From Nemopilema nomurai (Eukaryota > Cnidaria > Scyphozoa > Rhizostomeae > Rhizostomatidae), in assembly GCA_003864495.1 (NCBI GenBank), contig ML133450.1:1343734-1407733 (forward strand): a stretch of 64,000 nucleotides of DNA, given 5' to 3'. Positions within the stretch are counted from its first letter, which is position 1. Every line of letters begins with the position of its first letter. The position numbers and the translations under genes are program-made. Below, piece by piece: positions 1 through 64,000 of the stretch. Below the pieces are notes generated by a model. That model did not search any database. It was not told where the DNA came from and was given only the letters and a program-made list of their open reading frames with translations.

Positions 1-2982
1 GATCACTGTCTTGGCTAGGCCACACCTTGCTGATTGGTTTGCTTGGCGGCTGACACGAACAGCTCTTGAAATCAAAATTGCTGACCCGATGGCCTAGAAA
101 CAGGATCGCAAGTTTTTTGGAAACATGCTTACAAGAAAATGGGTTTCTAGGCATTTCGTATTCTCGCGAACTGTTTTGTAGTTGCTTGAAAAACACTAAT
201 CAACGCGAGTGAAAAGGAAACAAAGGGAAACGGGCGATATTTGATCGATAAAATTTTTGAAAATAATTTCAAAATGTTTTGTGGGACACAATTCAATGAC
301 AGCTTTTTACTTATTCATGAAACGATTCAAAAGACTCGCTGAAACAAGTGTTTGATAACAATAAAAAAGCATGGTGTTATTCAAGCAAATTCCTCATTCC
401 ACAGATTGAGTTCAAACAAGCCGCAAAGTTTGTCCTTTCACCTTCTGATAGAGGCCATAGGTCAGAAGCCACAAGTGCAAAGCCGCGACAATAGTGCTGT
501 TAAGGGGCACAACCCTGGTGGGAGAAGTGCTATGGAAACCTGCTTAAAGTATTAAACCAGGAATGTGAACAATTGATGATTATTTGTATGACACCTTTGG
601 AAGGATTGTTCAAAGGCGCCTCTCATTGAAATCAACAACGGTCTACGTCATTTTAGCAACGATGCCTAAGCCCCGCTTTGTCAAAGGAAACAAAGTGCAA
701 TTTCAGTAGGGCTTTATGTAAATAAATGCAAAGAAAGCTCTTTTATAATCTCCCAAATAGTGTTATCCACACTCAATTACTATCTTCGACAAGCATATTG
801 TTTTGCAGAGAGGCTATTGCAAAAGCGCTTCTCTTAATTCAGAAATGAACCAAACGAAAGAATACTGGCTCAAATGAAGCAATTTTGCAACGTTTGAAAC
901 ATGAACCAGTAGCCTCACGCATTGTAACGCGGGTTGTTGACGAGGAAACTGCGCAGTAGCACACTAGATGATTTGCGAAAACACCCAAATCATTCAGTCT
1001 GTGAGAAGCTGTTTGATAAAGGGAGGCCTTCTTATCAAAAGTGTGTTGACAAACAGCGCTGTGACAGATAAACAATTTGTGTGCGATAGCAGATGCATAA
1101 GCGAAACATCCCTTGGCCTGGCTGGAAGTCCAATTTCACGTGTGAAAGACATTAAACAGATAGAGGGAATCGATCCTGTTTTTAAGCTTAATTGTCAAAT
1201 CAACTTGAGCTCGCTAATAAAAAGGACAGAACGAATTTCCCTGCATTTGTTCTCCAGCCTTTAATTGAAAAAAAAACAGCACTAAATGGAGATTTGGGAA
1301 GTTTTTTATGTCAAACTTTATGGCCGTATGATTCTAACAAATGGAAAAAGGCTCAAACTCTCTAGAAAATTCCATGCTTCGAAGAAGGACATCAGAAATA
1401 TCAGATAAAGTAATAACCATTTGAGTTGGGTTCAATCAACAACGCCCACTGCGAATATGTGTGCCATTCTTTTCAATATTGGAAAAACTGAGCCAGATAT
1501 TCATCACAAACTATGTAGAAAGCCATTATACTGGAGTTACCATGGAAAAGGATAGACATTTAGGCAATGTTTAGTGAAACGAAACTGAACAATGCAATTA
1601 AAGCAGTTTTGAATAACACCCCAGGAGCCTGTGCAAGGTTGGCTAACGAAACGGCCTCCAGCCGAAAGACACCTCGACATCTAGGAAAAAACACAGCGAG
1701 CCACAGCAGGCCTAATTTCCAATGCAAAATAAATTTTAACACGAGATTAGAACGTTCTTACGAAAAATAGGGTCTTCATAAGTAACTCTTTTGGATTTTC
1801 AAGGAAGAATATCAGCTTACAGAAGAAAAGGAACACAAGCACAACAAGGGGAAATTTTGAGCTGCCAACTTCAATGTGTAATCACTAATTTTCAAAATTG
1901 GTTTTCAGAATAAAGGTTTGGGGTTTCTATGAAATGCCTAAAAAGTGGGATGTTCTTCCGTAAGCACGTAGGGCCATGTTTTTATGAACAGAAGACGCTT
2001 TATGTATTAATACACAAGACCCATCTACTTGGATCACTGCTGCCTATCAGTGTCAAACAGCCCAAGCAAACCAATTAAGTTTTCAAGCAACGAAGTACCT
2101 TTTTAAAAAGATACCAAGCAAATATGCAGCCTTCCCTCGAAAATCAATTTGACGATGCATACTTACACCCAGCTCTGCCAAATCTACACTTGCTAAATAC
2201 TGGGGAAGTAGGTATTAACATAAATGAAAGTTGTGCATGAATACACTAAGCTAAATGTACATAATACCCTTCGTTTGCAGTATAATTCTTATCAGCCTAG
2301 AGATATTGCAAAACAAGGTGCAAGATTGAGAACACAAGGTATATCTCGCCCACCACACATTCGAATGAAAATGGAGCACTGCTGATCATTTTGTAATCAG
2401 CAGGCTAATACAAGCCAGGTGGTTTGCTGGTTGATGGAGGAACGATGATATCTTCCTTGTGATCTCCGGCTGATACGAGCTACTGGAGCATAATTCATTA
2501 GATGATTCACAACAACATTCAATTTTCAAATAAATCAATGGACATTATCCGAATCTAAAATATTAAAACGCTTATAAGCTATAGCATGAACGTATTGTGG
2601 TGAATGCAATAGAAAAATGAATGATCTTTTAAAGAATTAGAGGAGAGTATCTCTCATAAAACGTTTTGGTCTTGCAGTAAGGTTTACTAGATACACAAAC
2701 TCAATCAGGCCTCTTGAATGGTAAAATCTCAGCATCCACTTGTTGGTAACTATATTCAATTGGAAAGTTTGCTTTTTAAAATAAAACTGGTGACCAAAGG
2801 CAACATTTTGTTGCAAAACCATTTGGCAGAAGGTTTTTTCAAATTTTACAATCTTTCTACTTCATTTTTGGTAGAAATCCAGACATAATGCAAGGTGGGT
2901 TCATATTTATGAGGCCTGATTTAAAGTTTGTTCAACAGAAAAAGCAGACCAAATACAATTTCCATTTAAGCATAATCTTGGC
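1..2982. other. Left-edge non-coding region
   Basis: I see no convincing gene on either strand. Open frames here are at most about 100 codons, overlap each other on both strands and show no family signature or splice-linked exons. The part just below 2983 must hold the 3' untranslated region of the minus-strand TRIM71-like gene. I could not place a clear polyadenylation signal there. Confidence 0.6.
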
Positions 2983-5763
2983 TTAGAAGCCTTGTATACG
3001 ATTATTTCCAAAATCAACAACAAGTATCATACCTTCTGGCGTGACACAAATTCCCGAGGGCCTGTCCATCTGTCCTGGCGCCTTTCCACACATGCCAAAC
3101 TTGCACAGGGAATTTCCGTTTGGTTGAAAGATCTGGATTCTGTGATTCCGTGAATCAGCAACAATGATGTTACCCTCGTGGTCGATGGCGACGCCCTGAG
3201 GGCGCAGGAACTGGCCATTGTTGCTTCCCTCAGACCCCAAGAACCTCGCTGTTTGGAAGTCTTGATGAATCACCAGCAGCCTATGATTATTGAAGTCTGT
3301 GACGACCATGTGACCCTCGTGGTTGAAAGCAACACCCCTGGGTGAATCGAAGTGCTTCCACAGCGGTCCCTCGAAGCCGTACTTGTTAATGAAGGTTCCA
3401 TCAGCTGAAAATAACTGCACTCTGTGATTGCGGGTGTCTGACACCAAAATACGACCTTCACTGTTAGCAGCAGTGTCCCATGGGTACGTGAACTGGCCGT
3501 TTTTGTTACCACGCTCCCCAAACTTCAGGACAAAAGTGCCATCTGATTTGAATATCTGGATACGATGGTTGTCCTTGTCTGCAACAATGATGCGATTCTG
3601 ATTGTCCACAGAAACCCCAGCAGGCCTGTCAAATTGCCCATTGCGTGAACCGGCTGAGCCAAACTTGTAGCGAAAATTTCCCTTACTGTCAAACACTTGA
3701 ATTCTGTTGTTGCTTCGGTCAGCGACTATTATATTGCCGTCACGATCCGTACACACTCCCCATGGCCTACACAACTGGCCGTCGTTCTCGCCTTCAGTCC
3801 CAAATTGTAAACAACACTGTCCTATGCCAGAGTAGTTACGTCCTTGGCGTACATTTACTCGGAATGGGGAATCCATTATCGGTTGTCCTCTGATACTTGC
3901 GTAAATCAAATGTTCACCTTCGACCTGTGGCCTGTAGGTAACCGTGTAGTTGCCATTTTGGCGATCAAAAACCTCGCCTGCGAAGCGTCGGCCATTAGGA
4001 TCCTCAATGACCACTCTAACAACATCACCTCCTATGCATCGCGCTGAACCTTGGTGATCTTTGGCGATAACTGTAAACATGCCAAGCTTGTTTCGAATGC
4101 CTCGAAGCAATCCTTCGCCAACAGCACTGCAAAGGGGCGGGTAGGCGCTGCTGCTGATAGTCCCGAGCGACCCTATCGCTGTCTGAAGGGCAGGATCAGG
4201 TGGCGTAAACAAAACTGCGTCGTCTTCGCATGGCTGAAAAAGCGATCGGTGATTCTGTATTTCTTGAAGCAGTTCAGCAAGTTTATGTATCTGATCATGG
4301 TGGTTGTTATCAGAGCCCTGCTCTATGATATTTCTTGACTCATCACAAGCCATCTTTGCAGGCTTTAGAAGAATCTGAAGACGCTCAACTTGACTGGATA
4401 AAGCCTGTCCTTTGACTTGCCGGATCTGCTCAACGCGTCGAAGGACTTCCCTTTCTCTTTCTTCGAGGGCAGCCATGTGTCTTTTCATCGTATTTCGCAC
4501 TTCAGCAAGAATACTTTTACAGCGAATCTCCACTGAATCCTTCATCGTGTGAACACTTTTCAGCGCTTCTTCCATGGTTTTGACTTCATTTTTCACCTCA
4601 GTCACAAGTGTCCGGTACTTCGTGTCGCTGGTTTGACTCTGTCCGCCATCGGACAGCATGTGTACAAGGTCGTGTATTTTGTGCTCCATTTGATAGCACT
4701 CACTACAAACTGGGATGCAGCAACTTGAGCAAAACATGTTTAATTCCACTCCATGAAGGTCACAGGTCCCAGTTCTAGCTGACGGCTTCGGAGAATTCAC
4801 ATTGGTAAGGCTTGATGACGAGTCATTCCTTGAAAAGGGCTGTGAAAGTTGCCTCTGGAAATTGCCCATTCCTTGTGCCTGGAATGGCCTTTCACTCGAT
4901 TGCTGGAATTTTGGAGCTGGTGAGGTTGGGAAGTTGTTGTTGGGCTGTGATAAAAGCTGAGCACTGTCCTGTGGTTGAAACTGCTTCGTTGGCTGCGACT
5001 TGACAGCACCATAAGGAAAGGCGTTTGGCTCATCTGACAACAAAGCACGGCGAAGGGCATCGTGGAAGGACGGGAAGGGCACTATCGTGTGCTCCTTTGT
5101 CAGTCTCACACGGTTATGGGCACCTACACACTTATCACACAGGTATTCATTACACTGACGACACATAGAATTGGCAGTCGCCCCTTCGTCGCAGTTTCGA
5201 CACTCTGGGAACTGGGTATAGTTTGACCTCTGTGAAGAACCTTGCGAAGACAGCAAAGGCCCAACTCCACCTAGGCCAATGTTGGGCTTATACGCAGTTG
5301 AAGCAATCGTGTCGTTGGCTGCCTCTCTGCCAATAACATCAGGAAATATATCTTGCATGAATGTACTTGATGGTATGGATGGTAGATTTTCTAGACCGTT
5401 GTCCGAAAGCTTGACTTCTCTTCTGCACGAAGGGCAATTGAGCTTCAGTTCCCCTGTTAATGAGCGTGTCGCTTTGTCTTCCAAACAACTCAGACAAAAT
5501 GAGTGCAGACAAGGCAAAACTTTTACATTCAAGTAGGCAAATTGTCGTAAACAGAGGAAACATGAAGCTGAATCACCAAAGCGCGTTTCACTGGACACAA
5601 ACTTACGATTACTCTCTGTGTGATCTAGCGAGTTCTTGAATCCATGCCCATTTGAAAACCCCGTCCAAATGCGTCCATTGGCCGGCTTTTTGTCCAACTT
5701 GTAAGCCAGACTCCCCAGACTTTCGCCCAGAAGCTGGGCAGTGTAGCGATCTTCGATAGACAT
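2983..5763 (-). CDS. TRIM71: TRIM71/LIN-41-type RING, B-box, filamin and NHL protein
   Basis: This is a 926-residue intronless frame. Seen in order: a C3HC4 RING (Cys68, Cys71, Cys85, His87, Cys90, Cys93, Cys110, Cys113), a first B-box from Cys188, a Gln/Ser/Pro-rich linker (about 245-330), a second B-box from Cys334, a charged coiled coil (about 376-490), a filamin/ABP280 immunoglobulin fold (about 550-650) and six NHL repeats to the C-terminus. Segments such as WKHFDSPRGVAFNHEGH and LRPQGVAIDHEGNIIVADS match vertebrate TRIM71 almost word for word, which separates it from TRIM2, TRIM3 and TRIM32. In known family members the NHL propeller binds mRNA hairpins and the RING acts as an E3 ubiquitin ligase; the protein is cytoplasmic and controls developmental timing and progenitor state. 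The start at 5763 is the first in-frame ATG before the RING. The frame stays open further upstream without an obvious better start. The lack of introns is unusual, since vertebrate orthologues have several, but every zinc ligand and repeat looks intact, so it is not a decayed retrocopy. Confidence 0.94.
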   Translation of the reverse strand: MSIEDRYTAQLLGESLGSLAYKLDKKPANGRIWTGFSNGHGFKNSLDHTESNRKFVSSETRFGDSASCFLCLRQFAYLNVKVLPCLHSFCLSCLEDKATRSLTGELKLNCPSCRREVKLSDNGLENLPSIPSSTFMQDIFPDVIGREAANDTIASTAYKPNIGLGGVGPLLSSQGSSQRSNYTQFPECRNCDEGATANSMCRQCNEYLCDKCVGAHNRVRLTKEHTIVPFPSFHDALRRALLSDEPNAFPYGAVKSQPTKQFQPQDSAQLLSQPNNNFPTSPAPKFQQSSERPFQAQGMGNFQRQLSQPFSRNDSSSSLTNVNSPKPSARTGTCDLHGVELNMFCSSCCIPVCSECYQMEHKIHDLVHMLSDGGQSQTSDTKYRTLVTEVKNEVKTMEEALKSVHTMKDSVEIRCKSILAEVRNTMKRHMAALEEREREVLRRVEQIRQVKGQALSSQVERLQILLKPAKMACDESRNIIEQGSDNNHHDQIHKLAELLQEIQNHRSLFQPCEDDAVLFTPPDPALQTAIGSLGTISSSAYPPLCSAVGEGLLRGIRNKLGMFTVIAKDHQGSARCIGGDVVRVVIEDPNGRRFAGEVFDRQNGNYTVTYRPQVEGEHLIYASIRGQPIMDSPFRVNVRQGRNYSGIGQCCLQFGTEGENDGQLCRPWGVCTDRDGNIIVADRSNNRIQVFDSKGNFRYKFGSAGSRNGQFDRPAGVSVDNQNRIIVADKDNHRIQIFKSDGTFVLKFGERGNKNGQFTYPWDTAANSEGRILVSDTRNHRVQLFSADGTFINKYGFEGPLWKHFDSPRGVAFNHEGHMVVTDFNNHRLLVIHQDFQTARFLGSEGSNNGQFLRPQGVAIDHEGNIIVADSRNHRIQIFQPNGNSLCKFGMCGKAPGQMDRPSGICVTPEGMILVVDFGNNRIQGF

Positions 5764-7750
5764 GAGTGAGTGGCCTAGCCTCTCATCGCTAGCAATGAAT
5801 GTGCGTAATGATACCGCTCGGCGCCAACGACTAAAACAATCGAATCAGGCCAATTCACGTGGATTTCGCATTATGTACAACCATGTACCTGTCATTCAAG
5901 ACATTGATAAACGTCAAAATCTGTCCAATGAAATCTCCTCTATTATTCTAAGATGCCATTGGGGATTCCCGGGCTTCTGTATACCATAATAATACAAATA
6001 GACCGCAACACCATCACGAAAGACAAGAATGTTCAATACTAGTAAAATCTTTGCGTGATGTTCTGATGACTGAAGCATCAATGAGTCTTATGCCACGGGA
6101 TTTTGGCATTTTCGTGCAGCTCCCTTTTCGATGCGAAGAGAAAGCAACGGGACTATACTGTTCCGTCGGACCATTTCACTCCCTAGTTTTCTACGGGTGT
6201 GCTTGGGAGCACCGAATAACATGTTTTGTTTTCAAATTTGATTAGACCGGTCTTGTCTTCTCCCAAATGCATTTGGGTAAACTGGAGCCGACGAAATGAC
6301 AACGAAGTGGCTTTGTTTACAAGACGGGAATAGAGAGGGCACTTATGCTGAAATTCTGTAGAGACTTGCTAAAGACACTGAAAAGGACTCAAGTAATAAT
6401 AACCTTTGCTTTGGTGGCAGTTTGACTCTTTCGTGCAAACGCAATTGGAAATCGTGACTAAGTTACGACCATATTGCCCGTCCTTGTTATCTGACGCGAA
6501 CGGTCTTATCCGACTGCGGTCACTTGCCCGCGGTCAAACACCGACATGGTGATCATGGTATTTGTCGAATCGACCGCTAGGCCTGGCCGAAGCTCTCTTG
6601 AAATTGTCCACCATCCGGAATCTTCTGCAGGCTCTTCGACCGCGAGTAATTTAGCCAGTATTTGTCAGTCCCAGTGTTTTCAAGGTTGTAAATGAGAGCA
6701 ACTGAAAGGGGTTGGAGCCCACTTGCCCAATTCATTTTTAAACCTTTGCCTTAATACAGTGGTAGTACTGGTATATGCTAAAAAACTGTAGAACATTGGA
6801 AAACTACTTTATAATGGACTCTCTGTGCATGCCGTCTTCTTTGGTTCATGCAGACCTAATTTTTTATTTTTCAAGGTTAAAACTTTTTTCCTCGTCTAAC
6901 GATTTTGCATCTACAGATGGCCTAGGAAAGGGTTGCATAGATTTCCACAAACCCAGACGGTAGAAAACTTTATTGACTGTTAACAGGGGTATGCAATTCG
7001 GCAATACCCCTGTCTTTAGCAATCTCAGCAATCTTTTGCCCTAGTTTTCGCAAATCCGTAAACCAAATATTTTCATTTCCGCAACCCTGAAGCGAAGGGC
7101 AATATACTATAAATGGGTGGTGGCGGGCGGAGGCCAGACACGACACCATTCTGAAAAAAGCAGTTTAAGCCCCTAAAAATCCAACATGTTGATCGGGACA
7201 ACACGAAAACTAAAAAAATTTGCACCGATTCGAACCAGCCTTGCAAACAGTTTTCCTGCCACTGTTTAGCGCCAAAACTTGCTGTTGTTAATACGGTTAT
7301 CCATTTTGGGCTTTGGCAGCATGTATTGATTTGTGTTTGGTTTTCTAAGGTGATTTTGAGTTGACATTGCAGAATCTTTTGATAGATTTTAGTATCATGT
7401 TAGCCATTTTTTAGCAAGTATTGTCACTTAAGCACAACTTCCCGCTTTCGGCAAAACAGAACCCACAACCATAATCCCCCTGAATAAATTATTGATTTCC
7501 GCATTTCCGTAACCAAAACACTAACCGAATTCTGCTATCCACAAAACTCCAGTGACCTCCCTAGCCCCTTAACATGCACATCATGTTAAAAGAGGTCTAT
7601 TTCTGTAGTTAAAAACTAAAGTGAATATGGGGGCTCAACATTACATGAGTTTTTAAATATTTATTGAAAATATAAGTGAATGGTTTATTTTCCTTCAATT
7701 ATTTTGGTATAAATAAATCATGTTTAGAGCTATAATCAAGAGCCATGCTT

Positions 7751-7772
7751 ACACACACATACATACATACAT
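7751..7772. repeat. Short ACAT/CA microsatellite
   Basis: A run of CA followed by four ACAT-type tetranucleotide units sits in the intergenic spacer. It is a simple-sequence repeat with no further sign of function. Confidence 0.85.
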
Positions 7773-10048
7773 TTTTGTCCTCAAATGCTGGTTAAAGTTT
7801 CGCAGCACTGATGAGCTGGTGTGGACCTCCAATTATAACTATTCCTAATTACAACACTATAAAATCACAAATTTAGCTTAAAGTAAAATTAATCATCCTT
7901 TTAATCGATATAATCATGTTTCTCTTTGTAAAACTAAGATCACTCATGAGCTTGTTGCATATTTTCATTTTCACATTGAAGACATTTTTATGACATTTAT
8001 AGGGATCCTTAATTTGTTTGAGTTCATATGGAAAAACGTTCCATAAAACGGACCCTCTGTATTTAAAACTATTTCTGCCTACCTACTTTGGCAACTCTAC
8101 TTACTTTTAGTTGCATCAAATTTTGCGAAATAACGTTTATTCAAATAATTGTTTCTTCGTCAGGAGCCTGTTTTATTTGAAATTTTTCCGGATAGTGAAG
8201 ATGGTTCCATGCTCGTTATCAAATGGGGTTAATAAATTGCACTTCACAGTAACGTACTTTTTGTTAAGCTTCTTCTTTCCTGTTTCTGAAGTGTCTAATC
8301 TTAAAAGAGATGCCAATGAGAAACCATGCACGTTGGAACACTTCAAGAAGGAATTCCTGTTTTAATGGACTGTCTTGGGAGGCTACCCCCCTTTGGGAGA
8401 AAGGGTTGGCCTTAAAGCTTGTTATGTTGAATAATAGACTCTGAAACAAGGACACAGGTGTTATTTCAAAGTGTCACTGGCGCGATTTCAAGGTCTTCGT
8501 TAAGTTGACGTCAGTCGCCCAACGGCATCGTTTGCTCGTCTGGAATCAGTAGCAAGCAGACGACCAAAATAATCGCCTATTCAAAAAAATTCCCCGTAAT
8601 GCTAAAACTTTTCACATTTGATTTATATTACATGCCGGAAACTGCGATTTTTGCAATTCTTGCTGGTATGTTGCCCCCAAACCCGTTGCATTATACGACA
8701 TCTTTAGTAAATACGGGTTATCGCATTATTTCAACGGTTCATGTTTATTGTAAAGCAAATAGGTTGAAACAGTAAGGTTAAACTGGTCACGCAACCCGAA
8801 GCATCTACTATTATAATCATCATATCAGATTCCACCGACAAAATACACACAAACAGTCATCCGTACCAGTTGCTTCTGCTCTGCCTTGTGTACAGTATTT
8901 TATTCAATCATCCGGCCTTCTCGGGAGTAGGACTTCAAGGTGCGTGCGGATAATATGAAATTCCGGATAATCGAAAATAGGCGAATAACAGAAATAAACA
9001 AAACAGGATGAGTGTTGTGGAAGTATATTTATAAAGAACACTTGTGATGTATATATTAGTTTCGTTGCCAATTATATCAAAATAAGCAAGGAGGTATGGG
9101 ATACAGTTTCATCCAATGTTGGCAAGAACAAAATTGTTTACTTAAAAAACGCATGAAAATGCACCTAACATATTATCAAAAATATCAAAACTTTATCATA
9201 AGGTTTTCACATTTTAACGGACCGGATATAACCGGATAAGTCTAGATAGGGTCGGATAATTAAATAATTGCTGTATTGAACGTGCACCGGTGCAAGGAGC
9301 GGGTAGTCAACACTTTGCAAGGGGTGGTGCTTTTGAGATCAAAGTGGCCTGAGTAAAAAGAAAGGATGGACCTGCGACGCCATTGCATCCGCCCACCTGT
9401 GTGTTCAGCACCGGTTTCTGTCATCCTTCCAAGGAACAACCACAGGAAGTAAACGAATCATGAAATATGACAGAAATTGAATTTCACTAATTGTCTACAG
9501 ATTCTATTTTCCTTTAATTGTAAAAGTACAAACGAAAGGTGCAAAATCGATTACAATATTTTCGATACCTACTGGTACCTACTTTCAAAGTTTCTGAAAA
9601 CCTGTGGGGGTTCCTGGGAAATAACCACTGCGTTTTTATCAGGAATTTGCAACTATTCTCTTTGGTAGTTCCCACGCATATATTTTTACCATTATTTTCG
9701 TCTTGGACCTGGAATAGTGCGATCCCTCTTGGACTGAATGCTGTAGGGATCTACCTGGATAAAAACATTGGGTCAAGTCTAAGGGTTGTTAAATCGAACC
9801 AAATTTGTTATAAAATCGCCACTTTTCGTTACCGTCATAGAGCACCAGAGGCAATAACTAATCTAGTACTTTATTATGAATCAGAGGTCGTTAATAACGC
9901 CCATCCTACGAATTCGCTTTCATTTCTTGTTTCGACTGTTCAGCTCTTATGGAACAGAGGGGTCTGGGAACTATATGACGTAAAAAGACGACACTTCAAA
10001 TCAATTCACTGATCGTCACAGACATGAATTTGGGCACTGATTGTTATC

Positions 10049-10080
10049 TCCACTGCCTAGGTTATCACAAAGGCAGTGGA
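10049..10080. repeat. Perfect 10-bp stem-loop
   Basis: The sequence TCCACTGCCT at 10049-10058 is followed after 12 bases by its exact reverse complement at 10071-10080. It could be a small hairpin or the remains of a transposon end. Nothing nearby assigns a role. Confidence 0.6.
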
Positions 10081-10676
10081 TACCGGATGCGTTTCGCGGG
10101 TACCTTTCGTTGGATGGTTAGGGGCACGGTGGTCCAGATTAACTTTGAAAACAACAGCTGATAAAGAAAACTAACATAAACAGGGCAAAAATTGCAAAAG
10201 TTTTAAAGCTGCAAAATGGTTCAAGGCTATTGATGGTGCCTGTACTTACTAAGGCCAGCCCGCTTGCTGAGTGAGTGAAACTCAAATGGGTTTGCTCAGG
10301 TAACTCACACTTGAGGCCTAAACAGAGGCAGCTGTTACTCCAATTACCATATCACACTGAACACAAACTATCAGATCAGAGCAAATTATTAGAAAATGCA
10401 TCCTAAGTCTTTCGAGAAAGAATTTTCGAGCACTAACCATCACTATTCCAGCACAAGTTTGTCTCCTTGGTCTTTAGCCCCCCAGGCCCACGCCACCCCT
10501 CAAAAGCACCCTCAATACCCGATGTTACGCCTTCACCAGACAGCCTCTCGAAAACGGGCAATCAGTGGCCCTAGAAATACTTTTGCACCAGGCTTGTTCT
10601 CTTTTCCCCTTGCAGAGACAACCTATTTGGACGTGATACTCATTTAACGTTAAGTCAATTAATTAATCATTGAGAT

Positions 10677-10691
10677 GGGGGGGGGGGGGGG
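10677..10691. repeat. Run of 15 G
   Basis: A homopolymer of fifteen G residues lies in an AT-rich spacer. The exact length may be a sequencing or assembly approximation. Confidence 0.85.
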
Positions 10692-11122
10692 TGGCTTAAA
10701 AAGGAGCATTGGTCACACTAAACATTACAAAACTGCACAAAGAAAACTAACTGAATATAAGTGACATAGTAAGAAAGCAATGTGTGCATATCACAACTGG
10801 GACAGCAAAATTACATGATGCTGTTCGATCATTCTCGTTGCCCCTAAAACATTGTTGCGTTTCAAAATTGTAAATTGGGTAGCGTGTTCTGATTCAACTT
10901 ATTGATCTTCTCCAAGAATCTATGTAATGCAAAATATTTTAAAAGTGTATTCAGAGAGAAGGAGGTTATAAATGGCAACAGAGGGGAATTGATGTGGAAA
11001 TCAGAAAAGCGAAATGCAATCGTTCTGATTTCTAAATTAATTGAACAATGGTAATGTCAGCAAAATTTTAGGGGTTATTTCCACATTCATCTGAAAAGTT
11101 TTCCTTGCAATGTAAGTGCAGC

Positions 11123-11370
11123 TAAGACTGCTAGCGGTTGCATTGTAATAACCGACTTAGCATGAATTGAGAGCATGAATTCGGACTAACCATTTGTTGT
11201 AATTCCCACTGAAGCCTCAAAACCCCCAGGCCTAAATCAAACAAATCAACGTACATCTTTATAAATGCAAATAAAATCCAGTAGAGAAGATCGTAAGCAA
11301 CTTTTAAACAACGGATACCAAATAAAAATTTGAAAGCATATAACAAATGGAGCAACCGCTAGCAGTCTTA
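11123..11370. mobile_element. Short terminal-inverted-repeat element (MITE-like)
   Basis: A 19-bp arm, TAAGACTGCTAGCGGTTGC, at 11123-11141 recurs as its exact reverse complement at 11352-11370, bounding about 248 bp. The interior is AT-rich and has no transposase frame. This is the form of a non-autonomous DNA transposon (MITE). A clear target-site duplication is not visible; a 3-bp AGC on both sides is only suggestive. Confidence 0.65.
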
Positions 11371-13677
11371 AGCCCATTGGCTATAGGCTTGGAATCCCAA
11401 GACTGCCTTTTGTCACCAATGCACGAATCCCGTGGCCAAAAACACAGTTGCAATTTAATTATTTGAAATAGGACTAAGCCATTTCTCGTTCAGAAAAAAG
11501 TGACCAACTATCCTTTTTTGAGCAACTTCTTCTCCACAGAAAATTAATTTTACATTTTCAAATTTGTTCAAAGCTCCCAATTAACTTTAAATTCCTCAAT
11601 GCATGACGAACATTCTGGTTTTTTCCAGCAATTGGGAGGGGGCTGGGGGCGTCACGCCAATTGGCACACTCCTATTGCTGGGGTTTAGATTTGGGGGCTG
11701 TTTCTATTGCCATGTGATAAAAATCATCAGAATTCTCATAAAAGGCGAATCATTTCCCCTCTAATTCACTTTTATACAAAAACTGCAAAGTGCTGTTGCG
11801 AAGTAACTTTGTCTGGCCACGCAGCACGGTCATTGAATCGCATGTTTCCACCAGTGGTAGGGAATTTTACTTCATTTTTGTGTTGTATGTTGCTGTTGCA
11901 TTCTCGAGGAGGGTCTGGGATTGGCAGCGAAAATAAAAATGTCGTGACCTGTCATGTTTCCAGATGATCAGCGGGTCCTGTAGACACAGATGTTGCTCTT
12001 ACAGCTCGTCTTGAGGCGACAGGGGAAAGCGGATGCAGGTGGCTTGAGTTTTTCTAGATATTGCGTTGTTTTAGTTAAAAAGGGGAAGCTGAACACACCG
12101 CTTTTGAAACAAACCAGAGAATCTCAATAAACACGGCTTTGCAAAAAACAACAGGTTGCCAGACTTTTTTAAGCATGCCAGTATTAGAGTATTTAGGGGC
12201 CTGTTTTCCGGCAGTTTTTATCAGCCTGGGCAGCACACGGATATGAAGCCGGCTCTTCTTCCGAAGTGTGTAAAAAAGGAACACACGTCATTGAGAATTG
12301 TGCCACGCGGTCCTTTTAACAGATCATGCCTTTTGAGATGACGTGCAACAAAGCCAGAGGAACGGCGGCGAACACAAACGTGGGTGCAATCTTATCTTGT
12401 AGCCCCAATGGACGCGCGGAAGTTCTTTTCAAGACAAGAAATGGATCCCAGGGAGAAACGTGATCGAAGAAAAATAGATTAATGCAATAAGTCCTCTGCA
12501 TCATCTTCTAATTTCGTTTTTTCGCTTCTCAGCTGCTGCATTTCTCGCATCAAATACAAGAGATAAAGAGAAATCCAAAGCGCTGCATCGCATTCTTGAT
12601 GGATGACCGCAGAAATGTCCGGTCACGCAATGTCTCATGCAGGACGCGCAGGGGCTGCATCACAGCGGTCTCTTTGCATTTTTCATTCTGCCCTGGCTAC
12701 AGGGTTTCAAATCGAGAAGCATTTTAGTGCCCCTAGTCTACTACATAGGGAATTTCCAGATGCGACCGCCCCCTCCCCCCATGGTGGATATGTGGCATTC
12801 AGCACCGTATTTTATGCTCCTTTAACATTTACCTCTAATTCATCGCTGGCCTTATCTAAAACAACAAATTAAAATTTTGCCCGTCAAACTCTATGAAAAC
12901 TTTGCTGTGTCCGAGAATGACCTCATTTTTGGGAGTGAACACATTAGATTAGCAGCATGAAATTTTTTTAGAGAGTTCAACGATTCATGACAACCGCCTT
13001 TCAAAAAGCAAGTACACGTGAAAAAACCACGAAGCTCAGGTGTCTCATGACATTGCTGGAATCAAACCGATACGGAAATCTGCACTCCGTTAAAGATAGA
13101 TCGAAGCGCCACCCATGGAACTCGGGGCCCAGCTAAGTACCATTTAAGGCGATTTCTTTGAGCATTTTGACTTTGTTAGAAAATTGGTTCCCGTCCTTGG
13201 CATCAAGTCGGCATCAAGGTCTGGTGAAACGGGTTTCGCCCAGCATTTGTGCAACAAGATGATACATTATTTGCCTAAATTGTCCCCCAAAACTGTCTAT
13301 TTCGATCTTAGACGAGATTTGACTAAAGTCATAATGTTTGCTGTTGATGTCCAACAGTTCTATTGTTTTGAATAAATCATAGGCAAAAGAAGTGGCATTG
13401 GACATCAAACTTCAATGGGGAGCCTGTCACTTTTTGAACTGCTCGAGAAAATTGTGGGCCAAATGTTGGGTGAAATAGTGGATCATTTGAACAGAGCCTC
13501 AAGTGACCTCTACAAATGTACGCCCCTTAGTTATAACTGTTTCCCTGGAAAACGTCAGCAACTGAGAGGATTGGTGGACAAGGACATTTGGATATCAAAG
13601 TCGAGTGGAAGAAAGAATATTCGTTGAGATAACAAAATAGATCTTACTCTACATTCTAAATACAAACTACTTAGATT

Positions 13678-16600
13678 TCAGGTAGCCGATGTCTTCCAGT
13701 TAGTCTTTAGCTGGAGAAAGGACAGCTGAGCCTTCTTTTCTAAAGCAGCTAACTCTTTTACCGAAGACGCAATTTCTTGAGTATGGTACATGAAATTACC
13801 ACCTAAAACAATGAGGCATAAGAAGTAATGAAAAAGAGAGAAAACAGTGGGAATGCAAAACTTAAGGAAAGGCTACAGAGAACTTCTAGAGCAGTTTTGT
13901 GTTCTTGTCATGCGCTTGGCATGCATAGATCTTGAATATTGAGAGCGTCCTTTTTGTTTGCTGAAAATCTTCAACGGGAATTGATGGAAGGGGAAAATAA
14001 AGAGAAGAATTGCGCCTGTTAGTCCTTCGAATTAATACCGAGCGCCCCTCCAGGATCTGTCACGTGACTGGTCTAAAACACTGTGGCAGAATCTTTACTC
14101 ATGACATCACAGAGGACAAATACAAACATAGGATAATTCATCCGGCTTCAGTGTGATTCCCCTAAATTTTGACTTACCCCTATTCGATCTTTTTTGGCCG
14201 TAAACAACTTTCCCGTCGAATTCATTCGTGGGAACCTTGAGGTCTGGTTCAACTGTGCTAATAGTCTCTCCGAGATGTTCTTCGATGTCGGCTAAATACT
14301 ATGACAAAAAAACATAAACGTTGTATACTAAAACGGGGAGAAAGGAAAATAGCCCATTTCGAACAAAAACAGAATTCTTAAGCCATAGATAGTTAATTTT
14401 TGAAAACTAAATTTTTTAGAAATAAATATTAACGTCAGAGAAAACGAAATTGAAAAAATTTCAAAAACCTGGATTTCATTGTACCAAATTGCACAGCCAC
14501 CCTGTTCCAACAGCCTCGAGTTGTAGCAGCCTCGACCTCGGCTATCACATTTATGATACCAGACCTACAAGAAAGCGTTCGCAAAGATAAACAAGCAGTG
14601 TACAAGGGTCGATTTAGTGAAATCGATTTAGTAGTGAACTTCATGATTAAAGTCGAAAAGCCTCTATAAGATCAGATTGCGGTAGAAAGATCCCGGGGCT
14701 TTGGTTTTAAAATTCGATTCAGATTTCCGCAAAATATAAAACTTCTATTAAGCGACATGAATCCTTTGTTTCTAGGAGGAAGTAAAAATAATTCTCAGGC
14801 ACATATAAAGGGCAATTATCAGCCATTGATTGGGAGACGAAATATGATTTGTCCTTTTAGAGGGAAATGAAAAATTCCTTAAAAAGGGTGCTAATAAGGT
14901 CCTTCAGATGTGAAATGGAAGATAATTTAATTGGCATGTAAAAGAAGGATCTTACCACATGATATTGTATCTACGCTACAATCTTCCTTCTTAACCTAAA
15001 TTCAAAAATTAAACTAAAATCTAAGGGGGTTTAGAGGCAGACCACTCTGCAGCTTGGTACCCCCGAGGTCTTTAATGCGCTTTTTGGTTAGAAAAACGTA
15101 TCGTACACAAAAACTAGACAAAACCTGCTTAACCCTCCCCGTTTAATATGTTATGGTAAACATCTTTAATGCCTCTGAAGTCAATGAATTCACAATATAC
15201 GCAATTTAGTCTTTATGCAAAGTCGTTTAGTAAATACAAAGAGCGAGATAAACATTGGAGTTAAAAGTACTGGCCTTACCTTTTCTTTTTCAGCAGATAC
15301 AAAGGATAGAGCTAGGCCCATTCTGCAGCAAAGAAGATACGAAATTACCTTCCAGATTATTTGTGGTTATCAAAAAGTTGATGTATTGTTGAATAACATT
15401 TTATCAAGGGTTCATATAGAATCGAAATAAAATTAAATGTCCCTATTGCATCTTTTTGGCTATCCAAAACAATTCTGCTGTAAAAGTAAACACACAAAAG
15501 AGTGAAGATGAGAAGAACTTCCCTATGTCAAATTAGAAAACAACACTCTATGTCTCTTTAATAGGTCGAATGGCACTTCTGTCGAACGTTCCTCGGTCAA
15601 TGACATAGCCTGTTTCCTACTTCCTTTTCCAGTGCCTCTCTGCAAACCCTTCTTTCGTCTTCTCTTAGTCCTCATTCAAATATTTTACCGCTCTTATGCC
15701 TTTGGACCTTGAATCTTAGCCAAACAAGATTCCCCCAATCCTCCCCCCCAATGGCTACATGCAGTATGTATGAGTCTCATTCCAGTAGCCTGGTAAAACA
15801 TATTTTAACAGCCTCTCCTATCTTAGCAGGCTCCAGACCATTGAGCAGGATAATGGTAAGGTGGCGCTAAGCACAACATAGACGAATAAACCATCAAGTC
15901 TTCATAGTTAACAACTTTACCTACCGCTCAGCTCTGCCTACTCTACCAATTCTATGGATGTAGTTGGCTTTGTCATCTGGCAGGGTGACATTAATGACTG
16001 GAAAAGAATCAAAATTGAACAAATATTTTGGCAAAAATCGTGTTAACGCAAATACCTCAATAACATGACTACAGGCAGATTGGCTTTGTCAAGCTAAAAA
16101 CCGTTCAAAATCACTTCTGTTTGCATTTAACGGGCGAAAAGCATATACACTTCAGGGCCTCCGGATACACTTTACGGGATAAAAGCATATGCACTTCAGT
16201 CTAAATCAATTTAAAATAGCGACTCTGGTGATTTCGACTCTGGTGGAGGATGATCTAATGCGGAAATTGATCAACAATCTGTACACGTTCAGTGAAGGCA
16301 GTACTGTACACGTTTAGGTCTATACAAGATAATAATTGAAAATTGCTACTCTGATTTTCATTTACTTTGCGGTAGCAACTGAAAATTGTTACTTTATGTA
16401 TACTATAAACGACAAAAAAACAAATGGTTGTAAGTGATTTCTCACAACTTCTTATAATTGAAGTTGATTCTTTGCAAAGTGCTCAATCAACTGAGTTAGC
16501 TCTGCATTTCTTATTACAAACAATTAGGCCCAACAAGTGGGAGAATTAGCTTTCAATTAGTTTTCACTCCATTTCATTGCTCTATTTCAGCGCAATTAAC

Positions 16601-19600
16601 AAAATGTTACCAATAATTAAGGCAAAATGAGAGCCAAATAGATGAAAAGATGTGATAGAAGAAATCTTAGCTCCTGGCGACAAAACAATTGCTCGAAAAA
16701 CAATTTTCAAATTATATAAACGACATTGAATTGTATAATTAGAATCAGATTTTATAATTAGAATCAGATTTTATAAATTGTTTAAAACAAAAGAGGCAAC
16801 AGCGATATTTAATAGAAATATAGGTGAACAATAATAGAAATAGCAGCAGGAAGTAAAGAATTCCCTCGTGAAAAATGTATTCGCTTACCGAATGGAATGC
16901 CTTTTATGTCTATTCCTCTTGCTGCAACATCGGTACAAATCAGAAACTTTGCACGTCCACTCTTTGGAAAAAAACATTACGAATAAAAAAGCACATGAAT
17001 TTTAAGACGAAAACAAAAGCACAACATTTTGAATTCAGGCCAAAACCTGAAGCAGCAACTTATCCATAAATTGAGAGATCAGCTTCCCCCTAAAGTTGCA
17101 TATGATCAGCTGGTACATGTTCGACAACTTCCACACTTAGCCACTTACCTAGACATACTTTGGCTTAGAAGAATAAACGCCAATCCCGTTTCGAAACAAC
17201 ACCGGAATACATAAATCAATGATACACAGAAAAGACGACTAACAGAAATCTTTCTCGCAAACACCAATTGTTTTAATCGAAGCAATCTGGTAAGCATGCG
17301 ACATAGCATCAAAGTTAATACCTTGAACGCAGCTAGATTGCTTTGACGCTCCTTGTGGCCTCGATCGCTGTGCAAACACACACAAGAAAATTTATTGCTG
17401 TTGCGATTGCCTAAACAAACAAAACAATAACGTGAACGCAATACATTGATGGATTAGCAAGAAACAGAAGTGCTCAATTAAAAATTCAAATAGAAAATAC
17501 ATTAAGCTTTATACAGCACGTGTTTAACATCGCGAAAACAGATTTGCATATCATCATGATCTGCCTTTTCCGATTGAGTACGATAAATTTCAATATACCG
17601 TTTGGCTTGAGAAATTTTTCATCAATGCTTTTACAGTAAATTGAAAAAAAACAACAGCCGATCATTTATTGTTTCACCACACTGCCGACAGTGCTACAAA
17701 ACAAAATATACTGATGTAACCGAACAAATATACGTACCACCCCCCTTTCCAATGAGGTACTGTTCCATGTTATCGCAATCCAGCTTTGTTCTACAAAATA
17801 TTATGGCTTGGTCCATTTTATGTTCTTCGATCGCCTTTAGCAAGTACTCGGCCTTAAGCATCTTCACTGCTTCTGATTTCATTTCTACATAGATATAAAA
17901 ATACATTTCTATGTAATGAGGCTGTATACAGAAAGATGTCATTCAGCAACAAGTATTTCTCGGCTACCCATAAAAACATTCATTGGAAATTATATCTGAA
18001 ATTTCTACCAAAATAGAAGTCTTTTTGTACTTTGAAAGAAAGCTCTATATGTAGAGCGTAGAGAAAGGAATACTAGTAATGTAGCAACTTCACGACCCCT
18101 GGATGCACAAAGACAGAAGTTGGAGAATTTATGCAATACTGAAGGAGTGCATCACTCAGCAGGTACAACCAGAATGTTATCACCCCCGGCTCTAATGACA
18201 GGGGTAGTAAACCTAAGTATAATGCACCCTATAGTAATCCATCGTATCTTTGCTTAAAGCACGTCAAACGCGTCGTCCAGATTTGTACAGAAAAAAATAA
18301 TTGCAGGTTTGACATATTCATAAATACCAAAAAAGATTGTTACCTGGGGTTAGACTTTTAGGATTGAGCTTATCCTTTTCATGTATACCATCTGTCTAAA
18401 TTGTTGAAAAATAACTGATTAAGTTAGGCTTTGTTACACAAAATTAGAGGGGAGCTAACATATAAGTGTGCTACTTTTCCGCCAGACCAGTTTATAAAGA
18501 TAACAGAAATTATTGCCAATATGTCCAGCCAAAAAATGCATGGGTTCAAATGAAAAAAAAAATTGTTAAAGTCACGTCCAAGAAGGCAAATATCAGAGTA
18601 AAGCGAAGTGAGATATAGAATTCGCAAAAGCTTTCAACTGCTCCACAAAGGAATTACAATATAAAATGTAGGAAGATAGCATACAAAGCAGATTTTGATA
18701 AACATTAATGGAAACAGTGTTATATAACTTATGGTACCTAAAACCATGCAGCCACAAAGGATGTTCGAATATTACAAAACCTCTAAATAAGCTCCCCGTT
18801 TACATTGGAGAATAATGACGACATTGCAGGGGTGTAAAAATGTGATAATTAATTGGTGATAAATTGACTACAGGGCTTGTGTGCTTAATAAGTGTGATGA
18901 TTGTGATGATGGTGGTATTAAAAGGAAGAAAAAACATGGCAAGTAAATGAAAATAAAGATATGTGGTAGTATAAAAATACTGTGTACGTAGCATGCAGGG
19001 CTTTTTAAGGTGAACTTGGATACATGAAGACACCACAAGACAATTATTACCAAGGGACTAGTCACCTTTACTGGGTATTTTAGATTGATCCAGCTCTTGT
19101 CCTTGGTAGGATCCACTCTACAGACCTTAGAAAAGAAAAAAAAACGTGCCATTTCACCCGTGCTCCGATATTACATTAATATTGTTCAACTGCAAGTAAA
19201 AAAAAGAAACAAAATACATTGCTGCATATTAGTAAATCACTTACATACCAAAGAAGATCGAAAAACACACTGACAAGGTCGAAAGAGTCACTGTATCTTC
19301 TTCATCATACAAAAGTACGTTTTGTGATAGGTAGCATCAAAAAGAACAAACAATAATGAAATGTTTTATGATTGGAGTAGCAAAAGGCTTTGTCACTTAG
19401 TGAACATAAGGATTTTTTGGAGCATATGAGAAGCAGAAGCGCCAGATTGAAAGAAGGTACAAGCGTGGTGAGTTCAGTGAGAAAAATCGAACTAAATTGA
19501 AGACTACCCACAGCATGGTGGACTGTGTCAGGAACTGAATCTTGTCCTTTAAGATCAATCCACGTAGGGAAGTGCATAAGTTTCTCCTATAGACAAGCAA

Positions 19601-22600
19601 CAACATATAGGATTAGTTCAGGCACGTTATATGCCTTGCGTGGTAATTTTACCGTCAGTTTCATCTACAAGTGACATAAGAAGGGCAAAATATCAGGAAA
19701 AAGCGCGATAAAATCTTATAGCAATAAGATAAGACTGAAATCAGCCATTCGACTTTTTCAGCAATCTCTTTTAAGCATTTATTTTGTTTTTTTTATCATT
19801 AGCCTTGCCTGCATAATATTCATTTAAAGCACACAAACAGCTGCTTACATCAACAAAAAAGCTTTTTATGATTCATCACCGGTGCTTTTTGCAATATAAA
19901 CAAATTCTATTAAACTTCAGACAACGATCGGCAAATAAGAGAACAATCAAAAAAAGCATTTAGACTCACTGCTAACTTTTTTACATCAAAGTTATGGAGG
20001 GTTGCTGAGCAAACGATCATCTAGAGAATGAGATTTTATTATAAATACTGATTTCAATAAATACAAGACTAGAATGACGTCACAAATAACTTAGCTAATT
20101 CATCGTAACAGATATTTTAAAAATAGAGAAAAATATGCAGGCAATAGATGTTAGCCGTCACGACCCAGTGGATTAAACAACTGCGTGTAGAAAGTTAGCA
20201 AAAAGTGAAAATCGCTCTAAGTAATTACAATAAAGGGAGAAATTATGAGGAAAAGAGCTCGTGTTTGAATTATCTTGATTGTTTACCTGCAATCTCTTTC
20301 CGTCCACAGACGTCTTCGGGCATTTGCTGAATATTGACTGGATTGTTTCTGACTGATTTTGTGCAAGTAGCCCATCCTACGAGACAACAATTTTGAATTT
20401 CAAATCGTGAATGGTAAATCCACATATTTGTAAGACAAGTGAACGCTTTTTTCAAAATTCTTTCGCATATGTTTTAACAAGTATAAGAGCACTGAAAAGA
20501 TATGGAACTTTTTATAAAGCCAAAACTCCAACAAATGCTTAGAAAATTGCTTGAAATAATCACAAATACAGATTCACATAAACAATTTGTAAACTAATAT
20601 TTTTACTTGTTTAGGTGAATATTCCTTGGTTAAAAACTAGAATCTCGTCATTTCAATCGGTCAAAATTCCAATCACGCAGCATGCACCAGGCGTATTTTG
20701 AGAAGAGTAAACGAATCAAAAATGGACCTAGCTAAACATAAAAATAATGCCAATAGAACTAGTTTGCCATCCATAAACATATATTGAAAAACTTGATTGA
20801 GTAATAAAAAGGTACTAATAAACTCACAACTTCATCCAGAATGAAAAATCGGACCTGTTGTTAAAAGAAAAAAATCAAAATCTAGCAGATATAGAGAGTA
20901 GCTGATAATCATCGTAAAAACACATAAAAATATTTTCCTGTTTATAGCTTATGAAAAAAGTATACCCAGATGGTAGAACATAAGTCAATGCTGTTTAACG
21001 GAATAAATCTACGAGATATATTACCCAACGCAGCAGCCAATTAATCACCAAAAAAATAAATATTACTAAAAAAGTTTGATTCTACCAATGGCAAAAGGTG
21101 CAAGGCGATAAGATGAAAGGATAAGATGAAAGGTTATAAAAAAGAATCATGCAGGTCCCAAAACACCACGAATGTTAGACTGCATAACGACAAAGCACCC
21201 ACCTGATCCAATTTTAGCTTGCCGGTGGATATAAAGTCGATCAGCTTTCCAGGTGTGCCTGTTACAATATCGATCTGAGAGGGAACACGACATATCAGCA
21301 GATCTACTTGCCTCAATAATTATCGAAGTGGTTTGGAAACATTTCTAAAAGCCATTAAAAAACTTCAACGGAGCTAAAAGCGTCATTTAAACTGGTTTTC
21401 AAGATCTATTGGATTTTAGGGCAATTAAAATATCTATAATCAAGCCTTAAAAAATTGTCACTTATAAAACTGTACCTTTTAAAACTTTCAAAAAATAAGA
21501 TGCCTTCAAGAGATAAGAGATAGATGTCCGCAATGATGAATAGATCTCACTAACACTTTAAACAATTGTTACTTTGCGAGAGCTTGCCTGTTCCTATTCG
21601 TGTAATCCCTTCTATATGACCCCCGCCCAGTTGTCAATCACTTCCACAAAGCCCCTTATATCTTCAAAGGTACAATCTTTAACTACTCTAAGACGTGCTA
21701 AACAAATAAAAAAGGATAATTATGTCCCTTTGAAAAACTGTCCTTTAAGAGACCATGAAACAACAGGTGGGTTACTAGCACAAAATTACACACCCCACTC
21801 TCCAAGTCTCTGATCATCTCTCGCGCGTCACCACCACCAACGAGAACTGTGCACCTACAATATTCAAATTGTCAATTTATAAATGACTAAGTGTTATAGG
21901 AAACCTTAAAGTTACTCATACTTTGAAGAGGTTTATAGAAATAACTGGAATGCTATTTTATAGAAAATCTACTTGAAATGAACTTGGAAACACCAACGCA
22001 ATGACCTAAGAAGGTTCTGGCACCATGAAAATACTAACGTATTTACATTTTTGAAAAGCTAAAGAAAATAGAGCAAAGCCCAGATTGCTTTAAGTATTTC
22101 TTAAGAACCGCAAGATGAGAAACACTGATGACGAAATTGATGAAAGTTAGGGTACATACGTTGGTCGGGGGTCGGGAATGTACTTCGTGAAATGCTTTAT
22201 GTTTTCGTTTGTCTGAGAATGGGAAATTTCACTTTAATGATGAGATACAAATAATACTATCTTGCTTCAAATATAAAATAACAATGTTGTAAAACATGAA
22301 ATGGGCTATCCAGTGATGCATTAACATAAACTTGATAAATACAAAAACAAAATAAATAAGGTACCATATGGTTATAGTGTTGTTTTTGTTGATATTAATG
22401 AAGGAAATTTAAGACAAAGTGTTTAAAATCGAAGAAGGATTAAAAAGTGAAACTGTTGGTTTTGGGTGAAACATTTAAATTATACGCCTCCTCCAACGAA
22501 AACTAGAAAATATTTTGGAGACTAGAATGGTCTATAGCTTTAATGAGAACTTAAATTCAAATTACCTGAATTGCAAGCTCTCTTGATGGCTAAAAGAAAA

Positions 22601-25600
22601 CGTTTCAAAAGTTTTCAAAAGTTTTCTGCATCAATCGGCATCAGACCAGCTCAATGCAAAGGGATTGTATACATTTGATCAATGAACAAAGAGATGAACG
22701 ATAAAACGAAAAAGGGAAATAATGAATAACATTTTCATGGCATGCATTCTGTAGATTCTCTGGCATAATGCGGCAAAAAAAGACTTTAAAGAACGATTAT
22801 TATTCTTACTAAGATTGATAATGAGAAATGTCATTCAAAATTCGAATACCACCCAAATGAGTCAGTTTTCAGATCAATGCCATGTCCACTATAAGTAGAC
22901 AAAAACTATATAGAGCTTCGACAAAAGTCTAAGACTGTGACTAACATCTTCGAAATGGCGCTAATCGAAGAGCTACTTTGGTAAACAATTAAGCAACGGT
23001 GATTTCTTACCTCCATTATTACGCACGAAGGCGAGGATATATTGGTAAACTTTTCTGGAGTTGCAGCAGCTAAAGGTGTTGAAAACATTTTCGTTAGTAA
23101 TTTCGGGGTTCAATGCCGCCGAGTGTCAATTGAAAAACTAAAACCACAGGCCACGGGCTACGAAAAGATGGTTTAGAAAAATACCCAAGCAATGCGAAAT
23201 GCCTTATTTGCAGGTCAAAGAAATTATCTAGCAGTTTCGTACTGAAAATGAAATCTATAGAAATACGAGCCTATAGAAAAAAACAATAAGTAGATTGAAA
23301 TTTCAAATATTTTATATAACTATCATTATCATCGTGAAATTCAATAAGACCCGGCTTTTCAAAGAATTTTTCTAACTTGTAAGCTAATTAAACCAGATTG
23401 TCAACAAGTGAGTGAAAGTTTGCGCATAGTATCCTTGTTTTCATTTGACAAACATGGCGAGTCTGTGATAAACATTTGAAAAGAGTTCGAATAAGCAAAT
23501 GTGTGCTTTGTCTATGGAAAGCATGTTTGTCATTATGCGAACAAGCCAATACCACGTGGAGGTAAGACAACTGAGATGAAAAAGCAAAGTCAATACGAAG
23601 TCCAGGATTAAAAATATTGCAGCTAGGGATTACCTTGTTGTGATCTTTTGACGACATCCTTCGGAGCTTTCGATATTCCAGCATAGCCTGACTGAAAGTA
23701 TTGCGAGAAAGGACACTGTGAAATATTTCCTAGTCAATTTGTCTAGTATCCAGCAAATAATCAGGGCCTTTTTGTCCGGGTCTAGACATCGTGATAGCTT
23801 AGAAACAAATGAAAAAAAATAGCTGATCCAAGACAGTTATCAGATATCCTTCTAGCACTCAAAGACTATTACACGGCTTGCTGATCAGAATTCCAATCTC
23901 TAAAAATTAGGAATTATAACAGTCAACAATACAACAATATCATTCACTATAGGCAATTCTACTTTGTGAATCATAGACAAGTAGGGACAAGAGGAACACT
24001 TACGATTGGATTGCTCACAAATGGTTGATCGCCAAAATTGAACTTCATTTCGGCATTCTAACGATTTGAAATGATAAAATTTTGAAGAAAATTAATGGCA
24101 AAAAAGGTATTAATCAAAAAGCGTTTAAAGAGCTTGAAGCAATTGAAACCTTTAAGTGTTTATGTTTTGAACAAAAATGCATTAACAAAGGTGTGCCAAA
24201 AAGACACGACCAGGATGGTGACTGTTTCCATTACTATTGGTGACTGTTTCCATTGCTATTCATCTTGTAAAGTCGCAAATTCTCAAATATTGATTAAGAT
24301 TAATGTTGCCGGCATTGAAGAGAAAACGGAGAAAACTATCAATTTTTCGTCGAAATCCCTGCCATGTAAAGATTTCAAAACTTTCTTCGAAGGCAGGACA
24401 TGGCATAAGTGCCCTGTTTAAATTGTTAATGAAATAATCGAATGGTATTCCTTGTAACCATATCATCTTTACTGCTACCGATAATCTCGTGGTTGCCAAA
24501 AAATTACAAAATCAACTACCTTTAATGTGACTGAGGGAAAGAAGGCAGCTCCTTGCAGATTTCTGGGAATATCGAAGGCTCTTCCTAGTAGATTTCCTAG
24601 GAAAAGCCCAGCTCTTTATCAAGCAGATACTATGGAAATGAATGCAAGAAAATCTTCCCCACTCGAATTTAAATGATATTACCAGTTTTGTTAAGAGGCA
24701 TTTTTTAAGTCAAAGAAAGAAGATAACAAACATCCAATACCGTAAACTGATTATGTATAATCTATAAGAGTGCTAAGGTATAATAAAAAAATATGGCATG
24801 GATCTTTTGCTGCATGCATCACAACACGATAGTTGTACTTGAGTGGTTAAGGGGAACTGGATACGAAAATTCTCTGCTTAGTCAATAATTCCATGGTCAA
24901 CTAATATTGTCTTCATTTTCTGTGCCTTTTTGGCTAGACAACATAGGTTTAGCCTTTGTGAGAGGATAGAGTCAAAATTTAACGGAAAAACACAAGGATA
25001 GAACAAAAGATCCAGGACTTGGCTGGGGGTATACTAAAGTTGGGGCGATTAAATATCGAAACGCGATATGCACACAAGCAGCTTACCATTTTTGCTGTAC
25101 ATTATAGTGTAATCATCGAGATCGATGTAGCAGCCGAGGGTATCTTTAAATCCATATGGCTGTAATCACCAAATCGGAAGTAAATAAAGGTATATAACAG
25201 AAAAACGGAAAGGAATAAAAAAAATTTGCTTGCTTCTATTTTCAAGCGAGATTTTAAGACCAGGGGCGTCCGAAACAAACGACGCTAGTCTGGCCTATCT
25301 TTCCTTTGGTAAAATGTTTCTACAAACATTTAGAGAGGTGCTTAAAAACAAAATAGCCTAAATAAAAATGGCAATCAGTAAACTCTAATAATTTTGTCAC
25401 GGAGCAGGAACTAAATTTGAGAGACAAAATTTACAGACAAAGTTCTCACCTCCCCATAGGAATCAAACTGTCTCGAATAAGACTTCTTTCCCGTTCCTCC
25501 AAATCCGAAGCTTTCCCTATCCGTCCCTATTCAAAACGACAGACCATCAAAACAAAGCATTGCAATATCATCGTGAACAAACAAATAATTACAATCAGTT

Positions 25601-28600
25601 ACCAATATTTTGTGACTACGTAAAAACACAAAGCTTCCGCAAAGTAAAAATTTGAGTGATTTTTTAGCTCTATGCGTGATTCCTTGCCAATCTTCAAAAC
25701 TCGTTCTAGAAGTTTTTCAACCCAGTTTGAAAGTATGCGATCTACTAAAAAACGACATTGAGGTTCTTCTTCTTTCTTTTCACCACATAGACTTGCACTT
25801 CCTATTGCTATCAATATTTTTAACACCCTCTAATGTTTTCGACTCGCAACGGGCTATTTATTCTGTCAGCTTTTGGTCATTTTCCGACGTTTGCATACTG
25901 AAGAGTGTCGGACGAAAAAATACTTCAAGCATGCAAAAAACTAATCCCGCTATTTCTAGCTATTGTGAAACTCGTACTATTGGCACATTGACAATTATTC
26001 GACAAATCAGTGACCAATGATCAACAGACTCTTTGCCTAATACATAGGTTTTGCATAATACTGTAACAGATATACAGAGTCAAATGCTTACCAACATCGA
26101 ACGTAGCTTTGGCTGTTGAATATCCTACCCTGCAGAGGCCTTCATCTGTCACTGTCGCTTCATAGTACCATTTGCCTAATAGCAAAAAATTTCATACGTA
26201 AGTTTTTGTCTGTATCAGTTTCCAAACTCAAGATTGATCCTTTAAGAATTACTAGCTATGATGAAGGGTCTGAACCATTTGGAAGTCAAGAACTACTCAA
26301 GCTTACCTTTTGTGACGCCTAGTTCAGCCCTGGCCCCCTGCCATTTTGTATGTTCCCGTGACTGACACAGTAACCCAGTGCTATCAATCGCTACAGTGCA
26401 AAAACAGTATGAAAACTGAATAACATACATAAACCATTTGTGATTTCAGAAAGGTTACTGGTCAATTCAGAATTTTATAAGTTGTGTCAATTGGACATGC
26501 TCTTGAAACTGATGACAAACCCTGTATATATTAGCACAAAAATGTAAAAATCGGACATTGGCAACTAAACAATTATGTCAAAATTATATGCTTTAGCATT
26601 GTTCATCACAACCAAAATCTCTTCATTTCAAAATCAATCGAATATATATTCAAAGGTTGCTATAGCTTGACAAAAAACAAGCCATAGAAATGAAAAAATT
26701 CACAGAATTTTCACATGACAAAGAGAATGAGGTAAGTTAGCAGCCTTGTCTACAGTAAGCTTATTCACAATGAATTCAAAAACTTACCAAAGGATGGTTC
26801 TCTGTCATTTGAACTCATAACCCATTTTGCAGCACCTATAGACGAAAAACAAAACACCAACTCAAAAATGTTCTTGAGGTAGAAACAAAGAGGAATGTAA
26901 CTGAGCATTCAGTAGACAGTTCAAATTTCTTCTATCAAGCCAATGAAAATAAGAAATGCTTTATAATACAAAATGTATTATCTTAAAACAACCCTGTTTT
27001 CACTTGAGAAAATACCATCACATAAAATAGATTCCATAACACTTTTATAAACTTAAGTCAAGCATTACAATATTTAAACATTGCAGTTTGCTTCATTGAA
27101 AAATAGAATTGAAGCTTTAGTTCCAAACTCAAGTATAGTATGACAGAGCACTAGAAAAACCTACCACTGCCTTGATTAACAACAACTCTTTTTCCTTGTT
27201 TGGCATCTCTCAGAGTTTCATGTGCAACCTGAATCACTGGCAAACAGAATGCCTAAACAAACAGAATCAGCACACTCAATACCCTGGTGATTGACAAATA
27301 CATCTGCTTTAAGAATAACATAATTGTTAAAAGTTTGTTCTATTGTCCCATATATAGAGTCTCCAAGGCCTCATCTCTAAGCAAAATTCTGAACAACAGA
27401 GTCAAATAAAATAAAAGAGAGGTACTGAATATCACAAAAGTTGACTTGCATGCAATAAATTTGAATTAGCCAAAACCACTTTGTTAATTTGTGGAGGCAA
27501 TCAGCTGCATTTTTTAAACTCAAAACATGGACTAGCTGTGGAAAACTTATTTTCAATAAATGTAATGATCAATTTCTGGTACAGCAATATCCTCATCACA
27601 CAATGCAATACAACAAGAAAACAGGAATGAATACATATCATTTTGAATTTGCAAATTGAGGGTTATGTGCTTTGAAATTGGGAAAAGTGATAATCCAAGT
27701 TGATTCCAATAATACATACTCCTGTCTTCCCACTTCCTGTTTCTGCTGCCTAAGGAGAAATTTGTGTCAAAAGCATATCATCTAAAACATTAATTAACTG
27801 TCAAAAGTTGTGGGATAATGAATTCTGCATACAGTCTATACTGCTTGAATTCAAATAGGTGCATTTATTACAATGTATATGCTTCAAATGAGTCAAGTTT
27901 CATACAAGATGCCCCATACTTCAGTGTAAAGAGCCTCTAGATCTATAACATAGATCATAGATTGTTTGTTCAGTTTAGCTTGAATTTCAGCAAAGAAACA
28001 TCCAGCACTTTAGAATAGTGCACTTTTGTTTCTAGCAAAACATTTTGCAGAAAAATAAAGCTTGAACAAACTTGAAAGCAATTAATAACAGTAGAAAAAG
28101 TGCTGTACCATCAAAACATCACCTCCACCAAGAATCAAAGGAATAGCCTCTGCTTGGATATCAGTTGGTAACCTAATTATGAAAATAAATTTGCAGCAGT
28201 GCAAACATAATATAAATCATATGAAATTACAAAAATTACTAGTCACTACAATGCTGTTTCCTTGCATCAAATAAAACTGCAATAATGCTTTTTGTCTCCT
28301 TGTCAAAGAAAGCAGACAGACTCAGAGCCAAGAAATTTACTTTGAAAACAGGCAATGAAAACATGTTTGTTTCAAAGTTTGAAATTTCAATAAATAATTT
28401 TAGGAGCACCAAAATGTGTATATAGATGCTAGATATGTTTTCTTTGCTAAGTGTTATGCTATAAGCTAACTACCCCAAAGTCAAACAAGTTAAATCCAAA
28501 AGAGAATGAAACAGTAAAATTTGGCTTTAATGGAATTTCAAAACAGCACCATGCTTCATTGTCATTTGTGCATAGTTCGAAAACATCAAGGCAACTTACA

Positions 28601-29725
28601 TCCAACCAATCTCTTCAATGCCTTGAACAAGCTCTGGGAGAAGCCCAAACTCTGCAAAAAAATTTGAAAAATCAATCTTCAATCTGCATTGTCTTCACAT
28701 TCCAACTTTAAAAAACTTCATTGAGAGTATGAGGAAACGAAAATGGCATCCAAGTCTATAGGTGCTTTATTACAGACAAACTGTCTAAAAAAATCTTATT
28801 ACGCTGCCAAAAAAATGCATATTAACTAGTAGGAGTTCCAAAAATTCACATTCACTGTCTGTAATGTGTTTTTCCCACATGCCATAGGGGCTATGCCAAC
28901 CCACTTTTTGGTAAACCATGAAACAATTCTCCAGCCATACTTAAAAGTGCCCCTTGCAAATAAAAGAATTGGAGCAGTTATGAGCAGCGTTTTTGGTCTA
29001 ATGACCCCATCCCAATTGTTATGGAATTTTAAGATGCTTCCTACATCCCTGTTGACTGCTTTACTATTGTGTGGATATTTTAAGGTTTTCTTATGTTGCA
29101 TCATGCCCTGACTTTCTGAGGGACTAAGTGACAAAGCTGACCTTAGTGTTTCATGCATACCGATTTCTTTAGTTTCTGTCTCTGTATAGCCTGATAAATT
29201 TCCTTTGCGAAACAATCAAAATTATCTTGATGAAACAAAGGCACCTCTAGATGTGTTCAATGTAGAGAAAGATGCAATCGTCGAAAAAGTCATAGTGCAG
29301 CTTAACAAAATAGGCATAGCCAAAAGGCAGAGGTTATGGTTAGAAATGAACTTGAGAAAACATCGTTTCTCTTCAAGATCACAAAAGAAACCAGGACAAG
29401 GACAAGCAAATGAAAAATCCAACTTTGGCCCAGACACAGTTTTTACATACATCCATATTCAAACAACACAGGTTTTGCTTCTGCAGACTTTCAGCTCTTG
29501 ACAAAACAACAGGATTAAAGTTTTCCAGCGAGGATCAAAACTTGGACACGATCGCTGCTGACATGACGACTTGCCAATGTTTTTTCGTGCAAAAGCGGAG
29601 TTTCTGGTATCAAATAAAATTGAAGTATAAACTGCATTCTCTACGCAAAAAATTTGATTTCATCTAATTTTAAACTGGAATTGTGGTGAATTTATAAGGT
29701 TCAAACCTGAGAAGTGACCCGCCAT
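13678..29725 (-). CDS. DDX1: ATP-dependent RNA helicase DDX1 (32 exons)
   Basis: Exons 5' to 3': 29725-29707, 28651-28600, 28172-28109, 27749-27720, 27252-27165, 26835-26788, 26390-26307, 26175-26092, 25526-25450, 25159-25087, 24584-24520, 24057-24004, 23691-23634, 23069-23011, 22589-22566, 22212-22160, 21854-21794, 21274-21203, 20854-20828, 20376-20287, 20020-19970, 19586-19512, 19125-19066, 18395-18344, 17884-17738, 17410-17322, 16961-16889, 15997-15925, 15322-15280, 14564-14469, 14298-14178, 13802-13678. They total 2187 bp, giving 728 residues and TGA; vertebrate DDX1 is 740. All junctions are GT-AG and in phase. Seen: motif [11 protein letters not shown], then the SPRY insertion that marks DDX1 ([18 protein letters not shown]), Ia PSRELA, Ib [43 protein letters not shown], and the DDX1-specific tail. 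Known roles are unwinding of RNA-RNA and RNA-DNA duplexes and membership of the tRNA-ligase and RNA-transport complexes. Odd: motif II reads DEVD rather than DEAD, and Ib has Lys for Arg. The donor of the 19512 exon was chosen by phase. Confidence 0.96.
16734..16776. repeat. Two-copy 19-bp tandem repeat in a DDX1 intron
   Basis: An AT-rich unit containing ATAATTAGAATCAGATTTT is repeated twice in tandem. It lies in the intron between the exons at 15925-15997 and 16889-16961. Confidence 0.75.
20828..20854 (-). other. DDX1: DDX1 micro-exon carrying variant motif II (DEVD)
   Basis: This 27-bp exon encodes VRFFILDEV and joins in phase 0 to DGLLAQN in the next exon, so the Walker B/motif II reads DEVD where vertebrate DDX1 has DEAD. 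The splice signals are strong (a pyrimidine-rich tract then CAG, and GTGAGT). An alternative donor one codon earlier (GTTGTG) would delete the Val and is much weaker. Asp and Glu, which coordinate Mg2+ and activate water, are kept. Confidence 0.85.
24217..24260. repeat. Two-copy 22-bp tandem repeat in a DDX1 intron
   Basis: The unit GGTGACTGTTTCCATTACTA, plus two bases, is present twice head to tail with one mismatch. It lies in the intron between the exons at 24004-24057 and 24520-24584. Confidence 0.75.
25825..25975. mobile_element. Copy of a dispersed repeat family in a DDX1 intron
   Basis: This stretch begins ACCCTCTAATGTTTTCGA, passes through TTTCCGACGTTTGCATACTG and AGTGTCGGACGAAAAAA, and ends near CTATTTCTAGCTATTGTGAA. 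The same ordered words occur at 58703-58925, inverted at 58278-58479, and partly at 57007-57271, about 31-33 kb away in introns of another gene. No coding potential is seen, so it is a non-autonomous mobile element or a fragment. Confidence 0.75.
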
Positions 29726-29745
29726 CTTGACAAGTAAAAAACTTG
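29707..29745 (-). promoter_or_regulatory. DDX1: DDX1 start region with YY1-like AAGATGGCG
   Basis: The start codon lies in CAAGATGGCGGG. AAGATGGCG is the core that YY1 binds and is known to overlap start codons of many animal housekeeping genes just downstream of transcription starts. The first coding exon has only 19 coding bases, which fits that arrangement. Use of this site as a YY1 element here is inferred. Confidence 0.35.
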
Positions 29746-31233
29746 ACAAGTGTTGCCTCGTTCTCAAAACGAGACAATGCAGGTCATGGCCGATAGTGAC
29801 GTAATTGTTCTAATAGTAATTCACAGGAAAGATTTTCTAAATTGAAAAACGAATATGATTTCATAATCTAGCTAAAAATCCTACTTTATTCCAAGGGGAA
29901 TTTTCGGCGTGTCAGTTCTCCTTCAAGCAGTTGCCAGAAACTCATATCAAGCGCTGTATTGTAATCGTTTTGCATCGCCTTCGTTCATTTTGCCAGGTCC
30001 ATATTCTTTCCTTCCAAGATGACAGCATCAAGTCGTTGTTATTCTGTCCCTGTTCCTCAGCCATCACACTTACGCTATATAATATATTATTCCATATTCT
30101 GTGTAGTCTATAAAGAACACTAAGTTGATAGAGATTGCTTTTACAATAGAGCTTTTTTAAACATCATTTGTTACAATTTCAAAAATCTCCCTTGGCCCCT
30201 CCACTTTCCAATCTATGTCAGAGCCCATGCAATGAGTGATTTTGGAGATCCTGCGTGATGATAGGAGAAATTTTGTATCCCGGCCTGGTTAGACTATTTT
30301 CAGTTGCCGGGACCTCGGCTAAGCGAGCTGGGACCTCGGCAATCTTTCGGATATAAACGTAAGCTGAAAATAGTCCGGCCCTGCCGGGACTAAATAACCA
30401 GCACTGCGCATGCGGCAAATCTGTTCACATTCACCATTTTAATTCTAGCTAGCATTTGAAAGCAGATTTATTATTTGAAAAGCCTATAGAAAAGATTCAT
30501 GAAAAATATGACCATATGTGACCATATTTATGACAAGTAAATTCATGCCACAATAAAGTTGCTACAAAAATGTTTACTGCCTTTTTAATTTTGTGCCCCA
30601 TTATGTTAAATGTTGAAAATTAAGTTGTTTTTATCGTAGTAAAAATTCAGTGCTTTAATAAAAAAGATCATGCAGTTAATTGTTGATTTTCCAGGTATTT
30701 CCAAAAATGAACTATACATTGGTGCGCATGATTAAGTTTGTTATAGCTAATAGCTTTTTAGGAACGTTTCGACAATTTTAAAGCTTAAACAATCAAAATT
30801 CAGGCAACTATAACAGTGCATGTATGAAATTGGGTTCACATTTTGTATATTCACTACCTACGCTACCTCTCCGACATCTTCAGCTTTTATGGCTACCGAA
30901 TCAGTTCCCAATTTCTTTGCTTAGACAACTTGTCTATATGACACTATTAGACTGTCATGCAAAAGGCATTTAAAAATGACTTGAGACTCGAAATTTATAA
31001 TGTCATAAACAACCCTAATGTTAACAGATGCCTGATACTTGGAAGAACTTTTTGTAGAAATACAAAGAACACAAGTTGACAGGCCTTCTGAGATCAAAAA
31101 AAGGCTCTGCTTGCTGGTCTAAATTTACAGTAAAAAGTGTTGATCCGTAATAGTAGACTGGTGCTCGGGCAAACTCATACAAACACTGTGCCCAGGATAC
31201 ACAGAAGTGAATTCATAGTAGCTTTGCTGGCAA
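29746..31233. other. Spacer between DDX1 5' end and channel gene 3' end
   Basis: About 1.5 kb with no gene recognised. It must contain the DDX1 promoter near its low end and the 3' untranslated region of the large channel gene near its high end. A small inverted-repeat element at 30279-30390 is listed separately. Confidence 0.6.
30279..30390. mobile_element. Small GC-rich inverted-repeat element
   Basis: Arms GACTATTTTCAG (30292-30303) and CTGAAAATAGTC (30364-30375) are exact reverse complements. The flanks (CCCGGCCTGG and CCGGCCCTGCCGGG) extend the pairing imperfectly. The loop holds a direct repeat of GGGACCTCGGC. The GC content stands out from the AT-rich surroundings. A MITE or other foldback remnant is the simplest reading. 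Confidence 0.6.
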
Positions 31234-32127
31234 TCAAAACCATAGATTGCTTTTTGCCGATCGCTTAGAGTGCCTCTTAAAGCTCTTCTTTAAACGCATT
31301 AGTTCAAGTCTCTCTCTTTGATGCTTAATGTCCAACTCAAGAGACTTCCTGGTCATAGATTCTTGAAATGCTTCCAACCGATTATCTGAAAAATCCGCCA
31401 GTACACGCATGAAGTCTGAAAAAGTACGTAAAAAATCATTTACTAAACATTTCTTGGTAGTCGACCGTTTTCAAAGTTTCTGGCAATTAAGAAACAACTC
31501 TAAACGGAATCTTGATCATAAACAAGCATCTTTTCAGCTAAATAGATTTTTGAATAGCATCATTCTACGTTAACATTACATAATCAGCAAAGCAAATTAT
31601 GAATGAAAGCGATCTAGTGAACTTGTTTCGATTTGCAGATAATGGTCTCTGCATCGTTCATCGAGATAGGTGTCGCAACAAATAATATTCAATTCCTTGA
31701 TGCATTTTCCTTGTCACGACTTTTCTTTGCAGAGCCTTTCTCAAGTTATGGGAGCCTCCAATCCATAATGTTATTTAAAGGACGAAAACATTTCTGTTTT
31801 GATCTGCCAATAGTTTATCTGATAATTTTTGAATTCGGCAAAGAATACGTACCCACGTTTGGATGAACCTTTTTGCGTTTCCTTAGCTCTCTGAACACTG
31901 TCCAAAGGATGCCAAGGAATGTCAAGATTCCGAGCAAATACAGTTCGAAATTTAGAACCAACCAAAATGAAGGGGTCTTTGGATCAAACAGCTTAATGTC
32001 AGGTGGCTTCTCATTTGAAAGCTATGGAAAGGTAGTTGTTTTACGTGAAGAATACAGAATATCACGTGGAAGCAGAGACAGTAAGGTAGACACAAAGACA
32101 AACACTGTCAAACAGGCGAGTAGAGAG

Positions 32128-32188
<61 letters not shown>

Positions 32189-35100
32189 AGATCATTTTTA
32201 TGATGACAAGATCATTTTTCAACTGCCATTTTTTCCCCACTGCAATAATTCTTTTTTGCTATCAAGTGAATATGGCATTAAATATTCGCATCTGAACGTT
32301 TCAATACTATCTTGGAGAGAAAGAGAATACGGGATGCCAAAGCTCTTTCTTTATTTTGTTGAAATACAACGCCACATTAAAACCTAATGGCACCGGAGCC
32401 ATTGTGGAACACGATGGGCAACTCTACTAAAAAAATGACACCGTGTGTATGTGAAAGGCTGGCTATGCCAAGGGAAACAAATCTAGCTAACATACCTCTA
32501 GCTTGCTTGTCATGTTGGCAACGAACCCTGTGATCCTGAATTGTTCGGAGGAAATGTGGCTCTTGAAGTCACTTTCGAGACGGACAAGCTCCTTGGAAAG
32601 AACGAAACCAAAGCCAGCAGTGCTAGCAATAAGCTTCTTCACTTTGAGATTGAGTTCATTGATAGTGGAAGTGTAGCTCGCAGTTTCAAAGGCGTCGAGA
32701 AGAGCCACATCAACTTGCTTCTTTTTCAAAGCAGACAGCACCTCTGGTGCAGTTCCAAACCTCATATCTACACAAGAAAACGTTTATGAATAATAAATGC
32801 AAAAATGCTGAGAAGGCTCTTGAAGAACAAGGCAAGTTTGAAGCTCAGAGTGGCAGCTCTGATCTTACACTAAATTCGTAACAATACGCTTATTGCAATG
32901 TTTCAGAAAAAATTCAGAAAAATTAGATGTATATCAAAAGACAATTGACGGTGCAGTTTTAAAACGCTTTCCACCAAAGCGTGTCTTTGATTTTCTTATT
33001 CAGAGTATTTTGTGTAGGTTTTCCGCTGAAATGAGTCAATGCTAGAGCTGCTATGATCAAGTGCTTGGAATTGCTTAGCTAGAATGGAGTGGCAAGTACC
33101 TGGTAAAACCCTGGCGTTTCTTCGTACAGCCAGACCGTGTTCGAATGAATTGTTGATAACGGCTGCCTAAAAGTAGTAACCCGTTTAAAGCCATATGCAC
33201 TGCAGAATCTTTCCAAATACTTGAAAGCAGCATACCATTGTAAGAACAAGCTCAAACAACGAAGTCAAACAACGAGTAGTCCATTAAAGGATACTTGTGA
33301 TAAAAGGGGTATTGCAAGGCGATAAAGACAGCGGGGATTAGTCATTTACTATTTATTGATTAATGTCTTTGATACTTGCAAGAGATTAGATTGTGAAATT
33401 TAGTACAGCAGACGACTCTTGGTAGTCATGGGCCAACCAATTTTATCTGGAACGCTGTTAAATTATGATTTGGCTAGCTAGTGTTATGAAATGGTTCTAA
33501 AAGGAAATCCAACACGTGTTTAAGGAGATTTCAAATGTCATGAAATAACAATATGCAAATATAAGAACGATGCCGATTAACTGAAGAAATGGCCTAGGAA
33601 CGCAAAAAGGGGACAGTTAGCTATGACATATTCGTAATGAAAGCAAGCATCTTTGATGGGATTTAGTAGAATAAAAAGAGGAAGACGTTCATGCTTACAT
33701 TCGTATCGTACAGAGTGGCTGATGGTGTTATTGTCAGTGTAGTGACAGTCGATGTCAAAGCGCCAGTGAGGATTCCGATCAGGACTAGTCCAATCAACGT
33801 CCAGGCTATGCCGACTATTCTTCCAAGGAATGTTTGTGGTGTAACGTCTCCATATCTATGGGGAAAAGTAAGATTGGTGCTGGCAATAGCATGAGAAGTT
33901 ATGCAAAGATAGCAGAATGCAGATGATTTAATCTACCTGTCGTCTCATTTAGCAAGCAGGGTTGCACAAAAACTCACCCAACAGTAGTCATGGAAACAAA
34001 GGCCCACCACAAGCCTTGACACACGCCACAAATGTATCGTCCACGAGAGAATTGGTCATTTTGGAATTGCTCCTAAAAATAAACAAAAATTTAAGTCCTC
34101 ATTTCTACCAATAAACGATGGTAGCAAATTCGTTTTGAAGTCTTGGATGGCTCACTGCATTATATTGTACTACAACGAATGAAATCCTGGAAATGATCAT
34201 TACATGAATAATATCCTTAGTTGTTGCAAGCTATCACAAATACTTAGAGTGCATTAGTTTGCATTGCAAGCATATGACGCTCTCTCTTTATCATGACCTT
34301 TTGGTAAAGCATTGCTATTATTGTTTTTTTGTTCCTCATGATAACATTTACTGTTAAAAATTGTGAGCTTTTGGTAACAAATGCTCTTATATCTACCGGT
34401 GATCAAATTCTTTGCCAATGGGTTAAGGTATTATCAGCAAAATTAAGTAACACTATTGAGTATGCAGTTCTAGCAAACTTAACTGAATCGTGGTAAATGA
34501 TGGAAGAATTGAAAAGAAATACTACTTTCGAGAAAAAAACGTATCGGGTAGAGCATCGTAGTTCTACTTACAACAGACCAGAGCAGAATACCAAAAATGA
34601 TGCTCATTAGAATTGAGATCAGCACCATAGGCCAGGCTGATTTCACTGACTTCAGAGCATTCAAAGTTTTAGCGGCATAGTCAATTGTTCCACTAATAAT
34701 CATTGCACTTCCCCCAGAGTGAACAAGCAGCACAAAAATGTGGCCGTCCATGAAGTTGCGATTTTCTGATCTGCCAAACACCGGAAACGTTATGTGGTAG
34801 CCTTTTGCAAGGGCCGCAATGCATTCATCTTCACTTGACTTGTCTGGTCTTCCCCCAATGGGACCGACGTAGTAGTTCACTGTGGGAGCAACCCCGTCAC
34901 AGGTGCCACAGGACTTGCTTATCATGTCGTCTGTAATCTTTTTGAACAGCCCTGAGATCCTCCCACTCTTGCTTTTCAAAAGGTAAGGTTTCTTTTCGTA
35001 CCAATTCACAAAGATGTTATCTGGACATTTACACGTTTCTGTAAAACAACGAGGGAAAGTGAATAAAAGGTCAAATACAGGTTAGCCTTTTGAAGCAGAA

Positions 35101-38100
35101 AAAGCGACTGTAAGAAAACAAAGGGTAGCAAGTCAGCTAATACCATAGGCCAAGTCATGTGATCCCTCCTACCGCCAGTGTATGTATCTTTGCTTTTCGT
35201 AATACATCCTAATCGGCGTTATCACTTACAAGGTCATATATATTTTTGTAGCCTACGCATGCACTCTCTCAATGTCCTGAAGAACTCTATTGTTTAGTGA
35301 TTCTCGGATAGGTTAATATTAAGCAGCTGATATAACATTAAGCAACTTCTGGAATAGATCGTTTAGGGAGGAAAATACTGAGTGATATGTGAGAGATGGC
35401 TCTTCTTAGGAAAAGACTCTTAGAGGTACAACGTACCCTTTAATCATTTCATTCTTGTATTGGATGACCTGAAAATCAAGCTAATATGGAATCGCCCGAA
35501 GAGCTTTTGATCTCGTTTAGCACCTAGATGCTAGCATATTCTATTAGTATTTCTCTAATTTGTGCAATGAAGCAATCAACTTTTATCTATACAACGTAGA
35601 TCATTAGCTTATGGTTTTTATGAATTAGTTTTGTATACTCTCTTTTAAATTCTCCAGAATTGCTCGTGTAACTAGCACCCTTTAACACTATTAGCAGCAT
35701 CTATAGAACATCGCTTGAAATTTGCTGCGTGTTTGAACTATTGAAAATAGCTCGTACATGTTCACTAGCTGTGAGCAAACTTGAAAGCTTTCCAGGTAAC
35801 GAATTCAGCTTTGAAGATTGAACGCTCTCAGGTAGAGCACGACACATATGGGTACAGTCAGTTTGTTTTGCAAAAGGATCTGTAAGTAACACTGATAAAA
35901 AGCTTGTAAAAACTAAGGACGAAGGTTCTATATGCCAATATGCTTATCAATATCAATTTTTATTAATGCTTCCAAAGCATTCAAAGTTTTCACAAAAAAC
36001 TTACTTGATGAAATTGGCTTCGAATAGGGACCACTGCCAGCCGCAGTAAAGCCACACACCGATACTGCATATGTTGTGTAGCTGAGAAGGCCAGTGATCT
36101 TCAGCCTTAGCGTGTATTTGTCGAGAACAACCTTTTTGATGTCACTATCAGTTACCACGACATCTTCAGTGGACACTTGAGTTTTCACGTATCTAACTAT
36201 GTATCCTCTCAATTGGCCGTTCACTTTTTCTTTTGGAATTGCGTCCCACGTGACGGTCACTTCGTCCAGTGAGTACTTCTGTCGCACTCGGGTGTTTGGA
36301 GGTGGAACTGATGGAGCTAGGGGAAAATATCAAGAGTTTTAGTTTTCGTTTTGCTCAGGATAGTCCGCTGCTGTTGATCGTTTCGATATTCTAACAATAA
36401 GCTAATCGTTCTAACAATATTTAGGTACTGCGCAACTCAAGTTTGATAACATTACGATGAAATCTCTCCAAATTCGTGGGAGCGCAGCAATTATTGGGAT
36501 GAAATTTCCAGTTATAATCACAAACCACAACCAGCATGACAGGAATTATTCTAGAAATGGGTGAAAAATTTGTTGGTCGTACAAAACTTCACAATTGCGA
36601 AAAACAAGGGAAACATGGTTTTAGCATACTGAAATACTAGTAGTTACGTGCAAATACCAGTTTTGAATTGTCGTGATTCTATAATGTAAATATTTCATAA
36701 TCTTTATACTTCATGAACCGTATAACACTAAATGAAGACGATATAAAATCCTCTCTCACCTCCCTCTGGAGTTTTCGTGGCGTTGGTAACACCTGGTCCT
36801 TCCCCGACAACTGTGTGCGCTCGTACGATTATGACGTAGATTTGGAATGGCTCTAGATTTTCTAATATCACATCAGATGCACCATAAGCTACTTTGGTTT
36901 GCTGATAACTAGGTTCTCGATAATTCTTGTAGGACACGATGTAACCAAGAGGAATGCCATTGAAGTCGTAAGTTGCAATCGGACTCCACTGTACATAAAT
37001 CTTTGTTGGACCGATCGGTCGCAGTTTCAAATGAGTAGGAGCGAAACTTGGTTCTGTAAAAAGGTGATTAGATTTGCATGAATTGATAGCTACAAACCAG
37101 GAGAAGACATTTTATTTCAAAGCGAGAAATGTGATGAAATCTGAACAATATACAAAGAAAGATACAATGATCTTGAGCAAAGCCTAAGAAAGATACAATG
37201 ATTAAAAACTTCATAATATAGAATGTTCTGGACAAAAGTTATCCTAGATATCTAATATCCTTTACAATATTAAAACATATAGCGGACATAAAGCCTGAAC
37301 TGCTTTCATGGACTAGGGACCGCGCCAGCTTTAGACTGTAACCTTCAGGCAACATCTCTAAAGATTTTAGGTTTTCATTAAACTCTATAGACAGCGTTCA
37401 TCCATGATTCACAGCCGATGGAACAGAATAAGAAGGATGTTTTTAGCACTATAAACCTTCATCAATACAAGGATTATTAATTTCTTATTCATTCTTCGGA
37501 ACCTCTACACATTGCTACAAACAAACCAAACATGCTTTCGCGTTTTAAACATAAAGTTCCTCCGAGAACCGATCGTCAAGAGTACCAGTAACATTAAGTA
37601 CTACCCGCCAGGTATTCAGATGCCTCCTTCGTAATTGACATTGAAAACATAGCCTCTAAAAGTCTGTTATATATTGAACAAGTGGCCAAAATGAATGAAT
37701 TATGACGTGAAGGTTGTAATTACTTCCTTGCAGTGTTTTCACCAGCAGTTCCTTAGTGGCAAGTCCATTCGCATGAGTAATCGAGATTGTCATCCGTACT
37801 CTGTAAAAGGTTGTCGCCTTCAAACGGGTTGCAGTGAAGCATGTATAGTTGAGCGGGATCCCTCGGACCTCCCAAGCGCCAATGTCCGAATGCATTTCAC
37901 GGTAATACAGATAGTAACTTGTGGTGTTGAATTTAGTGCTTATGTTCTTTGGAGGATCCCAGCAAAAGGTGATGGTATGAGGATCAATATGGCTTGCTGT
38001 CAGATTCTCTGGAGGTCGCGGAAGAACTGTGAAAGGAAACACAATGAAATGCATCTAGAGCTTCTGACAGTAAAATTGAATATCATCTTTAAGATTGTGA

Positions 38101-41100
38101 GCAATTATTAAATCACTTTTGCGCAAATGCATTTTGTGTGTGTTTTTAGATCGATCTGTAGAGCTCACGGCATCACGTCCAGCTTTAGAAAAAGGTCTTG
38201 CACTTGCCAAAGGCCTTTTGCTGAATAACAAAATCACACCAGAGTTTGATCAAGCTAGCTTCATTTTCTTTAGGGACTCCAGCTTCTATTTACCCAAGGA
38301 AATTAAGCTTGGGGAGACATCTCTTCATGTCTAGCATTTGAGGCGAGCCGTTAGAATGCAAAATTTAGGCCTGTATGATTTTAGACTATTGTCGACTATT
38401 CTACAGATGCTTACTGGATGCTGGTGCAGTCTCGTTTTCCATTCACACGTCAAGGCCATAATCAGGATCAAGGCTATTGTATGTTGAAATAGCGAAATAA
38501 GTTTTGATAAGTTTTGAACGATTTTATAGGTATTGTTGTAAATCAGGAAATAGTAACCAACCATTTTGTGACTCGACATCACTGAGAGAAACGTTCAGCT
38601 CAAACACTCGATGCGTTGATGCAACATAGTCTTGTAAGTAAATAACTTCGGTTTGGGATACTTGCGAGTAGAAGACGCCAATATTGGCGACAACAAACTC
38701 TTTGCTGTAAAGGATTGAAACGGCATATGCGTGACAGGTACAAACTATAGAGGCCAGGTTTTATGAAACGAAATTCATCAGATAAAATTAAAGTAAATTG
38801 CAAATTACATGTATAATAGGATATTGAAAAAGATATTACATTAAGAGAAATTGCAAGTGGGAACATAGATGAAAAATCCATCAGTATATGAATGACTTAG
38901 TAGCTAATTGGCCTATACTATTGGATGCACTTATAACTAGAATAGAGTTGTTCGGTAAGACTTATTGAAGCAAAGCCAAAGAAAAATAATTCAAAATTGC
39001 TATCAAAACACGTCTCACACACGCAACAAAACATTTACCTAACGCTACGCCGGCTTCTGCTTTTGGGGAAATCTCTCCTAAGGGAAGTAAAGCATGTGGT
39101 TAGCTTCTTTGAAAATGCGTCCGAAACAATGTGAGTATAGATAATCTACGAGTTTATGTTCCTTGAATTTGGGAGTAAAACGAAGGAAAAAACTATAAAA
39201 CAAAAGCAAAACAATTTTGGAAAATGTTCCTATCCATTATAATCTGAAAATTTCTTCCTATGCGATCAACTCAAAGTTGAATGTTTGAATTTTATATACA
39301 GCTCAGTTCATCAACCAAATAAATTTTCCTACAGTTGCTCAAACTGGCAAGTAATAAATTTATCACATTACCAAAAAGAAGACGCCGATTGGTGAAAACA
39401 TTGCAAATCACGTGATCCATCACATAACCGTCACGTGGTTCTCGATTCACAACTGGTTATTTATCTGGTCCTCCTCTGCATTTTTCAACGTTTGTCTACT
39501 CTGAAAATGCGCCTTAGAAAATGCCCTAATTTCCGGTCCTTCTCGTAAGTTTTCAGTACAAAAAACTTGTTCTCGCATTTCGCAGTGTTTGCTCTACTAT
39601 TCGTACTATCATGTTTAGTATCATAAGAGTAGGCTTGTATTCTATAAGTGACACCAGATATTTATTCATTATTAAATAAGCTGTAAAGTGACTGACCATA
39701 CCTGAAGCTTAACACTCTGATACCCGACACAAAAGACGCATTTTTGTAAGCAGCAATAACCTAAGAGATAAACTGATGTGAAAATCATCTTTCCTCCAAT
39801 CCTAAAATTGAAAGCCGCCGCAATATCAATGCCAAACAGGAAATCAAAGTACCGCTCCCTAGAAGACTGAAAATCACGTTTATATTTGTGATGTTTAGTA
39901 TTGATTCAATATTCAATTTAATGTGTATTTTTTGAATGAGTAGCACTGCTAGGACTGTTAAGTAAGTTGTCGATCAGGAAAATCGTCTTACGTTTGCCAG
40001 TATCTTTGCAGATAGGTCAACAGAGATCGGGCTGGCAAGGGAATGGTATCGAAAATTCCATTCAAAATCTGTTAGACGAAACCAGAAGAGGATTTGCATG
40101 CCTGTGAAAAGAAAAAGCATCCATTAGACTGAAGAGAAATCAACGATTCTTGAACCCATGCTTTGGTGGCAATCCTTATTTCTGGTGAAACTAGCAAAGA
40201 GAGGCCATAGAACCAGGCCTGACTTCTTGCTTGAGCTGACTAATAAAAAACCATGGAACCTTGGCTTAAATGGCAAGCCTTCGTCACCTGCTTTCAATAC
40301 TCTCCCATCAATATTTACTTTTCCTTGTGTAGACTTCAGGCATCTCCCTAACAAGGACTAGAAAAGATTAATCAGTTTAAAAAATGTAGTACTGGGGGAA
40401 TCTATGAAATATACCTTGGCATTTGTGATTATTGCACGGTCGCTTCTTGTATGGACTTCCTTCGCAAAATTTGCCATCAAATTCGGGCCTTGGATTATCG
40501 CAATAACGGCGTTGCACGAAGTCTCCTCCTCCGCATGCCTGACTGCAAACACCAGTTTCCTCCCAGCTACTCCAACCTCCATTGGCTTCAAGTGGAAACA
40601 AAAAAAATAAGTTACTCCAACATTGGTAAAGGGGTGAAATTGAAATGTTCACGCAGTATTTTAAAGTTCAGGTTAGCTCAATAGGATTCAAAAAGGGTGC
40701 AGACACAAGCTACAAATAAGGAAACGCTATTCGAAATTATCTGAAACCTTGTGTATTGATGAATTAACTAGCTCTTTGTGTTTATACCAACTGCTCGAAA
40801 AGGCTTTCTCAAGGCCAACCAGTATCAAAACAAACTAGAAAAAACTGGCAAAACGATAATAATTGTAAGTACTATTAGATCGCCTAGTTAAGACACCAAA
40901 GTCGTCATCTCTATGGCATTTTTGGAGATTCTTCTGAGGTTCAAAGATACATTCGGAAAAAAGCTCTCATTTGTTCTACCATACTTAGCAGCAAAATTCA
41001 CACCAACTTTGGAGCACAATTTTAAAACCGGACTCACTCCATGAATCTGCAGTTATTGACATTTTCTAAACATGGAAATTTACCTGCCTTTCTGTCTAGT

Positions 41101-44100
41101 CAGCTTTGGTGATTGATAAATAAAAGGTAAAATACTGAGCCATATTGTTATTATATTTGCGCCTTTTTTGCAACTTTATTCAAAAACACAGTAAAATCGC
41201 CAAAGAGGGCTGGCACTTGCAACAGTAGAAGTATCTAAGTAAGTGGTGCATACTGGGGCACAATTGTGGATTGCAGCCTTCAATTTCCTCAACCGCAGGC
41301 CCATAGCAATCCTCTCCTCCGTAGGCAGCAGCTGGACTATTGCAGTTTCTGTAGCGGTGTCGAAAACCATTGCCACATGTTTGGTTACACTTGGAAAAGT
41401 CCGACCATTGTCCCCAGTTTCCGTCCACTAGAATAAATTAGAGTGGAATTGCAGTTACTCGATACTTCAGAGCCCTATTGCTCAACTACACGGTTGGCAC
41501 AAAGAGTATACAGAGTCTTGAGAAAAAAATCAGGTGGAAAAGTCATGTCGACCAGTTGTTTAAAATATTTGTATGATATCAAATAGCTTCGACATTGATT
41601 GAATTTTTTCACTTGGATTATAAATTCTAGTGCACACAAAGATTGTTTCATTTAATAACAAAAGAACCGAAAAGCAGAAAATCTTCACGAAGGGCAGTAC
41701 CTGGACAAGGGATCATGTTGCAGTCACGTGTTTGCACGTCGTCTCCAAGACAGCCTCCTTGTGGAAGCAGGCAGTCTCTTCTTGATAACTTTCTTCCGCC
41801 TCCGCATGTTTTCGTGCAGTAGCTCCAAGACGCCCAGGCAGAATAGCCGATATCTCCTGCGAAGGCAAACCTGAATGAACTCCGTGGTAAAATTGTACTT
41901 CTTGCTTTATAATATTAGTAGAAGGAAAATGGGAGCATGCACGTTCCTAATTGCAGCTGCTTGCTTTTACTCGAGTTAGCTTTTCACATTAACCCAAAAA
42001 GACCACTGCGCAATTGAGATGAAAATATGTGGCAAAACGTGACAAAGCTAATAGGCATATCCTTACTGTTAAATTCTCAGAACAATGTTCACTAAAAGTA
42101 AATTAGTGTGAACTCCTACACCTTACCGACTAAAACACCTTACCGACTAAGCACATGTTGCGCAAACTATGATAAAAATATACAACACTAAATCGAATGA
42201 ATAAATGTCTTACACTTCACAAAAGGAAACACATAAAATGGAAGAAATCTACCTAAATCTTGGCAATTGCAAAGTCGTCTTGTTTTCCCATCAATCGGTG
42301 GAGTTGCATTGCAGGAAATAACAGCTGGAATATCCTGGTACCCTGCACAAACATTTTCTTCCTCGATGAAAGCGGGATGATGGGGCTGCTTCCAAACAGC
42401 TTGGCTGACCGCATCTCTGCATTGCTTACCTATTTTCCAAAACGTTGCTGCAGACTCTTTGAGGTTAATTTTGCGCACGCAAATTAGCTTTCTTTTTGGA
42501 CAGAAAGCTAGGCAGTCCTCGCCTGGTGCCGCAAGGAACAGTCCTGTAGAAGATAAGAGAGCGTTAAAGAACAAAGCTTTGGCTACTGACTGGCATGAAA
42601 AGATTCCTTCTTTGCAACAGGCAGAAATGACTGCTTGACTTTCAACAGCAAACTATTGACAGATTAAGCACGCGTTCAAAAGAAAGGCAGGCCTTCTTAA
42701 CCAATCGTTATTATGAGGGTAGTAGGAATACTTTTTTCAAAAGCTAAGCATAATTGACATAGCTAAGCAATAAACACAACCATATAAACTATTATCATTG
42801 CATCATAAACTTGTTCCAGTGCTCCACAAACTCTCCTCTCAATCTCTCCGGCTCTCTTTTTATCCTTGTGTTCTCACACGTGACTAAGTCACATGTCCAC
42901 TGCACTACCCTCAACATCATCTGGTCATGAATACACATGTAAACTTCAATAAAAGTTAAACTTAAACTTAAAAAAAGACAAGACAAATTAAAACAGTCTA
43001 AAATGCTGTTACTCTTAGCATCAGGAGATGGTCACCTGAACATAGCCTTGTGCTGCATATCTCAGTATTGACGTTGCTGCCGATGCAGTCATCTCCTCCG
43101 TTCCACGGTTTGGGGCTCGTGCACTGTCTTGTTCGATGTCTCAAGCCTCCACCGCAGCTTCTTGAGCAAGAAAACCAGCTTGACCATTCAGTCCAGCCTC
43201 CATGCACTGGAAAATCACCAAGTTGGTAGTGAGGCGTGTATCATTTTCATTTTAACAATGTTAGTATTATTACTACTGTAAGCTACGCTGACGTCAACAT
43301 CTATATATGTAGATTGTCACACCGGCTGTACATAAATTTTTTCACATTCAACAAGTGTCCGAGCAGTGTTCAGCAAAACCTTCTATAGTTGAAATCCTTA
43401 GTGAAGCTGTCAACAATTCTGAGCAATTTAGAATTGTAATCCTTCAAGGCACGAAAAAACACGATTCGAACTAACATTCACAGAAGCATGAAATATTAAG
43501 CAAGATAGGTGCAGTGCAGCAATACTGTGACAGCAGGCGTCAAAGGCGTGCAAATTTCGCTGTCAAATCTTACCATAAGGCCCGGTTCTGACAATGATGT
43601 CCTGTGTGGTGACACCCAAGCCCTTTATTGTATAGCCTCCAACTGAAATATTATAGTTGGTATAGAGGTCAAGGCCAGTCAACTCGCATTGAGTCACATT
43701 CCGCGAAAAGTCAGTGCAGTTGACTGAATCTATGACTGTGTCCATACTCGCATTGGTTCTGATGAATCGCACGCTGTATCCTAGAAGTATGCCATTTTGA
43801 AATGGCAATGGAATTCCTTTCCATCTAACCATGATGCTTTTTCCGCTTGTGTTGAAGGCGGCCATGATCTCAGGTGCTTTGCTGGGAACTCAAAAGAGAA
43901 ATTAAAATTTCATTACAAACGAAAAAATGAAATGATTTCCAGATTGCTATATATAAGAATTGATTGGATGATAACTGCTCATCAACTTTTGTTACTAACT
44001 CTGATCATTTCTCTAAAGAAGCCGATCTCTGCATATCAAAGCAATCTTTGAATCTTTTCAGTAAGATATTACGAAAACCAAGAGCTACCAAAAAATCCTT

Positions 44101-47100
44101 AATTACACAAAATCTAAAGAACTCTCTTTGCATTTAGTTTGCAACGTCCAGTTTTGAAAACTTATCTATCATTGAGTTCTTTAATTTTACTCGACAAAAG
44201 CCTTATCTTCAATCATTGTTTTTTACAAGCTTACTCTTGGTGTACATGATTACTTCTATAAGGCAAAGTAAAATACTGAGTTGTCTAAAAATAAGCTAGG
44301 GGGTCTTTTTTGAATTTGCTATATCAATCACAACCAAATAAAGCAAATCATTAGGTCAAGAATATGTCTTCAAATTACCATCTTCTACAGTGAGTGCAAT
44401 CATTTCTTTCTCGGGTCCAGGCCCGGCAGACGTCATCGCTGCAATTTTTATTACGTACTGAGTGTATGGGGACAAATTGCCAATTTTCGTTTCAAGCAGG
44501 GCGCTAGACACAAATTTGAGATCGAAAGAAGTGGAGTTTTTGTACAGAACACGGCTACAATCCATCCCAGTTCCTGTCTGGTTGATGTGCCTGAGAAAGT
44601 GGCATTGTTTCATCCACCTCAAACGGTATCCCGTAATGACACCTCGTCTCTCCAAAACCGGGACTTCAAGCCACTTGATAACCAACTCTGTTGAAGTCGA
44701 AGAGTTTTCGACAGACGCAATCTGCGGGGAGCTGACAGGGTCTGTGAAAAGTTAGGCATGGATTTTATTAAAGATAACAATTCTTCATTGCCTGAAGAAA
44801 TACATACTCACTTACACTATTAACAGAGGGTATTACACTAGTCTCTTTAAATCACTTCCTAAAGAAAGGAATTCTATACCAAGATATTTAGAAAAGGTCT
44901 AGGAAGACTAGTTCTATGCAGCTGCTAAGATCTCAAGCATCTAGCCAAGACATCTACCTTCAGTGTTTTTAAGAATATTTTGACGTTGCTTCTAGTCAGT
45001 GTGATTTCTAAAGCTTTGTGATTCCAAAGAACTATTAACTCACAACTCTCCTCCGTTCTGAAGTTCAGTGCCACGCTGACTCCACAGCCAGGTCTGGTGC
45101 ATGAAGCAAGTACTACTTCATAGTCGGAAAACGCTTTCAAACCAACGAAGGAGAAATGGTAGAACTCTGTTATATTGTTGTATTGGATCATTGTTGCGTT
45201 ACCAGTATTGCTATTGGAAATGTTGTAGCTAGCAACGGTTTTAGATGTCAAAAAGCCAATGGTTGAGTTGGCGCTGATATAAAATTCCCGCGTCCTTCCT
45301 GCTCCACGATTAGCTAGAGTTTCGTTTATCGTGATTTTGAACCAGCGAAACACGCCTCGCATTCTACTAGCCTCAGCCTGCATCCACCGCAAGGATGCAG
45401 AAAAAGCTGTCGTATTTGTCACTGTAAGAGTCCTGGGTGCAGCAGAAGGGGCTAAAAAGCAAATCATTAATTGAGTGAGCGTTCCACAAATTATTAAAAA
45501 ACTGGCATGAATTTAAAAACATGGCATATTTCGTTTTTCAACGTGACTTGGCATTTAAACATTGAAAAATACATTCACATCCCTTGTTATTTCGTTAAAT
45601 TCGAAAAGAATCCTGAAGGCCAATCTTACGTGCTTCTGATGTCTTGATGAAGTAGAGCTCTCTAGTTCTATTCGCCTCCCCTGCGATGGTAAACGCTGTT
45701 GCTGCGAATTTGTATGTTGTTGAGTATAATAGATCGGTAAGGAGAGCTGATGCGAAGCCATTTTCGTCGTCACTCTTCAATATCGTCTTGTTTGATTCCT
45801 TAGACCAGGAGCCGTTAAGCAATCTCCACGAGAAGTAGACACTGTAGCCAAGAATGATCCCATTTCTCTTGTCCTCTTCCGGGGGTCTCATTAAAATCCT
45901 AATGCTATTTTCACTAGGAAGCTCAAGTGAGACATTTGTAGGGGGCCCTTCAGGTCCTGGAAGCAAAGGAATGCTACAATAGATGAAAATGGCAAGGCCA
46001 GCGAGATATTCTATCGTAAATTCTAAAATGAACAAACATTTTTATAAACAAAAGAAGACTCGTGCCTCTATATGTTGATAAATTTTGAATTGGTCTAGTC
46101 ATTTAAAATGAATAATTTATCATGATTTCGAAGTTTTCGGCTTGGTAAAAATGGCCCAGATACGTCAAAAAGTAGATAAAAGAGAATACGAATCCAAGGG
46201 TGCCGCATTAGCGTTTGGCGATATCGTTTTGGCTTACTGCAAATAACAAAAGGACTTACGGTCTTGAAGGGTTTTTTCACAGTGAACAGCACTCAAAGGT
46301 CCCAATCCTTTGACAGTTCTACCACAAATCGCAATGCAATAGTTCGTATACTTTCGTAGACCATCAATGCTCCATTCAGCATGAGGGGTATCAGTAAAAA
46401 ATTTGCTTTGCACCAAGGGTGCATTGTGTAGCTGGAAGCCATCAGAGATGTTAAAGCCTCCAACTACGGCTGTTGCAAGTGCAAAGTAAAGTCTGTATTC
46501 AGTCAAGTGCCCATGGGTGCAATTTTCTTTGAGTGGAAGCCACGAGAAGTTCAAACTTGTGGATGACATTGACGTTGAGAGAATGATGTCAGTGCTACAA
46601 GTGGGTTCATGCTGGTCAGTGCGTATATGCAGCGTCTTGTTAAAAGGGCCACACCCTTTGCATGAGCAGGCAGCCGCCTCTATTGTATATTCCGTCCAAT
46701 ACCTCAAACCAGTTAGTGTAAAACTGATAATATTCGCCGTACGTTGCAGGGCTCTGTCGCCAAATGAACACGTTAATAATTTTCCAGTGCTTGGGCAAGA
46801 TCTTTCCTCGGCTATATTGCAGACGGTTGCAATCGGGGCTAAAGGTGTTGAACTGACAACAGGTATACATGCACTTACAAAGCCTTTCATTACCCCCGTC
46901 GTTAGGTTGGTTGAGTAGGATATGTTATAGTAAATAATTCGCGAATTTTCGTTCGATACATCCATTCCACCGAATGTAAGGTTGACTGTGGAGGAGGTGT
47001 TGGCAAAAGCGAATAGGGTTTTTATCCCTGCATTCGGAACTGTTAAGAAAAGGAAAAGTTACCAAAGAACGTTCAAATCTGTATTTCATCACGAGATTAT

Positions 47101-50100
47101 AGAAACTTCCTAAATAATCATTCTACTCTAAATTGTAAATTCAAATACAGGCGAAACCATGCATCCGGAAAGGCGTTTTCTGCCTCAAAACAGAAAAGGC
47201 TACGAAGCAGCTGAAAAGAATAATATAACTTCATCTGGCAACTAATTGATTACCTCCTTCATCTGTCCGCAAGCAAGTTTCTTTGAAGCCGAAACCAACG
47301 CCAATGTGATTGTAAGCCGCAAGCCTAACCCTGAAGTATCTGTTCGGTTGCAAAGGGCCTACAACAGCATATGATCGGGAACTGCCAGCAACCATCGAGC
47401 GCTGTGCATATTCTGTTTTTCTCGGGATGCTCTGTTCCCTCACACTAACTTCGTAGCCACGTGAGCTGGTTTGATTCGTCTTCCATATGCGGAAATCACT
47501 TGGAAGTGGGCTCCAGTCGGCTCTCGCGTAGCTCGTGTTAATGAAAGTCACGTTCAAGTCAATCGGACTCTGAACTGGAACTAAAACAACAATAATTGGT
47601 TAATTCCACGAGATCTGTAGAAATTGCATATTTTTCCCGGAAATTGATTAAGGTTATGCGATAGGCAATTGAATCAAAACTTGGAAGTCGTAGGTCTACC
47701 GTAAAAAAAATATGTAAGATAACAAAGAAAGACATGTTTGTCAATCGCTTATAGTTTCTTAAAAGATTTGTCTAACCGGTCAATTTTGAAATGAAAACTA
47801 GCCACGTGAACTCTACTAGAGTAGAGCTTTATTCAAAGGGCTGGTATATGCGGGTCAGCTTTTGCTGCTTTACCCAAAAATCAAATGATTACACGATATA
47901 TTATTTTTCATAAAAAACAGCAGGCTCAATTTTGCGAAAGTAGCGGAACAACCGTACCCAAATTGAAACAGATAAGAAACTTTTGTAATTTGTAGCTTTA
48001 TTTTAGTCTCAACATTGGACGTCACTGCACTTGACAAGCAGTTTGCATTTGGTAAATTCGCACTCATTATACCATAATTCGTCATTCTTAAAGTTAGCAC
48101 ATTTAATTCAAGTAACATATAAGAGAAACTTTAGCTGGCAAAATGGCCAGAAAATTTAAGCAACTGCCTACCAGCACCGGATCTGAGTTCCTTTAAACGA
48201 AAAAGAGTGTGTTGACAAGGGCCCTAGCCTCTCCATTAATTTTATAAAAAGTTATGTGGGGAATATGACATGTCCTTATAATAGTGATATCAGTATGCAG
48301 TGCCCATTCTGACAAACATGTTGCATTGTAGATAAGATCTTATGAAGGAACAATAAAATGAATAAACACAAATCAAAGATCTGTGGTTAGTGCTCCAACA
48401 ATCTTGGCCGCCACTGTAGGAGAGAGCGACGTCGGGAGATCTTGATATTTTTATCTGTATTCAGAGAGAAAAATGCCAAATGCAAAAGATTTAATGCCCT
48501 TAACTAGAGGATGCATATGCAGATCTCAATTGGTGAGATTAAACGATTTGAAAACCGAAAGCATAGCAGAAGTTATCAACAAAAATGGTATAACATACCT
48601 CCTTCAAGTGTAGGACATTCTATTCTACCAAAAGGTCCATTCCCAACAGAATTGAAAGCAGCCACGTAAAAAGCATAGCGCGTAAAAGTTTCAAGGCCTG
48701 TTTTAGGGGCTAAAAAACCAGTGTCGTGTGCTTTATCTTGGAACATGAAAGACGTCGTCTCATCTAGCGTCCATCGTTGGTGTTGATTTGAAGCATTGAT
48801 TGGAGCATTGAACATGTAATATCCTAGTAATTGTCCATTCCAAGTATCCTTATACAAGTGGTATACAAACAGCGTGCAACTTGTGTTGGTAACTGTTTCA
48901 ATCTCTAGAAATGGATGCTGGCTTGGAGCTGGAATTAGAAAGTTGATAATAAGTGTGTGGCACCCAGTTTTCTAAGATGGGGGGGATCTGCTAACGACTT
49001 TATTAGCATAGGTGGGGAGGGTTGAGTGGGTGGTACAGAATGGTAGGGTAGTAGGCTACGTATTTTTAAGCTGGAACATGAAAAGAATTCTCTAAAAGAG
49101 GATACCTTTCTTTAAAATTATCTGGAATTTTATCGTCTCGATAAGCTTGGTAAAATAATACAAGATATTGGGAAAAGTTCTCATAACTTCCATGTATTTT
49201 TGTTCACACAACGAAGACCCTTATTGTTACGTTATTCTCTACGATCCATCTCGTTAAAACCCTCTAAATACTTCGAAAAATCAAATTCTTATGGTCAGTA
49301 CACTTCTGCTTTTCTCTCTCTTTTTTCTTTATTTCTCCCCTGCTATCAGTCTTACCTTCCCTTCACTCTTTACTTTTCTTTTTTACTCTTTTTCCCCATT
49401 TCTCTTTCAAAACATACAACTCTTCATAGACTATGAGCTTCATAGACATATTCACAACTCTTTATATACTATTAAACTGTGATAACTCTAATACGTTTCC
49501 ACGCACTAAAAGTACGATTACTGCAATAAAATAGAAAATGATATGTGTTACATTCAAAATGTTTATACAGAATGAGTGTCAAGAAGATTTGTTTCACTGC
49601 AAATGTCTGACTATTAATACTTTGATCAAAATGATCTGTTAATGCTTACCTGCTTCCGGCGTAGTTAAATTTAACTGGAACTGCCCTGAAGCATTTATCT
49701 GAATTTCAATTGGTGTCACATTAAAACGGTAGTCTGTGTTTGGCTTGAGTGAAGAAACGTTGAACAGGAATCCATCTCGTAGATAAAATGACCGAGAATA
49801 GACTTCTAAGGGAAACAGTCTGTTTTGGCCAATGTACGAAATCCAATAACCATAATGAGCAGTATGCGATTTGTTAGGATAGTATTTGAAAAGTACTGAA
49901 GAACTTTCGGTTCTGTTCACCTCAATCTTTCCAGGCAAAATAAGATCTGGAAGAATAATCATTAATTAATATACTGAAGAGGCCCAATCTATAAACTGAT
50001 CTAAGCAACAAAAAATATGCATCAACATCTATATAGCATCAACAATTGATGAAATATCCCTTTTAATTATATGATATGATAAATATCCCTTTTCAAATTC

Positions 50101-53100
50101 AACACCTACCATCCCTTTTCTTCCTGTCCAACTGGAATGAACACTCGTTGTCTTGACAATCAGTGTATTCTCCATTGAACTTCTCTGAAGTTAGAATGTC
50201 CTTCTCATGGGCAGAAAGATAGGAAAAATATAAGTTTCCCATAAGTTTGACTTCCAGCGTCTTAAAGCATTTTGAATGCTTGAAAGGGCAAGTGCTCCCA
50301 ATATTGACTCCAGAACTGTAAAAAATAGAAGTTAATTTGGTGCGAAATTCTTTCAAAAAAGTGAAGACACGAAGGAATAGAAAAGCATTTATATGACTAA
50401 ATATGTAGAAAAAACACTGGAAACACCGAAATTAGAGCATTAATTCTGTCTAGCTGTTATTGCTTGGTTTTCGAAGTTTATAAATATAATCCTAGAAGAA
50501 GCGAATAATTGCTCTGAATCCTTAAAGACGATCAAATAGCCGAGCTATAACTATCTGTCATTGTACACATGAAGAGGCATTTTTCAATGACTCTAATTAA
50601 ATATATATATGCAAAGACGAGGCTAATTAAACTTCGAGACAAAGGGTGGGCGGTAAATGCAACTAACCAAACTTTTGGTATATCCAGTAAATGCTATTTT
50701 AAAAATCATAGAATATGTAGTTCCTATCAATACTATCACAAGTATTGCAGAACATTTAGTTACTACAAATGCTTCAAAAAATAGCATAGAACATTTTGTT
50801 CGTATCAATATTACCATCCGCCCACGGTGGCAAGGCCACATGATGCACTCTTTTCAATGCTAAGTTTAACAAAGAATCCAAAAAACCGAGCTATGTAGCA
50901 TTATTCAAAGCAAATTTAAATGTAAACACAACCTACTAATTTTGTGCATTTTAATTTAGATAAGCTCTAAGATTTTTCTGCGTTTGTGGCATTCGCAATC
51001 AATAAGGTAATTTGAGAGAAAAACAAATACTAATACAATGAAGATGCTCCTGATTAGATATTTTACAAGGTTTTGATGTAACAAGAATAGGAAAGAGGAA
51101 ATTACACTTAAAAGTACACCAAAGGTACCGCTTTGGATTAATGACGACTCCCTACAATTATCTAATGGACGAACTCTTTAAAACGTGCTTTATGTAAATT
51201 TCAGATGTGGTTTTTGCGAAAGTAAACTACTGCTCACCTTATTTCTCCAAGCTTGCACTTGATGTAAAAGTCACTTTCAGCGAAAATCTGCTTCAGCTGA
51301 AATAAAAGATCATTATTCTATATAACATATAACATCATTATTTTTATTCCCTATAACATATTCATGCAGGATCTTAAAATACGAGTAGAATTCACAGTAG
51401 CTACGGGGTAAAATATTTAAAGATTCTCTACAATTCTGTATATTGAACTTGTTACTGGCTTTAACATCTTGACCAACTGTACTTAGAAAATCAGATGTAA
51501 TTTTGTTTATTTTCCAAAGTTTGCCAACTGTGAGGTGTGTCGAATGAAGAATCACTTTAGTATATTGAACTCGTGATTACGCCGTTTTTTAATAGTGAAC
51601 TTTTTTACTTGCAATATCTCATCCAGTTGCAAACATTCAGCAAGTGTTCTTTGCTATGGCATAAGAGTACTCATTCAACTCTATGCATCAATAAATGCTC
51701 ATTTATTTTCGGGAATTACATTTCCAAATTTCTATTTATTTTAATCTTTCAATGCTTGATTCAACCTGCCTAATCGTCTCCTCTAATCTCAGAACCATGA
51801 AAAACACAAGACCATTAATTACCTCTATTTCAACTTTTCTGTGAACGTATTTAGCTTCGACTCCTTCAAGATCTCTAAAGTGATCATAGAACTCCAAATC
51901 TCTGAATCTGAACGAAATTGCTATGGGGTAAGTCAGCTCTCCTTTAATCGTACCTGCATTTGAAAAGACGTTATGTTGACAAGTAGCAACGTATCAAGTA
52001 GTCGATTTTACATGAATACTAGACTAGACAAATTACACTGAAATAATCTTAGATATGATCCGGCTTCCTGACTTCTTCTTTTTCCTTGCATTTGAGAAGG
52101 TTGAAGATAAAAGAAACAAAATAAGCACTGACCATATAAAACTGTCGATTGCTGCATTTAGAACTGAAAAGTCGTAGAATTGATACACACAGTTTTACCT
52201 CAATACACACAAACACAGCATCACTGCAGTAGATATGCCTTTCACTATTAACCAAAATGCAAATGCTTCAATAGAAATTTCACTGACAATTACTTTTTCG
52301 TGTAAAACCGCAGTAACTAAGGGAGTAAAATTAAATGTTTCTTCAACAAATGTTTATCGACATCCAATACTCTACCTTGTGTTTTTTTCTTTGGATAAAA
52401 GCTGTTTATTCTCTTGAACGCCGAAGCTAAAATTCAGAATCGATAAATGGCTGTTTACACATAAAGCTAATGGTATTTAACCATCAAGAAGAAAATAGGG
52501 GTATTATAAGAATACATAATTCTAGATAATAGACGAATAGAGGAAAAGGTTTCAAACGAGCTCGTTACGTATGTCTGTAAACTTTTAAGAAGACTTGAAT
52601 GCTTACAAATTCAAATTGCTGCGATTCGTTAGAGCAATTTTTGAAATAGAAGCAAAATGTTCAATAACTGTGAAATTTTTTCATTAGCATTCATCGCAAT
52701 GTCGCCTCGCTATTGAAAAAAGGGCCTCACTGATTACTGTGGCCTCGCTACTGAAAAAAGGGCCTCACTGATTACTGTGGCCTCGCTATTGAAAAAGGGC
52801 CGTAAATATCCAATTCAATGCTCTTGGTACCGATGGTGACTTTGGCTCATTTTTGCAAAAAGACCTGTGCAAAAAAGTCTGCTTTAAGTTAAGAATTGGT
52901 CCGGTGCTGTACTCAAAACGTTCTAGTAAAAATGCATTGAAGTCCAGGAGATTTTTGCTTTCTACGAAAATGCTGTAGATGTTTGGTTCATTATGGAGGC
53001 CGTCAAGAAAACTTTAACACGTTAAAAAGCAGTCGTAGCCTTAACTGGTAAAACTGGCTTTGCTTTTCTAAACCTGAGTCTACCGGCTGATTCTCTCGTA

Positions 53101-56100
53101 AAAGAACAAGCACGTCATTTGCTCTGAGGCAAAGAAGACAATGACAAGCTGCTGACCTTGTTTGAAGATAAATTCAAAGACTTCCATGTCAATACTATTT
53201 GTTGGGATTTTCACAGCTAAGGATTGGCCTGTCCTGTAGTGCAGATATTGGCTTCTGGGTAAAACCATCAGTCCATCCACTGAAATTGTCGACAAAAAGT
53301 TTCTGGTGAAAATCATTTGCTTGCTTGCTTTATCACATTTGTCTTTCTTACTTAAATCATTGTCGTCGTTGTAGGTGATAAACTTGCTACTTGAAATACT
53401 CTGAACACATCCATTTTTCGAAAAGTGAAAGAGATCACACTTCTTTTTTATATGATATAGTTGCGACACCTTCTCGTTGGCAAAGCAACGACCACTTGAA
53501 TGAAAAATTTTGAAGACTTGCTCTAGAATGAGATAATTCAAAATTACAGCTTTAAAACAGTTTTATCACTTTTTACAAGTTAAAGATATGCATCTTCACT
53601 AAAAAAATCAATCTAATTGCGTGGCATAATATTTTTATGCATTTTGGAATGAAGTTGAACAGTGCTTTACCGTGGTACCTGAACTTGTTAAATTAGTTAT
53701 GAATCATTTACCTCCAGTCCTAAGCATTTTTAGTCTTCCAGTCTTTGTGATAATAACTGCTCTGCCATTCATCGACAGAAGAAACCTCGCTTCGACTTTT
53801 ACAGGCACAGTGGTCCACACCTTCTCTTTTGGCACATAGCGGTACAAATTCGAATCATTAATCCGGAAGAAATGACTTTTACTATCTGTAGCAATGTGTT
53901 CCCCTTCCATGCTATACAGAGTAATCTGTAAAAGAACATGGGTGTTGGAACATGTGCTTTCAAGATTCAGAACTAACAAGGCTGTCATGCAACTGTAAAC
54001 AATTATATCATCGACCTATGCCCTAAAGGATTTATATACCGTCAGGTTTTAGGTCCTTTACTTCTACTTGGAAGCAAATGGAGACGGAAAAGTTGCTCTA
54101 ATGCTGAATTGAATTCAAAGAGCATTCAAAGCTGACAATTAAGACATATGGAAGCTAGAAAAAGTAAAAGGAGTCTTAGCAAAAAGAAACTTACATCCAA
54201 TGATCGATAAAATAGACTTTCAGCTTGGGCAAAAAAACAGCTAACTTTATGTACCTCAAATTTCATTTTGTTACTCATTTTGCAGCTGAACGAAACTGAA
54301 GTAAGAGACCATTGAAGAGTTCTAATCCCTAAAGCTACAGTGTAGAAATGTCTTGATTGCATGCTTATGTAGACTAGAAGACACTAAAATTTCTTACTTG
54401 GCAAATTTATCAGTGAGGGTGGAATGAAAGATTGACTAATGTCTTTCCATCAAATCCAAAATACGTCTTTTGAAGCTGCTATTGATTGTTAATATCATTC
54501 TACATAAATGCATGATAAAATGATTAGAACTCAAAGGTACTAAAAGTACTAAATTACTTTATGTCCACCGTGGCAATCGAAAGCTTCCAGATCGAAAGCA
54601 TAAATTCTCCCATTAGCTTTGCGAGCAAGGCACATGGAAATAGAGCAAGCAATGTCAGCACAGGCGATGTCCATGTCATGAAATTTGGTGACATGGCCAG
54701 CTTCAGAGACGACCATGCAGAAGAGGCGACCTGTGCGTTTAATGAAGAACGACAGCCCTCGCTTAAAACCGCTTAGAATGGTTTGCAACTGAAAGGAGCC
54801 TGAAAAAGAAAACACTAGACACGTTATATAGTCTGAAAAGAAGTCATGGTGTTGCAAATCAAAGAGCTTGTCAGAATTTGCTACACTCCTGGAAGCAGAA
54901 TAGCAAAGAATCAACCAAACTCCTCGGTTCGATATGGGGAATATTTCGTTCCCATTCTCTGGCAGAAAAAAACCCGAATTCTCCTTTATCCTTTCAAAAT
55001 ACTGTTGGCAACAAGTTGCACATATAGGGTCGTATAGGGAAGAGATTGAGCCCAAAAAAGTTGCTCATTTTGCAGCACGGCCACATTATTTGTAAGGAGA
55101 TGCGGGTGGGTAAAAGGGCGAAAGAACTGTTATCAGTATTCAAACAGCTTTGGCAGACACCGCGAGTTCTGTTAACAGCGTTCGATAAGGGGACACAAAC
55201 TTTGGCAGGTTAACAAGGAAAAGAACAGGTTGCAATATTAAAATTCATGATAATTTCTGGCCTCATTTAGAAAAAAGTTCCGTCAACCTTTACCAAACGC
55301 TTGTCATCGACTACTTCTGGTATTTCTGAAGTTTTTGCAGTTGAGTCGCCATAAACATAATTCACCAACGACATAATTTCTTTAGGTACTCAACTCTAAA
55401 GGTAGGTCCAAACATAAGTGAGCTAAAACTGGGCACAAGGGAGCTTACCATACGAAGCTTGCGGCACAAGGGTCCAATTCGTGCCAGAGGGATTGCTGTC
55501 ATTAACACCGTGTCGGATATAAAGCTGCCCGGATGTGTCTATTGCCCAGATGCCATTCAGCCCTGCAGACACTGTCGTCATTCTTCCTTCCACTTTCAAC
55601 CAGAATTGATCCGGGTGATAAAAGTAGACTTCATTGTTAGTGTCTACTGCCCATAGTGATCCTGTCTCATCGTTGAAAGTCAACTTAGTGTAGTTTATCC
55701 CTCTCGGTGGCAAAGGATCATATCCTGGATAATTCGCATAATAGCTGTCAAACTATTCGAAGCACATTATAAAGAATCATGGCTAGTAATGTGCACACGA
55801 CTAATGGCTAGAAACAGACACAGAAGAATATATTTGTTAAAGATAAATGGGAATTTCCATCGGAAGGCAGGAAATAACTAGAACTTCTAATATCGTAGCG
55901 ATTAATCTAAAACTTTGTATAAAGGTATAGAAGTAAGTAGGGTAAAAAATTTTGGGCTGAGCATTTCTTCCAAACTTAAGTACAAAAGTCTAAATTCTGC
56001 AGGTACTTTTTAATTGTATAACTCGTGACCAGGTGCATTTACAAGCGCCTTCATTTCTAGAAGTATTCACTTCTTATGTATTCTCAAAATCCTCGAAAAA

Positions 56101-59100
56101 TATTCAGCGATGGTCAATTATTTTGAATTAAGAAAAAACGTTTCACTAGAATGTATAGTGAAAAGTGCATTAAATATAGCCTACCAGCATATTTGAATGA
56201 GTTGAGCAGGGTGTTGGGACGGGCGTCAAGAAATGGTGATTTCCATATGGCTATTTCGTCAAAGCATATGAACGGTGCATCTCGACCTAAACTGACGTTC
56301 GTTGAGCTTGCGATGGCAGCAAAGCAAGTGCCATTTTTGATATATGCCGGATAGCCATTATAGGATACATACAAATATTTTGTATTCACATCTACATATA
56401 TGTAATGATGCGTCCAAATACCAAAAAGCTCTTCGTACAAGCTGATGTCCCACTGGCACGTTTCCCCGCTTAGAGACAGATTTGCAGCTAAACCGTGAGA
56501 GGTTCCCCATATTCTACTAGCTTCTGGACTGTGTCTGACAAACTTGATGGTCAGCATTCCACTGTCGAGCAACGTTATTTCGTCTCTTTGCTGCATACTT
56601 TGCCTAGATGGGATCATCGCCCAGTAGGTCAATATAAAGCTACCAGAGCAAGTCTTCGTCAATATGCAATCGCTTTCAAGTTCTTGGAGACGAATCGGCG
56701 ATGCCGAAGTCGTGCAGATTGCAAGGTTTGCAGGCCCTGTTGTCAAGAAGTGTGAAATGTTGCCACCAAATGGCGCATCGTTTTCGGCAAGCACAATGTT
56801 TGGATAATACGCGCTCGGCCCTAGCATACTGTGCAACTGTTTCATGCTGTCGAAACTTATGTATGATGATGCATCCTTATAGATCGTTGTATTCATGGCT
56901 GAGGAGAAAGAAAAACCTATCAATCGCTCTTCATTGCTTGCATCTAGTTCAAAAAGGAAGTAATGATAACAATTACAGTAGAGTAGATAGTTATCTTCAG
57001 CCAGTTGCGGATCGAAAACACTAGAGGGTGGTAAGAAGATCGCATGATTGGTTATAAGTGTCACTTAACACCTAACTTTAGAAGAGCCGAAGGGAAAAGA
57101 CGAACTCTTTCTATCTACAAAGAATGGGATTTTCTATTGACATGTATTTTGATTATTTTCCGACGGTTGCACGCTCTGAAAAGTGTCGAACGAAAAAGAA
57201 GTTTAAGTATGCAAAAACAGGTTCCGCTATTTCTAGCTATTATGAAATTTTGTACCGCAAAGCACTTGTTCACATAGTTATTTTTCTTTATTTCTTTATT
57301 GATGGAGACATTGGCATAAGATTAAGCTTAGATCTACACAATGGCAAGAGATAGCATGCACACAGCTGCTCAAGTATATGAGCTTTTGCAATTCAATGAA
57401 TAGCTTGACTTTGATTTCTAATTGAAGGATCATTTATAATCTGCCATAATCATTTGTTTCGGAAGAACCATGTCCACACCTATACTATGGAAGAGTAATC
57501 TGGGGTTTCTTCAATGACGAGTGCTATCCGTTTGTCAAGTGGACACAGAATAGGTAATAGGCAGAAGAGACACTCGTGTAAGAGCCCTTTGAAGTTTTGG
57601 TATGCAATGCAGGAGTAATGTGGTCTGACATGGCTAACCTCGTTTTCGCGCTGATAACACAATAGGAGCTATATAACTTTTCTTAACAGCACAATTGAAC
57701 AGTGTCCCTTCTGCCTAGCCCCAACCTGTCAAGAAGATACAGCAGAGTCATATACTTGCTTGTTACTAATGCAAGCTTTTTCTACCATATACCAGCATAC
57801 TGGCAGTGAGTGATCATTGAATGAAATGAATACGAAGACACGTTCCTACCACTTGAGCAGTCATCGTGGACATATCGTCGTGAATACGGCGGGCATACAC
57901 ACTGATTGGTTATCTGATTGCAAACTCCATCCGCTGCACAGCCACCAGCACACGTAGAAGTAGCTGAATGAGTGAAATGATGCTAGACATTGCAATACTT
58001 TTGGAATTGATAAGAAATCATGCCAAGATAAAGAGCACACCAAGAAGAAAATTCAAATTACCAATTATTCGCCTGATCAATGTATTGTGCAACATGAACT
58101 TAGGCCTTCTTATCAAACGAACTTTTTGCTTCCTAAGACAATACCTCATGAGGCGTAGACAAAAGACATTTAATCTCTTGAGACTTTAGGTCAAGGACAC
58201 ACATTGATTTAGCAAGGCCAATGTTATCGTGCGGCTACTGGTATACCAAAAGCTATTTAATGATGTAGATGCAGAAATGCTAGAAAAAGCGGAACTATTT
58301 TTCGCATACTTAAAAGTAGTTTTTTCGTCCGACACTCCTCAGAGTATGCAAACGTCGGAAGATAACCAAAAAACTGACCGAATAAATAGCCAGATGCGGA
58401 TCGAAAACACTAGAGGGTGATAAGCAGAGCACGTGATTGGTTATAATTGGCCAATCTGCGTTACTTAACACCTCACTTTAGAAGAGCCCAAGGGAAAAGA
58501 CGAACTCTTTCTGTCTACAAAGAATGGGATTTTCCATTAAAATATAGACAGACTCCAAAACACCTAGGTGAAAGGACGACCTAGCTTGCCCAATTATACG
58601 AAAATTGTCGTCACTGTATGTTTTGGCGCAATCTGGATTCTCTTAAAGATGTTGTCCTATAGCCGAATCGCAATTAATTTGGGCATGTTGTCCTATAGCC
58701 GAAAAGTGAGGTGTTAAGTAACGCAGATTGGTCAATTATAACCAATACGCGCTCTGCTTATCACCCTCTAGTGTTTTCGATCCGCATCTGGCTATTTATT
58801 CGGTCAGTTTTTGGTTATCTTCCGACGTTTGCATACTCTGAGGAGTGTCGGACGAAAAAAGTACTTTTAAGTATGCGAAAAATAGTTCCGCTTTTTCTAG
58901 CAATTGTGAAGTTTTGTACCACAAAGCACTTGTTCAGATGCAGAAATCTTAGATCAGGCAACCTAGATGATCTTAACATACCGTATTTGCGAAATCTGCT
59001 GTAGAATCAGCTTGAAATTCCCTCGGTATTAGAAACAAAGCAACTTTTGGGCCATTATTGCAACATTTATGTATGATTAGAGCTTGGTGCTCATTAGGTC

Positions 59101-62100
59101 TTATCGGGGCGAACTCCGAATAATACAAACATCAGCCATATATTCTAAGACCTTTTCCAAAAGCTAATAAAAGCACATTAAACATAATTTTGAGGAAATT
59201 GGTCAACTTACTGCTAGTTCTTAATGCTACAAATTTGTTCAAGTAAACAGAAACAAGCAACGAAAGACAAAAACTTTACCATGGAGAGTTGGGCATAAAC
59301 TTTGCACGCTGATAACATGGCTCTCAAGTGCTGTATCGTAGAACTGTACACAAGATATATGAGCCATGGCATTGGTCACCACTGGGGACTCTTTCTCACC
59401 ACCGACAAAAATTTCAACCGGATCAGTCAAGCGCTTCACGTTAGGCAAGTAGAATTCATCTTTTACCTTGAGCAGCGAAAAGTTATCATGAGTGTGAAAT
59501 AAAATAAAGTACTAAAACCACTAAAATGGTAATTTGTTTTTTTAATTAAAACGAAAGGTAAAAATTGTTTCTGTGTAGTTCAGCGTACAGTAACAAAATG
59601 ATGCCATCTGTTGTTTTTCGTTTTGCCATGTTGTGTTGCAATGCATTTTCTACTTGTTGCGTTGTGTTGTTTGTGTGGCGTCTCGATTTGTTTGCTTTTT
59701 TCTGCTTTGTGGTGTTACATAATACTGTGATCATCAGTTGCACTTTGCATTTTGTAAAGTTGAGTTCTGTTATATTGTGTTGTGCTGTGTTTGGTGACGT
59801 AGTAACTTTTTTCGTTTTTCGTTATCTAGATCTATGTACGCTGTATTATGCTAGACGTGATTATATATCACTATAATCTGATACTAATGTGCGCATTGAG
59901 TTTTCTTGTATTATGCCCATTGCTAAATTTTGTTCCTTGTGGAGGCGTTTTATTTTGATGGGTCGCTCTGGGCGTGACTTTTCTCCTGTGCTGCGCTGCA
60001 CTTACGGTTCATGATTTCAAATGGTAGATGCTTTTCTGTGCTGTGTAATATATCGTGACAAAATAAATAACTAATGTCATGATTGACACTTGATATAATT
60101 ACTACTTCCAAGGCAACATTAAACCGTGCTACACATACCGTTGAATTAACAAATGTAGTCAGGGTCTTTAGAGTTTGCGAGTAAACCAAAGCGACATAGC
60201 TCCAACTGTTCTCCTTGATGAGCGTTCGAGATTCAAGCGTAATCGTGCCAATATCTCTTTGCAACCTGATAAAAGAAAAACACTGAAAAACGGCCTGCTT
60301 TGATAATAGAGACTCACCAAAAGACTTCGGATAAGAAGACTGCTACTAAAAAGTATTTCAAGGTAACCCAACAGAATTATAGTGTACGTGCAACAGCATA
60401 CCAACTAACAACCTAAATAGAAATAATTGACAGCAATATGTAAGAAATTCTTTGGTAACCTGCGGCCTTCAAAGGTGTCTCGAGAGGATGCTTACACGAT
60501 GAAAATGTTCCCTGAGGAAAGAAGGCTAACTGATAAAGCAGGAATGCCGTTTGCACCAATCCATATCAAAGTGCTGTCCGTCATCAATTGGGAGCGCACT
60601 TGGAAAGACAGCGTGAATTCGCCACTGTTTTGAACTGGCTGCTTTGCAACTATTCTAACAACACTGCCACTGAAAAACCCGTCCACCAGTGGAAAGCCAA
60701 ACATGTCCGTTATCAGATTCTTCTCAGCACCGGACACTCTATCTACTCGCAAGCACCGTGAACCGTAGCATTGGTGGCCATTGTCAAGAGGAACTAGAAA
60801 TACAGGCAGTGGCATGTTGAGGCTCTTCATAGCATCTTCAAAGGAGCTTGCACTGTAATTCGGTGGGTTAGCTGATACCGGGAGATGGCTGCAGGAATTC
60901 ATATGAAAACTGATTGTATCGATTGCAATGTCACCAACAGTGTTGGCTCCTCTTATCGCTGTGAAAATCACCTAGTACAAAAGGGATACAGTACTGTTCA
61001 GTATTATATTTCCATAGTTATCTTTGCATCAGAGGTCTTAGAAACAAAGACAATGTCTATGTTTGGAGTAGTAATGCTGAGTAGGCATCAACTTGCATGC
61101 ATTGGTGTAGCCTTAAGAATAGCTTAACATTTTACCTTAAACTGGGACGAAGACTCATTCAGACCAATCAGTGGCACATATGCATTCATCCAAATGTTTC
61201 CTTGACTTCCAGAAAGTCTAAAGATTTCCTTAAAGAGGACATTCAGCTGCCAAATGCTGACAGATAGGACACCGATGCCCGTGCCATACATGTGGTACCA
61301 AAATGTGAGACACTTCATTCTTGGAACAATTGGCTTTGTGCGATACTGTTGTTGGTATCCTGGGTATGGCGCTAAAGACGCATCTGCATACAGATATTTG
61401 TCTGGAAAAAAGCCAAGTTTAAGAATACAAAGTCGAAACTACAGTAGGCCAGCAAGGTGAATGTAATGCTAAGTGTTGATGTAGAGATGTCTTCTTTATG
61501 TCAGCCCAACATGGAAGATCACCCAATGCAGCTCTTGGTCTACTAGAAAGTTGTTGCCTTTAGTTCGACTTAAAGTGATTAGCATTTAGGCTTCCAACGA
61601 TGCAGAGACTATAACAAATTTTACGTGAACTAAGCCAGATCATTAATTAAAGCATTGGAGTTAAGAGATAATGGAGTGACTATCATTTTGCTCTTTTTCT
61701 GTACTTTTAATCGACATAATCCATAGCCAAAATGTTGAAGACGCAACCAATGATTGATCAAAATCTGAATGTATGCTCAGTAAGCACAATAAAGACCATA
61801 AGAATGTTGCAAAGAGGCTATGTTTCTGTGTAAAATTCATTCACTGACGCAATGGAAAAATTTTCGGTGCTTGCATCATAGCACTGCTTTCGGCTTTCCT
61901 TCCAATCAATCAATTTTCATTCTTGGCACTTTCACTCAATTTGATACTTTGAAGCCTATTTTAAAAAACCTCTCTTTTGCTTTGCTGTGCCCTCTCAGAA
62001 ATATATATATGTAGGCTGGGCTGTAATCAATTATTTAAATGAAAATAAGAAAAATGGGTGGCATTTAATAGGTAAAAGTAAAATCTCAAATTCACCAGAT

Positions 62101-63418
62101 ATAAAAGTGCAATGTTCGCAAGGCATAACTAGTAGATTCAAAAAATACCCTACCACAGAGAATCAACTGCCTGCAGAAATAAACTAAATGATGCAATAAA
62201 TCTGCTTTGAGTTAGGAATCGGGATATTTAAAGAAATCTTTGACAATACCTGGTCTTTTGTCCGTGTATTGGATAAGATAATTTGGTTTTTGTGACGTTT
62301 TTATATTCACCGACTGCTCACGTGTAGCTATCCACTCAAAAATGACGAAGAAGTACCGTCTCCAGCTGTGGAGTTTCTCGTTTTTCCCGGCTTCATAGAA
62401 CGGCAAAACAATGTCTTTAAGATCTGGTGTCATGTATGTCCTCCCATCAACCCAGGGTCCCGTTGTCCAGCTTATAGGCCCTGCATAAGCATCTCTGCGG
62501 AAGTTTATGGTCCTGCATTTGTATTGGTAGAGCCCGTCGTAATTATGCGAGTATACTCCGTAGATATTTGCTGTCAATCGCTGGTGGTTTCCAGTGCCAG
62601 CATAAAATCTCACCCTAAAGCTCTTCATATCATCGTAGTTGAATCCATCCTCAATACGAATAGTAAAACCCATGACAATAGCTACGCCGTACGGAAATTC
62701 CTCTTTAGCGACGCCGCTCGTGGTAGTAAGGTAACTGTTGTCGCAGTTATAGGACCTGTACGTTGAGAAGTCGACAAAAAACCCATGGTAGTCCAGCACG
62801 CCAACGGGATCACCTGTGCAAATGAAATTGAGCAAAACTGAACAAGGCAACTTAAAGAAGATAAAGTTATTCTAGCATTGGTGGGAATCGCAGATCACAA
62901 AGGTGCCTTCGTAAGTTCAACAACGGTGTAGGAAAATTGGCATTGAAAAAGGGAAAGCCGAACATTCACATATTCTGATAGACTTAAACTGCAAAAACAG
63001 CGCATACATTGTATTAGATGAAGCTGGTAGAGAACCACCACCCAGTTGGCCTGGTGTGAGGTGCAAACACACCAGATTGCTTTCGCAGAGCAAGGCAAGC
63101 AGAGTTCTCGAAGCACCACTGCTGGTACGCAACACACCATTGAGGCCCCAAACGAAAGGATAGCCGCATCACAGGTAGTAAGAATCCCCGTACAGATACT
63201 AGGGCCGGCCACGTTATATGCTAGTACTCGATCTAGCCATGAAATCATCATTTAGGGGAAAAAGGGGATACGCTGTATTATAATAAGATTATCATTACCT
63301 GGATCTGCGCTAAAGGACTGGTCCTCACAGGGACCCGTATCTTTGGTGTCTGTACAGCCAGCTGATGATTTCCAATCCCCAAGATCGTCCATTGCTGTTA
63401 TTCTGAAGTCGATCTTAT
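31234..63418 (-). CDS. Giant mosaic receptor with GluR-like, K+-filter channel core (5' partial)
   Basis: Exons 5' to 3': 63418-63299, 62813-62250, 61401-61136, 60971-60496, 60265-60139, 59466-59280, 57963-57850, 56898-56185, 55724-55449, 54799-54558, 53925-53712, 53522-53157, 51953-51823, 51296-51238, 50315-50110, 49946-49650, 48928-48599, 47580-47254, 47039-46260, 45956-45630, 45451-45044, 44741-44379, 43888-43574, 43206-43036, 42543-42253, 41856-41701, 41427-41254, 40585-40415, 40101-39992, 39760-39702, 39077-39039, 38704-38562, 38026-37724, 37053-36760, 36316-36005, 35038-34572, 34072-33978, 33855-33699, 33166-33100, 32767-32496, 32021-31853, 31415-31234. All 42 join GT-AG in one frame of about 3,612 residues ending at TGA 31236-31234. 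Residue numbers here and below count from the first complete codon in the window. Nearly all ectodomain module borders are phase 1, as in shuffled extracellular genes. Domains in order: MAM half, laminin-G-like, EGF, a second concanavalin-like region, tectonin repeats, SEA-like, FN3 x9, TSP1, Cys-rich, TSP1 x3, SEA-like with furin site, FN3 x3, GluR-like channel, tail. The signal peptide must lie beyond the window. Separate genes are conceivable, but no internal start, stop or long gap breaks the series. I do not recognise a named orthologue. Confidence 0.88.
32134..32186. repeat. (AG)n microsatellite in a channel-gene intron
   Basis: About 26 tandem AG units lie in the intron between the exons at 31853-32021 and 32496-32767. 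A plus-strand frame of Arg-Glu repeats is a by-product. Confidence 0.95.
33978..33993 (-). other. Exon end carrying the first half of the selectivity filter
   Basis: The pore exon ends ATG ACT ACT GTT GG and is followed by donor GTGAGT. The next exon (from 33855 downward) opens A TAT GGA GAC after acceptor ATAG. Joining restores Thr-Val-Gly-Tyr-Gly-Asp, with the first filter glycine codon divided by the phase-2 intron. Confidence 0.93.
36005..38026 (-). other. Three membrane-proximal fibronectin III domains
   Basis: Exons 37724-38026, 36760-37053 and 36005-36316 each encode one FN3 domain of 98-104 residues with symmetric phase 1 borders. Each shows the core Trp (CWDPP, VQWSP, VTWDA), a Tyr in the G-Y strand (SYYLYY, GYIVSY, GYIVRY), the late L-x-x-x-T/Y-x-Y-x-V pattern and a closing GxGP-type turn in the last two. 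They link the cleavable SEA-like module to the S1 lobe and so form the stalk that stays next to the channel after cleavage. Confidence 0.92.
38562..40101 (-). other. SEA-like module with furin-type site RSRR
   Basis: Four exons (39992-40101, 39702-39760, 39039-39077, 38562-38704) encode about 117 residues (2724-2840). The pattern of an F-x-F strand, a helix ending in VIAAY, an S-F-VSGIRVLSF strand, a loop, an EFVVANIGVFYS strand and a last helix is that of SEA domains. SEA domains usually self-cleave at a GSVVV loop. Here that loop is a separate 39-bp exon encoding RDFPKSRSRRSV, which lacks GS-VVV but contains R-S-R-R (2787-2790), a good proprotein-convertase site. The SEA assignment is from pattern only; the basic site is directly visible. 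Confidence 0.65.
40415..43206 (-). other. Four TSP1 repeats and a Cys-rich module
   Basis: TSP1 exons at 43036-43206 (GGWTEWSSWFSCSRSCGGG), 41701-41856 (YSAWASWSYCTKTCGGG), 41254-41427 (NWGQWSDFSKCNQTCGNG) and 40415-40585 (GGWSSWEETGVCSQACGGG) each have the W-x-x-W, C-x-x-x-C-G-x-G and six-Cys layout. They commonly bind glycans or matrix and carry C-mannose and O-fucose. Between the first and second is a 96-residue module (42253-42543) with CxxFC near its start and RRLCNC at its end, a pattern I remember from other marine-invertebrate extracellular proteins but cannot name. All borders are phase 1. Confidence 0.92.
43574..49946 (-). other. Nine tandem fibronectin III domains
   Basis: Exons 49650-49946, 48599-48928, 47254-47580, 46260-47039, 45630-45956, 45044-45451, 44379-44741 and 43574-43888 encode FN3 folds, recognised by P-x-x-P starts, GY-x-V/LGYxV strands and Y-x-V-x-V/A-x-x-x-x-G-G-G endings. 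The first (49650-49946) is divergent. The 780-bp exon holds two domains, joined at RTDQHEP, with extra Cys pairs (ACSCKGCGP, CGRTVKGLGP). Many N-x-S/T sites suggest heavy glycosylation. This stretch is about 1,050 residues and would form a long flexible rod. Confidence 0.88.
50110..51953 (-). other. First SEA-like module ending in RKKR
   Basis: Exons 51823-51953, 51238-51296 and 50110-50315 encode about 131 residues. The opening ISFRFRDLEFYDHFRDLEG followed by a long amphipathic segment ending in LKQIFAESDFYIK resembles the start of the second SEA-like module in the same gene. The rest carries four to five Cys and ends DRKKRD, placing a furin-type RKKR (1349-1352) immediately before the first FN3 domain. 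The fold is inferred only. Confidence 0.5.
52704..52801. repeat. 38-bp minisatellite, 2.6 copies
   Basis: A unit starting GCCTCGCTATTGAAAAAAGG and ending CTGATTACTGTG occurs twice in full (52704-52741, 52742-52779) and once in part (52780-52801) with few mismatches. It lies in the intron between the exons at 51823-51953 and 53157-53522. Confidence 0.9.
53157..55724 (-). other. Tectonin-type propeller repeats and lectin-like region
   Basis: Exon 55449-55724 contains two clear tectonin repeats (GSLWAVDTNNEVYFY, then VSAGLNGIWAIDTSGQLYIR and WTLV), as in fish-egg lectin, tachylectin-1 and TECPR proteins. Exons 54558-54799 and 53712-53925 continue with weaker repeats (ARKANGRIYAF; KVWTTVPVK). 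Exon 53157-53522 encodes 122 residues with SSGRCF, a KKKC...F.FS.NGC pattern and a second C...F half, which could be a beta-trefoil-like carbohydrate-binding fold. A glycan-binding head is inferred. The donor GTCAGC of the last exon is chosen on phase. Confidence 0.6.
57007..57271. mobile_element. Rearranged copy of the dispersed repeat family
   Basis: The left part (GCGGATCGAAAACACTAGAG through AAAGAATGGGATTTTC) matches the left copy at 58393-58540. The right part (TTTTCCGACGGTTGC, GTGTCGAACGAAAAA, CCGCAAAGCACTTGTTC) matches the right copy at 58815-58935 in opposite orientation, so this copy looks like a joined or partly deleted foldback. It sits just upstream of the exon at 56185-56898. Confidence 0.7.
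58278..58903. mobile_element. Large foldback element (about 200-bp arms)
   Basis: The left arm 58278-58479 and right arm 58703-58903 are near-perfect reverse complements. Examples are TTCGTCCGACACTCCTCAGA against TCTGAGGAGTGTCGGACGAA, and GATCGAAAACACTAGAG against CTCTAGTGTTTTCGATC. The 220-bp centre contains GTTGTCCTATAGCCGAA twice. No transposase is encoded. It lies in the intron between the exons at 57850-57963 and 59280-59466. Confidence 0.85.
60139..61401 (-). other. MAM C-terminal half and start of a laminin-G-like domain
   Basis: Exon 61136-61401 encodes KYLYADAS...CLTFWYHMYGTGIGVLSV, and the next exon opens VIFTAIRGANTVGDIAIDTI. Together these are the second half of a MAM domain, including its core Cys, Phe-Trp-Tyr-His-Met-Tyr-Gly and the closing D-I-A-I-D. 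Exons 60496-60971 and 60139-60265 then begin a laminin-G-like fold (FTLSFQVR, SWSYVALVYS). I could not find the usual MAM first half directly upstream. Confidence 0.8.
62250..63418 (-). other. Most N-terminal exons in window, unrecognised domain
   Basis: Exon 63299-63418 encodes 39 residues including DDLGDWKSSAGC and DTGPCEDQSF. Exon 62250-62813 encodes 187 residues rich in Tyr and Phe (GFTIRIEDGFNYDDMKSFR, WRRYFFVIFEWIAT). The phases (1 and 1) match each other and the MAM exon. I do not recognise the fold. The first exon faintly resembles the DW...TGP...D opening of MAM domains, in which case the 187 residues would interrupt a MAM domain; this is speculative. Confidence 0.6.
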
Positions 63419-64000
63419 CTGAAAAGCAAAACCAGAAAATTTTGTTTTGATATTTTTGCAAAAATTGTAACTAACAGTAATAAAGCTAAGATACTGACCA
63501 GGTGTGTAGAATTGCGACTGAGCCGTGTAAGTTTGCTAATGTAGTGTTTATTAATGATCGTAGAAGCTTTTAAAGGCCTGAGCAACATTGTCTTTAACAT
63601 AAAGCAATTGCGCAGTGACAGTTTACGATGTGATGAAAAGGTGAGTAAACTTAAGAGATGGCCTTTGCCCGCTCTATAGCCATTGTCACAGCAACAGCAT
63701 AACCTTTCAAATTTTTCCAGCAGTTCTTCAACACCATGGCGAACAAGCATCTATGAGTTTGAAGGGGTATGTCATAAACAGACAAAGGAATAGCAGCTAC
63801 GAATGAGTAGTTTATTGCAATAGCTGAAAAGGGGTAGGCCCCTCTGCCCTCCCAGCCGCTCCTATGTTTTTGCCTCTACATGCCCTATACTAATGATCTT
63901 GATCTACCAAAAAAGTGGTAACGACAGCTTTAAGAGGCTGTGAAATCCAAATTGCACGCACTGGATCCTTTGCAATGTATTGTGAATTTTAATGGACTGT
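63419..64000. other. Right-edge intron or upstream sequence
   Basis: No exon with good splice sites or a signal peptide is visible on the minus strand here, so the start of the large gene lies beyond the window. A 111-codon minus-strand frame at 63415-63750 has no recognisable features. Confidence 0.5.

Follow-up and report, generated by a model that had tools for sequence, protein, structure and literature searches.

A putative potassium-filter, glutamate-receptor-like channel fused to a giant adhesive arm with a SEA-type module in Nemopilema nomurai

Our analysis of a 64,000-nucleotide stretch of the Nemopilema nomurai genome (the window, on contig C84, GenBank ML133450.1) identifies a minus-strand gene in which an ionotropic glutamate receptor (iGluR)-like channel with a K+-type filter is joined to an adhesive ectodomain of more than 3,000 residues. 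The fusion, noticed in a first-pass annotation, is confirmed as real at the sequence level, where the joined gene, its conservation, the filter sequence and the cleavage motifs can all be read, and the ligand-binding domain (LBD), channel and SEA folds are recovered in predicted structures. The reading we favor, with a probability of about 0.7, is that one gene encodes a K+-filter subunit of iGluR design carrying an adhesive arm with a cleavable SEA domain, and that the state of this arm would bias a ligand-opened K+ efflux. The parts of the gene are as follows (window coordinates unless the contig is named).

C84:1408074-1408457, 1410171-1410443, 1410938-1411097, 1411454-1411818: upstream exons outside the window (model)
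63299..63418, minus: first in-window coding exon (tblastn with P0121, in order to 68089; gene model)
62250..62813, minus: large exon, no Pfam family (63.8% identity to P0121)
60496..61401, minus: MAM and start of laminin-G-like region (exons 61401-61136, 60971-60496; MAM 4.8e-18; Laminin_G_3 1.9e-5, below cut-off)
59280..60265, minus: remainder of laminin-G-like region (exons 60265-60139, 59466-59280; Pfam scan, tblastn, gene model)
57850..57963, minus: small cysteine-rich exon, called EGF at first pass (tblastn, gene model; no Pfam match)
56185..56898, minus: large exon, laminin-G-like by eye only (49.8% to P0121; no Pfam match)
53712..55724, minus: tectonin-type propeller (exons 55724-55449, 54799-54558, 53925-53712; Tectonin 2.8e-12, Hyd_WA 4.3e-13)
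50110..53522, minus: five exons with a weak first SEA-like match (53522-53157, 52426-52376, 51953-51823, 51296-51238, 50315-50110; Pfam SEA 0.001, below cut-off)
43574..49946, minus: nine FN3 on eight exons (49946-49650, 48928-48599, 47580-47254, 47039-46260 with two FN3, 45956-45630, 45451-45044, 44741-44379, 43888-43574; Pfam fn3, 2+4 stretches; tblastn, gene model)
40415..43206, minus: four TSP1 exons (43206-43036, 41856-41701, 41427-41254, 40585-40415; Pfam TSP_1, 9.2e-36)
42543-42253, minus: cysteine-rich insert exon among the TSP1 exons
38562..40101, minus: SEA-type domain (exons 40101-39992, 39760-39702, 39077-39039, 38704-38562)
39039..39077, minus: 39-nt microexon encoding SFRRDFPKSRSRRSVSKEF, with a furin-like RSRR site (alignment with P0121 SFRREFPSKRTRREISKEF and Rhopilema GFRRSLASKRKRRETRKEH)
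36005..38026, minus: three membrane-proximal FN3 exons (38026-37724, 37053-36760, 36316-36005; Pfam fn3, three stretches, 3.3e-30)
34572..35038, minus: TCKC junction, S1 lobe, M1 (model helix 136-157)
33978..34072, minus: pore helix and first filter half, TTVG (sequence, gene model)
33699..33855, minus: second filter half, GYGDVTP, and M2, equivalent to iGluR M3 (sequence, Pfam, gene model)
32496..33166, minus: S2 lobe with conserved acidic residue, ALLDAF (exons 33166-33100, 32767-32496; sequence, tblastn, gene model)
31853..32021, minus: M4 helix and basic stop-transfer (model helix 370-403)
31234..31415, minus: cytoplasmic tail with long predicted helix, stop codon (60.7% to P0121 C-terminus; model helix 409-463)

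The first-pass annotation had joined 42 exons, from 63418 to 31234, in a single frame. Our composite model, in which three exons were manually inserted or extended, reproduces exactly those limits with 42 exons in the window; the microexon was later added as a 43rd. The final model counts 48 exons with the sole stop codon at its end, and 47 of 47 introns are GT-AG, a rule imposed by the script. Exon chaining returned a single long minus-strand chain scoring 270.9 against at most 5.1 across four controls, a contrast inflated by a codon table trained on the same exons (a real neighboring gene in one control scored just 5.0). Evidence independent of chaining comes from tblastn with the homologous protein P0121, whose matches run in order from 68089, beyond the window's end, to 31237; 42 HSPs, chained automatically, span 3,739 of its 4,039 residues at 60.8% identity. 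This comparison, together with the microexon, indicates that the weakly supported exons lying between the TSP1 and FN3 parts are real. The joined frame holds, but frame taken by itself is weak evidence, 25 of the 48 exons being phase 1-1, and the gene starts beyond the edge of the window; the upstream piece matches Pfam Laminin_G_3 (2.7e-12), and a 16-nt first exon at the model's 5' extreme is doubtful.

The MAM, tectonin and TSP1 modules named at first pass were recovered by Pfam, the last in four stretches. The 12 FN3 modules hold by exon count, with Pfam fn3 giving nine individual stretches; laminin-G, below cut-off in the window gene, reaches 4.7e-26 in P0121; and the proposed EGF module corresponds to no Pfam family. 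Pfam found no LIVBP-type amino-terminal domain in the pieces of the model, which excludes the extreme 5' end. Across its 3,560 residues, the ectodomain has no strong membrane segment and one weak hydrophobic stretch (residues 858-876; 1.72).

Homologous proteins, paralogous loci that keep this exon order and a predicted fold matching GluR0 and whole iGluRs all support the fusion. The contrary reading, that exon chaining misjoined two or more neighboring genes, an adhesion protein and a channel, draws on a model made from genomic sequence and on phase usage that lets frame discriminate little. Against it, full-length homologous proteins in other species cross the proposed break (these are mostly gene predictions, whose biases may be shared), 7 of 7 long homologues have TC[KRQ]C where FN3 meets S1, same-strand adjacency occurs at 18 of 37 loci where 0.008 would be expected, and the arm offers no strong membrane anchor. 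We rejected this reading and regard it as highly improbable.

The window gene is a member of a large family, and its closest named proteins are cnidarian. This family, like the upstream exons and the cleavage module, had escaped the first-pass annotation. A sponge or ctenophore source is disfavored by the genome's 136 matches to the Cys-loop receptor domain, which those phyla are not known to have. Among the matches listed, which were typed by hand, there are 37 S1 loci, 30 of them with a filter exon no more than 6 kb away, a count that may run high or low because only the best candidates were scored and haplotypes may be uncollapsed. Near-identical places on separate contigs (e.g., C56 and C77) suggest such uncollapsed haplotypes. 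The order TSP1, GS[VI][VI]A, three FN3, S1 is kept in all six paralogues fetched. Some relatives are short and, apart from the shared channel, match no Pfam domain (P0001, 499 aa; Nematostella LOC5516852, 489 aa; a Clytia protein, 658 aa); P0128 to P0130, being other channel types, were excluded from the ten-protein homologue set. A wider profile search returned 60 proteins, none of which bears a non-cnidarian animal name and is readable as this receptor type, within length limits that exclude long fusions.

The channel part matches Pfam Ion_trans_2 (6.6e-13) and Lig_chan (1.7e-9), has membrane segments at residues 3698-3716, 3761-3779 and 3934-3956, and contains a periplasmic-binding-type S1S2 domain. 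The K+ filter read at first pass is borne out, as joining exons 34072-33978 and 33855-33699 gives TTVGYGDVTP, with TXVGYG between M1 and M2. An intron interrupts a Gly codon of the filter, which is why an exact search for TVGYGD codons, matching at 28 places in the genome, returned none on C84. The iGluR gate motif SYTANLAA, placed in M3 in sections of PMC3483616, is absent from the window gene, where the stretch reads GILTGALTSTV. G-Y-G-D is unchanged in the 21 relatives of profile A1, and three C24 paralogues have filters of the form GT[HQ]GYGD. Searched against PDB, profile A1 (cnidarian-type channels alone) returned K+ pores first and one plant iGluR (8.8e-10); the LBD first surfaced with profile A2, which is not independent, having bacterial sequences mixed in, and later in the fold search.

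In metazoan iGluRs, an S1 arginine contacts the ligand carboxylate. By profile alignment, the position lying on the bacterial ligand arginine is Arg in the window gene, which keeps both canonical ligand contacts. Of 27 aligned sequences, 23 have Asp as the S2 acidic residue. A MAFFT alignment, in which the bacterial arginine itself falls several residues from that S1 position, has Arg there in 4 of 26 sequences (the window gene, P0121, P0122 and P0124) and other residues in 22; three paralogues have Lys, Tyr and Tyr there. Because the S1 arginine is variable, glutamate was dropped as a general ligand, and the identity of the ligand is uncertain.

The window gene also has a predicted SEA fold, and the predicted structure puts RSRR in its beta2-beta3 loop. 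The GSVVV-type self-cleavage motif is absent from the window gene, where EF replaces GS and the furin-like RSRR is present; that motif, as GS[VI][VI]A, occurs in 6 of 6 paralogues fetched. SEA-type modules of Gpr126/ADGRG6, mucins and Notch, which the predicted fold matches, likewise lie between ectodomain and signaling part, and sections of PMC6954182 describe them as cut in the beta2-beta3 loop, by furin or by themselves at GSVVV/GSIVA. Here, unlike in those proteins, a K+-filter channel resembling iGluRs forms the signaling part. Among the gene pieces scanned, none was assigned to a GAIN or GPS family by Pfam. The polycystin-1 family offers a further parallel, a channel-related protein whose huge adhesive ectodomain comes with a self-cleaving module, but its membrane part is different and its module is GAIN/GPS, not SEA. 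The SEA cleavage module makes a contact- or matrix-coupled function more plausible.

In the mechanism we propose, the subunit would be K+ selective and ligand gated, with the order S1-M1-P-M2-S2-M4 and a pore upside down compared with that of ordinary K+ channels. The usual amino-terminal domain would give way to an arm of some 3,500 residues, built from laminin-G, MAM, tectonin, nine FN3 and four TSP1, which would lead through the cleavable SEA domain and a three-FN3 stalk to the ligand-binding clamshell. The arm may grip matrix, a neighboring cell or a captured surface, and the SEA domain may be cut, by furin in the window gene and by itself in the paralogues, with the halves holding until pulled. 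The ligand, small and probably an amino acid, would bind between S1 and S2, the arm's state biasing this binding, and opening of the pore would let K+ out and hyperpolarize the cell. The contact- or matrix-coupled, hyperpolarizing function put forward at first pass remains an inference. A more specific proposal, that of a split, force-releasable adhesion-type ligand-gated K+ channel whose SEA-cut arm is held noncovalently and shifted by contact, within a varied cnidarian inhibitory repertoire, is tentative, and we would bet against it. If true, adhesion GPCRs and Notch would be joined by another class of split surface receptor, and ligand contacts, filter and cleavage mode would differ among paralogues of the repertoire.

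A serious competitor, to which we give somewhat less than even odds, is an amino-acid-gated, chemosensory K+ channel whose arm merely places or anchors it, contact and cleavage having no part in gating. The short relatives imply that the channel may work without an arm, unless they are partial models, and the predominance of Asp at the S2 position and the response of AvGluR1, another K+-filter receptor, to several amino acids (sections of PMC12226733) fit this picture; the module order kept across the six paralogues, however, exceeds what a passive anchor would impose. Variation of the S1 arginine and the unusual filters of three paralogues could instead point to a ligand-free, receptor-like adhesion protein that keeps the fold and is gated mechanically or constitutively, or does not conduct. 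We consider this unlikely, given that G-Y-G-D is invariant in the A1 relatives, the S2 Asp is mostly kept, and the window gene holds both canonical ligand contacts.

The favored subunit, with its K+ filter and cleavable adhesive arm, has an LBD fold in common with Synechocystis GluR0 and bacterial binding-protein K+ channels (fold match; profile E 9.5e-42), for which parts of PMC13099474 describe an amino-acid-binding LBD, a TVGYGD filter and an inverted pore. GluR0 has neither M4 nor an amino-terminal domain (parts of PMC11479355 and PMC12332018), unlike the window gene with its M4 at 32021-31853, long tail and giant ectodomain. AvGluR1 of Adineta vaga is eukaryotic, has M4 and a K+ filter, and is opened by several amino acids (parts of PMC12332018, PMC11479355 and PMC12226733); compared by description only, as given in such parts, it has the usual iGluR architecture and so no FN3/TSP1/SEA arm. 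GluR0 and the Adineta receptor are the K+ types named in sections of PMC12226733. The window gene shares the S1-M1-P-M3-S2-M4 order and predicted fold with metazoan iGluRs (AMPA, kainate, NMDA, epsilon) but differs in that a K+ filter replaces the Q/R/N site and neither SYTANLAA nor an LIVBP-type domain was found. The terms potassium, selectivity filter, fibronectin and GluR0 do not occur in the sections covered of a metazoan iGluR survey (PMC6307864). Searches of the openly accessible literature turned up nothing on a K+-filter receptor with FN3/TSP1 modules.

Animal iGluRs are familiar chiefly as excitatory cation channels, and we know of no earlier ligand-gated channel with an adhesive arm fused through a cleavable SEA domain. 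The fusion makes contact-gated inhibition directly testable. According to part of PMC12226733, glutamate is not counted among the major synaptic transmitters of cnidarians. A conserved and expanded cnidarian K+-filter family would offer a direct inhibitory route via the same ligand-binding fold, as well as a new set of K+-filter receptors for the old question of whether iGluRs arose from a K+ pore and a binding protein. Our results suggest that cells could couple holding or touching to electrical silencing via a single gene.

Whether the adhesive modules and the K+-filter channel belong to one protein can hardly be read from the shared frame that the first-pass annotation put forward, an argument that is weak because 25 of the 48 exons are phase 1-1 and could be joined in any order. 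The fusion it proposed is nevertheless borne out, by homologous proteins and by paralogous loci. The window lies on contig C84 of a 212.9-Mb assembly and holds the following features:

63418-31234, minus strand: 42 exons of the composite model of the ectodomain-channel gene
42543-42253, minus strand: 97-residue cysteine-rich insert flanked by TSP1 repeats 1 and 2
39039-39077, minus strand: 39-nt microexon carrying an RSRR furin-like site within the SEA domain
33978/33855, minus strand: intron that falls inside a glycine codon midway through the K+ filter
32122-32186: dinucleotide AG repeated 32.5 times within the intron that separates the S2 and M4 exons
about 27000-14000, minus strand: exons with a SPRY domain (4.1e-14) and helicase-like motifs seen by eye, presumably DDX1-like
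5844-2986, minus strand: long open frame coding for six NHL repeats together with one filamin repeat, two B-boxes and a weak RING match; a TRIM-NHL gene, which we take to be LIN-41/TRIM71-like

On the minus strand, an exon-chaining script assembled a single long chain (63392-31815, score 270.9). For the plus strand, 7000-30500 on each strand and the sequence reversed, the scores were -0.01, -0.3, 5.0 and 5.1, a control that is favorable by construction because the codon table was derived from the same exons; the stretch scoring 5.0 contains parts of another real gene. With the homologous long protein P0121 as query, tblastn gave ordered matches running from 68089, which lies past the window end, down to 31237. 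Of the 47 exons in the composite model, three were inserted or extended manually where the automatic chain dropped them, and S2, M4 and the tail of the channel were completed by manual reading of the channel exons. The 42 exons annotated earlier agree with this model in count and limits, but the microexon raises the totals to 48 exons and 43 within the window. Neither the true first exon nor the signal peptide was found, and the 16-nt exon with which the model opens is doubtful.

A protein search that used a 2,384-residue model as query but counted only the channel in the score listed 10 proteins, of which three are other channel types and seven (1,763 to 4,039 residues) combine the channel with FN3 and mostly with TSP1, MAM, laminin-G or other modules. 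Three of the seven, from Rhopilema esculentum (LOC135690773), Dendronephthya gigantea (LOC114532360) and Nematostella vectensis (LOC5512975), are each entered as "uncharacterized protein"; EukProt supplied the remaining four. Identity to the window protein is 62.5% for P0121 (4,041 columns), 55.6% for the Rhopilema protein (3,964 columns) and 30.5% for P0123 (4,113 columns). The cysteine-rich insert, which is 71% identical to P0121 and has no Pfam match above the cut-off, is also discernible by eye in P0122, P0123 and P0125. The EukProt protein P0124 begins with PHD fingers (residues 118-219), followed by F5/8C and FN3; the PHD fingers are probably a gene-model fusion artifact.

Two channel queries against the same genome gave 37 S1 loci among the matches listed, and at 30 of these a filter exon lies no more than 6 kb away. 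DNA was fetched for six (one on contig C122, two on C92 and three on C24), and all six have TSP1 exons, then three FN3 exons directly before S1 on the same strand; the C122 locus and both C92 loci have 8 to 10 additional FN3 matches farther upstream. Among the matches listed, a same-strand FN3 match lies within 1.5 kb upstream at 18 of the 37 loci, versus 0.008 expected by chance (17 without the one FN3 place, of 64, that came from fetched loci rather than the genome search, which gave 63), and within 8 kb at 29. No FN3 match is listed downstream of any of the 37, or on the other strand, at a distance of up to 1.5 kb. Eight have none within 8 kb among the matches listed, but these are best matches only, so FN3 exons may still be present there. 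Contigs C60 and C73 carry array-like clusters of the same channel, with four and nine loci having S1 and filter exons; several lie about 20 kb apart, and some may be haplotype copies.

All six fetched paralogues have the filter broken at the same place as the window gene, which hides the motif from exact searches. The three on C24 (G000:C24, L042-L050; 1274169-1277182, 1317054-1320853 and 1344141-1346975) have GTHGYGD or GTQGYGD in the place of TTVGYGD, which makes their K+-type filter an unusual one.

A profile alignment pairs the bacterial ligand arginine with the Arg within the window protein's FGRSEN, a placement that is uncertain because MAFFT aligns the bacterial arginines outside that S1 column. 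The column holds Arg in the window protein, P0121, P0122 and P0124; P0123 has Lys, P0125 to P0127 have Asn, His and Tyr, and all 18 other aligned sequences with a residue there have something other than Arg. The paralogous loci on C122 and C92 read Lys, Tyr and Tyr. At the S2 acidic position, 23 of 27 sequences have Asp, one has Glu and three have Asn. From iGluR structures, we take these positions to contact the ligand carboxylate and amino group. The window gene may thus retain both canonical contacts; judged by these alignments, the family as a whole does not. AvGluR1, another animal K+-filter receptor, is described as accepting several amino acids (PMC12226733).

Among the five steps of the proposed mechanism, the fused protein, seen in the sequence, is best supported. 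An iGluR-type K+ channel, suggested by sequence and predicted fold, comes second; GluR0 carries K+ through such a filter in this topology (PMC13099474), and glutamate gates a synthetic chimera of an AMPA receptor with a K+ pore (PMC12332018). A two-fragment receptor, to which motifs and predicted fold point, is third, a putative amino-acid ligand, from the alignment and for the window gene only, fourth, and coupling to contact or force, which we infer, last. The relatives' sequences are public, without a name for the protein type, and the literature searched yielded nothing on them. The channel type was already known from GluR0 and AvGluR1, while adhesion GPCRs and Notch provide precedents for an adhesive arm that can be cleaved; their combination is, as far as we are aware, new.
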